Assembly: GCA_900315315.1 (NCBI GenBank)
Contig: OMYT01000028.1
Coordinates: 1 to 44,692 of the forward strand
Direction: 5' to 3'
From: an uncultured Eubacteriales bacterium
Lineage (GTDB): Bacteria; Bacillota; Clostridia; Christensenellales; Aristaeellaceae
DNA: 44,692 nucleotides
A model generated the notes under the pieces. The model saw only the letters and a list, made by a program, of their open reading frames with translations. It did no database searches and was not told where the DNA came from. Position numbers and translations under genes: made by a program. Shown here one piece after another: positions 1 through 44,692 of the stretch; position 1 is the stretch's first letter, and each line of letters opens with the position of its first letter.

Positions 1-163
1 GGCGTTGAGATCTTCTAACCTTGCACTTATTATACCATGAACCACGCCCTACACGTTGAATTTGTTATGTTTTTGGTTTGTTGAGCAAACCCTAAGATAT
101 GATATTAAATACAGGACAAGCGGAATGAAAAACGAATAATCAGAATTCTCCGGATACGCTCTT

Positions 164-1381
164 TTAATCAGTGAAAGTATGATTGTTTGGGGTTTTCCTT
201 TTCTTTTTTGCAATGCTGGATAGTGAGTTTTTCCTTTGCGTCTTCAAAGCTTCATAAACGCTCTGAGAGATCACATTTGCACTGGGGATCCATCTTCTCA
301 GTCCATCGTAAAACAGTATTTCAAGTTTCTGATAGTATTCCGGGTAGTAACGCTTTGGAAACAATGTCTTCTTTATTTCGTTCAGTATTTCATGAAGTGT
401 ATCTGAGTTCATCTTGCTGTCCAGGGTAGCTTTGGCTATTGTCATCACCGATTCGTAAATCTGGTCGGAAAACACATGGGAAGTCAAAGCCGCTGGTTCG
501 ATTTTTTCAGTGATGTTACTGTCAAGTTCACGGATAAGAGAAAAGTACAGTTCGTTGAAATCATCGGACATTCTGTCCAGATCCTGCTTTTGTGTTTTGA
601 AGAATTCCCGGATAATAGGACCGGCCTTTTTTTCAAATTCTTCCTGAATCATTTCAGGAACTGCCTGCAGCACCAGTCCGTCATGTTCCGCGATACAAAG
701 CAGTTTTTGTTCTTCGAGGTTGTCTATCGTTTCTCTCAGCCCGCCGCAAAGGTTGCTGGCATATGTGTCCGCCAGTTTTCGGGCGGTGTTTTCCCACAGA
801 ATATCTGGAAGAGCTTTTTCTATCTCAGCCCGTCCGAACACTTTCTTAGTCCGCTTGAGCCTGTCGGTTTTCTCTATCATATTTATGCGAAATACAGTAT
901 CAGCGGCGGAATCGATTGTGTGGATAATGTCTGTTAGTTCAGATTCTGTTTCGGTGATGTTTTCGTAGCAATGCGTAAGAACGGTATAAACTGGCTGTTT
1001 TGTGATCTTGCCTATATTGCGGATCAGTTCTTTCTCATAGTTTTCGAGCCTAGCGCGGCCCGAGTTGATAAAGTAGAAAACCGCATGGAACCATTCGTTC
1101 AGGGAAGGACTGCTGTTTTTTTTCTGGATAAATGCACGAATATTTTCTGTGATCAGATCAAGCTGATCAACTTCAAGGCCTTTGGAATCAAATATGGTTA
1201 TAGGCAGGCCGTCCTTGAGGACATATTCATATCGGTCAAATTCCTGTGTCACGGGCACGCCGCATCCTGTTTCCGCCACATGCTCGCCCAGGACAAAGTT
1301 GACGAATTCCGATTTTCCATTTCCTGTACGGCCAAGAAGGAGGAGGTTTGCTCTGACTTTCGCAATTGCATTGTCTGCCAT
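164..1381 (-). CDS. P-loop GTPase of the dynamin/Era-like type (GTPase 1 of a pair)
   Basis: A 405-residue protein with an N-terminal GTPase domain and a long helical C-terminal half. Residues 17-24 (GRTGNGKS) form the Walker A/G1 loop and 65-68 (DSKG) the G3 motif. At the expected G4 place there is THC (136-138) after a hydrophobic strand, not NKxD, so guanine specificity is uncertain. The C-terminus is very basic (KKKRK), which could bind nucleic acid or membrane. The start is an ATG 9 nt behind GAGAGG. It lies 17 bp downstream of GTPase 2 on the same strand, so the two are almost certainly co-transcribed. Paired divergent GTPases of this kind occur in defence islands. Its role here is inferred and no effector domain is recognised. 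Confidence 0.8.
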   Translation of the reverse strand: MADNAIAKVRANLLLLGRTGNGKSEFVNFVLGEHVAETGCGVPVTQEFDRYEYVLKDGLPITIFDSKGLEVDQLDLITENIRAFIQKKNSSPSLNEWFHAVFYFINSGRARLENYEKELIRNIGKITKQPVYTVLTHCYENITETESELTDIIHTIDSAADTVFRINMIEKTDRLKRTKKVFGRAEIEKALPDILWENTARKLADTYASNLCGGLRETIDNLEEQKLLCIAEHDGLVLQAVPEMIQEEFEKKAGPIIREFFKTQKQDLDRMSDDFNELYFSLIRELDSNITEKIEPAALTSHVFSDQIYESVMTIAKATLDSKMNSDTLHEILNEIKKTLFPKRYYPEYYQKLEILFYDGLRRWIPSANVISQSVYEALKTQRKNSLSSIAKKKRKTPNNHTFTD

Positions 1382-1398
1382 GGGTCAGGCCTCTCATT

Positions 1399-2577
1399 TC
1401 ATTCTTCTGTTTTGATGCTTTTCTTGACCATTTTCTCAACAAAGCGGTCAAGTTTGTTGGAAGCCGAGTCCGTAAGCACGTTAAACAGTTCCGTCACGAT
1501 GCCGCTGGAATCGTCTTCAGTGAAGAAAGACTCGGCGTCGATTTTTTCTCCGTGAATATGCTTTTCAACATAGGAGTAGCAAAGCTTCGATATCACGTGC
1601 CCTATGGCTTTGGTGATAAGTCCCGCGGCCGCGATGCCTATTCCCTGGAATACAAATCTGTACTTTGGCAGGACCGTACTAAGCAATCTGACGAGCCTGT
1701 CGGAAACACGAATGATTTTGGCGGGTTTTACTCCTTTGATTATGCCTTCAAGGCAGTCAACACCGTAGACTGAATAGATTCTGGTAATCAGTTTCAGGTG
1801 GATTTCCGCGAGCCTGTCTTCTGCGTTATCCGCGGTAAGCGTCTCCCCGAATTTCACCGCGGATACAGTGAGGCTGACTTCATTGATATATTTCTCTGCT
1901 TCCCGGGCTTTGATCTTCAGGTCCGCCATCTGGCTTCCGATAAAGGCGGCCCGGAAATCTTCATCTTCCATCTGGTTCGCAGACCAAAGGATCAGATCGT
2001 CCAGATCCAGAGGCAGTTCCTTATGCGATGAAACGCTGAAGGTTTTGATCTGCTCCAGTCCGTTTGCCTTGAGAACGCCTTTGAAGCTGTTCTCCTTTGA
2101 GCCTTCTTCGTCGTCTTCCTCACATTTGGTGAAAACGATGCAGAGTTTACTCCGTACGTTTTCGTCCTCTGTCAGCGCTTTTATCACGCGGAGGTCGATG
2201 GGTTCAATTCTTTCGTTTTCTATTGACAGGCAATACCATATGACTGTGACAGGGAGACCGTTGTACTCTTTGTTTATCGCGTTCCGGACGTTTTCCAGAT
2301 ATGTCTCGGACTGACCGAGTTCATAGCCAGCTGTATCAATCAGATTGATCTTTCTGTCAAAGTCGTGTCCGTCATATAGGTTGGTATATCCTTCGGTTTC
2401 CGGTTTAGAGTGTGATACTTTTGCGACATCGACTCCGAAAATTGTATTGACCAGAGTCGATTTTCCGGCACCTGAAATGCCGATGAGCATGATGTTCGGG
2501 TATTTCTTTTTGCGCTCTGCTTCAACAAACTCCTGCCATAACTGGTTGAGACGTTCCGTAAGATCCTTGCTGCTCAT
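1399..2577 (-). CDS. P-loop GTPase with C-terminal hydrophobic helix (GTPase 2 of a pair)
   Basis: A 392-residue GTPase. G1 is GISGAGKS at 33-40, G3 is DTAG at 81-84, and TKCE at about 150-153 replaces NKxD after a hydrophobic strand. The C-terminal half has a small-residue-rich hydrophobic segment around GIAAAGLITKAIG, which may associate with membrane or mediate oligomerisation. The frame is open 105 nt further upstream. The ATG at 2577 is chosen because GGAGAGGG lies 6 nt before it, and because the -10 at 2653-2658 puts the transcript start close to or downstream of the longer start. It is the first gene of a leftward two-gene operon. Function is unassigned beyond GTP hydrolysis, and pairing with GTPase 1 suggests a hetero-oligomer. 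Confidence 0.8.
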   Translation of the reverse strand: MSSKDLTERLNQLWQEFVEAERKKKYPNIMLIGISGAGKSTLVNTIFGVDVAKVSHSKPETEGYTNLYDGHDFDRKINLIDTAGYELGQSETYLENVRNAINKEYNGLPVTVIWYCLSIENERIEPIDLRVIKALTEDENVRSKLCIVFTKCEEDDEEGSKENSFKGVLKANGLEQIKTFSVSSHKELPLDLDDLILWSANQMEDEDFRAAFIGSQMADLKIKAREAEKYINEVSLTVSAVKFGETLTADNAEDRLAEIHLKLITRIYSVYGVDCLEGIIKGVKPAKIIRVSDRLVRLLSTVLPKYRFVFQGIGIAAAGLITKAIGHVISKLCYSYVEKHIHGEKIDAESFFTEDDSSGIVTELFNVLTDSASNKLDRFVEKMVKKSIKTEE

Positions 2578-2652
2578 TTGTTTCCCTCTCCGTTCACAGT
2601 GTTGTTCCTGAACAAATTCTGGATATATGCAATTGCCGTTTGTTGTAATCAG

Positions 2653-2682
2653 ATAATAGCATACACGGCTTTTTTGCGTCAA
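2653..2682 (-). promoter_or_regulatory. sigma-A-type promoter of the leftward GTPase operon
   Basis: Read on the minus strand, TTGACG (complement of 2677-2682) is followed after 18 bp by TATTAT (complement of 2653-2658). It lies about 75 bp upstream of the ATG at 2577. The rest of the 2578-2831 interval holds no supported gene. An inverted pair ATGAGAA/TTCTCAT near 2743-2775 is weak and unassigned. Confidence 0.65.
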
Positions 2683-2831
2683 TCGCGGGCCTTTGCGTGT
2701 TTGCCTTCTTCAGAGGACATTCTGACACAGCTAGTCTGTTTCCATATGAGAACAACACAACAAAAGGCGGTTTTCTCATGAAGGTAACCGTCGGTGGTAT
2801 CTGTCCAGTAGGATCGACTGGCTGTGTGTTG

Positions 2832-2877
2832 ATTGAACTATGGGTTCAATGACAAAGAGGTCTTTAGACAATATGAT
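2832..2877 (+). promoter_or_regulatory. shared operator-promoter module, copy 1
   Basis: A perfect inverted repeat ATTGAAC (2832-2838), 5-nt spacer, GTTCAAT (2844-2850). Its right arm runs into the -35 box ATGACA (2849-2854). Exactly 17 bp later comes the -10 box TATGAT (2872-2877). It lies 31 bp upstream of the start codon at 2909. The same architecture recurs at 3059, 18829 and 24855. A protein on the palindrome would occlude the -35 box, so repression is the natural inference. Confidence 0.85.
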
Positions 2878-2908
2878 GTTACTGCAGAAAGCGAACGGAG
2901 GGATGAAG

Positions 2909-3055
2909 ATGTCTGAGTTTGACACGTATGAGTATGATCCGTTGCAGGCCCGGGACTACTCCGATCCGGATGAGTTCTATGACGATCATTTCGAGGAGTT
3001 CGATTGTCTTGATGACGCGGAGGATTATTTCTGCGACCACAATCCGGATGCCTGA
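2909..3055 (+). CDS. very acidic 48-residue small protein
   Basis: A 48-residue protein with 19 Asp/Glu, many Tyr/Phe and a single Arg. The ATG at 2909 is chosen because GGAGGG (2897-2902) is 6 nt upstream, and the longer in-frame starts lie in or before the -10 box. It is driven directly by operator-promoter copy 1 and ends only 3 bp before copy 2. No family is recognised. The composition would suit a DNA-mimic or a partner of the basic protein encoded next, but that is inference from charge alone. Confidence 0.6.
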   Translation: MSEFDTYEYDPLQARDYSDPDEFYDDHFEEFDCLDDAEDYFCDHNPDA

Positions 3056-3058
3056 TCG

Positions 3059-3104
3059 ATTCAACCGCGGGTTCAATGACATCTCCTGATGGCCGCAGTA
3101 CAAT
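3059..3104 (+). promoter_or_regulatory. shared operator-promoter module, copy 2
   Basis: Inverted repeat ATTCAAC (3059-3065), 5-nt spacer, GTTCAAT (3071-3077), with one mismatch in the left arm. It overlaps the -35 ATGACA (3076-3081), followed by 17 bp and the -10 TACAAT (3099-3104). It starts 3 bp after the stop of the acidic-protein gene and serves the 3136-4170 cluster. Confidence 0.85.
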
Positions 3105-3135
3105 GCAGACGGAACGGATGAGAAAGGTGAGCCAC

Positions 3136-3297
3136 GTGAAGAAAACGGTGTCCCGGGAGAAGATATCCAAAAGGGCTAGGCGGGAACTGGATCGGGCAAA
3201 AAGGACTATATGGCCTATGTGCCCGGTTACAAGGATCAGGGAATCCGGCAAAGCCTACAGCCGGAATAAGGCGAAACTGATATCTGCCGAAGAATGA
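3136..3297 (+). CDS. very basic 53-residue small protein
   Basis: A 53-residue protein with 17 Lys/Arg, including a SKRARREL segment near the N-terminus. The GTG at 3136 is preferred because AAAGGTGA lies 5 nt upstream. An ATG at 3118 is in frame but has no good ribosome site and sits only about 14 nt after the -10. It is the first gene behind operator-promoter copy 2. Short basic proteins of this look are common as unnamed conserved ORFs in Firmicutes, and I cannot name the family. It could bind nucleic acid. Confidence 0.5.
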   Translation: MKKTVSREKISKRARRELDRAKRTIWPMCPVTRIRESGKAYSRNKAKLISAEE

Positions 3298-3314
3298 GAA
3301 AGGGGATCTGGAAA

Positions 3315-3719
3315 ATGGAGAACATTGAAAACAATGCTAAGATTCATGTGCTGGGCTGCGCTGCCGTCGTGGTTTCTGCTTTCAGCTTGGAGGATTGGAA
3401 ACTGGTGGAGAAGTACGCGCCGGATGCGCTGACCATTGTTGATGAGAGCGGAAAAACCGTCTTTCGCGTCACTACGGAGAGCGGCCCCGGTTGCTTGGTG
3501 AAGGACCATGCCGAGTTCGGCGCTTCCGTCACCCAGGACGGCAAGGCTACCATCACCATCCTTTTGGATCCGGACAATGACGATAAGATGGGCATGGTCA
3601 AGGAAGCCCTGTCCGGGCCGCTGATGGATCTGATCCAGATGGAGAAGATCCTTCCCGGGATCAAGAAGGGCGTGATGAAAAAGCTGGACCAGGCAAATGT
3701 GTATATCTCTCAACTGTAA
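3315..3719 (+). CDS. 134-residue protein of unknown function
   Basis: A 134-residue soluble protein. The start at 3315 has AAAGGGG about 10 nt upstream, and an in-frame ATG at 3294 lacks a site. The sequence reads as a compact alpha/beta fold (strands such as ITILLDP and VFRVTT, C-terminal helices), with no signal peptide, membrane segment or catalytic motif I recognise. It follows the basic small gene by 17 bp and shares its transcript. Codon use is GC-rich (gac, ctg, gcc), unlike the cassette beginning at 5378. Confidence 0.65.
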   Translation: MENIENNAKIHVLGCAAVVVSAFSLEDWKLVEKYAPDALTIVDESGKTVFRVTTESGPGCLVKDHAEFGASVTQDGKATITILLDPDNDDKMGMVKEALSGPLMDLIQMEKILPGIKKGVMKKLDQANVYISQL

Positions 3720-3746
3720 TCAGGAATTATTGTTGGAGGGTTGTGA

Positions 3747-3983
3747 ATGTTCAGGATGCAGCATCTGTTGTCGCACATCTTCTCGGCCTGTCTTGTGGTG
3801 GCCGGGGTGTTGGCCATGATGAAGCCGGACGGGTATTCTTTCCGCGCGGAATTCATCGCGGTCGCCCTGGTCTATGGTTTCCACCTGTTCTGCAGGGGAA
3901 TGTTCTTCTGCAGAATCGCGGACAGGCAGGTTTCTGAGACAGAAGAAAGCGATCACGCTGAAGGAGGAAAAACGAATGATTGA
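3747..3983 (+). CDS. small membrane protein with two predicted helices
   Basis: A 78-residue protein whose ATG follows GGAGGG by 6 nt. Two hydrophobic stretches, roughly residues 8-26 and 36-53, suggest a helical hairpin with a charged C-terminal tail. Its end overlaps the next start by 8 bp, so translation is coupled. Function is unknown. Confidence 0.6.
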   Translation: MFRMQHLLSHIFSACLVVAGVLAMMKPDGYSFRAEFIAVALVYGFHLFCRGMFFCRIADRQVSETEESDHAEGGKTND

Positions 3984-4170
3984 CTGGGATAATCTTCCTG
4001 AACCGGATTTTGACGCATATGATGAGCCGGCTGAGCCACTGGGTGCATATATCAATGGCCGCTGGGTGGATGCGGAAGACCTTCCCATGGGCTACGGTCA
4101 CAGCCCCGATTGGTGGGACGACGATGAATTTGGTGAAACTTTTGAAGAATACATGGAGCATACTGACTAA
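3976..4170 (+). CDS. acidic 64-residue small protein
   Basis: A 64-residue acidic, Trp/Tyr-rich protein. The ATG at 3976 follows AAGGAGG by about 9 nt and overlaps the end of the membrane-protein gene. Its composition resembles the acidic product of 2909-3055, so the cluster makes two acidic and one basic small proteins. It is the last gene before the terminator at 4199-4247. Unknown function. Confidence 0.6.
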   Translation: MIDWDNLPEPDFDAYDEPAEPLGAYINGRWVDAEDLPMGYGHSPDWWDDDEFGETFEEYMEHTD

Positions 4171-4198
4171 GCATCTAGAAATTCCATTATTGTGATCC

Positions 4199-4247
4199 GC
4201 ATGATGGATAAGCCTGATTTTCAGGTGAAAGCCATCATGCTTTTTTT
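4199..4247 (+). terminator. strong intrinsic terminator
   Basis: A 9-bp perfect stem, GCATGATGG (4199-4207) with CCATCATGC (4232-4240), has a nested CCTG/CAGG hairpin in the loop and is followed by seven T (4241-4247). It closes the small-gene cluster and separates it from the WYL gene. Confidence 0.9.
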
Positions 4248-4292
4248 GTGAAACAGGGGCAGAAGCCGGAAAGAAATCTTTTCGAACGAAGA

Positions 4293-4321
4293 TGGACGCA
4301 TTGAAAATTCTATGTTATACT
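4293..4321 (+). promoter_or_regulatory. promoter of the WYL regulator gene (extended -10)
   Basis: A weak -35 TGGACG (4293-4298), 17-bp spacer, then TATACT (4316-4321) preceded by TG at 4313-4314, which makes an extended -10. It overlaps an apparent in-frame ATG at 4312, supporting the start at 4354. It does not carry the palindrome of the four shared modules, so direct autoregulation through that site is not evident. Confidence 0.6.
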
Positions 4322-4353
4322 GTTTGGGAATCCATCGAAAAAGGGATAAAGGC

Positions 4354-5334
4354 ATGACGGGAAAAGCAAGAGCACTGTTTCTTCTCCGGTACCTTCGAAA
4401 TCATTCAGACGAGGGCATGGCAGTTACGGCGAATGAGATCATGGAGGCTTTCAGGGCGACGGGCCAAAAAATCTCCCGCCCAACGCTGCGTGAGGATATT
4501 GCCTCTTTGCAGGAGGCCGGCTTTGAGATCATCGTCCGGGAAGTACCCGGAATCGCGACATATTACAAGTTCATGGACCGGGAATGGTCCGTACCGGAAC
4601 TGCAGATCCTGATTGATGCCGTTTCATCCGGGATGTTTATCTCTCGCAACAAGAGTGCGGAGATGATAGATAAACTGAAGGGTATGGCCGGTCCCACGGA
4701 GCGGGAACAGTTGATACCCTCCATTGAGGTGGAGGATCAGGTCAAGGCGCCGAATGAGCAGATCCTGTATATTATCCAAGCCATTAAGGACGCAATTCTG
4801 AAGGATGAGCAGATTTGCTTCAAATATTATGAGTTTGATCCCTTCATGAAGTGCGTGCCGAAGCATAACGGTTATGTGTATACAGTCTCGCCTTACGCCA
4901 TGATCTGGAAGAAAGACCGGTATTACTTGGTCGGTTGGAGCGAGAAGCACGAAAGTGTGGTTCATTTCAGGATTGACCGTATGGGCATGCCGAATCCGAA
5001 TGGAAATCAGCGTCGCCCGGCACCGGAGGACCTGAGACTGGAGGACCGGAGCGACAAGGTCTTTTCCATGTTTGACGGCCCGGAGGAAGTGGTGACGCTC
5101 CGCTGCCGTCCGAATCTGATCGGACAGGTCATGGACCAGTTCGGAGAGAACCTGGAGATCACGAACCGGCGGGAAAACAGGATGGACATCACGGTGACCG
5201 TGCATCTGTCCCCGACGTTCTACGCTTGGTTGTTTCAGTATACGGGGCAGATGACGGTGATCGCGCCGGAACATGTGCGGGAGGCGTATGCAGGGTATCT
5301 GCAGGATGCGCTGAACGAGGTGCTGGGAGAGTAA
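4354..5334 (+). CDS. HTH-WYL domain transcriptional regulator
   Basis: A 326-residue DNA-binding regulator. Residues about 5-65 form a DeoR/HTH_11-like winged helix (TANEIM, RPTLREDI), 140-215 a canonical WYL domain (SPYAMIWKKDRYYLVGW, then HFRIDRM), and 240-326 the WCX-type C-terminal domain. The ATG at 4354 follows AAAAAGGGA by 7 nt. WYL regulators of this layout (for example BrxR and CapW) often repress defence operons through inverted repeats and are thought to respond to nucleic-acid-type ligands. Here it sits next to two of the four shared operators, making it the leading candidate to bind them. Its GC-rich codon use matches 13781-17221, not the methyltransferase gene 43 bp downstream. 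Confidence 0.92.
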   Translation: MTGKARALFLLRYLRNHSDEGMAVTANEIMEAFRATGQKISRPTLREDIASLQEAGFEIIVREVPGIATYYKFMDREWSVPELQILIDAVSSGMFISRNKSAEMIDKLKGMAGPTEREQLIPSIEVEDQVKAPNEQILYIIQAIKDAILKDEQICFKYYEFDPFMKCVPKHNGYVYTVSPYAMIWKKDRYYLVGWSEKHESVVHFRIDRMGMPNPNGNQRRPAPEDLRLEDRSDKVFSMFDGPEEVVTLRCRPNLIGQVMDQFGENLEITNRRENRMDITVTVHLSPTFYAWLFQYTGQMTVIAPEHVREAYAGYLQDALNEVLGE

Positions 5335-5377
5335 ATTTGTTCTTCTTTGGTGTTTGAACGGAAAGGAAACAAAAATA

Positions 5378-6613
5378 ATGGGTGAGTTTATCTGTGGTGA
5401 GTGCTTAGAGGAAATGAAAAAAATGCCAAGTGATAGCATTGACTTCATTTTTACTTCTCCACCATATGCAGATCAAATAAAAGATTATGGATCGACTGGG
5501 GTTAGAATAAAACCAGATAAGTTTGATAGTTGGTTTCTTCCGCGTGCGAAAGAGATGTTTCGGATATTAAAACCTACTGGGAGTTTTGTTTTGAATATTA
5601 ACGACAAACTGGATGGAAAGTTTCAGAGTATCTTTGTTTTCAAGTTGGTAGTCATGCTGGTTGAACAAGCTGGTTTCCACTTGGTCAGAGATTATGTATG
5701 GTATAATCCCGCTACACCGCCAAACATCTTCTCTAGAGGAACTATGGGAAGAACAAAAAAATCTCATGAATACTGTCTGTGGTTTAGTAAAACAGAAACT
5801 TGGACGTTTAATATGGATGCTATTCGTAAGCCATATAGCAATCGCATGATGGATCTGTTTCAGGCTGAACCTATGGGAGGACGAGGTGAAAATTCAAGAC
5901 CAAGTCGACACAGTTTTGATTTGAGTCATACATGGAAAGATAATGGTGGAGCGGATCCGGGTAGTGTCCTGACTATAAGTAATACAAGTAGTAACGATGT
6001 ATTTCATCGGCTTTGCAAGCAATTTGGTATTAATCATCCGGCAAGATTTCCAGAAACATTAGTTGAGTTTTTCATAAAAGCGGGAACCAACGAAGGTGAT
6101 GTTGTTCTTGATCCATTTGCGGGCTCTGGTACGACTGCTATTGTTGCACAAAGGTTGGGTCGGGATTTTAAAGCGATAGAGATTAACCCTGATTTTTGTA
6201 GCATGGCAACAAAATGGCATGAGGTAGAATTCAACAGCGAGTGCTTGTATAGGAATAATCTAGAGCAGTTTTACACAGACATAATCTCCCGGTGCCGCTG
6301 GAGTCTTTTACCATTTGGGTTCTTATATGATTTGTATGAAGCGTGGCTTCCAACTGTAGGATTATATGAAAAACCACAGAAGAAAACTGATTTTAGCAAT
6401 CGAATTATTGAGTTTTTAAGAGATAAAGATGGGTGGGATGTTGATAAGCGATATGTAGTTGCGGATGAAAACAACATGCCAATGCCAGAAATGCTAATAA
6501 AACAATATAATCTCAAGAACTGGTTTAATAAAACACAGCAGAGTGAAGACGATATGATCCTATGTAGTCCTGTACTACACGAAAAATATAAGGGGGTGTT
6601 GCGACTCCCATGA
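5378..6613 (+). CDS. beta-class DNA methyltransferase (N6-adenine or N4-cytosine)
   Basis: A 411-residue S-adenosylmethionine-dependent DNA amino-methyltransferase. Catalytic motif IV TSPPY is at 26-30 and the cofactor motif DPFAGSG at about 245-251. This order, IV before I, defines the beta class. A C-terminal extension of about 120 residues after the core probably contributes target recognition or partner contacts. The ATG at 5378 is preferred, with an AAAGGAA site upstream. It opens a cassette with AT-rich codon use sharply unlike the WYL gene before it, and its stop overlaps the next start (ATGA). It presumably marks self DNA for the restriction-like genes that follow. Confidence 0.9.
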   Translation: MGEFICGECLEEMKKMPSDSIDFIFTSPPYADQIKDYGSTGVRIKPDKFDSWFLPRAKEMFRILKPTGSFVLNINDKLDGKFQSIFVFKLVVMLVEQAGFHLVRDYVWYNPATPPNIFSRGTMGRTKKSHEYCLWFSKTETWTFNMDAIRKPYSNRMMDLFQAEPMGGRGENSRPSRHSFDLSHTWKDNGGADPGSVLTISNTSSNDVFHRLCKQFGINHPARFPETLVEFFIKAGTNEGDVVLDPFAGSGTTAIVAQRLGRDFKAIEINPDFCSMATKWHEVEFNSECLYRNNLEQFYTDIISRCRWSLLPFGFLYDLYEAWLPTVGLYEKPQKKTDFSNRIIEFLRDKDGWDVDKRYVVADENNMPMPEMLIKQYNLKNWFNKTQQSEDDMILCSPVLHEKYKGVLRLP

Positions 6614-7152
6614 GTGCTAGACTATCTCAACAGGAATTACATAGGCTGTTTCTTCAGGATGTTGGTGAAATAGCGTTTGTTGCAGCAGATACTGGGAAAA
6701 AACCATTGCGTGTACGACTAGACTATCCATTTAACCGTGAACTGAATGTATATATTTTTAATTGCACTGCACCTCCAGGGGGACGTTCCATTGATGAGTT
6801 TAAAGTGCAATTAATCCTTGATGGTCAAAAGAGAGGTGAACGAGGGAGATTTGATCTGTATGATGGTCGTACAACGATAATAATAGGTTATGCTACTCCT
6901 TTTGTGGATACAAGCGCGGGAATCTGGGTTTTGTTTGAACTTGATAAGCATCAGGAATTTGCTTATTCAGCTAACATTCAAGTTTATCTGAGACAATTGT
7001 TGCGGGCCTTAGAACAAGATGTGCATGTGTGCGTAAAGCATAATCAGGAGACATTAGTAATTTGTAAAAGGCAACATCTCGTTGAAGCATTACAAACAAG
7101 GTTTAGAATTGATTTAAATGTAATGCTGGAGAGGGCAGAAAGATGGAATTGA
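6610..7152 (+). CDS. 180-residue methyltransferase-linked protein, possible DNA-recognition (B3-like) domain
   Basis: A 180-residue protein translated from an ATG overlapping the methyltransferase stop. It is strand-rich, with segments FKVQLILDG, GRFDLYDG, TTIIIGY and WVLFELDKH, followed by YSANIQVYLRQLL. This resembles, by eye only, B3/EcoRII-N-like recognition domains found with some methylases and PLD-helicase restriction systems such as NgoAVII/CglI. No nuclease motif is clear. It overlaps the helicase gene by 10 bp, so the three are made together. Treat the domain assignment as a hypothesis; the gene itself is secure. Confidence 0.75.
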   Translation: MSARLSQQELHRLFLQDVGEIAFVAADTGKKPLRVRLDYPFNRELNVYIFNCTAPPGGRSIDEFKVQLILDGQKRGERGRFDLYDGRTTIIIGYATPFVDTSAGIWVLFELDKHQEFAYSANIQVYLRQLLRALEQDVHVCVKHNQETLVICKRQHLVEALQTRFRIDLNVMLERAERWN

Positions 7153-9284
7153 GAAAGAATGATTTCAGGCCGGACTACAATAAGAATGACCATGATATTG
7201 CTGAAAGCTTCTACCTTCCTGCCATGCGGAGCAGTATCAGATATGACAGGATATCGGGATACTTTGGAAGTACGGTATATATCATAGCGTGGTCTGCACT
7301 TCTTGAGTTTGTTGCCAATGATGGAAAAATTAGAATCATCTGTTCTCCGTGCATTTCTGATGAAGATAAAAAAGCCATGACGGAAGGCTACTCTGCTCAG
7401 AACGATGAGATTATCAAGGAATCATTATCAAAGGAATTGAACGAGCTATTTGCTTTAGATTCCTTATCTAAACCAGCTAGAGCCCTTGCTTGTCTTATTG
7501 CTGAAGGAATACTGGACATTAAAATTGCTGTCCCACGAAAAGGGATGGAGCCAGATCTGGCTCGACTGTTTCATGACAAAGTTGGCATTTTTACTGATAG
7601 TCATGGAGATTCAGTCGGTTTTCGCGGATCAATGAATGAAACATTTCAGGGATTAGCAGATGGAGGTAATCTTGAATCAATAGATGTATTTCCAAGCTGG
7701 GTTGATACAAGGGACTCTTTCCGCGTTCAAAGTGCATCAGAATACTTTGAAAGATTATGGAATCATAATGAGCAGAATGTTCTCGTTTATAATTTTCCTG
7801 AAGCCATAAGAAAAAACCTAATCAACAAGAGCAATGGTTATGATTGGAAGACCTTAGCAAAAGAAATATCAACAAGTATTTCATTGGCAAGAAAATGGTC
7901 ACCCAACAAACGCAATTCATCAAAAACGCCTAGACCACATCAACTACAGGCCTTGGAAAACTGGGTCAAGAATGGACGAGTTGGCATCTTGGAACACGCA
8001 ACAGGGAGCGGAAAAACATTTACTGCGATTTGCGCAATAAGAGATGCTTTAGATAGAGGGAAATCAATTCTTGTCCTTGTGCCATCAAAGGAATTACTAG
8101 GACAATGGAAAGCAGAAATAGAGGATGCTATACGTGACATTCAAGTGAGTTATCTATTATGTGGTGATGGAAACAATACCTGGAAGGAAAACGAAACGCT
8201 CCAACTGTGGACACGACCTAGTGAAACTACAAACAAGATTACTATCGCGATTATGGATACAGCCTGTAGCAATCAATTTGTTCATAGTGTTGTTGCTGGT
8301 GAACATTTGCTACTTGTCGCGGATGAAGTTCATCGTATCGGAAGTCCAGCCAGGAGGAACATCTTAAATATATATGCAAAAGAGCGTTTGGGGTTATCAG
8401 CCACTCCAATTCGCTATGGAGATCCAGAAGGAACAGAGGCTATTTTCACATATTTCGGAGGAATCGTTCCTCCTGTGTTTTCTCTAGAAGACGCAATTAA
8501 AGCCAAGGTGTTAACACAGTATTATTATCATCCCTTGCAAGTTCATTTAACCGCCGAAGAACAGGATGATTGGCGCAATTTAACTAAGCAGATTAATAAA
8601 TTGATTGCCATGTGTGCCAAACCAGGAGAATCTGTTGGTAGTGTCATCTCATCAAATTCAAGGCTTCAAATGAAGCTGCTTGAACGAGCTCGCATACTAA
8701 AACAGGCGCATAACAAAATCAGTCTTTCTTTACAGGTTATTCAAAAATACTATGAACGAGATCAGCGATGGATTATTTACTGTGACAATCAAGAACAATT
8801 AAGAGCCGTGCTCTCGCTTTTGCTCAAAAACGGATATGACGCATATGAGTATCATTCAGGGATGAAGGGCGACCGTTCGGAGACGCTAAAATACTTCGAA
8901 TTAAATGGTGGGGTACTTGTTTCAATCCGTTGCTTAGATGAGGGTGTAGACATTCCCGCAACAACACATGCGCTAATATTGGCATCATCAAAAAACCCGA
9001 GAGAGTTTATTCAAAGAAGAGGCCGGATACTAAGAAAATCACCAGGAAAATACTTTGCGCAATTGTATGATGCAATAGTTGTTCCGGATTTTCCACCTGA
9101 TGAAAATGAAAAAGGCAGCTCAATTGTCGAAGCTGAATTGTCAAGAGCAATACAATTCGGCGAATGGGCAGAAAATCCATCATGTGTATCAGATTTACGC
9201 ATTATAGCACGCAAGCATGGAATTGATTATCAAAAGATAAAGGATGGAGGACTTGAAGATGACGACGAGACAGAACCTGAATGA
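7143..9284 (+). CDS. PLD-like nuclease domain fused to DEAD/DEAH-type helicase
   Basis: A 713-residue SF2 protein. The N-terminal region (about 1-230) is phospholipase-D-like, with FHDKVGIF near 143-150 and GSMNET near 161-166, corresponding to the HxK and GSxN elements. The helicase core follows: Walker A ATGSGKT (286-292), DEVH box (394-397) and motif VI QRRGRILR (624-631). Proteins of this design act as ATP-driven DNA translocases or nucleases in restriction-type systems. It overlaps genes on both sides (10 bp and 26 bp). One HKD-type motif per chain implies that an active PLD site would need a dimer. It is probably the restriction motor of the cassette. Confidence 0.9.
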   Translation: MELRKNDFRPDYNKNDHDIAESFYLPAMRSSIRYDRISGYFGSTVYIIAWSALLEFVANDGKIRIICSPCISDEDKKAMTEGYSAQNDEIIKESLSKELNELFALDSLSKPARALACLIAEGILDIKIAVPRKGMEPDLARLFHDKVGIFTDSHGDSVGFRGSMNETFQGLADGGNLESIDVFPSWVDTRDSFRVQSASEYFERLWNHNEQNVLVYNFPEAIRKNLINKSNGYDWKTLAKEISTSISLARKWSPNKRNSSKTPRPHQLQALENWVKNGRVGILEHATGSGKTFTAICAIRDALDRGKSILVLVPSKELLGQWKAEIEDAIRDIQVSYLLCGDGNNTWKENETLQLWTRPSETTNKITIAIMDTACSNQFVHSVVAGEHLLLVADEVHRIGSPARRNILNIYAKERLGLSATPIRYGDPEGTEAIFTYFGGIVPPVFSLEDAIKAKVLTQYYYHPLQVHLTAEEQDDWRNLTKQINKLIAMCAKPGESVGSVISSNSRLQMKLLERARILKQAHNKISLSLQVIQKYYERDQRWIIYCDNQEQLRAVLSLLLKNGYDAYEYHSGMKGDRSETLKYFELNGGVLVSIRCLDEGVDIPATTHALILASSKNPREFIQRRGRILRKSPGKYFAQLYDAIVVPDFPPDENEKGSSIVEAELSRAIQFGEWAENPSCVSDLRIIARKHGIDYQKIKDGGLEDDDETEPE

Positions 9285-9450
9285 ACTGTTGAATGTTCTC
9301 GAAGAAATCCGCAGTAGCAAATACCCTGACGTTCCGAAAGAACTCATAGAACAGATTGCAATCTCTCAATACGATAATCAAGACGATCGCAACAAGGCAA
9401 GAACCGAAACAATGAAAACCCTGGCAGATTATATTAACAAACTGGGTTAA
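9259..9450 (+). CDS. small DNA-modification-system-associated protein
   Basis: A 63-residue helical, charged protein overlapping the helicase end by 26 bp, with GGAGG about 8 nt before the ATG. It begins with a leucine-rich helix (NELLNVLEEI) and includes YPDVPKELIEQIAI. Short proteins of this type sit between helicase and ATPase genes in DNA-modification cassettes. It may be a subunit or adaptor. No catalytic residues are seen. Confidence 0.65.
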   Translation: MTTRQNLNELLNVLEEIRSSKYPDVPKELIEQIAISQYDNQDDRNKARTETMKTLADYINKLG

Positions 9451-9466
9451 TTGGAGGTGATGAAAA

Positions 9467-11461
9467 GTGCTGCATTTTGATCGGATGACCTTAATTGATT
9501 TCGGTCCATATAAGGGAAAACAGGTCGTTGATTTCTCTGATAAAAGCGGTGTTAGCATTTTCTGGGGTAATAATGGCCGCGGGAAAACCACCCTTCTTAA
9601 CGCTTTTCGTTTTGCACTCTTCGGTGTGATTCAGCGTCGAAATGGGGTCTTGAAAAACATTAGTGAGATGAGTAATGACGAAGCAAAATTAGAGGGGAGA
9701 TACGGATTCACTGTCATTTTGGACATGACAAATGATGAGGACAAATATAAGTTAACAAGACAGATCAAACAACGACCTGGCCTTTTAGCACCTGGAAGTG
9801 ACGAGGATTATGAAAAGGTTTTATTCCTTGCAAAAAATGGTTCTATACTTTCACCAGAAGACCGCGATCATGAATTGAATATGATAATGCCTGAGCAAGT
9901 AGCAAGATTCTTTTTGTTCGATGCCGAATTGCTACAGGAATATGAGGAACTGTTGGAAACTAATACATCTGATGGCGAGCAGATAAAAAATGCAATAGAG
10001 AAGATATTAGGAGTGCCAGTACTTCAAAATGGTGTTATTGATATTGAAGATTGCCTTTCCAACTATGAAAAGCAGAAATCTCGAGCTGCCAGAGCAGATG
10101 ATAAAACTGTACAGCTTGGACAAGAGATGGAAAACCTGACAGCTAATATTGAAGAGCACCAAAACATTGTTCGAGAAAAACAAGCCGAGCTAGGAGAACT
10201 GATCCGGAAAAAACAAATCCTCGAAGGTCGAATGGCAGATACTGATAAACTGCGCAACTGGATTATTCAGCGTAATGAAGCGCAAAAAACACTTTCGAAG
10301 AACGAGGAAGATTTAGAACAAGTTCAAGCTGATATCAGAGAACACATGAAAAATGCATGGCGTGGAATGCTTCTATCAACAGTTAGAGATCTTCGAGAGA
10401 AAATCGAACATGAGGAAAGCGTTCTTGAAGCAAAGAAGCAAAAACGCAATGTCGCTGATCGCTTTATTATTGAAATGAAGAAAGCGATAACAGACAGAAT
10501 ATGTCCCATTTGTGGACAAGAGGTTTCAGGAAGTATTATCGAGCATCTTCGTGCCAAGATTGAAGAATCAACAAATGAGTTTTCGGGGCTCTCGGAGGAA
10601 GAAAGGCAGCGCCTTTATAATCTACAAGGACAAATGAGCTCAATTAGACAGCTTTCAGTAGATGTTCGAGACGAAAAGCAAGAAATCATTTACTTGGAAA
10701 ACCGAAAAGAAGAACTACAAATTTCTATTGGTGAGCAAAAGCAGCTTATTGGTGAATTGGCCGATAACATTAAGCGATATGGTGAAGCCTCAGAGGAAGC
10801 AGATATACTAAGCATATCGAAAGACCATTCTGAAGTGGAGCAAAATATACGTGATCTTCGGCGTGGCATTGAGGCTGAGAACAAGAAACTCGCAGAACTT
10901 AAAACCAGCAAGGAACATGTGGCTGCAACAATTGATAAAATGGCAGGTGGAACGGATTACCGGTTGGCAAGTAAAAAATATGAATTATGCGATCATGTTT
11001 TCCGGATTTTCGAAGAAAGCAAAACTCGCTATCGTGAAAAGTTAAAACAAAATGTCGAAAAAGATGCTACTGCTTTGTTTGTTAACCTGACTGGTGATAA
11101 AGATTATGTTGGTCTAAAAATCAACGATAATTATGGACTTGAGATCATTCATAGATCAGGACGTACTGTTCCGGGGAGATCTTCTGGTTATGAGCATATT
11201 GTTGCTTTGTCTTTAATAGGAGCTCTTCATAAAAATGCTCCGCTAAGGGGACCCATTATTATGGACTCTCCGTTTGGACGCCTTGACCCTACTCACAAGG
11301 CTAATATTGTTAGAACTCTTCCGGATATGGCAGAACAAGCTATGTTACTCGCCTATATTGGAGAAATCGATGATCAGGTTGCCAGAAAAGAACTTGGGAA
11401 TCACCTGATTCATGAGTTCAGACTTGAAAGAATAACTTCAATGCACACGGAAATAAGATAA
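9467..11461 (+). CDS. DndD-like SMC/RecN-type ABC ATPase
   Basis: A 664-residue ATPase of the Rad50/SMC/DndD class. Walker A is GNNGRGKT (34-41). A long coiled coil at about 190-540 is interrupted by a CPICGQ zinc-hook-like element (Cys346, Cys349). The C-terminal Walker B is IIMDSPFGRLD, with Asp about 600. The N-terminal opening (LIDFGPYKGKQVVDF) is typical of DndD, the ATPase of phosphorothioate modification and restriction. Start is GTG at 9467 behind GGAGGTGATG. The window has no DndA cysteine desulfurase and no DndC sulfurtransferase, so it is unlikely to work in sulfur insertion. It more plausibly acts as a DNA-structure sensor or loader for the adjacent helicase and methyltransferase. 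Confidence 0.88.
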   Translation: MLHFDRMTLIDFGPYKGKQVVDFSDKSGVSIFWGNNGRGKTTLLNAFRFALFGVIQRRNGVLKNISEMSNDEAKLEGRYGFTVILDMTNDEDKYKLTRQIKQRPGLLAPGSDEDYEKVLFLAKNGSILSPEDRDHELNMIMPEQVARFFLFDAELLQEYEELLETNTSDGEQIKNAIEKILGVPVLQNGVIDIEDCLSNYEKQKSRAARADDKTVQLGQEMENLTANIEEHQNIVREKQAELGELIRKKQILEGRMADTDKLRNWIIQRNEAQKTLSKNEEDLEQVQADIREHMKNAWRGMLLSTVRDLREKIEHEESVLEAKKQKRNVADRFIIEMKKAITDRICPICGQEVSGSIIEHLRAKIEESTNEFSGLSEEERQRLYNLQGQMSSIRQLSVDVRDEKQEIIYLENRKEELQISIGEQKQLIGELADNIKRYGEASEEADILSISKDHSEVEQNIRDLRRGIEAENKKLAELKTSKEHVAATIDKMAGGTDYRLASKKYELCDHVFRIFEESKTRYREKLKQNVEKDATALFVNLTGDKDYVGLKINDNYGLEIIHRSGRTVPGRSSGYEHIVALSLIGALHKNAPLRGPIIMDSPFGRLDPTHKANIVRTLPDMAEQAMLLAYIGEIDDQVARKELGNHLIHEFRLERITSMHTEIR

Positions 11462-11473
11462 GGAGGTATTTCC

Positions 11474-11851
11474 ATGGCTGAGAGTATAACAACTATTGTG
11501 CTGTCCGGTCAGGCACAAAAAGTAGCTAATCAGATGAAAGATAGTGGGACTTTCCCGGATGCATTGTCTGCTGCAAAATTCGGAATGTCGTATGCAATCA
11601 AGTATTATTGGGAAGATGTGGATACTCCAGAGAAACTGTCAAAATTGAATTCAATATATGACTCGAGAGGAACTACATATAATATTGGTTCACTCGACCC
11701 GGATAATTACATTGACAAGTTGATGTCGGCTCTTTATCCGGGCACTAATTCCCCATATGCGTTTATGCGAGCACTGATGTGCTTCGGTTTGAACAAACTC
11801 GGAGATTTATTAGATGAGGGAAGACTGTTCCCCATCAACAAGGCAATGTGA
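11474..11851 (+). CDS. small RHH-like protein in the position of DndE
   Basis: A 125-residue protein with a good AGGAGG site. The N-terminus (TTIVLSGQAQKVANQM, then FPDALSAAKFGMSYAIKY) looks like a strand followed by two helices, as in ribbon-helix-helix proteins. The C-terminal half is helical. DndE proteins are of similar size, bind DNA and follow DndD, so an analogous role is plausible. No direct DndE signature is claimed. It is followed 10 bp later by the sigma-factor gene. Confidence 0.65.
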   Translation: MAESITTIVLSGQAQKVANQMKDSGTFPDALSAAKFGMSYAIKYYWEDVDTPEKLSKLNSIYDSRGTTYNIGSLDPDNYIDKLMSALYPGTNSPYAFMRALMCFGLNKLGDLLDEGRLFPINKAM

Positions 11852-11861
11852 GGTAAAATCA

Positions 11862-13574
11862 GTGGCGAATGTATCGTATGCCATTCGAGAAGATCCAAGC
11901 ACCATCTTCTTATTAGAAGATGCCGGGAACTTTTATAAAGATTATTGTCAAATATGTTCCTTTGGAAAGTACTTGGTTCGTCCCGAACTACTAGGACAAT
12001 ATATGGGTTTTGCTCCATATATTGGTTATAACGGGAAATATCGGGGTGATCCTTCAAAGATAAAACTATCCATAGAGGATAAGGATCAGGTGCCCGCATA
12101 CGATTACGTTGCCGTCATTGATTCTCAAGTTGAATTTAGGGTTACGCCTTTCGTAATACGCCGTCTAAGTAAAGATCATATGCCTGCATGGGGCATGAAA
12201 TCATATCTTGATTTTTTCGCAGATCAAAAAAGTGGAATTATACTCTTTCTTCGTATATACAAAATTTCTGAAGCAATCGATTCCAAATACATTAAAAAAG
12301 GAAGTCGGGGTAGCTCTCAGATACTAAAACTATACGATCAAAACGAAGAAGAAACGACAATATCTGTTGATATCAATTACCCTGTAATCTCTGGGAACAA
12401 GTTTGATTATATACGTGAAGAAATAATCCATCTTCTAAAAATAGAAAACGCCTTCATTGCTGAATATGACAGATCTAGTGATGGCCTTGAAAACCTTCAA
12501 AAACGAATTGAAGCGGAGCATCTTGTTCAAGGGACAAGACAGCGGTGGGAACTTCGTAATATGCAATGGGTCGAGGCTGGATATGATATCGAAGGCGATT
12601 TTGATATGGCACAACTCGACTATGAGTCCATCTATCGAGAAGTGCTTGAAACTGAGCCCGGGATGGAATCGATCATCAATTATATAAGACAGATTCAACC
12701 GGCGCGGCTTGGAGAATACGATTATTTACTAAAAGATGTCCATGAACATAATGAAAATGAGCTTTCATCTACGTTACGAATATTCGATATGAGTGTTCGA
12801 TCTGCGGTAAAAAATGCTTTGTATTATCATAAACGATATGGCCTTGACCTTGAAGATTCATTCCAATGCGCATGTATAGGAGTGTTTACTGCTATTCAAA
12901 AACACAATGAAGGCGTCGAGGGATTATTTCCTTCTTATGCATCAATGTGGATGCGACAGATTCTGGACAGAGATATGCCCATGTATCAATATAATTTCAG
13001 ATTCCCGGTGCATTTTAAAGTTTTTGTTATTCAAATGATAAATCGGATCAAGAAACAGGTTGAAGATTTTGATCTGATGGAGATTGAATACGACGAATTG
13101 TATTATTTGCTCGACCATTATGCGGATCTGAAGAAAGATAAGATTCTTTTTATGACAAATGCATTGATTCCTTCTGTCAGCATTGAGCAAATAATAGATG
13201 CATCAGAAGAGGGGCTATATTTTGCAGCGCAAGACGAGCATTTGGAAAATCTGGAGCATTCATTATCGTTGGACTTTCTGACTGATTGCCTACAAGAGCT
13301 TAAAGACAGAGAAAGAGAAATAATAGAAAAGAGATATGGATTCTACGACTATAAAGAAATGTCGCTCGAGGAGATTGGAAAGGACTATAACTTGACGCGA
13401 GAACGGGTTCGTCAGATACAAGCCAAAGCGGAACGAAAAATAATTAAGCGATTGGAGCTAAAGGGTATTATAACAAAAGAACAGTTTGAAAAGATTATGG
13501 GTACGAGAAATAAGGGTAAATCACAAGAGGACTGCGAGCCGAAAAAGAGAGGCCGAAAGCCAGAAAAAAACTGA
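11862..13574 (+). CDS. sigma-70-family factor with large novel N-terminal domain
   Basis: A 570-residue protein. Residues about 314-380 match sigma region 2: DLEDSFQCACIGVFTAIQ, then FPSYASMWMRQIL as in the STYASWWIRQAI of RpoD, then FRFPVH. Residues about 472-530 match region 4 with its HTH: LKDREREIIEKRYGF, MSLEEIGKDYNLTRERVRQI. So it is built like a primary or group-2 sigma factor, not an ECF. The first ~300 residues are unlike any sigma region I know and replace regions 1.1/1.2. The start is taken as GTG 11862, the first start after the previous stop with GAGGT upstream. A lysine-rich tail ends the protein. It probably redirects RNA polymerase, or senses polymerase state, as part of the cassette. 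Confidence 0.88.
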   Translation: MANVSYAIREDPSTIFLLEDAGNFYKDYCQICSFGKYLVRPELLGQYMGFAPYIGYNGKYRGDPSKIKLSIEDKDQVPAYDYVAVIDSQVEFRVTPFVIRRLSKDHMPAWGMKSYLDFFADQKSGIILFLRIYKISEAIDSKYIKKGSRGSSQILKLYDQNEEETTISVDINYPVISGNKFDYIREEIIHLLKIENAFIAEYDRSSDGLENLQKRIEAEHLVQGTRQRWELRNMQWVEAGYDIEGDFDMAQLDYESIYREVLETEPGMESIINYIRQIQPARLGEYDYLLKDVHEHNENELSSTLRIFDMSVRSAVKNALYYHKRYGLDLEDSFQCACIGVFTAIQKHNEGVEGLFPSYASMWMRQILDRDMPMYQYNFRFPVHFKVFVIQMINRIKKQVEDFDLMEIEYDELYYLLDHYADLKKDKILFMTNALIPSVSIEQIIDASEEGLYFAAQDEHLENLEHSLSLDFLTDCLQELKDREREIIEKRYGFYDYKEMSLEEIGKDYNLTRERVRQIQAKAERKIIKRLELKGIITKEQFEKIMGTRNKGKSQEDCEPKKRGRKPEKN

Positions 13575-13581
13575 TATATAA

Positions 13582-13778
13582 TATGAGCTATGATCCCAAT
13601 AGTCCTGATATTCCGAATATGGAAGAGACTAAGCAGTATCTTATTAATCATTGTTGTTTCCATTAATTTCCGGAATAGGATGTTCGAGCTTGGGGCAGAT
13701 AGAAGGATTGCTGAGTTGCTTGCTGGATGTGAGATATATACACAAAGGGCGTTGATTAAGGTTTGGAAGGAGTTATGA
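13582..13778 (+). pseudogene. probable gene remnants at the right edge of the AT-rich cassette
   Basis: Two short open stretches lie in different frames. A 27-codon stretch (13582-13665) starts MSYDPNSPDIPNMEETKQ. A 32-codon stretch (13680-13778) ends RALIKVWKEL and overlaps the next gene region through ATGA. Neither has a convincing ribosome site. The second reads like the C-terminal tail of a real helical protein. The simplest reading is that the cassette displaced or decayed the gene that once preceded 13781. It could instead be a genuine tiny ORF that couples translation into the next gene. Confidence 0.3.
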
Positions 13779-13780
13779 AT

Positions 13781-15703
13781 ATGGTAGAGACAAGGCATAA
13801 ATTGATTCCTTTGAGGCAGGCGAACCGGTATGCCGGGTATCAGTTCTGGGGCCGGGTGACGGTGGATGGGCTGCAGGGTGAGGAAGTGTTCAACTATCTG
13901 GTGTTGTCGGTCTATCAGTGGATTCGGGGAAAGATCCAGTCTGAAGAGGATAAAAATGCCAAGCCGCTGCAGGTGCCGGCGCCGGAGGATTACGCTTCCG
14001 TGACTGCGGAAACGTTTATAGCGCATCATACGAATATCCTGTTTGACCTGGATATCACGCCTGTGCCGGAGGAGAAGGTCTGGGCGCTGCGGATCAGGGA
14101 AGCGGACCATGGATCGGATGACGGCCGGGAGCCGGTGATCGGGCGGACATTTACGACCCGGGTTGGTGTCCGGCTGAATGAAAAAGGGCAGACGGAACTG
14201 GCTGTGAAAATTGATGTGACGGATCCGGCGACGGAGGAAAAGGAACTGGAGTTTACTTTCCGTCCTGGGTTTGTCCGTGTCCTGGCGGAACAGGAAAAGG
14301 TTCATTTTGAACAGGTGACCGGGCTGCGGTACGGAAAACCTTTCCAGGTGGATACGGATGAGGAGTACAAGAGCCTGGTATACATGCTGGAGAATGATGA
14401 TAACCAGTTGCCGCTCGTGGTGTTTACATACGCTCATCCCGGGGAAATGAAGGACGCTGCGAAAAAGAGCGTGGAGGAACTGGTGAAGAGCGGGCAGATG
14501 GATGCTTTCATGAAGCCCGGCAGTCTGCGGATGCCCGGTATGGGCATGGGAATGCCCGGATTCGGCGGGATGCCCGCCGCCGCGCCGGCGAAAAAGGAAG
14601 AGCCGATATTCCCGTATAAAATTGATGATTTCTGCGGGGAGGAAACCTTCGCGTTCGCGTTGACCTATGTGCTGGGGGATCAGTATACTGAGCGCTTCAG
14701 GAAGAAGATCAGAAAAGATTTCAGGCCCGGTGATATCCTGCTGTGCGGCGCGAAGAAGTTCAAGGGCGGTGTCAGCGTGTTCGCCTATCCGGGTGAGAAC
14801 AAGGATGACCTGAAGAAGGTGTACGCGGACGCGCTTCTGGCCGTGCGGATGTATCCGAAGCATAAGGCACCGTATGATTTCGGGACGACTGTTTTTGAGG
14901 CTGAGGCCCGGAATATGGACCAGCAGATCCGTGCCATGAAACTGGTCAGCAATACCGAGCTTAAGGGGAAAAAGCGGATCGAGGAACTGACGGGCGAGGT
15001 CGCAGGACTTTTCAAAACCATCGATGACCGGGACAAAAGGATCCGGCAACTGGAAGGCGAGAAGAACGAGGCGTTCGGGCGCGGCCAGGATACCATGAAA
15101 AAGGAAATGGAGAAACTGAACGGCACGATCAATGAGCAGGTGAGGGAACTCGCTTCCAGGAACGCCGCCATTGAGCAGATGCGGGGCAGCTACCAGCAGA
15201 ACGTGCGCCGGGACCAGATCATTGAGAAGATCCATACCATCGATGAGTGGCCGGCGGATAACGCGGGCGTGGTGAGATTCTTCCTGGCCGCTTACGGTGA
15301 CAGGATTGATTTTACGGAACGTGGTATCTCTTCAGCGTCGAAATGCGATATGAAACCGGAGAAAGTCTGGGACATCCTGTACAGGGTCGCCAACCCAATG
15401 GTGGACCTGTTCAGAAGCGGACGGGACAATCTTTCCGAGAAGGATGTCGCGGACGCCGCCGGGTTTGATATGTCTTTCCGGGAAGGGGCGGAGACCCGGG
15501 AACGGGAAGAGTTTATGAGGTACAGGCGGGATACCTATAACGGGAAGGAAATCTCCGTGGAACCGCATCTGAAGTTCAGAGGCGCGAAAAACGAGGCGGA
15601 TTACCAGCGGCTGTATTTCTGGTATGACAAGGAGAATCAGCGGATCGTCATCGGGTATCTGGGGGATCATCTTCCCAATGCCGCGACAAGGTACGCAAAG
15701 TAA
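13781..15703 (+). CDS. 640-residue coiled-coil protein of unknown function
   Basis: A 640-residue protein with three parts: an N-terminal alpha/beta region (1-240), a Met/Gly/Pro-rich linker at about 244-275 (PGMGMGMPGFGGMPAA), then a second globular region, a coiled coil at about 390-470 and a C-terminal globular domain. ATG 13781 is preferred because AGGAG is 8 nt upstream. ATG 13775 is in frame but only 2 nt from it. Base composition is strongly GC-rich, contrasting with the gene ending at 13574. It is 39 bp upstream of a DUF2779 nuclease gene. No enzymatic motif is recognised. The linker and coiled coil suggest a scaffold or adaptor. Confidence 0.75.
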   Translation: MVETRHKLIPLRQANRYAGYQFWGRVTVDGLQGEEVFNYLVLSVYQWIRGKIQSEEDKNAKPLQVPAPEDYASVTAETFIAHHTNILFDLDITPVPEEKVWALRIREADHGSDDGREPVIGRTFTTRVGVRLNEKGQTELAVKIDVTDPATEEKELEFTFRPGFVRVLAEQEKVHFEQVTGLRYGKPFQVDTDEEYKSLVYMLENDDNQLPLVVFTYAHPGEMKDAAKKSVEELVKSGQMDAFMKPGSLRMPGMGMGMPGFGGMPAAAPAKKEEPIFPYKIDDFCGEETFAFALTYVLGDQYTERFRKKIRKDFRPGDILLCGAKKFKGGVSVFAYPGENKDDLKKVYADALLAVRMYPKHKAPYDFGTTVFEAEARNMDQQIRAMKLVSNTELKGKKRIEELTGEVAGLFKTIDDRDKRIRQLEGEKNEAFGRGQDTMKKEMEKLNGTINEQVRELASRNAAIEQMRGSYQQNVRRDQIIEKIHTIDEWPADNAGVVRFFLAAYGDRIDFTERGISSASKCDMKPEKVWDILYRVANPMVDLFRSGRDNLSEKDVADAAGFDMSFREGAETREREEFMRYRRDTYNGKEISVEPHLKFRGAKNEADYQRLYFWYDKENQRIVIGYLGDHLPNAATRYAK

Positions 15704-15742
15704 CGGATTGCTTTCCTGTTTGCTGTGAAGGGAGCGGTTTTA

Positions 15743-17221
15743 TTGGGCATCTCGAAGTCGAAGTATGTCCGGGGCGTTGGCTGTGAGAAAGCGCTGTGGC
15801 TGGATGAGAACAAGCCGGAGGTCGCAGTGGCCTCGGATGACATGACTCACGCGAATGAGGGAACGCAGGTCGGTATTCTGGCGCAGGATCTGTACGGGCC
15901 GCACGAGGTGGTTCCGTACAACAAGGATAAGCGGTTCATGATCCGGGACACGGAGGAAATGCTGGCGCGGAATGTGCCGGTGATCTGTGAGGCGTCCTTC
16001 GGCGGAGACGGTGTGTTCTGCAGCGTGGACCTGCTGATCAACCACGGGAACAAGCGTGTGGATATTGTGGAGGTCAAGTCCACCAGCGGGATGGAACCGG
16101 AATATTATGACGACGCGGCTTTTCAGACGTGGGTACTGAGAAAGAACGGGTTCCATGTCGGGAAAGTATGCATCGCCCATGTGTACAATAAATATATCCG
16201 GCAGGGCGACCTGGATATCCGTCAGTTCCTGGTGGAGGAAGATATCACGGAGCAGGTGGAAGAGAAACAGCCTGAGGTGTCCGGCAATGTGGCGCGGCTG
16301 CTCAGCGTCCAGAAGATGACTGCGGAGCCGGTTGTGGATTTCGGGGCGGACTGTCCGGAGTGCGTATACTGGCAGTATTGCTCCTGGAATCTGCCTAGGC
16401 CGAATGTATTTGACCTGCCGGGTCAGTCGAACTTCACAAGGAACGATAAGCTGAAACTGTATCAGGAAGGCTGTGTTTCATTTGACCGTCTGCGTGGCCG
16501 ACTGGAACTGAAGGCCCGGCAGATCCTGACCGTGCTGGGACATCTGGAAGGAGAGTCGCGGATTGAGCGGGAGAAGATCCGGGAGTTCCTGAAAGGCGTC
16601 ACTTTTCCGCTCTATTTCCTGGATTTTGAGGGGATCAATCCCGCAATCCCGCCGTATGATGGGACATGGCCATACAGGAAGATCGCTTTCCAGTATTCCC
16701 TGCACTGGCTGGAAACGGAAGGCGGGGAATTGAAACATTCCGAGTTCCTGGGTGAGCCGGAGCGCTCCCCGCTCAGGGACATGGCGGAGCAGTTGTGCCG
16801 GGATATCCCGAAAGACGTGTGTACCGTCGTGTATAACCTGGCATATGAGAAAACGGTCCTCGGGGAACTGGCAAAGCAGTTTCCGGATCTTTCGGACCAT
16901 CTGATGAATATCCGCGACCATATCGTGGACCTTATGGTGCCTTTCCAGAAATTGTACTGGTATCTTCCGGCTATGGAGGGGTCATATTCCATCAAATATG
17001 TGCTGCCGGCGCTGTATCCGGATGATCCGGCGCTGGATTACCATAACCTGGAGGATGTGCATAAGGGAACGGAGGCGTCAGATGCCTTCGTGAATATGGC
17101 GGGAATGACACCGGAAGACCGGGCGAGGATTCGGGCGAACCTGCTGAAATACTGCGGGTTGGACACTTTTGCGATGGTGAAGGTCTGGGAAGCGCTGGTC
17201 AAAGCAGCGAAGGAGGAATAA
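15743..17221 (+). CDS. DUF2779 protein: Cas4-like Fe-S nuclease plus DEDD-type exonuclease domain
   Basis: A 492-residue protein. The N-terminal half has the Cas4/RecB-like layout: an early Cys in GCEKALWL (C14), FCSVDLLI and VDIVEVKS as the PD-(D/E)XK core (about residues 90-113), then CPECVYWQYC (C204, C207, C213), giving the four cysteines of an iron-sulfur cluster. The C-terminal half (DUF2779) opens with FLDFEG near 293 and closes with YCGLDTFAMVKVWEAL, consistent with an RNase H-fold DEDD exonuclease. Start is taken as TTG 15743, with AAGGGAG 8 nt upstream. It is followed 2 bp later by a PD-(D/E)XK endonuclease gene. It likely trims DNA ends. No CRISPR array accompanies it. Confidence 0.88.
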   Translation: MGISKSKYVRGVGCEKALWLDENKPEVAVASDDMTHANEGTQVGILAQDLYGPHEVVPYNKDKRFMIRDTEEMLARNVPVICEASFGGDGVFCSVDLLINHGNKRVDIVEVKSTSGMEPEYYDDAAFQTWVLRKNGFHVGKVCIAHVYNKYIRQGDLDIRQFLVEEDITEQVEEKQPEVSGNVARLLSVQKMTAEPVVDFGADCPECVYWQYCSWNLPRPNVFDLPGQSNFTRNDKLKLYQEGCVSFDRLRGRLELKARQILTVLGHLEGESRIEREKIREFLKGVTFPLYFLDFEGINPAIPPYDGTWPYRKIAFQYSLHWLETEGGELKHSEFLGEPERSPLRDMAEQLCRDIPKDVCTVVYNLAYEKTVLGELAKQFPDLSDHLMNIRDHIVDLMVPFQKLYWYLPAMEGSYSIKYVLPALYPDDPALDYHNLEDVHKGTEASDAFVNMAGMTPEDRARIRANLLKYCGLDTFAMVKVWEALVKAAKEE

Positions 17222-17223
17222 GC

Positions 17224-18708
17224 ATGGGACAGTTCAATCCATATCTGTGGAGTGTGTATGCGAACGGAGTGGGAAAAGAAACGATTGAGCGTTTCCGCAG
17301 ATTATTAATGGGTAATGATTCAGGATATGCGAGCTTTATTGCCGGATTGATGAAAGCATATTGTCCAGATGATGATTGGATCGACGAAACACAGTATTTC
17401 ATTCAGGTAAAGACTGCTGAAACAGAAATTGTTTTGGATAAGAGCGGAACAACCGAGGAGATTATGTCCGGGTATTATTTTGATTATCTGGAAAAATATA
17501 AAACACCTGTAAAAGCACAGTGGTGTTTATCACAAGAACTGGGAGGATTGTCAACACTTCTTGCGCTAAGGTATCCTGATCGTTTTATTCCGTACTATTA
17601 TCCAGCGTGCTTTATTGTGCTTCAGAGGATTGCTGAGTATTTCGGAATTGAGTTGCCTAAACTGCCATCAAAGGGGCAGAAGGAAAAGCGCGTCGTATAT
17701 TATGCGGAGATTTCGGACGTGATGAATGCCTTCAGGGTTGAAAATGATCTGACTTCTGAAGAGCTTTGGGCGTTGTTGTATGATTATGGTCCAAAACTAG
17801 TTGGCGGTCTTGACTGGGTCGTTCCGGTTGAAGATTTGAAAGAACCGCATGATGTGTTTGTGTTTGGGGTAAATGAGGTGCCAAGATGGTCCAGGCCTAA
17901 GCCGGGAACGGTTTTTCTGTGGCAGGGGAATCCGGATATGCAACCGGGAGATATTGCAGTACTGTATAACTGGGCGCCGGCAAGCCAGTTTGTCTCAATT
18001 TGGCGGGCAGTTTCTGTTGGTTTTAATGATCCGATTTTCAGGCATCACCGGGTTGTATGTTATTCAGCGGTTGGCCCTATTCCTCCGGTGACATATAAGG
18101 AACTGCAGAATGATGAACTGTTCGGGACCAGTTCACTTGTACGGGCGAAGATGACATTTATGGATGGAGCCAGTCTGTCCAATAAGTTGTATATGCATTT
18201 ACTTGAAATGTCACGGGCAAAGGGGAAAATGCTGCCGTCTATTCCTGAGGTGCCGGTTTACAGTGAGATTGAGATACCGAAACTTGTAATTGAAAAGGAT
18301 GTTGAGAAGTATCTGATGAAAGATCAGTTGCTTCCCAGGCTTGGCTGGGAAAAAAGTGATTATTCCACACAGGTTCCGGTGCGTATCGGACGGGGCGTAA
18401 CGAAATATCCGGATTTTGTTATCAATTACGATGGCATTCGGAAAAAGGCAGAGATTGTGCTGGAAGCAAAACTGACTATTCCATCCAATAAACAGGCGCA
18501 GATTGATAAGGGACAGGCGCGTTCCTATGCCAAGTTGCTCGATGCACGTGTGATTGTTCTGGTGTCGAAGGAAGGAATCTGGATTGGCGAGAAATATGAT
18601 GATTTTGACGCTCTGAAGAGTTATTCCTGGGGTGAACTGGAGAACACGGATGTGTTTAGAGAAGTATATCAGGTTATAGGGAAAGGGAAAAAAGGGAATA
18701 AGCGATGA
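17224..18708 (+). CDS. PD-(D/E)XK endonuclease with possible EVE/PUA-like reader domain
   Basis: A 494-residue protein. The C-terminal third resembles the HsdR N-terminal nuclease: YPDFVINY near 395-402, VLEAKL near 412-417, and QIDKGQARSYAKLL, giving D-(E-x-K)-Q order. The middle (about 215-300) has VFLWQGNPDMQPGDIAVLYNW, then FVSIWRAVSVGF, which reminds me of EVE/ASCH-type modified-base readers. The N-terminal part is unknown. If both hold, it is a modification-dependent restriction enzyme. The nuclease core is well supported and the reader domain is inference. Codon use is visibly more AT-rich than the two genes before it, hinting at a separate origin. GGAGG immediately precedes the ATG by 5 nt. 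Confidence 0.75.
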   Translation: MGQFNPYLWSVYANGVGKETIERFRRLLMGNDSGYASFIAGLMKAYCPDDDWIDETQYFIQVKTAETEIVLDKSGTTEEIMSGYYFDYLEKYKTPVKAQWCLSQELGGLSTLLALRYPDRFIPYYYPACFIVLQRIAEYFGIELPKLPSKGQKEKRVVYYAEISDVMNAFRVENDLTSEELWALLYDYGPKLVGGLDWVVPVEDLKEPHDVFVFGVNEVPRWSRPKPGTVFLWQGNPDMQPGDIAVLYNWAPASQFVSIWRAVSVGFNDPIFRHHRVVCYSAVGPIPPVTYKELQNDELFGTSSLVRAKMTFMDGASLSNKLYMHLLEMSRAKGKMLPSIPEVPVYSEIEIPKLVIEKDVEKYLMKDQLLPRLGWEKSDYSTQVPVRIGRGVTKYPDFVINYDGIRKKAEIVLEAKLTIPSNKQAQIDKGQARSYAKLLDARVIVLVSKEGIWIGEKYDDFDALKSYSWGELENTDVFREVYQVIGKGKKGNKR

Positions 18709-18828
18709 GCCATGGGTGGCGTGGCCAGTCAAGTTCGGAACTGTTCTTGATGGAAACGATAATAACATCATGGGAAAAGATATTGAAACTTTGCAGCGGT
18801 AGATGGATTTGGAAGATCTCACGTAAAA

Positions 18829-18874
18829 GCTGAACTGCAGGTTCAATGACAGACACCTCGGATTTCCGTACAAT
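18829..18874 (+). promoter_or_regulatory. shared operator-promoter module, copy 3
   Basis: Left arm GCTGAAC (18829-18835, five of seven matching), 5-nt spacer, GTTCAAT (18841-18847). It overlaps the -35 ATGACA (18846-18851), with a 17-bp spacer and -10 TACAAT (18869-18874). It lies 35 bp upstream of the zinc-ribbon gene and so drives the 18910-22924 operon. Confidence 0.82.
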
Positions 18875-18909
18875 CAGTTCAGCGAAAGACAAATGCGGGA
18901 GGCAATGTC

Positions 18910-19221
18910 ATGAAGACAGCACGGAGCCTGGTGGCGGATTTACTGGAAGCGGTTGATTCGACCAATGGGAGTTTTATACAATTGCCAAAGGAGGATGCTG
19001 TCCGTATTGCTGAACTGCTTGTTGGCGTACAGTTTGTCGGTGAAACACCAAAGCGCCTTGACGGGAAAATTCTGTTTTACTGTCCGTCCTGTGAGAAGAG
19101 CTTCAGTGCGGCAGGGCGTGAAGATACAGACAACTTTGAGAAATGGCATTACCATACCTGGTACGCTCCGTGTCCATGGTGCAGACGTGAGGTGTTGCAG
19201 AATGACGGATACTGGCGATAG
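18910..19221 (+). CDS. small zinc-ribbon protein
   Basis: A 103-residue protein behind a GGGAGG site. Cys58, Cys61, Cys88 and Cys91 form two CPxC knuckles 27 residues apart (FYCPSC and CPWC), separated by an aromatic/His-rich loop (EKWHYHTWY). This is a classic zinc-ribbon arrangement. The N-terminal 50 residues are helical. It is the first gene behind operator-promoter copy 3, followed 18 bp later by an HD-domain hydrolase. It probably binds nucleic acid or acts as an adaptor for the HD and UvrD proteins. Confidence 0.75.
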   Translation: MKTARSLVADLLEAVDSTNGSFIQLPKEDAVRIAELLVGVQFVGETPKRLDGKILFYCPSCEKSFSAAGREDTDNFEKWHYHTWYAPCPWCRREVLQNDGYWR

Positions 19222-19239
19222 CTTAAAGGAGAGTTGAGA

Positions 19240-19860
19240 ATGGATACTTTTGATCTGGAGTTGCAGCGCGACAGGTTTTTGAAGGTTTTTGACGAACAGA
19301 TCAGAGAACGCGAGGGAAAGGAAGAACTCAGGGAATGGCTCCTGAGCGACTCTTGCGATTTCTTCACGGCACCGGCCAGTACAAAATACCATGGAAACTA
19401 TACCGGTGGCCTATGCGAACATTCCCTGGATGTGTATGATATGGCAGTGCAACTGGAAGGGCTCTATCGGGAGAACATTCGGAAACAGTATCTGGTTCTG
19501 AATCGTCCTTATGACAGAGAAGAGTTCATGGAATCTCTGGCTGTCGCGGCGCTCTTCCATGACTTGTGTAAAGCAAATTTCTATAAGACCAAGATCAACG
19601 GAAAAAATGTTGTCTTTGTTGTGGATGAGCAGCTGTCCTTCGGAAGTCATGGCGGAAAAAGTGTGTATATGCTATCGAAATACCTAAAAGATATCCGGGA
19701 TGAGGAAGCGATCGCCATCAACTGCCATATGGGGTTCTCGCGTTCAGATGATAACTCCATCAGCATAAGCGAGTCGTTTCATTTCTCGCCCTTGGCCTGG
19801 ATTATCCATGTGGCGGATGAGGCGGCGACGTTCATGTTAGACAGGGTAACGCCGCAGTAA
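19240..19860 (+). CDS. HD-domain phosphohydrolase
   Basis: A 206-residue HD-superfamily metal-dependent hydrolase. Metal ligands can be read in order: His in CEHSLDVY, the HD pair in LFHDLCKAN, His in SHGGKS, His in NCHMGFS and Asp in IIHVADEAA. The layout resembles YhaM-type or other nucleic-acid or nucleotide HD phosphodiesterases without an extra binding domain. The ATG at 19240 follows AAAGGAGAG by about 6 nt. It sits between the zinc-ribbon and UvrD-DnaQ genes, suggesting nucleotide or nucleic-acid end processing in the same pathway. Substrate unknown. Confidence 0.85.
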   Translation: MDTFDLELQRDRFLKVFDEQIREREGKEELREWLLSDSCDFFTAPASTKYHGNYTGGLCEHSLDVYDMAVQLEGLYRENIRKQYLVLNRPYDREEFMESLAVAALFHDLCKANFYKTKINGKNVVFVVDEQLSFGSHGGKSVYMLSKYLKDIRDEEAIAINCHMGFSRSDDNSISISESFHFSPLAWIIHVADEAATFMLDRVTPQ

Positions 19861-19890
19861 CCTGTTAATCTGATGGCTGGAGGAACATGA

Positions 19891-22545
19891 GTGGAAGCTT
19901 TGGAGAGGGTTCCGAACGCGGAACAGCAGGCTGTGATTGATGAACTGGATAAGAATATCATCCTGTTCGCCAGCGCGGGGACGGGGAAGACTTTCTCTGT
20001 CGCCCGGCGGGTGGAAAAGATCATCGCGTCCGGCCGTGCTCTTCCTGAGGAGATTCTATGCCTGACGTTTACCATCAAGGCCGCAAATGAGATGAAGGAC
20101 GACATTATGGTATACGCGGGAGAGGCTGCGAAGGGTGTCACCGTGAGCACGATCCACAGTTTCGCCTATCAGACGCTGAAAGAGGAATATGTCCGCCGGC
20201 CGGAGTTCTATACCCTGCCGACAGTCTGTGATGACACGGAAGCTTTTGAGATTGCCCGGAGAGTGCTGGAAGATCTGGGGATTTCGGAGAAGACATCCAT
20301 ATTTGACCATCCCGGAGTGATCACTGGAATCATCGGGGCTGTCAAGCAGCAGCGGGAACTGATGGGCCTTTATACGGATGATGAGGTCGCGGATTTCCAG
20401 AAGGTTTACCGCTATATCCGGGAATCCTGCTTGGATCTGTGCCGGAGGACACTGGTGTTCTATGATTACAAATCCAAACGGGAGGGTGAGGATGAGCCCT
20501 TTGCCCGGGTGCTGGAAAATGGAGCGGGCCTGTTTCTGCATGGTTATTGCGAGGAACTGCGCAAAAGCGACAAGCTGGATTATGACGATCTGATCTGCAT
20601 GACGCATAAGCTCCTTCGGGAACCGGAGCCGCAGAGGTACTGGCGGAAGAAATACCGGTATATCATCATCGATGAGATGCAGGATACTAGTGAACTGGAA
20701 TATGACATGCTGCGGCAGTTGTTCCCCGGAAACCATATCATGATGTGTGGGGACTTCTTCCAGACGATTTACCAGTGGCGCGGGTCCAATCCGGAGAAGG
20801 TGCTGGGTAGCTATGTCCGGGATTATGGCGCTGAGCGGCATATGTTCGCGAGGAATTACCGATCGACCAGGATGCTGACGCTGGCATCTTTCGGGTATCT
20901 GCGGAATACTTTCCCGGATCTGATGGGAAGGTATTGCCCGGCGCAGGTGATTACAGAGAGCGAGATATCCGGGGAGCCGATCCGGAATATCCGGGCTGAT
21001 AGTTATGAAGCCGGCGCCGTCTGGATTTATAACTGGCTGGAAGCGAACTGCCCGGAGGATCCCACAAAGGTCTGCATCATGTGCAGGACCAATCCGCGTA
21101 TTGAGAAACTGTATACGCAGTTGACACAGATCAGCCGCGCCCGGGCGGACGGGAAGGAACTGAGGTTCTTCACGGTGGAGAGCGGAACGAAGTTCTTCCG
21201 TAAGCCGATTATACGGGACGCGCTGGCGTTCTATAAGATCCTGGTGAACAGGACGGATTCGGAGGCGTTCCGTCGGCTGGCGGAACGGTACGTGACTGGT
21301 GTTGGCAAACAGACGCTGAAAAAGATCCAGGAACAGAGTGAACTGGGGCTGTTCCCGGCGTCCTACGCGGATCCGGACCTGTATAAATACGGGGATCCGT
21401 ATTACACGCTGACGGAGGCGTACCGCCAGGGCAATGTGGTGGTGTACGATACGGAAACCACCGGTCTGGATCTGGACAGGGATCAGGCGTTCCAGATTTC
21501 CGCGATCCGGTTGGGCCCGGACGGGGAGATCGTAGACCAGATGGACCAGGTGATGATCCCGACGGTGGAAATCTGCCCGGCTGCTCAGATGACGCATCAT
21601 CAGACAATGGAGACGATCCGTGAACGTGGCGGCATCAGCATCCGGGAGGGCCTTGAGAGATTTCTTCAGTTCTGCAAAGGATCCGTGCTGGTGGGACATA
21701 ACAACCTGTGCTTCGACAGCCCGCTCATTAGGAGACAACTGAAGGAGAACGGTCTTCAGCAGCCGGAGATTCTGGCGGAATATGATACGCTGGTGCTGGC
21801 ACACCAGTTGTTGCCGAAGTCTGTGAACCATAAGCTGGAAACCATGTGTGGGCATTTCGGGATTGTCAATGAGGCAGCCCATGACGCGCTCGGGGATATC
21901 ACGGCGACTGGGAAAGTTTTGGGCAGGTTCCTTTCGGATTTCATTGTTCCACGGACAATGGCGCGTATGCAGGCACTGGAAGAGTTCAGGCCGAAGTTTG
22001 AGAAGCTCTTCGCTTTTATTAAGAAACTCCGGAAGGAGTATCTGGAGAAGAATGATGTCAGCGGCATGACGAAGGAAATTGCTAAGGTCTGCCTGATGAA
22101 GAAGGAAAACCAGGACGATACGAGCCGTCTGGTGCTGGAGGATTTCCTGTACACCATTGATCATACGGAGATCGCGGATGGCATGAGGTATCTGCAGGAA
22201 ATCATCCGGGATTCCGCTCTGTCCGGCAGCCAGATTGATATGCTGATCCGGAAACTGAAGAAAATCCCAATTATTACGGTACATCAGTCAAAGGGCTGCG
22301 AGTTTGATACGGTCATCATCGGGGACGCGGACGACAGCAGTTATCCGACGTACCAGGCGGTCAGGAACAATACGGAAGAGGAAGAAAAACGGGTTTTCTA
22401 TGTGGCGATTTCCCGGGCAAAGGAACGGCTGTTCCTGGTGTCTACCACTTCCGCAGAAACATATTACGGATACAGGCAGAACCCGCAGAGCCGGTATATT
22501 GACAAAATACCGGCGGAATGTGTCAGGACAACTGTGATCCGGTAA
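19891..22545 (+). CDS. UvrD-family SF1 helicase with internal DnaQ-type 3'-5' exonuclease domain
   Basis: An 884-residue fusion. Helicase motifs at the N-terminus: Q-motif-like NAEQQAVI, Walker A ASAGTGKT (about 29-36), and Walker B IIIDEMQDTS near 260. An intact DEDDh exonuclease domain sits at about 515-695: VVVYDTETTGLDLD, then VLVGHNNLCFDSPLIRRQL, then HDALGDITATG. The C-terminal helicase motifs resume as ITVHQSKGCEFDTVIIG near 796 and FYVAISRAKERL near 835. The start is GTG 19891, with GGAGG 7 nt upstream. An overlapping ATG at 19887 is out of frame and soon stops. Unwinding plus 3'-5' degradation in one chain suggests DNA end resection. GC-rich codon use. Follows the HD gene by 30 bp. 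Confidence 0.92.
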   Translation: MEALERVPNAEQQAVIDELDKNIILFASAGTGKTFSVARRVEKIIASGRALPEEILCLTFTIKAANEMKDDIMVYAGEAAKGVTVSTIHSFAYQTLKEEYVRRPEFYTLPTVCDDTEAFEIARRVLEDLGISEKTSIFDHPGVITGIIGAVKQQRELMGLYTDDEVADFQKVYRYIRESCLDLCRRTLVFYDYKSKREGEDEPFARVLENGAGLFLHGYCEELRKSDKLDYDDLICMTHKLLREPEPQRYWRKKYRYIIIDEMQDTSELEYDMLRQLFPGNHIMMCGDFFQTIYQWRGSNPEKVLGSYVRDYGAERHMFARNYRSTRMLTLASFGYLRNTFPDLMGRYCPAQVITESEISGEPIRNIRADSYEAGAVWIYNWLEANCPEDPTKVCIMCRTNPRIEKLYTQLTQISRARADGKELRFFTVESGTKFFRKPIIRDALAFYKILVNRTDSEAFRRLAERYVTGVGKQTLKKIQEQSELGLFPASYADPDLYKYGDPYYTLTEAYRQGNVVVYDTETTGLDLDRDQAFQISAIRLGPDGEIVDQMDQVMIPTVEICPAAQMTHHQTMETIRERGGISIREGLERFLQFCKGSVLVGHNNLCFDSPLIRRQLKENGLQQPEILAEYDTLVLAHQLLPKSVNHKLETMCGHFGIVNEAAHDALGDITATGKVLGRFLSDFIVPRTMARMQALEEFRPKFEKLFAFIKKLRKEYLEKNDVSGMTKEIAKVCLMKKENQDDTSRLVLEDFLYTIDHTEIADGMRYLQEIIRDSALSGSQIDMLIRKLKKIPIITVHQSKGCEFDTVIIGDADDSSYPTYQAVRNNTEEEEKRVFYVAISRAKERLFLVSTTSAETYYGYRQNPQSRYIDKIPAECVRTTVIR

Positions 22546-22555
22546 AGGAGGCAGT

Positions 22556-22924
22556 ATGGACAGGTTTCATGTAATCAGACATCCGCTGGGCGGATCGGAT
22601 ATTTATGACGCCAGCGGGAAACAGGTGGGTTATTCCCTGCCGAGTGCACTGGGCGGCGGGGAGGATTTCTATGACATGGATGGCAATCCGGTTGGCCAGT
22701 CTTTTGATGATGCGTATGGCATGTCGGATTTCATCGGCGTGGGCAACGGCAGTTACGGCTATATGGACCAGGAAATCATCATGGGCCGGAATGCCTGGCT
22801 GCACGGAGATCCGTTCCATGCGGAAGAAGAGCCCGGCCCGGGCGGGCTGGGTAGTCTGGACGGTTTTGAGCCGGGAGACGGGTTTGATTCCGGTCCGGAC
22901 TGGGGAGACGGCGGGCTGGATTAA
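22556..22924 (+). CDS. Gly/Asp-rich 122-residue protein
   Basis: A 122-residue acidic, glycine-rich protein with an AAAGGAGG site and a low-complexity C-terminus rich in Gly, Asp and Phe. The N-terminal part contains repeats of an xDxxGxxVG pattern (IYDASGKQVGYS, FYDMDGNPVGQS), typical of short beta-hairpin repeats. It is the last gene of the operon started by copy 3 and overlaps the convergent XRE gene by 4 bp. Function unknown. Confidence 0.6.
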   Translation: MDRFHVIRHPLGGSDIYDASGKQVGYSLPSALGGGEDFYDMDGNPVGQSFDDAYGMSDFIGVGNGSYGYMDQEIIMGRNAWLHGDPFHAEEEPGPGGLGSLDGFEPGDGFDSGPDWGDGGLD

Positions 22925-23217
22925 CTGCCGCCAAAAACATCGGAGCCGCAGGACTTGTCCTGCGGCTCGCTCTGTTCAATGGTCTGGAAGACCAGGATGT
23001 TCTCGATGGGGACCTCGAGGATGAAACCTAGCGCCAGCAGGTTGTCGGTGCTGGGAAGGGTTTCACCGCGCTGCCACTTGTAAATGGCCTGTGGGGCGTC
23101 GAAGCCGAAGTAGTTCTGGAGATCGGTGACAGTGAGGCCTTTGGCCTTCCGGAGACGCTGGATGTTGGCGCCGGTGGCGGCCAGGTTGATGACAGGGAAG
23201 GCCTTGAAGATGACCAT
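22921..23217 (-). CDS. XRE-family HTH transcriptional regulator
   Basis: A 98-residue protein. Residues about 15-70 form a Cro/C1-type HTH: IQRLRKAKGLTVTDLQNYFGF, then AIYKWQRGETLPSTDNLLALG. A short polar C-terminal tail follows. The ATG follows AAAGGAG by about 9 nt on the minus strand. It is convergent with the glycine-rich gene and lies downstream of the small membrane-protein gene. It could regulate the divergent promoters at 23512-23584. Target unknown. Confidence 0.88.
   Translation of the reverse strand: MVIFKAFPVINLAATGANIQRLRKAKGLTVTDLQNYFGFDAPQAIYKWQRGETLPSTDNLLALGFILEVPIENILVFQTIEQSEPQDKSCGSDVFGGS
22943..22968 (-). terminator. perfect 12-bp hairpin inside the 3' end of the XRE gene, probable terminator
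   Basis: GAGCCGCAGGAC and GTCCTGCGGCTC are perfect complements separated by only 2 nt. On the minus strand the hairpin is followed within about 5 nt by five T. It lies within the last codons of the XRE gene, so it would end that transcript at the stop, and it could also block read-through from the convergent operon. Confidence 0.55.
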
Positions 23218-23293
23218 CCGAATCGCTCCTTTCGTTCAGGTCGCGTACTGGTGAGGGCGAGAGGATCCCGGCTGTATCCGGGATCCGCCGCCA

Positions 23294-23458
23294 TCAGCCC
23301 CGGAGTTTGATCCACAGGGCGGTGATGGCGACGAGGGTGGCGCCGATGACGCCGACGCCGGCGACGGCCTGCCAGCCGTCGAGCTTGATGTCGAGGTTGG
23401 CGTTGGCTTTGAGGTCAATGTTGGGGGCGGGCTTGGTGCTGGGGATGATCGGGTTCAT
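23294..23458 (-). CDS. small single-helix membrane protein
   Basis: A 54-residue protein whose ATG at 23458 follows AAGGAGG by 8 nt on the minus strand. An in-frame ATG at 23476 lies upstream of that site. Residues 30-50 form one transmembrane helix (AVAGVGVIGATLVAIT), with a polar N-terminus and KLRG at the end, so the N-terminus is probably outside. It is upstream of the XRE gene on the same strand. Toxin-like small membrane peptides have this look, but there is no direct evidence. Confidence 0.5.
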   Translation of the reverse strand: MNPIIPSTKPAPNIDLKANANLDIKLDGWQAVAGVGVIGATLVAITALWIKLRG

Positions 23459-23511
23459 GTTCTTAACCTCCTTCATGGTGTCTGGTCGATTGGTTCCTGC
23501 TGACAGATTTT

Positions 23512-23539
23512 ATTATAAGGATTTCAGGGGACAGTTAAA
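23512..23539 (-). promoter_or_regulatory. promoter for the minus-strand membrane-protein/XRE genes
   Basis: On the minus strand, TTTAAC (complement of 23534-23539), 16-bp spacer, TATAAT (complement of 23512-23517). It is about 55 bp upstream of the ATG at 23458 and close to the rightward promoter at 23555. Confidence 0.5.
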
Positions 23540-23554
23540 TTCACATGAAAAATG

Positions 23555-23584
23555 TTGATATGACCCCTATTTTTTACGTATATA
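23555..23584 (+). promoter_or_regulatory. candidate promoter of the second WYL-like regulator gene
   Basis: TTGATA (23555-23560), 18-bp spacer, TATATA (23579-23584), within an AT-rich stretch. The element TGACCCC occurs at 23561 and again near 23619, just before the gene, possibly a direct-repeat binding site. It lacks the shared palindrome. Confidence 0.4.
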
Positions 23585-23645
23585 TATGTGATATAGTATG
23601 TTTAAAGATAAATTAGTGACCCCCGTTTGGGGAAAAGGAGCAGAA

Positions 23646-24680
23646 ATGGCGAAAGTCAATGATGAGAAATTTTACATCGGTGTTCCGGCGGATATATACA
23701 CGACGCTGAATAGGGACGCGGAACAGTTCGGGATTTACAGGGATAATAGTTCGGAAGTGAATATGAACCGTTTTCTGAGCCTGCTGCTTCTGGGGTATTA
23801 CAGGAAATACAAGCAGGAAAGGAATGAGAAAACCATCCGGATCAGGGAGACGCTCAGTCCGTGGATCCGTGTGCAGAAAAAGGCGGAGGAACTGGCGGAG
23901 CAGATGATGGAGGAGATTGTCCTGCCGGAGGTTCCGAAGCGTAAAGGAAAGAATCCGGAACGCCTGTCGTACAAGCCGACCAGGGAGACTGACCAGATCA
24001 TTACTGAAATAAAAGAAAACTATCCCGCCTACACCCAGTATCTGTGCAGGATGTTCATGAGTTACTGCGAAAAACCGATCCATGAAAGGGAGAGGATTGT
24101 TTTCCATGATACCGCTGTCTTCCTGAAGGAGGCCTGCAAAGGAAAAAGGGAAATCGTCTTTACAACAACCAATAATCCCGGCCGTCTGCATTATGTGATT
24201 CCATATGATCTTGTGGCTGGCGCGGAGGAGATGAACAATTATCTGCTGTGCCAGGAATACAATCAGTACAACCAGCGCCTTGAGCCTGTCTCGTACCGGC
24301 TGTGCCGGATTCGGAAACCGGATTACTCTGAAACATCCGGAATTCTGGATAAAGAGGTGGCCCGGTATCTGGACCTGATGAAAAAGAACGGCCCCCAGTA
24401 CGCTATCACTGAGGATACGGAAATCTGCGTGAAGCTGACACCCGAGGGGCAAAAGAGCTACCGTCATATCTATTTCGCGAGACCGGCTTTTGACAGAATC
24501 GAAAAACTGGAGAATGGGGACGCACTGTATTATTTCAGCGCGTCTCGGGACCTGGTATTCCGTTTTATCATCCGGTTCAGGGCGAGTGAGGCGGAAATTA
24601 TATCCCCGCCGGACCTGCGTGATAGGGTTCATCAGCATTTCAGGGATTCGGTTTTGCCCTATGAGAGGGATCAGGAATAA
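23646..24680 (+). CDS. WYL-like regulator with RHH-type N-terminus
   Basis: A 344-residue protein starting at an ATG 5 nt after AAAAGGAG. The N-terminal 60 residues (KFYIGVPADIYTTLN, then MNRFLSLLLLGYYRKY) read as a strand plus two helices, as in ribbon-helix-helix DNA-binding proteins. A helical linker follows. The centre (about 190-245: HYVIPYDLVAGAEEMNNYLL, then SYRLCRIRKP) resembles a WYL domain, and the C-terminus (YYFSASRDLVFRFIIRF, then HFRDSVLPYE) a WCX-like domain. It lies 174 bp upstream of operator copy 4 and points at the TerY-P operon. It is a strong alternative to the 4354 WYL protein as the regulator. Domain calls are by eye. Confidence 0.7.
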   Translation: MAKVNDEKFYIGVPADIYTTLNRDAEQFGIYRDNSSEVNMNRFLSLLLLGYYRKYKQERNEKTIRIRETLSPWIRVQKKAEELAEQMMEEIVLPEVPKRKGKNPERLSYKPTRETDQIITEIKENYPAYTQYLCRMFMSYCEKPIHERERIVFHDTAVFLKEACKGKREIVFTTTNNPGRLHYVIPYDLVAGAEEMNNYLLCQEYNQYNQRLEPVSYRLCRIRKPDYSETSGILDKEVARYLDLMKKNGPQYAITEDTEICVKLTPEGQKSYRHIYFARPAFDRIEKLENGDALYYFSASRDLVFRFIIRFRASEAEIISPPDLRDRVHQHFRDSVLPYERDQE

Positions 24681-24854
24681 TAATCCGGATGGGTGTCGTC
24701 GCTGCCTTCTATTCCATTCAATATCCATCAGCATAACAAATTGAGTCAAGAAGTCATTTCCTACCGTATCTGGTTGCTGTCTGCTATGAGAGCCATTGCA
24801 GGAGCGGGATGCGGTGCAAGTCGCGGAATCTTCAGTTTAAGACTGGGCTTCGGG

Positions 24855-24900
24855 ATTGAACTGCCAGTTCAATGACAGAAGTACGGTGATTGGGTATGAT
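24855..24900 (+). promoter_or_regulatory. shared operator-promoter module, copy 4
   Basis: A perfect ATTGAAC (24855-24861), 5-nt spacer, GTTCAAT (24867-24873). It overlaps the -35 ATGACA (24872-24877), with 17 bp to the -10 TATGAT (24895-24900). It is the best match to copy 1. It is the only such module between the WYL-like gene at 23646 and the vWA operon, so it is the probable main promoter of 25091-44481. Confidence 0.85.
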
Positions 24901-25090
24901 TGAAACGGGACTGGCCGGGGATGGAAAGATTTCTTTCAGGGCTTGGTTTTCCGCCTCCGGACGGGTGGACAGATACTGTATAATTTGGTAAAATATCAGC
25001 ATATTTCAGACGAAGAATAATGAGTTGGAAGATTCCGTAAGGTACGGAGATAGTGGATCAAAAACGAATGTCAGCCAAAGGGTGATAACC
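24901..25090 (+). other. long leader of the TerY-P operon with second -10 candidate and a hairpin
   Basis: No gene is supported in this stretch. It contains TATAAT at 24979-24984 without a good -35. It also has a small perfect hairpin TCCGTA-AGG-TACGGA at 25034-25048, about 40 bp before the first start codon. The leader of roughly 180 nt is long compared with the short leaders after copies 1 to 3. The segment before copy 4 (24681-24854) shows no ORF, repeat or terminator I can support. Confidence 0.4.
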
Positions 25091-25759
25091 GTGAGCGAAT
25101 TTGGAGATTTTCTGTATCAGGATCCCCGCCCATTGCCTGTAATCCTTTTGCTTGATACAAGCGGTTCAATGAGCCTGGATGAGAATATTGAAACGTTGAA
25201 GGTTGCTGTTCGCGAGATGATTCAGAATTTCAAAAGCAGCAGTAATGCCATTGTCAGCATCCGGGTAGGAATTATTATCTTTGGTGGTGATGAGGCTGAA
25301 TTGTTTTTGCCGCTTTCTGATGTCTCTGAGATTGATGTGAATTGCATGGAAAGCGTGTGCGCGTCTGGCAGAACGCCGATGGGCAGTGCGATCAGGCTGG
25401 CGAAAAAGATAGTTGATGACAGAAAGCAGATTCCCGGTCGCGCTTATGCGCCTACGGTTGTTGCAGTAACAGATGGTCAGCCCAATGATGAGTGGGAAAA
25501 CGCTCTGGTTGATTTCATTCATAATGGCCGCAGCGCCAGATGCGAACGTATGGCAATGGGGATTGGTGAAGAAGTGAAGACAGGTCCGGCATATGAAATG
25601 CTGGAGAAGTTTGTAAGTCATCCGGATTATCTGTTCGGCGCGGATGATAGTTTGCAGATCAGTGAGTTCTTCCGCTTTGTAACTATGAGTACTATTTGTC
25701 GGAGCCACGGCACAAAGCCTGGTGATTTGGCAAACTCAGGAAACTTGAACGAGGAGTGA
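25091..25759 (+). CDS. TerY-like vWA protein 1
   Basis: A 222-residue von Willebrand factor A domain protein, cytoplasmic. MIDAS motif: DTSGS at 22-26, Thr in GRTPMG and Asp in TDGQPNDEW, so metal binding is intact. The GTG at 25091 is chosen because it aligns exactly with the starts of the two paralogues downstream (MSE..FxY..xPLPVILLLD), with AAGGGTG upstream. It is the first gene of the long operon. TerY proteins pair with a PP2C phosphatase and a kinase in the TerY-P triad described from comparative genomics of Ter systems. The Ter-core TerC/TerD genes are absent here. Confidence 0.9.
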   Translation: MSEFGDFLYQDPRPLPVILLLDTSGSMSLDENIETLKVAVREMIQNFKSSSNAIVSIRVGIIIFGGDEAELFLPLSDVSEIDVNCMESVCASGRTPMGSAIRLAKKIVDDRKQIPGRAYAPTVVAVTDGQPNDEWENALVDFIHNGRSARCERMAMGIGEEVKTGPAYEMLEKFVSHPDYLFGADDSLQISEFFRFVTMSTICRSHGTKPGDLANSGNLNEE

Positions 25760-25763
25760 GTTT

Positions 25764-26471
25764 ATGAGCGAAATGGAGAGATTTATCTATACGGAATCAA
25801 AACCACTTCCGGTGATTTTATTGCTAGATACAAGTAAATCAATGGCGAAGAACAATAATATCGGGACATTGAACGAAGCTGTCAATCAGATGCTGCGCAG
25901 TTTCAAAACTTCAGCGGGAAATGAAGCATCAATACAGATAGCCGTAATAGTCTTTGGTGAAAATACTGAATTATTGATGCCTCTGAGAGATGTAAACTGC
26001 GTAGAAACTATTAAACCGTTCGTGGCTAAAGGTGGTACATTTATGGCGAAAGCTATAGATATCGCCAAGGATCTGATCGAAGACAGAGAATTGATTCCAT
26101 CGCGCTGCTACAGGCCTATTGTGCTTATGGTGACCGATGGGGCACCGGGTGATAACTGGCGCGCGGCGATGGATCGCTTTATTCATCACGGAAGAAGCTC
26201 GAAGTGTTATCGAATGGCAATGGGAATTGGGAATGGATCAAGCGGCATTGCAAGAGAAGTTCTGGAAACATTTATCAGTCCTGGAGAAACAGTCTATAGC
26301 GCGGCGAACGCGAATGAGATATCACAGTTCTTTACATATGCCACCATGACAGCGCAGAAATCAATATCACATCCTGTTGCCGCGCAGGAGAAACCGCGTG
26401 TGGAATTACAGGGGAAACCAATAAAGGATGATGAGGAGGATCAGTTCCTTGAGGAATTGATCATCCTTTAG
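25764..26471 (+). CDS. TerY-like vWA protein 2
   Basis: A 235-residue paralogue of the preceding gene. MIDAS is DTSKS, then GGTFMAKA and TDGAPGDNW. The Lys in DTSKS and Phe-Met-Ala after the Thr replace the Gly and Pro-x-Gly of its neighbours, so metal-site geometry may differ. It has a C-terminal acidic tail (DDEEDQFLEEL). Its ribosome site GAGGAG overlaps the stop of vWA 1 with 4 bp between genes, so translation is coupled. Confidence 0.9.
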   Translation: MSEMERFIYTESKPLPVILLLDTSKSMAKNNNIGTLNEAVNQMLRSFKTSAGNEASIQIAVIVFGENTELLMPLRDVNCVETIKPFVAKGGTFMAKAIDIAKDLIEDRELIPSRCYRPIVLMVTDGAPGDNWRAAMDRFIHHGRSSKCYRMAMGIGNGSSGIAREVLETFISPGETVYSAANANEISQFFTYATMTAQKSISHPVAAQEKPRVELQGKPIKDDEEDQFLEELIIL

Positions 26472-26533
26472 TTATATTGAAGGGAAATTCTGATGGTATC
26501 CAATACATCTGAAAAAGAAAGGGGATCGAGACA

Positions 26534-27271
26534 ATGGAGATGATGGGGGATTTCATTTATACCGAGGCTAAACCGTTACCGGTGATTCTGCTTCTGGACA
26601 CAAGCGGCTCAATGAGCAGGGATGATAATATCGGCACAATGAACAGAGCTGTGCGGGAAATGCTTATGGATTTCAAGAGCGCCGCGAATTCTGAAGCGAG
26701 CATTTCTGTCGCTATTGTTGTGTTCGGGCACAAAACTGGTATTTATATGCCTTTGACCGATATCAAGGATATCGATGTTGAGAGTATATCCATGACCGCG
26801 GATGGAATGACGCCTCTCGGACTGGCGCTGGATATTACAAAGAAGATGATTGAGGACAAGACGCAGATTCCGTCCAGAGCCTATAGACCGACTGTGGTTC
26901 TGGTTTCTGACGGCGAACCGAATGATGAATGGCAAGGGCCCCTCGATCGCTTCATGAATGAGGGGAGAAGCTCAAAGTGTTATCGTATGGCGATGGGAAT
27001 AGGCGCGGGAAGCCAGGGAAGGTCCTATGATATCCTTCGGTCTTTTATCAGCAATGGTGAATATGTGTTCAGCGCGTCTGACGCCAACGGAATCAGCAAA
27101 TTTTTCCAGTATGTATCAATGAGTACAACAGGAAGGGCAACCAGCGCGAATCCAAATCTTATTCCCAAAGCTGCCTCAGTGCTCAAACTGGAATCCGGTG
27201 GTGCGGGAACGGTTTCCTCCGGTGAAAGCCAGTCTGATGATGATATCCCGGGCGATCTTTTCGCGTTCTGA
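26534..27271 (+). CDS. TerY-like vWA protein 3
   Basis: A 245-residue paralogue with intact MIDAS: DTSGS, GMTPLG, SDGEPNDEW. The start follows AAAGGGG. A Gly/Ser/Asp-rich C-terminal tail after the vWA fold ends one base before the phosphatase start, which looks translationally coupled. It is closer to vWA 1 than to vWA 2 in the metal site. The 62-bp gap before it is the widest within this early part of the operon and shows no obvious promoter. Confidence 0.9.
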   Translation: MEMMGDFIYTEAKPLPVILLLDTSGSMSRDDNIGTMNRAVREMLMDFKSAANSEASISVAIVVFGHKTGIYMPLTDIKDIDVESISMTADGMTPLGLALDITKKMIEDKTQIPSRAYRPTVVLVSDGEPNDEWQGPLDRFMNEGRSSKCYRMAMGIGAGSQGRSYDILRSFISNGEYVFSASDANGISKFFQYVSMSTTGRATSANPNLIPKAASVLKLESGGAGTVSSGESQSDDDIPGDLFAF

Positions 27272-27272
27272 T

Positions 27273-27959
27273 ATGGTTGCTTTGGGATACAGCCACATCG
27301 GGAAAGCCCATGTGAGGAATGAATTGCCGAATCAGGATGCTGTTTTGGTCAGGCAGTATCCTTTTGGTTTTGTTCTGGCGGTTGCTGATGGCATTGGTTC
27401 AGACAAGAATTCAGAGTACGCGAGTATGTCAGCGGTTTCCGCTGTTCATGATGTTTTCAGCACAATTACTGTGGACGAGATAGAGCATGTATCCGAAAAA
27501 ATGTCCGCAAGATTCACTGAATTGATGTCAGAAGCGCCGATGAAAGAAGCAGGTACCACCTGTATTTTTTGCGCGCATACAGAGACCTTGGGCCTTGTAC
27601 TTGGACAGATCGGTGATGGTATCTGTTGTGGAAGAATAGAGGATCAGCCATTTATTCTGAAAGAGAAGGACTCGGAGTTTTCCAACATTGTTGAGCCATT
27701 GTCCGTTGCCCATATGCCGTGTGAATGGACGGTTGTTCAATATCGTGGCGTTTCAAAAGTAAAGCTGATGCTTGCTACAGATGGAATTGCCGATGATATT
27801 ATTCCTGGCAAAGAGATCGCCTTTTCTGATTATTTGCTATCAGCGATTGAAGCGCTGCCTGATGATGAGAAGGAGAATAAACTACGGGAGATTATTGATA
27901 AATGGGAGACGCCGAATTCTAACGATGATAAGACGATTGCTTTGTACAGTTATGAGTGA
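27273..27959 (+). CDS. PP2C-family protein phosphatase (TerY-P triad)
   Basis: A 228-residue metal-dependent Ser/Thr phosphatase. Signature acidic residues: NQDAV (Asp22), VADGIGS (Asp39), GQIGDG, LATDGIAD, and SNDDKTIAL near the C-terminus. The ATG at 27273 is preferred because the family fold begins directly there (GYSHIGKAHVRNE) and it is one base from the vWA 3 stop. The longer frame upstream lies inside that gene. It should reverse phosphorylation by the kinase encoded 16 bp downstream. Confidence 0.92.
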   Translation: MVALGYSHIGKAHVRNELPNQDAVLVRQYPFGFVLAVADGIGSDKNSEYASMSAVSAVHDVFSTITVDEIEHVSEKMSARFTELMSEAPMKEAGTTCIFCAHTETLGLVLGQIGDGICCGRIEDQPFILKEKDSEFSNIVEPLSVAHMPCEWTVVQYRGVSKVKLMLATDGIADDIIPGKEIAFSDYLLSAIEALPDDEKENKLREIIDKWETPNSNDDKTIALYSYE

Positions 27960-27975
27960 GTTGAGGTGATCAGTT

Positions 27976-29436
27976 GTGGTAACGGATCTTCCTTTGTCTG
28001 TAGAGGACACACACGGCCGTTCTTACGCGCTTGACAGGAATAACGCGCATTCCGGAGGCCAGGGCATCATGTTTTCGTATGAGGATAAACTGGCCCTGAA
28101 GTTACTCTACGCGCCGGCGGATGGGAACAATGAGCGGAAACTGGCAGTGGATGAAAAAACATATGCCAGGTATCAGCGCTCTTTGGTTCATTTGATGGCC
28201 ATGCCGCATATTGATCATTTGTCTTTGCCTATTGCCCAGTTGAAGGCGCCATACTGCGGATATGTAATGCAGTTTATGACTGGCCTGATGCCTTTGGCAG
28301 AAATGCTGAGGTATTTTTCTCCTGCTGAAGGCGGCTATCCTGAGACGTTGAGGAAAAATGGCGGCCTGAAAAAAAGGCTGCTGGTTTTAAAAAATCTGGC
28401 TGATATTCTGCGGAGTGTTCACAACAACGGGATAGTATACTGTGATCTTACTCCTTCAAATGTGTTTGTCAGCAGTTTGCCGAATCATGTTGAGACATGG
28501 CTGATTGACGTGGATAATCTGACTTATTCGAATGAGGTCAGGACCAGCTGGCAAACGCCATGGTACAGAGCGCCGGAACTTTATCAGGGCCATCCCAATT
28601 CCATAGAGGCGGATTGTTATTCCTTTGCGCTGATAGCGTATGAGGTGCTGACTTTTGCCAAACCATTCAACGGGCAGGCGTTCAGGGATATGGAAGAAGA
28701 TGTCGGTTGGGATGAGGCGGATGTCAGCAATACTGCTGATCCGCAATCCATGGAAAGCTCTGCCCAGCAGGCTGTGGAATCCGGCGGCCTGGATTATGTC
28801 TGGGAAAAGGATACAAAGAACAGCCGGCCCGCGGGTTTGCCGTTAAGACTGGTGGCGACTGATGAAATACAGGAATTGTTTGTGAGAACACTCGGAAAAG
28901 AAGGACGGGCAAGACCGGCGTCTCGTCCGACAATGAACGAGTGGTACCGTGTTCTTGAGCTCGCCTGTTCATGTGTTACCAGTTGCCCGAACGGGCATTG
29001 GCACCTGGGGAATAAGTGTTTTCTTTGCCAGGAAGAAAATGATACGTCGAGATACTATAAAGTTTCCGTTTGCCAGGTGAATTATTATGCCCATTCTGAA
29101 GACGAAGCCAGTGAGAATGGCTTGATCGAAAAGATTCAGAGCAAAAAGGTGTTGCGGGAAGAAATATGGTTCAGCAGGCATCTGTCTTCTCAGAAAAACA
29201 ACAGAATAGTTCATTTGCCGATACCGTGGAGGTTGTTTACTGGTTCTCAGTCAAGACACAATCCTGACGCGACGGCATTTAATATACATTACGGCCCCCA
29301 GGGAATCACCTGTGATGGATGCTTTGATTCGGCGCTGATGTTGGTCTCCCTGCCCGACCGGAAGGAACCTTCCATACGAGCTTGCTGGAATGGACGCTTT
29401 GAATATGAGTTCACAGTGGAGGAGGTGAAGGAATGA
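27976..29436 (+). CDS. protein kinase-like protein with C-terminal zinc ribbon (TerY-P triad)
   Basis: A 486-residue protein kinase-fold protein. Glycine loop SGGQGIMF, ATP-binding Lys in LALKLL (about 42), catalytic loop YCDLTPSN (Asp157) in place of HRD, DVD (178-180) in place of DFG, and APELY. An acidic insert follows the kinase core. A zinc-ribbon element CPNGHWHLGNKCFLC (Cys337-Cys351) leads into a C-terminal domain. The start is GTG with TTGAGGTGA upstream. The catalytic Lys and Asp are present, so activity is plausible despite the non-standard motifs. The stop overlaps the helicase start (ATGA). Confidence 0.9.
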   Translation: MVTDLPLSVEDTHGRSYALDRNNAHSGGQGIMFSYEDKLALKLLYAPADGNNERKLAVDEKTYARYQRSLVHLMAMPHIDHLSLPIAQLKAPYCGYVMQFMTGLMPLAEMLRYFSPAEGGYPETLRKNGGLKKRLLVLKNLADILRSVHNNGIVYCDLTPSNVFVSSLPNHVETWLIDVDNLTYSNEVRTSWQTPWYRAPELYQGHPNSIEADCYSFALIAYEVLTFAKPFNGQAFRDMEEDVGWDEADVSNTADPQSMESSAQQAVESGGLDYVWEKDTKNSRPAGLPLRLVATDEIQELFVRTLGKEGRARPASRPTMNEWYRVLELACSCVTSCPNGHWHLGNKCFLCQEENDTSRYYKVSVCQVNYYAHSEDEASENGLIEKIQSKKVLREEIWFSRHLSSQKNNRIVHLPIPWRLFTGSQSRHNPDATAFNIHYGPQGITCDGCFDSALMLVSLPDRKEPSIRACWNGRFEYEFTVEEVKE

Positions 29437-32400
29437 AACTGCAGGACCTGGAAACGCTGTTTTCATATGAACAGGTGGAAGTTATTGTCTCAAATCCAAA
29501 GCAGTTCACGGTTAATTCTTATTTGAGATTAAGAGGCGATGAAGGCTCAACCGCCGCTTTTATCACTAATGTTCAAAATGACAGCAAGACCGGGATTACG
29601 CTTCAGAATGTTTCAGCCGATTTTGCCACTCCGCACTACAGTAAACTGTGGGCTCAGATACAGAATTCCAATTATCTGGCGCAGGTGGTATCCATAGACA
29701 TGGACCGGCTTGTGATACATGTTGTTTATGGGTTTGTGTCCAAAAAACATACTTCAGCCCTGGAAGTGGCTGTGACAGACAGGCAGACAAGAACCGGTAA
29801 CAGATATGCCTTGAGGAACGCCTATGAAGTGAGGCGCCATATTCAGGAAGATTATGTTCTTGAAGCCGGAGAAATCAAATATATATGTGTGGCTAAGCAC
29901 CTGAAGTCAGCCAATGATTCTTTTGCGTTGGTGAATGGCTCCCATGCCTATGATGTTAAACAGTTGTCACGGCGGGAACTGGGTGTAAAAACTTCTTCAG
30001 AAGGTAACGGTGAGAGCGTAAATGAACAGACATCGGATGTATTAGGGCCAGAGGACTTGATCTGGGTCATTAATGCCGGCGAGAGGCCATTCAATAATAC
30101 AACTGAATATTCCTTTGAACTATGGGAGTGTTCCTTGGTTCTTAAGGATGAAACAACAGCAGGGAAACAGCGGGCTGAGACGATGGCCTTTATTCAGAAT
30201 GGGCTGGAGAAGTATCTTGAGGTATGGCAGAAATACACGGAAATAGATTATGGGATCATAAAGCAGTTATCGGAACGAGCCGGTTATCTTCAGTACAGTA
30301 AGGTTCAGCATATCATAGGCACATCCCAATATCAACTGACACTGACAAATCCTCAGATTCTGGAAAACTTTTTGAATTACGCGAAAGAATTTGGCAAAGA
30401 ACTGAAAGTGGATGTCCCGATTGATAAAGAGGATAAATTCGGGAATCCGGTTACAGTGATTGCCGATTTCACATACAAGCCGGCTGACGGAAATGTGATA
30501 ACTGTAAGCATGGACAGATCCCCAAAGCTGGGTGGTTCCGTGAAGATTTCCGCAGGTTTGGCAGACGCGCAATACAAAAGAAGGGTGAATGCCCTGAACC
30601 GTATTTATGCCGGCAGATCTGCCAAACCTGATCTTGCGATGTTGCTGTCAGGAAGGATGTCCGGAAGCGGCAACAGTAATATGCTGGGAGTAAGACAGCA
30701 GAAGAGCCCGCTCAGCCAAGCTGTCCTTGGGCACTTTGGAAAACATAAACCGACAGAAGCACAGGCGACTGCCATATCCATTGCAATCAACACACCTGAC
30801 TTCGCTATTATTCAAGGCCCGCCTGGCACGGGAAAATCAACGGTAATTAAGGCGATAATGACGGCGCTCAATGAAAAAGAAGATGATCCCAAGCTTGATT
30901 ATGGCAACAATCTGCTGACAGCTTATCAAAGGGATGCCACGAGTAATCTGTCCCGTAAATTTGAAGTGTATGGTCTTCCTGTGCCAACATATCAGGGGAT
31001 GGAATCAGATAACGCGGTTCGGGATCAGGCGATGACTGACTGGATTGAAAGTAAAGCCAGGGAATTGGATGAAAGCAATACGGATATTAAAGAACTGAAG
31101 CCTGTGGACCGACTGGCAGACCAGGTTGCGCTTCTTTCTTTTCACTTTCATGAGGACACATCGACAATTGCCGAGGCCCAGACAGTTCTTGAAGCACTGT
31201 TGTATTCAATTGATGAATGTTCAGACGCGGAAAAGAAGAATTACCAGGAAGGACTGCAAAAGCTCAGGAATATAACGGACGAAATGATAAGCAATGGCCA
31301 GACCCCATCGCTGAAAGCGCCTCTGGATCTGTCGGTGTACCGCGATGATGCTCAGCGTCTGCTGGATACAATAATGAACATGCGCAACAAAGATCTTCAT
31401 GTGACTGACAGGTGGTTTGCCCAACGACTGCCTGACAGTGAAGCGATGATGAGTGATAACGGTATGGCTGTTGCGCAGGAGATAATTGACCGTTTCTCAT
31501 CGGATTCGTATTCTGAAAAGGTGCATAAGATAACAGAAAAACTGAAAGAACTGTATCGCATATCTCCTGTGCCGTTCAATATGGTCCGTGTGTACAGGGA
31601 TATGCTGATGGTCTGTGTGGGCCATATTGATTATCCGGTCGTTGACAAGCAAATAAATCAGAGCCTCAGCGTAATGCTGAAAGGTATAGCAAATCATCTT
31701 GGCAACGAGAATGAAACAGACGAGCAAAGGATACTTACGGATTATCACAGCGCGTTTGATCCGGACAATGAAGACTTGCTGAAGGAATGGCTGTCAGAGT
31801 TTATGACAGTTATAGCCGCCACGCACCAAAGGGCAGTTTCAAGTGTGGTGTCCGGCCATAAAGGACTATCCAGGGACAATAGTTCGGATTATGAAGGGCC
31901 GCAGGTAGAGTATGAAAATGTTCTGATAGATGAGGCTGCCCGTTCCTGTCCGCCGGATTTGCTGATTCCCATGGCATGCGCGAGGAAGCGAATTATACTG
32001 GTGGGTGACCAGAATCAGTTGCCTCAGTTTGTCAGCGAAACGGTATATGAGCAGATTGAAGGTTATGAGAAAACCGAACTGGATGAACTGATCAGGGAAC
32101 CGTTGTTCAAAAGATTAATAGAGCAGGTAAAAAAGCTTGAGGAGAGAGATCATATCAAGCGTTTTGTCAGACTGAATGAGCAGTACAGAATGCCGAAAAC
32201 GTTGGGTGATATCGTATCGCGGTGTTTTTATGAGGGGAACGGTGAAAAAATACTATCTCCTCTGGGAAATGATGAAAACCATACGGCGGATTTACCGTTG
32301 ATTTCGGGAAAACACTTGGTATGGCTCGACGTTCCAGTCGGCTATCAAATGAAATCCGCGGAAAACAGTTGGTATCGCCAGAGCGAAATAGACGCTATCA

Positions 32401-32855
32401 TAAAGATGCTGAAGGAGATGTTCAGGAATTCTGACAATCCGGGAAAATACACGTATGGAATAATCACGTTTTATAAGGCGCAGATGGAAAAACTCAGGGC
32501 GGCGATACTGGATGATGAGTATTTAAAGGGTCAGATTATAAAATATAGAATCAAGATACATATCAGAACCGTGGACGCGTTCCAAGGCCTGGAAGAAGAT
32601 ATTATGTTTTTGTCTTTGGTGCGTTCTTTGCCATCATATAATCAGAGCAAGCATCCTTATGGTTTTACATCCAATGCCAACAGACAATGCGTTGCCATCA
32701 GCCGGGCAAAAAGGTGCCTTATTGTAGTGGGCGATAAGGGAATGGTCAGCGGCGCAAGGGCTGAACAGGCACATAAGGAAATGCCGGCTATTGCGGAAAT
32801 CTATGAGACGTGCGCGAATGGAGGTGTGGATGATGCCTGTGTTCTCAAGGCCTGA
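29433..32855 (+). CDS. UPF1/DNA2-like SF1 helicase with long N-terminal region
   Basis: A 1140-residue protein. The first ~450 residues are of unknown fold with an OB-like strand-rich start. The SF1B helicase core begins with QATAISIA and Walker A GPPGTGKS (462-469). It continues through DEAA (833-836), GDQNQLPQF, NEQYRMP, TVDAFQGLEED and NRQCVAISRAKRCLIVVG. A helical insert of about 330 residues separates Walker A from Walker B. It is translationally coupled to the kinase. It is likely the nucleic-acid motor of the system and a plausible phosphorylation target, though neither is shown directly. Confidence 0.92.
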   Translation: MKLQDLETLFSYEQVEVIVSNPKQFTVNSYLRLRGDEGSTAAFITNVQNDSKTGITLQNVSADFATPHYSKLWAQIQNSNYLAQVVSIDMDRLVIHVVYGFVSKKHTSALEVAVTDRQTRTGNRYALRNAYEVRRHIQEDYVLEAGEIKYICVAKHLKSANDSFALVNGSHAYDVKQLSRRELGVKTSSEGNGESVNEQTSDVLGPEDLIWVINAGERPFNNTTEYSFELWECSLVLKDETTAGKQRAETMAFIQNGLEKYLEVWQKYTEIDYGIIKQLSERAGYLQYSKVQHIIGTSQYQLTLTNPQILENFLNYAKEFGKELKVDVPIDKEDKFGNPVTVIADFTYKPADGNVITVSMDRSPKLGGSVKISAGLADAQYKRRVNALNRIYAGRSAKPDLAMLLSGRMSGSGNSNMLGVRQQKSPLSQAVLGHFGKHKPTEAQATAISIAINTPDFAIIQGPPGTGKSTVIKAIMTALNEKEDDPKLDYGNNLLTAYQRDATSNLSRKFEVYGLPVPTYQGMESDNAVRDQAMTDWIESKARELDESNTDIKELKPVDRLADQVALLSFHFHEDTSTIAEAQTVLEALLYSIDECSDAEKKNYQEGLQKLRNITDEMISNGQTPSLKAPLDLSVYRDDAQRLLDTIMNMRNKDLHVTDRWFAQRLPDSEAMMSDNGMAVAQEIIDRFSSDSYSEKVHKITEKLKELYRISPVPFNMVRVYRDMLMVCVGHIDYPVVDKQINQSLSVMLKGIANHLGNENETDEQRILTDYHSAFDPDNEDLLKEWLSEFMTVIAATHQRAVSSVVSGHKGLSRDNSSDYEGPQVEYENVLIDEAARSCPPDLLIPMACARKRIILVGDQNQLPQFVSETVYEQIEGYEKTELDELIREPLFKRLIEQVKKLEERDHIKRFVRLNEQYRMPKTLGDIVSRCFYEGNGEKILSPLGNDENHTADLPLISGKHLVWLDVPVGYQMKSAENSWYRQSEIDAIIKMLKEMFRNSDNPGKYTYGIITFYKAQMEKLRAAILDDEYLKGQIIKYRIKIHIRTVDAFQGLEEDIMFLSLVRSLPSYNQSKHPYGFTSNANRQCVAISRAKRCLIVVGDKGMVSGARAEQAHKEMPAIAEIYETCANGGVDDACVLKA

Positions 32856-35103
32856 AACTATTCTGGTCCGCCGTCAGCAGGATAAAGATAATGTAAAGTA
32901 TCCATATATGGCTGAATCCAGCGCGGTGATATCTGTTGCGCTGCCGTTTTATGACGCGATTGTAGATATGACAGGCAGAAGCAGGTTGGTTGATAACATT
33001 TTTATCAAGACTGTCATTCAGTTGTTGGAAATAAAGAAGAATGATGGCTGGAAAGAGGACCGGATTATTGATTATATATCCAAGAGGACTTGCCTGAATA
33101 ATGTAGTCATTAAAACAATTATAAAGAAATACGCTGAGAATACAGACATCCGGACCGGGCAGGAAAACACACAAAGAGAATACTATCCGGCGCACGTGAT
33201 GTTCAATCCACTGATAAATGATTATATTATCGAGTGCTTTGACGAGCAGACATATACAGAATGGTCCTATATTGATCCAAGCACCATTAAGATCAGTTAT
33301 GAAAGAAATGAGCTGCAATACGGAATCAGTATTGGAAGAAGGGGTGAATACGCTCACATTCTGGGTGTGGATGACAGCAATAATTCTCCGTACGACAGTC
33401 TGCCGCGCCCGAATACGAGAATGACTGCGCGAACAATCGAATTGCTGAAGAACCGGCTGCAACGCAGAATTGATGAGGAAAAGGCATTGGGAATTGAGGA
33501 TACCCTTCAGCGTAATCCTGTTTGGGTAATCGCTCATATATATGTTGATGATAATGCTCTGAGCGACCTTCAGTTAATGAGTCCTTTTTCAAAAGGGAAC
33601 TCGAAATTGCTGCTGGACCAACTGCGGGAGAAAGTGAATCAGTATCCCCAGAGGAACGCGGAGCTACTGGCGGGAATTAAAAGGCTGGAGACAATATGGA
33701 ATCAAAGGCTGGACGCTGCGGTAACATTCGAGATAATCAAGCAGGAAACAGCTAAAAAAGTCATGGCAATGTATCCGGATCTGAAGAAGTATCCAGAGGT
33801 GGCGAAAAAGGTTTCCACATTTTTCAGCCGTTTTCCGGAGCAATCAGGCAAAAGTGATGACGCAATGCCTGTATGGCCGGATAAAGTCAGGGAAGAAATC
33901 ACTGTCAGTTTTTACTCGGCTATGGAGGAAGTCTTTACGCAGGCTGTGGAAAATCTGTTCCCCAGGGAGAGTATTCCGCAGACAGAGAAGATTCATAATA
34001 TCAGCAGTATTCTGAATTCACACAGCGATCCGGGAAGATCATACAAGGAGTTGTTCAGCGCTGTAGCGCTGAGGGCGGGTTTCCAGGATTCACCGGTGTT
34101 CAGGGACTTTTTTGACAAAAACAGAATCAAGGCGAGAGATGTATCAAGAATTCTGAAACTGGCAGAGGAAGGTACTCTTTCAAAGAATGAACAAACCACT
34201 GACAATAAACGCAACAGATATATCTATCCGCTGACTGAACTGATAGCGGCGATTTCGATTGAAGCGGATGGAAATCCCAACCATCCGTTCAGGAAAATCG
34301 CTGCTAGTTGCCCGAATCTGTTTCAGGCCATGAAAGTTTCCAGGTCTTACAGGAATGTGAATAAGCATCGTGATATGAATGCTGTTCCTGAAGTCCTTTC
34401 TGTGTCTGAATTGTATGTAATGAAAGCGTTGCTTGAGATGTGCATAGAAATGATCTCTGTAAAAGTATCTCAGGAACAGATCAGTGAAAGAACCAGGATA
34501 CTGGACGGAAAGGCCGCAGCGGAGATCAAAGCAGACGCGCAAATCAGGAATTATGCCTTCTTGGCTGGGAATCCGGCGACTGCGGGTTTGGGCAAAGATA
34601 CGTGTTTCCAGTATTTTTATAAGGATCCGGAGTATTACAGTACGTGTACTAATCTGCTGGACCGGGTGTTATATGAGGCATTGACGCATTGGGATTCGGA
34701 GAGCGGCCGCTCGATTGTGAAAGAATGCTTTACAGGGAAGGGTGGGGATGACTGGCAAACCGCGGTCGCTTTGTTCGATAAATATGGCTGTGTCCATGAG
34801 ATCGACGCAACCCCGCCTGATACATATCAGCTGGTGGATGAGGACAGCGATCTTCATCTTCTTTCGCTAAGAAATAAACTCATGATGTTGTTTGCTGTTT
34901 TTGACCGGGAATATCCTGGCTTACTGGCTGTGATTACAGGATCCATACCGGATATCGTTGAGTTATGTGTGCAATTACATGTTAGGCGTGGTCATAGCAA
35001 TGAAACGGATTTTACTGGTGATCCGGATGAGCTGGAAAGATTCCATCGCCGAGTTCTTGAGGTTTGCGATCAGATTTGCAGATTGATAATGGAGGATGAG
35101 TAA
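32833..35103 (+). CDS. large protein of unknown function in the TerY-P operon
   Basis: A 756-residue protein overlapping the helicase gene by 23 bp. GGAGG at 32820-32824 favours the ATG at 32833 (or 32830). I recognise no family. It appears alpha-helical in the second half, with an HxHVRRGHSNETDFTGD segment near the end and a basic middle region. It has no signal peptide or membrane helix. Position between the helicase and the AAA+ gene, with overlaps on one side and 1 bp to the next gene, argues for a stoichiometric subunit. Its size and lack of motifs make it a good candidate for an uncharacterised core component. Confidence 0.8.
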   Translation: MPVFSRPETILVRRQQDKDNVKYPYMAESSAVISVALPFYDAIVDMTGRSRLVDNIFIKTVIQLLEIKKNDGWKEDRIIDYISKRTCLNNVVIKTIIKKYAENTDIRTGQENTQREYYPAHVMFNPLINDYIIECFDEQTYTEWSYIDPSTIKISYERNELQYGISIGRRGEYAHILGVDDSNNSPYDSLPRPNTRMTARTIELLKNRLQRRIDEEKALGIEDTLQRNPVWVIAHIYVDDNALSDLQLMSPFSKGNSKLLLDQLREKVNQYPQRNAELLAGIKRLETIWNQRLDAAVTFEIIKQETAKKVMAMYPDLKKYPEVAKKVSTFFSRFPEQSGKSDDAMPVWPDKVREEITVSFYSAMEEVFTQAVENLFPRESIPQTEKIHNISSILNSHSDPGRSYKELFSAVALRAGFQDSPVFRDFFDKNRIKARDVSRILKLAEEGTLSKNEQTTDNKRNRYIYPLTELIAAISIEADGNPNHPFRKIAASCPNLFQAMKVSRSYRNVNKHRDMNAVPEVLSVSELYVMKALLEMCIEMISVKVSQEQISERTRILDGKAAAEIKADAQIRNYAFLAGNPATAGLGKDTCFQYFYKDPEYYSTCTNLLDRVLYEALTHWDSESGRSIVKECFTGKGGDDWQTAVALFDKYGCVHEIDATPPDTYQLVDEDSDLHLLSLRNKLMMLFAVFDREYPGLLAVITGSIPDIVELCVQLHVRRGHSNETDFTGDPDELERFHRRVLEVCDQICRLIMEDE

Positions 35104-35104
35104 G

Positions 35105-38020
35105 ATGGCAAATGAAAACAAGGGTGGTATTTTCTCGAGATTTACAGGAAGCAGACAGAATAATGAACCTGAAACGCCTGGTGAAGTTTCGATGGCAAAC
35201 AATCCAGCTGAGGATCAGCCTGTGAGCGAAGAGAATGAGATTATTCGCGCGGCCAGAGAAAAAGCCGAAGATATTGTAGCCGCAGCAAAAGCTGAGAATG
35301 AAAGGCTTCTGGCGGAAAACGCCAGGCTGGCATCAGAGAACGCCGAGGCCAGCGCAGAAAACGCCCGCGTTCAGAAAGAATATGATGAAAAAAAGGAAAC
35401 CCTCAGGCTGAATGAGGAGGCACAGAAGATTATTGACGAGCATGATCAGTTTATTGCGTCAGCTATGAAAGAAGCTCAGGAAACTACGGATAATGCACGC
35501 AGTGAGGCGGCCTCGATTGTTTCTTCCGCGGAGAAAGAGAGAGATCGGGTTAATGCGGAATTTGAAGAGAGAAAAGCATCTTTGATGCTGAATGATGAGG
35601 CGCAAGGAATCATCGACGCTAAAGAGCAGCTGATCAGAGAAGGCACCGCAAAAAAAGAAGAAGCAGAAAAAGAAGCCGGCAGAATTATTGACGAAGCCAA
35701 CAGGCAATCAATGGAAACTGTTAATCAGGCCATCAGGGACGCTGAAGAGAAAAAAAGCAAAGCGTCAGTTGAGGCGGAGGGAATAATCCGTCAGGCGAGA
35801 ACTGATATGGAAAATGAAAAAGCCGAAGCGGAAAAAACAGCGAAAGGCATAGTTGGGGCAGCAAAGGCAGAAGCGGAGACAATTATTGCCAATGCCAGGG
35901 AGGAAGCGAAAGTGTCGGCTTCTGAAATCCTGACATCAGCTCAGAGTGAGGAAAAAAAGATTATAGGAAGAAAAGAAGCAGCCGCGGAGGCGGTAGCCAG
36001 GTCTATCCGGGAAACCGCTGAAAGTGAAGCGGAACGCATCAGAAATTCCGCGAATGAATATGCTGACAGGAAAAGGGAAGAAGCAAGTCAACAGGCAATC
36101 GCGATTTGCCAGTCAGCAGAACAGGACGCAGAGAATACCAAGGCCGACGCTCAGAAAGTAATCGAAGCGCAACAGGCAGCAATCAAAACAAGAGAAGAAA
36201 AACTACATGAAGATGAAATCGCTGTTGAAGTGGAAAAAGCGAAGATACCGGAGATTACCAGAAGCAGAGTAGAAGAAAAAACGGAAGCGGTCAGAAAGAA
36301 ACTGGAGGAGCGGGAAAAGGCGTTAAGCACAAAAGAAGGGGAATTGAAAGAGAAAGAAAGAGATCTCCAATGGAAAAAAGAAAGCCTGGAAAGTGAAAAG
36401 CAGAGCTTTAACCAGAGCCTGGAGAACGCAATAGAACAAAGGTATTCAACAGTATGTGGCGAACTGAAAGCCTCAAAAGAAAACGAAGGGCGCTTGGTTG
36501 CGGCCAATAAGGAACTGAATGACAAGTATCACAGGCTTACGGTTCTTTACAGAGAATCTCAGGGCGAGGATAGCCAACGCCTAAGGGAAGAAAGAGACGA
36601 TTATAAAGCCAAACTGGATGCCATTGAAAGCTGCAATATCTTCGATCATAACGCCCGCGCAGTGAGAACCGCGGCGGATGAGACTGTAAAACTGTGGAAG
36701 GAAGTTGAAAAACTAAGGGCACAGTTGGCAGACGCAAGGAACAAAGCGGCTGTGATGGCCGGCGCGGAAGATAAATTGGCTGTCGCTGAGGATAATGTAT
36801 CCACATATCAGCAGATGGTGGATCATCTGGTAAATGAATTGAATGAAAGGAAACGTGTGACCAGGGGCCAGATGATAGCGCCGATTCAGGAACCGCCCAG
36901 ATTCCTGACCGGTGCTCAGCCGCGCAAGGCACATAAGGCGCTGGAAAGTGAAATCAAATGGCTTGATCATATTCTTGAACAATCAAAGAAGAGTGGCATT
37001 ATTTTGTCCAGAAGGTTTTTGTATGCATATCATACAACGTTGAAGATCAATGAATGGTCACCTCTGGTGGTGCTTGCAGGCGTCAGTGGAACTGGCAAAT
37101 CGGAACTTCCCCGTCAGTATGCCCGTCATGGAGGAATGCATTTTGTGTCGATCCCGGTTAAACCGGACTGGGATAGCCCCTCATCACTGTTCGGGTATTT
37201 CAATGCGATAGAAAATCGGTTTGAGGCAACAGAAGTCGTTCGCGCTTTGTATCAGATGCAGAGCAATCAGGAACGGGCAGATGATATGCTGCTGGTATTG
37301 CTTGATGAGATGAATCTTGCTCATCCGGAACAGTATTTTGCTGATCTCCTGAGTAAATTTGAAGAAGCACGTAATGCTGAATCATATTCGGAGTATGATA
37401 TAGCGCTTGGATCCGGTGAACAGCCAGAGCGGCTTATGATTGGGAGAAATGTGCTTTGGACAGGAACGATGAATGAGGATGAGACAACAAAAGGTTTGTC
37501 CGATAAAGTTGTTGACCGTAGTATGCTGATTACATTCCCGTGCCCGGAGAAACTGTTTGACAGGGACAATACACCTCTTCAGCCTCCGCAGATGACTTTG
37601 TCTTTCCAAAAGTGGAATGAGTGGAAAGCAGATGCACTAAAGCGTGATGCTAATCAGGAAGTTGAGGAACTGCTGAAAAAGAAGAAGGAAACAATTCAGA
37701 AAATCAATACATCAATGTCGCAAATGGGTAGAAATCTGGGGCATCGTGTATGGCAGAGTATAGAGAATTATATTCTGAATTATCCTACGGTTATTTCCGG
37801 TGATAAGAAAACAGATGAGATGGAAAAGGCGTTTTGTGACGCGGTTGCTTTCAAAATGATGCCTAAATTGCGTGGTCTGGAAACACGCGGTCGTAATGAA
37901 GAACATCTTGGCGCCATCAGGGACTTGCTCCCGGAAAACATGCAGAAAGATTTCGAGAATGCATGTGATCAGACTTCTGAAGTGTTCCGGTGGAACAGCG
38001 CGAAATTTATGGAGGAATGA
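35105..38020 (+). CDS. long coiled coil fused to McrB-like AAA+ ATPase
   Basis: A 971-residue protein. Residues about 40-580 form an almost continuous Ala/Glu/Lys-rich coiled coil with recurring EAExI..AR.EA-type heptads. The C-terminal AAA+ module follows: Walker A GVSGTGKS (659-666), LLDEMNLAHPEQYFADLL as Walker B (about 731-748), and GTMNEDETT with LSDKVVDRSMLI as the sensor/arginine-finger region. These signatures match the McrB/dynein-related AAA+ clade. ATG 35105 has GGAGG 9 nt upstream, while ATG 35096 abuts it. The coiled coil could tether or span between complexes. The next gene may encode its McrC-like partner. Confidence 0.9.
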   Translation: MANENKGGIFSRFTGSRQNNEPETPGEVSMANNPAEDQPVSEENEIIRAAREKAEDIVAAAKAENERLLAENARLASENAEASAENARVQKEYDEKKETLRLNEEAQKIIDEHDQFIASAMKEAQETTDNARSEAASIVSSAEKERDRVNAEFEERKASLMLNDEAQGIIDAKEQLIREGTAKKEEAEKEAGRIIDEANRQSMETVNQAIRDAEEKKSKASVEAEGIIRQARTDMENEKAEAEKTAKGIVGAAKAEAETIIANAREEAKVSASEILTSAQSEEKKIIGRKEAAAEAVARSIRETAESEAERIRNSANEYADRKREEASQQAIAICQSAEQDAENTKADAQKVIEAQQAAIKTREEKLHEDEIAVEVEKAKIPEITRSRVEEKTEAVRKKLEEREKALSTKEGELKEKERDLQWKKESLESEKQSFNQSLENAIEQRYSTVCGELKASKENEGRLVAANKELNDKYHRLTVLYRESQGEDSQRLREERDDYKAKLDAIESCNIFDHNARAVRTAADETVKLWKEVEKLRAQLADARNKAAVMAGAEDKLAVAEDNVSTYQQMVDHLVNELNERKRVTRGQMIAPIQEPPRFLTGAQPRKAHKALESEIKWLDHILEQSKKSGIILSRRFLYAYHTTLKINEWSPLVVLAGVSGTGKSELPRQYARHGGMHFVSIPVKPDWDSPSSLFGYFNAIENRFEATEVVRALYQMQSNQERADDMLLVLLDEMNLAHPEQYFADLLSKFEEARNAESYSEYDIALGSGEQPERLMIGRNVLWTGTMNEDETTKGLSDKVVDRSMLITFPCPEKLFDRDNTPLQPPQMTLSFQKWNEWKADALKRDANQEVEELLKKKKETIQKINTSMSQMGRNLGHRVWQSIENYILNYPTVISGDKKTDEMEKAFCDAVAFKMMPKLRGLETRGRNEEHLGAIRDLLPENMQKDFENACDQTSEVFRWNSAKFMEE

Positions 38021-38025
38021 TACTG

Positions 38026-39906
38026 TTGCTCGATATGAAAGTGCCTGAATTCCCGAAAAAGGAATTCCTTCTTCATAACAAAGCGGAATTGCTGTCAGAA
38101 GAACAGAAAACCTGGTGGGATGCCATGGTCAGGTTGAGTGACATCCTCAGCCTTACTATGCAGGACAGTATGGAACGGACAAGCGGGAGATATCTTTCCA
38201 TGCTGTTTACCGAGTTCCTGGAGAAACTGTTTCAAGTTGCAACCAGAAGGAGAAAATGCGAAAAGGATTTTGTTGTTGATGATTTTGTCAGCATAGCGAA
38301 TTACAGCGTTTCCGCATTGAAACATATTGTCTCTTCACCGAGTAAACGGATTGAGAAACGATCAGAAAAAGTGCCAGCATCACAATTGCGTAACACAGGT
38401 TCCAGAACAATGCGGTGGATGGCCAGACGGCCGGGAAGGTCCGTGTTGGAAAAGATTGCTCCGGAAAACAAAATTATGACAAGCGTAACCCATTTTTCCG
38501 CTGACACAAAGGAAAACCGGGAATCGTTGTATCTGTATGATATTCTGCATGATATTATACAGGACAGGACTCGGGATACGGATTGTATGACATGCCGGTT
38601 TGCTCAATCCTGTGGTGTTCCGACAAAAAACATTCGGGATCTGCTTGCTCTTCACAATCGTATTCGTTATGGTGACTTGTCAGATGTGCCTGCGGAAAAA
38701 CAGGTGATGCAGAATAACAAATTAATGTGCGATGTTAACTATAAGATGATCTGGGATGCGGTAAAGAGGTTGTCCCGGATAGAAGATAATCTTGCAGTTC
38801 GTTGGGAAATGCTTCAGCAACGTTATTTCCAGGTTGGGTTCTGGATCGTTCTGTCGTTCATTCTTCACTATACCGATTCCGTAATTATGGATTGCTATGG
38901 TTCTCTGAGCGATGATGGGGGAATGCTTTGTTTTGCTGACAGTTCAGGAAAACCGGTAACGAATCAGATAGCCATCTATCCGACTACAAGGTTCTGGGAG
39001 CCAGTTGTACTGGTGCTTGATCAGCATGAACTGATTCTGCGATCCGAAACGGAAGAGTTATTGTATCTTGATCTTCGGACTATACCGACGGTGAATTATG
39101 ATCCGACAGTCTGGCCGGTGGAAACGGTTGAAGATGAAGAAAAAACATGGGATGATGAAAATGCCGGCCGACAGGTGGTACAGGATAACATTTCGGGAAA
39201 AACAGCGGAAGCTTTGAAAGATGATGTAATAATCACGGATTTATATGGAGCGGATGATGCCGCTTCACAACAATCTGCGGATAATAATCAGGGAGATAAT
39301 CAGGACGGAAGGGAACAAAAACAGCCATCAGCTGAGAGTGCCTTGCATGTTGGTGAAACTGTGATTCTGGGACGTTATCCGCAAACTGCGTCAGGGAAAG
39401 ATACAACTCCTGTTGAGTGGCAGGTTTTCAGAATCCTGGATGACGGAACTGCCTGGCTGATAAGCAGCAAATCGCTTGACAGAAAGCAGATAAATGAAAA
39501 AACAATGTCTTTGCCGTGGGAAAAATCATCTTTGTTTAATTGGCTGAACAATAACTTTTTTAAACAGGCCTTCACTGAATATGAAAGAAAAGCTTTGGAA
39601 AATATTAATGGGACTGACTCGTTTGTGTCAATTATCAGTCATGAAGAAGCGGAGCTGTATCTTTCTGATCCTGGAATCAGGATCTGTGAACCTAGCGCAT
39701 ATGCTGTCAGTCATGGCGCAAAATCAAATAAGGAAGGGTTTGCACCATATTGGCTGAGAACTATGGATTTACAACGCAGGCTGGCGGAAGTTATCAGTGG
39801 CAGTGGAAATATCAGGAATAAAAGTATGTATCTGGATTTTGTTTCGGTCAGGCCTTATGTCAGGGTTAATATGGTTGCGCTGAAGAAAATGAATAACAAT
39901 CGTTAA
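38026..39906 (+). CDS. possible McrC/DUF2357-like partner with C-terminal DUF6273 domain
   Basis: About 626 residues. The N-terminal half contains GSRTMRWMARRPG and THFSADTKENRESLYLYDIL, which resemble the DUF2357 region of McrC-like proteins, plus CMTCRFAQSC. This is a by-eye suggestion, and no PD-(D/E)XK site is clear. An acidic linker leads to a DUF6273-like C-terminal domain (about 438-620: GRYPQTASGKDTTPVEWQVF, WLNNNFFKQAFTEYE, YWLRTMD, VSVRPYVRVN). Start is uncertain. TTG 38026 has GGAGG 10 nt upstream, while ATG 38017 overlaps the previous stop but sits 1 nt from that site. Confidence 0.7.
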   Translation: MLDMKVPEFPKKEFLLHNKAELLSEEQKTWWDAMVRLSDILSLTMQDSMERTSGRYLSMLFTEFLEKLFQVATRRRKCEKDFVVDDFVSIANYSVSALKHIVSSPSKRIEKRSEKVPASQLRNTGSRTMRWMARRPGRSVLEKIAPENKIMTSVTHFSADTKENRESLYLYDILHDIIQDRTRDTDCMTCRFAQSCGVPTKNIRDLLALHNRIRYGDLSDVPAEKQVMQNNKLMCDVNYKMIWDAVKRLSRIEDNLAVRWEMLQQRYFQVGFWIVLSFILHYTDSVIMDCYGSLSDDGGMLCFADSSGKPVTNQIAIYPTTRFWEPVVLVLDQHELILRSETEELLYLDLRTIPTVNYDPTVWPVETVEDEEKTWDDENAGRQVVQDNISGKTAEALKDDVIITDLYGADDAASQQSADNNQGDNQDGREQKQPSAESALHVGETVILGRYPQTASGKDTTPVEWQVFRILDDGTAWLISSKSLDRKQINEKTMSLPWEKSSLFNWLNNNFFKQAFTEYERKALENINGTDSFVSIISHEEAELYLSDPGIRICEPSAYAVSHGAKSNKEGFAPYWLRTMDLQRRLAEVISGSGNIRNKSMYLDFVSVRPYVRVNMVALKKMNNNR

Positions 39907-39926
39907 TTGTTGTGGGGGAAACCAGA

Positions 39927-42671
39927 ATGCCGGAAATCAAACTGGAAAATGCTGGGAAATCACATGATGGTGAATTGCAGGAACCGTTTGTTTCCAGTGG
40001 GACGTCGGATGATTCATCTGCAGTTCCTTATGAAGCTGATGAAATGCGACATACGGTTCAGCATACGGCTGAAGATGTTTCGGAAAGCAACAGGGCTTCT
40101 GATGAGGATCAATCTCCGGAAAGTACAGAACAATCTGTTGAGAGCAGTGCGGGAAAAGAAACTGCTGAGCCCAATTTTCGGAATGTGTTTGTCGGGGAAT
40201 GTTTGGGGTTTGCAAAGGCTTGTTCTGAGTATATTCCTGAAATAAGGGCGCCGGAAAAACAGAGGATCAGCAAGTCGTATCTTTTCGATTTGCTGAATGT
40301 CTGTTTTTCCAATATGGATGATTCTCATGATGTGTTTTCGATGCCTGTTTATATTGCAGTCAAAAGAACTCTTGTCAGGTGCCGAAGGGATGGAATATAT
40401 TCTGACAGACTGATAACTGCATATGAGCCGTTTCTGGATGATGCGTCTGAGTTTCAGGAAACTGTTATAAGGGAATCGCTCAAGGATTGTGTTGGCCGCA
40501 GATCTATTGTGTTTTCAAACATGGATCTCTTGTGCCTTATGCCGGATGTTGTTGATGATTTTTCTTACTTTTTCAGAAATCAGTTAGAGGTAAACGGCCA
40601 GAGACTCTTTATGATTCCACGGAGTATAGCTTTAGCTTATGCGGCATTGGTCTCTTCCGCGACCTCGGGAGTTTTGCTTCCAGAGAGGTTTCTGTGCCTG
40701 GATTATGATGGCGAGGAATTCATGGCAATAGAAATACGCAGGGAGAAGAGCAGGAAAGGGTATCCAGTCTTCGTGCGGATAGGTCGTCGTCCTGTTGAGG
40801 GGAAGCATCCGTGCTATAAGACGCTGGCTTTTTCCTATATGAAAGAATACCAGCAAAAGTATAATGTTCCGTTTACGGAAAAGATGAAGCACGATTTGCT
40901 GGACACAAAATTGCTGCAACATATGTTGCTTTCAAAAGAAAAAAAGCCGGTTATTCTCACAGATGGAGCCACGTCTGTTGATGTTTGGATTGATGACAGT
41001 ATTGTTGAGAAGTTAATCGATGAAATCGTAAAGGATGCCGAGGCGGTGCAAAAAAGCACTTCTGTCCCGGTGCTTGCCCTGTGCAATTTCGGACAATGCA
41101 AGAACAAAAGCATATATAGCTTTGAGGCACTTGAGAAGGGATGCAAAGAAATCCGGAAACGTTCGGAAAAAGGAGAGACCTTATGGGAAGAATATCTTCC
41201 GAGGTTACAGTTGGCGGTTCACCGGGATGGCACGTTTGATGATCTGGAACTGATTGGTGAGAAGGACAGAAAACAGCAGATAGTTTCCGCATATATCGGC
41301 AAATCCGTTGAGATGACAATAAAAAATGGCACTATTGTTTTGGCAAAAGGAAAACCGCATTATGATCTTCCATTGGTTCGTGAAGTTTATGGGTCAATGA
41401 ATAAAGAAAAGCTTGCCAGATTTGAACCCAAGGAACCGCTGCAGGAAGACACAGAAGTTGAGCTGCGGATATATTATACATATGGTGATGTTGATTCTTA
41501 CCGTCTGGAAGCTGATTGCAAAGATGGGACAAAGATAGTGAGCGTCTGGCGTGATTCTGAATTACTTGAGAATCCTGCCCCAAGCTACACATCAAAAGAT
41601 GAATCCATAACCAAGGAGTTGTGTGATCGGATATATCAGGGATTTCATGACTTTTCAAAGAATGTACATTCAAAGTCTGCTCTCAGGAATTCGATATTTC
41701 CAGGTAAAAATCGTCTGTATTCAAATTATCTTCGGGGCTTGAATGAAAGATTCTGGCCATTCTTTCCGGTAAAGAATTATTTCAGGGACAGTAATTATTT
41801 CCAGGTAAAAACACAGATAAATGAATTGCTGCATTCTGGTGTTTTTAAAACGGTTGCTGATGTGATGAATGGTGTTTTACCAACAGGCCATAATCTTGAA
41901 GCGGAAAGATATACACCTCCAAAGGGTGATCCAACGAACGCGGCCAGAGTTTTAAGAAAGAATATGACAGATCTTGCATGTCTGTTTGGAATTCTTTATG
42001 CCTTGAAAGATGAGAAAGGCAAGAGATATGAAGATGTTGCAGCAATAGTCGACGCATTCAGAAAGAACAAAAGCCGAACTCCTATGGAAAGCTGGGCATT
42101 GTTGACTGCTTATGTCTTGCGCGATGATGATCAGTATGGAATATGGGATGGATTTACAAATGCATTGTACACATTGGATCCCAATCACCCGCATGTATAT
42201 TCTTTATTGGCTATAAGCAGTGTTTGTTATCAGACTGAAGGATGGGTTTTTGAGTTTTATAAGGGTCCCAACAGAAAACAGGATCTGGATCATCTGCTGG
42301 CCAATATTTATGCGTGTTTATATGAGGATGAATGGAAGAATCCGAAAAAGCTTCCATACAATCCGAAGAAAATTCGCGATGTATTGGAACTCCTGTTGTG
42401 TCTGTGCCGCCTCAAGGCGGTTGATCAGGATGTGCTTAATTGCAATTCGCCTGAAACAAAAGTATTGGTAGCACGGCTGAAAAAGATTGATGCAGACATA
42501 CGGGAATTGAAAGAAAATGATAAGTTGCAGAAGGAATTCAATTCCAGATTGGGAATTGAATTGCCTTATGAATATCGGCGCGTCAATAAGGTTATTTATT
42601 CCTTGATACAGACACTCACAGGCGGTGGAACGGTTAGTCTGGTGGGCTTTAAAGAGGATGATGCCCGCTAA
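39927..42671 (+). CDS. 914-residue protein, possibly with a degenerate Hsp70/actin-like ATPase region
   Basis: A large soluble protein. The first ~90 residues are acidic and disordered (Ser/Glu-rich). At about 225-270, MIPRSIALAYAALVSS then RFLCLDYDGEEFMAIEI resembles the EPxAAALAYG and DLGGGTxD elements of Hsp70-type ATPases, though the key glycines are not conserved. C-terminal regions are helical with no motif I recognise. ATG 39927 has GGGGGA 8 nt upstream. It follows the DUF6273 gene by 20 bp. The Hsp70-like idea is weak and needs a structure prediction. The gene itself is secure. Confidence 0.75.
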   Translation: MPEIKLENAGKSHDGELQEPFVSSGTSDDSSAVPYEADEMRHTVQHTAEDVSESNRASDEDQSPESTEQSVESSAGKETAEPNFRNVFVGECLGFAKACSEYIPEIRAPEKQRISKSYLFDLLNVCFSNMDDSHDVFSMPVYIAVKRTLVRCRRDGIYSDRLITAYEPFLDDASEFQETVIRESLKDCVGRRSIVFSNMDLLCLMPDVVDDFSYFFRNQLEVNGQRLFMIPRSIALAYAALVSSATSGVLLPERFLCLDYDGEEFMAIEIRREKSRKGYPVFVRIGRRPVEGKHPCYKTLAFSYMKEYQQKYNVPFTEKMKHDLLDTKLLQHMLLSKEKKPVILTDGATSVDVWIDDSIVEKLIDEIVKDAEAVQKSTSVPVLALCNFGQCKNKSIYSFEALEKGCKEIRKRSEKGETLWEEYLPRLQLAVHRDGTFDDLELIGEKDRKQQIVSAYIGKSVEMTIKNGTIVLAKGKPHYDLPLVREVYGSMNKEKLARFEPKEPLQEDTEVELRIYYTYGDVDSYRLEADCKDGTKIVSVWRDSELLENPAPSYTSKDESITKELCDRIYQGFHDFSKNVHSKSALRNSIFPGKNRLYSNYLRGLNERFWPFFPVKNYFRDSNYFQVKTQINELLHSGVFKTVADVMNGVLPTGHNLEAERYTPPKGDPTNAARVLRKNMTDLACLFGILYALKDEKGKRYEDVAAIVDAFRKNKSRTPMESWALLTAYVLRDDDQYGIWDGFTNALYTLDPNHPHVYSLLAISSVCYQTEGWVFEFYKGPNRKQDLDHLLANIYACLYEDEWKNPKKLPYNPKKIRDVLELLLCLCRLKAVDQDVLNCNSPETKVLVARLKKIDADIRELKENDKLQKEFNSRLGIELPYEYRRVNKVIYSLIQTLTGGGTVSLVGFKEDDAR

Positions 42672-42751
42672 ATTGCAGTTGCCATCCCTAATATGTGTGC
42701 GAATTATTGAAGTTGGAGTTTGTTTAGTGATGAGAGAATGAGGTGAAGAAA

Positions 42752-43120
42752 TTGACAGAGGCGGAACAGGTAATAGAAAAGAAAGAGTTTATTCGAGAGC
42801 AAATCCGGTCCTTGTCTGTCGAACAGATGAATAGCCTGCATGATAAATTGTATTCTATGAAATGTATGCTGGATGCTGTAAATGCTGATGAGTTGAAAGA
42901 TTTATCATCAGGAAAGATATCGCTGTCGGCGATTGAAAAAATCAAGCCATTGCTGGCAGAAGCCGAGAAGGTTTCGCAGGAAAGTATGTTTTCCAATCAG
43001 GTGGTATGGGATTTGGTGGCGAATGTACGCATGTCTGATCTGCTTGAGGAAATTAAAAAGGCGCTGAGTGAGACAGGTACGCGTGAAGACGAAAATATTG
43101 ATGATCTTTTGGCTTTTTGA
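42752..43120 (+). CDS. small helical protein
   Basis: A 122-residue all-helical, charged protein. The TTG at 42752 is chosen because GAGGTG is 6 nt upstream; a GTG at 42743 overlaps that site. It contains a Met/Leu-rich amphipathic region (SVEQMNSLHDKLYSMKCML) and ends in an acidic tail (DENIDDLLAF). The 80-bp gap after the large gene shows no terminator, so it is probably in the same operon. Unknown function, possibly an assembly factor. Confidence 0.6.
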   Translation: MTEAEQVIEKKEFIREQIRSLSVEQMNSLHDKLYSMKCMLDAVNADELKDLSSGKISLSAIEKIKPLLAEAEKVSQESMFSNQVVWDLVANVRMSDLLEEIKKALSETGTREDENIDDLLAF

Positions 43121-43147
43121 TGTCCGGGTTTTTATGAGGTTTAAGAG

Positions 43148-43909
43148 ATGGAAGCTATCAATTCGGTGATAACAGGTTTTTGTAAGGATTTTTCATCAGA
43201 AGAGATTCAGAAGACAATAGAGTTTCTTCGTGATTTGGAAAATCTTAGGATTCCTGAAGCTGAAAAAACGCTGGGAAGTCTTTCCGAGGGCTATTTTCCA
43301 TTGTCCGGATTTTCAGCGGTCAGAGCCTATTTTGATTTAGCAGTGAGATTGGATATCGGATCTCAGGTTAAACAGGATTCCGTGTATGGAGCTTTGAAAG
43401 TTATTACGGCGGCAGAGTTGCTGCGCTTTATAACTGATCTGACAGACAATAAAGCCGATAAGGAAATAGCGCGGAATATTACGTCTGAGAAAACTGATCA
43501 GGTTTCCGAAACAGTTCAAGAAAGCGTTCAGGAAAAAGTGAATGATATTCCCTGTACTCCTGCCCCTGAAGTAAATGAAACTGTTGTCAAAGAAAAAAAG
43601 AGAAGGTCTGAGGAAGAAGTCGGGAAACGTGCAAGCATTTGCCGAATTACAATGAGTAAACTCTGCGTTGAACTGATCATGAGATCAAAGGCTTATGCTG
43701 CGGTCCATAACAATCATATTATAACGAGAGATTATTTGATGGAACACTTTGGCGATCTGCTGTTTGTGGAAAAAGGACCAGGAACATGTTGGGTTCGTCT
43801 TACCGGATCGTATTCGGAGCAGAAACAGAATATCGGTGATTCAGCGGACATAGCCATATTTGAAGATATAGAAAGCATTATGGAGCAAGATGGGGAACTT
43901 GTGTCTTGA
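43148..43909 (+). CDS. paralogue A of a small helical protein pair
   Basis: A 253-residue protein with TGAGGT before the ATG. The N-terminal ~100 residues are shared with the next gene (FLRDLE, then LSGFSAVRAYFDLA). A Lys/Glu linker leads to a C-terminal domain, absent from the neighbour, with a helical segment (RITMSKLCVELIMRSKAYAA) and HNNHIITRDYLMEHFG that could be a winged helix. It may be a DNA-binding or adaptor subunit. No named family. Confidence 0.6.
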   Translation: MEAINSVITGFCKDFSSEEIQKTIEFLRDLENLRIPEAEKTLGSLSEGYFPLSGFSAVRAYFDLAVRLDIGSQVKQDSVYGALKVITAAELLRFITDLTDNKADKEIARNITSEKTDQVSETVQESVQEKVNDIPCTPAPEVNETVVKEKKRRSEEEVGKRASICRITMSKLCVELIMRSKAYAAVHNNHIITRDYLMEHFGDLLFVEKGPGTCWVRLTGSYSEQKQNIGDSADIAIFEDIESIMEQDGELVS

Positions 43910-43935
43910 TTATCTTGCCTTTATGAGGTGTGACG

Positions 43936-44481
43936 ATGGCAACAGAGAAATCGGGCATATCGGATTATTTTAGTAGTTTTTCACTGGATGAAATCAATCA
44001 GGTAGTGACTTTTCTTCGCGGGTTGGAAAGCCACCGGACGGTTACTGTGGAGAAATTTCTGAAAGACTTTTCAGAAGGTGTTTTGCTGCTGTCTGGCTTT
44101 TCCGCAGTCAGGAGTTATTTTGATTTGGCGTGGCAATTGAGTATTGAGTCTCCGGAAAAAAGGAATATAGTATATGAAACTCTGAAGAGGACCAGTACGC
44201 GTGAGTTGCTTGATACTTTGTGTTTATATCTGGAGCACAGAAATGAAGAAGAGGTTGTTCGGCAGATAAAGTCTGAACCGTTTGCTATAAATTATGAAAA
44301 GGAGCTGCCCCAAACTGGGCCGGTCGTATATAAATCCAGACTGCCGGAACCAGTAGGCCGCTATTATCCGATTGATGATGAAGAATATACCGTCAAAAGC
44401 AAATATGTTTACCCGTCGCCAACTGGCGTGGAAGAGGGGTATCCTCCTCTGGTGAAAAAGAAGAAAAAGCCACGGAATTAA
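43936..44481 (+). CDS. paralogue B of a small helical protein pair
   Basis: A 181-residue protein. Its N-terminal half is similar to the preceding protein (FLRGLE, LSGFSAVRSYFDLAWQL). The C-terminal tail is different, Tyr/Pro-rich, and ends in a basic KKKKKPRN. The ATG at 43936 has GAGGTG 5 nt upstream. It is the last gene of the long operon and is followed by a hairpin terminator. The basic tail may contact nucleic acid or membrane. Confidence 0.6.
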   Translation: MATEKSGISDYFSSFSLDEINQVVTFLRGLESHRTVTVEKFLKDFSEGVLLLSGFSAVRSYFDLAWQLSIESPEKRNIVYETLKRTSTRELLDTLCLYLEHRNEEEVVRQIKSEPFAINYEKELPQTGPVVYKSRLPEPVGRYYPIDDEEYTVKSKYVYPSPTGVEEGYPPLVKKKKKPRN

Positions 44482-44496
44482 GGTGGCTAAAATTTT
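44468..44496 (+). terminator. hairpin at the end of the TerY-P operon, possibly bidirectional
   Basis: AGCCAC (44468-44473) pairs with GTGGCT (44483-44488) around a 9-nt loop, followed by AAAATTTT. A-rich sequence before the stem would give a U-tract in the opposite direction, useful for the convergent gene ending at 44506. The stem is short, so strength is uncertain. Confidence 0.45.
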
Positions 44497-44505
44497 GGTA
44501 GGTAA

Positions 44506-44692
44506 TTAGATATTCAGATCTTTTACGCGTCTGTAATATGTTCGAATCTGTAATCCAAGGATTCGAGCCGCTTGTTCATGTGTTTGCCTTCCGTCGGCTC
44601 TGTGAAATGTTTTCTGTAAATACCGGTCTTCTACGATAAAACCAAAGCAATGGTGATTGGACAGCGATGAGCTGTCCGTCTTCATATCTGCA
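44506..44692 (-). CDS. C-terminal end of a Fis-type HTH regulator (partial)
   Basis: The reading frame enters from the right edge of the window and ends at a TAA complementary to 44506-44508, giving 61 to 62 residues. The last ~40 residues read YLQKTFHRADGRQTHEQAAR, then ILGLQIRTYYRRVKDLNI. This is the Fis-type HTH found at the C-terminus of NtrC-like sigma-54 activators and related regulators. The rest of the gene lies outside, so the full architecture is unknown. It converges on the TerY-P operon. Confidence 0.75.
   Translation of the reverse strand, partial: ADMKTDSSSLSNHHCFGFIVEDRYLQKTFHRADGRQTHEQAARILGLQIRTYYRRVKDLNI

What the first reader, a model, noticed from the sequence alone, without database searches (positions are those of the whole stretch)
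2832..24900. Four copies of one operator-promoter module define a local regulon
Seen directly: ATTGAAC-N5-GTTCAATGACA-N17-TA(T/C)(G/A)AT at 2832-2877, 3059-3104, 18829-18874 and 24855-24900. The palindrome always overlaps the -35 (ATGACA in all four). The spacer to the -10 is exactly 17 bp each time, while the spacer and flanking bases vary. All four are upstream of a well-formed gene start. The three gene groups controlled span 40 kb and include the 20-kb TerY-P operon, a UvrD-DnaQ/HD operon and two small-gene units. Conserved arms inside otherwise divergent DNA point to selection for a shared regulator that likely blocks the -35.
Basis: seen in the sequence. Interest (0 to 1): 0.9.

Follow-up and report, generated by a model that had tools for sequence, protein, structure and literature searches.

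The report
Shared promoter switch for defence genes

Summary
The four operator-promoters are real. GTTCAATGACA-N17-TAYRAT occurs four times in the 4.26 Mb genome, all in this window, though the left arm is exact in only two copies. A matrix scan finds exactly four window sites (35-44 bits; next best 7.1) and one on each of two other contigs, beside genes that look conflict-related by eye. The module is not local: a scan of 84,980 genomes found 84 stretches, mostly in gut Clostridia (about 2 expected by my arithmetic). The proposed WYL regulators are not supported: the RHH-WYL homologue is in 5 of 50 operator-bearing genomes. A small Cro/C1-type HTH gene at 22921-23217 (-) fits better. Relatives lie in 39 of 80 operator loci and, at E<=1e-17, in 47 of 50 operator genomes. 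Starting from HTH genes, 17 of 30 loci carry the operator with its -10 at exactly 17 bp, against 0 of 30 for generic HTH_3 genes. All 14 exact palindromes near these HTH genes sit flush against TGACA. Best reading: an HTH dimer, probably a repressor, controls conflict, defence and RNA-repair operons from a phase-locked operator. Binding, sign and signal are untested.

The parts
2832..2877 (+). Site 1: palindrome 2832-2850 (ATTGAAC-N5-GTTCAAT), -35 ATGACA 2849-2854, -10 TATGAT 2872-2877
   Evidence: (44.3 bits)
3059..3104 (+). Site 2: palindrome 3059-3077 (left arm ATTCAAC), -35 3076-3081, -10 TACAAT 3099-3104
   Evidence: (39.0 bits)
18829..18874 (+). Site 3: palindrome 18829-18847 (left arm GCTGAAC), -35 18846-18851, -10 TACAAT 18869-18874
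   Evidence: (35.1 bits)
24855..24900 (+). Site 4: palindrome 24855-24873, -35 24872-24877, -10 TATGAT 24895-24900
   Evidence: (44.3 bits)
22921..23217 (-). Proposed cognate regulator: 98-aa Cro/C1 (Xre) HTH protein P0004; helix in recognition position QAIYKWQ; no operator of its own upstream in the window
2903..3055 (+). Regulated unit 1: 50-aa acidic small protein
3118..4170 (+). Regulated unit 2: small genes 3118-3297 (59 aa, basic), 3315-3719 (134 aa), 3747-3983 (78 aa), 3976-4170 (64 aa, acidic). The 3315 product has a homologue behind the C116 operator.
4199..4247 (+). Terminator-like hairpin plus U tract between the small genes and the WYL gene
   Evidence: -23.6 kcal/mol, z -4.5
4354..5334 (+).
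18910..22924 (+). Regulated unit 3: Cys-motif protein (18910-19221; homologue behind the C135 operator), HD domain (19234-19860), UvrD helicase with inserted exonuclease domain (19891-22545), Gly/Asp-rich protein (22556-22924)
23646..24680 (+). Regulator with RHH-like N-terminus (by eye) and WYL match; its locus also holds the HTH gene here and in three other family genomes
24966..24994 (+). Second promoter-like element (TGGACA-17-TAAAAT) in the leader of the vWA operon
25025..44481 (+). Regulated unit 4: three vWA proteins, PP2C, kinase (TerY-P-like), SF1 helicase (PADLOC MkoA) and large uncharacterised proteins; start 25025 (TTG) or 25091 (GTG); operon extent inferred from gene spacing

Best explanation
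The four sites are operator-promoters of a regulon controlled by a small single-domain Xre (Cro/C1-type) HTH protein, encoded in the window at 22921-23217 (-). Its dimer is proposed to bind TTNAAC-N5-GTTNAA, centred near -43 and flush against a near-consensus -35 followed 17 bp later by the -10. By default it would block sigma region 4 and hold several conflict, defence and repair operons off; an unknown stress or infection signal would release them together. Shown by sequence: the module, its fixed phase, its co-occurrence with this HTH subfamily and not with generic HTH_3 genes, and the genes behind it. Inferred: physical binding, the sign (repression), the signal, and that the window's own HTH acts on all six sites of this genome.
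For: (1) HTH relatives (>=60 bits) in 39 of 80 operator loci (568 kb) against 1 of 30 bare-palindrome loci (that one is itself an operator locus) and 1 of 25 viral loci. (2) At E<=1e-17 the family is in 47 of 50 operator-bearing genomes; 34 of 37 after leaving out the 13 genomes whose proteins gave rows to the profile. In the family it is 90 of 308 (my hand count of the table; a lower bound, because that call scored at most 18 candidates per genome). (3) HTH-first test: 17 of 30 loci around the best HTH hits hold the operator (<=4 mismatches) with TANNNT at spacer 17; spacers 12-22 gave 0,0,0,0,0,20,1,0,0,1,0. Generic HTH_3 loci: 0 of 30. (4) 14 of 14 exact TTNAAC-N5-GTTNAA palindromes in the HTH-first loci are flush with TGACA; generic HTH_3 loci have no such palindrome; of 30 loci fetched for a bare palindrome, 5 have TGACA. 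(5) The six YPQAIYKWQHGECLP proteins all pair with GTTTAATGACA sites, most others with GTTCAATGACA. (6) 16 of 40 HTH genes in operator loci lie within 400 bp downstream on the same strand (autoregulation-like). (7) AlphaFold gives a confident HTH fold (pLDDT 95); nearest solved folds include C.AhdI, C.BclI, CapH, DdrO and ImmR. (8) The window promoters match 10 of 12 consensus bases, which favours repression; T at -1 (91%) and A at -2 (73%), not imposed by the search, complete the palindrome.
Against: The window's HTH gene has no operator upstream. Two paralogues on contig C180 have no operator within the 3 kb held. 41 of 80 operator loci and 13 of 30 HTH loci lack the partner within the DNA held, and three operator genomes lack a strong member. 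At E<=1e-8 the genome test does not discriminate: 50 of 50 operator genomes but also 259 of 308 family genomes. The HTH profile was built from proteins next to operators, so the HTH-first test favours operator-linked types; without the four genomes known to carry the exact module it is 16 of 26, and at least two more (G119, G251) are genomes loci. Operator and family genome sets differ in taxonomy. The six GTTTAA cases may be one lineage, and L194 (GTTTAA), L195 and L204 (GTTGAA) depart from the simple pairing. Phase invariance is unusual for a plain repressor: DdrO sites range from about -50 to +20 (PMC8533742, passages). No binding or expression data exist.
Confidence: 0.62

Rival explanations
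1. Same HTH-operator pair, but the HTH is a class II activator (like lambda cI at PRM, or controller proteins at their upstream site; both recalled): bound at about -43 it touches sigma region 4 and switches the promoters on.
For: Phase to the -35 is invariant: 14 of 14 exact palindromes flush with TGACA; 20 sites at spacer 17 against 2 at any other spacer from 12 to 22. The two closest solved folds are controller proteins C.AhdI and C.BclI.
Against: The -35 (ATGACA, 5 of 6), 17-bp spacer and -10 are near consensus, whereas activator-dependent promoters usually have a poor -35 (recalled).
Confidence: 0.25
2. One reading: one of the window's WYL proteins is the shared regulator.
For: WYL regulators control defence operons elsewhere (BrxR, CapW; search listing). 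The HTH gene is in the locus of the RHH-WYL gene in 4 of the 8 family genomes that have it.
Against: RHH-WYL homologue in only 5 of 50 operator-bearing genomes; the other WYL protein near 1 operator locus. Neither has an operator upstream.
Confidence: 0.06
3. LexA/SOS-type site: GAAC-N5-GTTC as a LexA box variant.
For: GAAC...GTTC resembles Gram-positive LexA boxes (recalled); UvrD with an exonuclease is repair-like.
Against: Gram-positive LexA boxes have N4 (recalled); in the HTH loci exact palindromes number 14 with N5, 0 with N4 and 0 with N6. I recognised no lexA or recA among the genes listed beside the sites. LexA binding was not tested.
Confidence: 0.04
4. A divergent sigma factor of the island (11814-13574) recognises the conserved -35 region.
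For: A sigma-70-like protein with an MzaA-like C-terminal half is in the window.
Against: The -10 and spacer look like ordinary sigma-70; the symmetric upstream arm suggests a dimer; weak sigma-like matches near only 2 operator loci.
Confidence: 0.03

Closest known systems
DdrO/RDRM radiation-desiccation regulon (Deinococcus)
   Same: Xre-type HTH repressor, 17-bp palindrome in promoters, dispersed repair regulon (PMC8533742 passages; PMC5552922 listing); DdrO is among the structure hits
   Different: Palindrome differs (RDRM consensus TATGYYHTTARCRKA); RDRM position varies, here fixed; DdrO is removed by the IrrE protease (listing), while no HExxH protein is among the 180 non-redundant ORFs downstream of operators
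Restriction-modification controller (C) proteins such as C.AhdI and C.BclI
   Same: Small Xre proteins regulating defence genes; best fold matches
   Different: C proteins act on their own restriction-modification operon through paired C-boxes (recalled); here one palindrome per promoter and several unlinked operons
CapH/CapP
   Same: HTH controller of immune operons; the CapH HTH is a fold hit
   Different: CapH works with a peptidase, CapP (recalled); none identified here
BrxR/CapW WYL regulators
   Same: Control of defence islands (listing)
   Different: WYL architecture; the RHH-WYL gene here does not co-occur with the operator
RptR
   Same: Small repressor of a defence island that also controls itself
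   Different: Binds TAGCTA repeats overlapping the -10 (PMC12255303 passages)
RtcR-controlled RNA repair operon
   Same: Dedicated control of RNA-repair genes
   Different: RtcR is an activator with a CARF-type domain (abstract in listing); here Xre and sigma-70-like promoters

Membership tests
Xre / Cro-C1 HTH transcription factors | HTH_3-type domain | tested here: met
   17 of 17 aligned members hit HTH_3 at E<=0.01; P0004 itself is just below the gathering score (22.7 against 23 bits); fold confident
Xre / Cro-C1 HTH transcription factors | Binds a palindromic operator as a dimer | not testable with these tools
   Only co-occurrence and phase statistics
DdrO-type regulon | RDRM palindrome | tested here: not met
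   Operator is TTNAAC-N5-GTTNAA
DdrO-type regulon | Partner IrrE/ImmA-like metalloprotease nearby | tested here: inconclusive
   No HExxH in 180 non-redundant ORFs downstream of operators; upstream genes and whole genomes not checked
Controller (C) proteins | Encoded with and acting on a restriction-modification operon through tandem C-boxes | tested here: not met
   Single palindrome per promoter; the downstream genes identified are mostly not restriction-modification genes
BrxR/CapW WYL regulators | WYL protein co-occurring with the operator | tested here: not met
   RHH-WYL in 5 of 50 operator genomes; the second WYL protein tested only in loci (1 locus)
LexA/SOS | GAAC-N4-GTTC box | tested here: not met
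   Exact N4 palindromes in HTH loci 0, N5 14; LexA itself not tested
TerY-P system (regulated operon) | vWA, PP2C and kinase with C-terminal Zn ribbon or OB fold | tested here: inconclusive
   vWA, PP2C and kinase domains found, TerY profile only weakly matched (E 3e-4); kinase C-terminus not assigned

The most novel reading that the evidence does not exclude
A previously undescribed, horizontally spread regulatory code of gut Clostridia: an Xre subfamily with a near-invariant recognition helix and a phase-locked operator-promoter that jointly controls unrelated anti-phage, stress and RNA-repair operons (RNA ligase, Thg1, PTH2, PNK-like kinase, PARG-like, TerY-P-like), so that one signal switches on both attack and repair.
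Probability: 0.4. Interest if true: 0.8.

Novelty: new variant of a known kind. Interest (0 to 1): 0.62.

Why it matters
If right, a 46-bp signature marks co-regulated conflict operons in uncultured gut bacteria, so it can be used to find new defence and RNA-repair genes without homology (for example the MNLKEAFR family, behind 12 of 82 sites; no Pfam match for the member tested). It also offers a one-regulator handle on how defence and repair of its collateral damage might be switched together, testable with one small protein and one promoter.

Tried and rejected
WYL regulators: rejected as general partner. Bare palindrome as the signal: TTGAAC-N5-GTTCAA has 52 sites in 41 of 308 family genomes, near a uniform-base expectation of about 51 (my arithmetic) but above the reversed-pattern control (8 genomes); of 30 fetched examples 5 have TGACA followed by a TANNNN hexamer 17 bp on. 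Phage origin: 25 viral loci hold the 21-bp core, 1 of 25 has the -10 at 17 bp, and that one alone has the HTH, so the rest look like chance. LexA and sigma factor: see rivals.

Weak controls and slips: the 25 'palindrome-only' loci used were what remained after I had taken out the five TGACA-bearing loci, so their zeros are by construction and I do not use them as evidence; the informative control is the generic HTH_3 set. The N4, N6 and N7 versions of the operator gave 3, 7 and 2 sites at <=4 mismatches in the HTH loci; I take these as shifted readings, since exact N4 and N6 palindromes are absent. One search listed HTH hits by E-value; later counts use >=60 bits. In one search three small window ORFs (2902, 3748, 3977) were in the wrong frame and so were not tested (corrected frames). 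The C147 hit scored below 6 bits and was dropped. L110-L113 are and are counted apart (HTH in 1 of 4), not in the 80-locus counts. L077 (Clostridium sp.) and L079 (Desulfobacteraceae) look like chance matches; they stay in the 80-locus counts but were not among the 50 genomes, nor were L072 and L076 and the genomes after L091. The own-genome pattern misses site 18829 because of its left arm. The WYL gene at 4354 was not searched in whole operator genomes.

Literature: searches listed no paper that I recognised as describing this operator or pairing; I saw listings and, for five papers, passages. The Xre motif survey PMC12565409 (abstract, outline, passages) has no TTGAAC or GTTCAA in its main text, but its supplementary motif table was not readable here. 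The RNA-repair review I wanted is not held.

Full report
OBSERVATION. All four sites exist at the stated coordinates. The right arm with the -35, the 17-bp spacer and TAYRAT share one architecture, and this combination occurs four times in the 4.26 Mb own genome, all here. The left arm is ATTGAAC at 2832 and 24855, ATTCAAC at 3059 and GCTGAAC at 18829. A position matrix trained on other genomes finds exactly these four in the window (35.1-44.3 bits; the fifth is 7.1 bits and is the reverse reading of site 4), one in contig C135 (41.4 bits) and one in C116 (36.5 bits); five first-order Markov shuffles of the window gave nothing at 2 bits or more. So this genome (89% complete) has at least six sites.

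CONTEXT IN THE GENOME. The window holds many conflict-related genes: MTase, MTaX1, PbeA and PbeC, UvrD with an inserted exonuclease, and a vWA/PP2C/kinase/MkoA-like operon. The operator heads two small-gene units, the Cys-motif/HD/UvrD unit and the vWA operon. The MTase/Pbe operon lies behind a terminator-like hairpin and its own promoter-like element, so it is probably outside the regulon. The C135 site precedes a homologue of the window's 18910 protein (64% over 84 residues) and then a Schlafen-like gene (by eye). The C116 site precedes a homologue of the window's 3315 protein; TIR-like, DNA methylase, Vsr-like and SNF2-like genes follow (by eye).

SPREAD. The module TGAAC-N5-GTTCAATGACA-N17-TANNNT is in 84 stretches of the 84,980-genome collection, against about 2 expected from base counts (my arithmetic). 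Most titles are Lachnospiraceae or other Clostridia from gut or rumen; a few are Erysipelotrichaceae, Faecalibacillus and Coriobacteriia. I analysed 80 of the 84 first; they hold 82 sites. Positions not imposed by the pattern are also conserved (T at -1 in 91%, A at -2 in 73% of 77 non-redundant sites, the window's included), which completes the palindrome ATTGAAC/GTTCAAT. In viral contigs the 21-bp core occurs in 25 loci, with the -10 in 1, and that locus alone has the HTH. Some carriers have several modules: Butyrivibrio SIG341 has three on one 66-kb contig and one on another.

THE REGULATOR. Homologues of the RHH-WYL protein are in 8 of 308 family genomes and 5 of 50 operator genomes. In contrast a small HTH family is the largest cluster of genes behind the operators (19 of 82 sites) and is in 39 of 80 operator loci at >=60 bits. 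Of the 40 HTH genes in these loci, 16 lie within 400 bp downstream on the same strand, 4 further downstream, 12 upstream on the same strand, 7 convergent and 1 divergent. At E<=1e-17 the family is in 47 of 50 operator genomes (exceptions G312, G331, G336), or 34 of 37 without the genomes that gave rows to the profile, against 90 of 308 family genomes by my count of the table. That baseline is a lower bound (at most 18 candidates scored per genome), the two sets differ in taxonomy, and at E<=1e-8 the test does not discriminate (50 of 50 against 259 of 308). The window carries such a gene at 22921-23217 (-), P0004.

HTH-FIRST TEST. I fetched the 30 best HTH loci of the family, one per genome, and looked for the operator with up to 4 mismatches and a -10. 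17 of 30 loci (20 sites) carry it. At spacers 12-22 the counts were 0,0,0,0,0,20,1,0,0,1,0. Three permuted palindromes gave 0; N3, N4, N6 and N7 versions gave 0, 3, 7 and 2 sites, which may be shifted readings, since exact N4 and N6 palindromes are absent. 30 generic HTH_3 loci gave 0. Without the four genomes that one search had shown to carry the exact module the count is 16 of 26; G119 and G251 are also genomes loci. The profile was made from operator-linked HTHs, which favours this result; the generic control shows that it is not a property of HTH genes at large. All 14 exact TTNAAC-N5-GTTNAA palindromes in these loci are flush with TGACA. The six proteins with YPQAIYKWQHGECLP (L206, L208, L210, L215, L216, L217) all have GTTTAATGACA sites, most others GTTCAATGACA; L194 (GTTTAA), L195 and L204 (GTTGAA) differ. 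The six may be close orthologues, so this counts as one or a few events.

MECHANISM. AlphaFold gives a confident HTH fold (pLDDT 95) with helix 43-49 (QAIYKWQ) in the recognition position; nearest folds include C.AhdI, C.BclI, BldD, ClgR, ImmR, CapH, DdrO, SinR and P22 c2 (best E 1.3e-3, as usual for so small a domain). The palindrome centre lies near -43 if transcription starts 7 nt after the -10 (inferred) and overlaps the -35 by 2 bp. Near-consensus promoter elements (10 of 12 bases) favour repression by blocking sigma region 4. The invariant phase is what a class II activator needs and is unlike DdrO, whose sites vary in position. I put repression first and activation second.

TARGETS ELSEWHERE. 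Behind operators are: an RNA ligase (PHA02142 OB + RNA_ligase), PTH2, Thg1, an AAA_33 kinase and PARG_cat_microb; Metallophos enzymes, AAA_21 ATPases and SLFN_AlbA_2; and the MNLKEAFR family behind 12 of 82 sites. Of 20 proteins scanned had no Pfam match. This suggests a conflict and RNA-damage regulon, inferred from gene content alone; transport, metabolic and unknown genes also occur among the 180 non-redundant downstream ORFs, some of which are probably not real genes.

LITERATURE. Searches listed no paper that I recognised as describing this operator. RptR binds TAGCTA (passages) and CapS TTAA half-sites (passages). TerY-P is described as a hypothesised phosphorylation switch associated with restriction systems (PMC11090510 passages). 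The Xre motif survey PMC12565409 has 223 motif clusters; its main text has no TTGAAC/GTTCAA, but its motif table was not readable here, so prior in-silico detection is possible.

VERDICT. Interest 0.62.

Noticed in passing
window 11814-13574 (+): Sigma-70-like protein (MzaA-like C-terminal half) inside the MTase/Pbe operon.
   Followed up: partly
window 5354-11461 (+): N6/N4 MTase + MTaX1 + PbeA + PbeC; no phosphorothioation (Dnd) modification gene seen among the window proteins scanned, so perhaps a methylation-linked version of a phosphorothioate-restriction module.
   Followed up: no
window 164-2682 (-): Two adjacent AIG1/septin-like GTPases; the second weakly matches LeoBC.
   Followed up: no
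L139-L142: HTH gene and RHH-WYL gene in the same 4-kb locus in 4 of the 8 family genomes that have the WYL; they may be partners.
   Followed up: partly
L034:4863-4935 and L044:1234-1306: One palindrome shared by two divergent promoters (TGTCATTGAAC-N5-GTTCAATGACA).
   Followed up: partly
L030, L044, L048, L068, L073, L080, L088, L094, L095, L099, L101, L106: MNLKEAFR protein family right behind the operator; in L048, L068, L080, L088, L094, L099 and L101 a convergent HTH gene lies about 1.2 kb on. No Pfam match for the L095 member.
   Followed up: partly
L028:816-5101 (-): Operator-HTH-RNA ligase-metallophosphoesterase operon, an RNA-repair-like unit (ligase named from its similarity to the L071 protein).
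   Followed up: partly
window 23520-23585: Inverted repeat AGGGGACA/TGACCCCT upstream of the RHH-WYL gene (by eye); possibly its own site.
   Followed up: no
L013:4599-5426: The gene behind the C116 operator starts with a stretch that looks ubiquitin-like by eye; no Pfam match.
   Followed up: no
sites in L030-L109, positions 5-9 of the core: The five centre bases are biased (T A C A A/G) and not symmetric, in promoter orientation.
   Followed up: no
window 22921-23217 (-): The HTH protein weakly matches the HTH end of PADLOC's RmrA profiles (E 2.6e-6).
   Followed up: no
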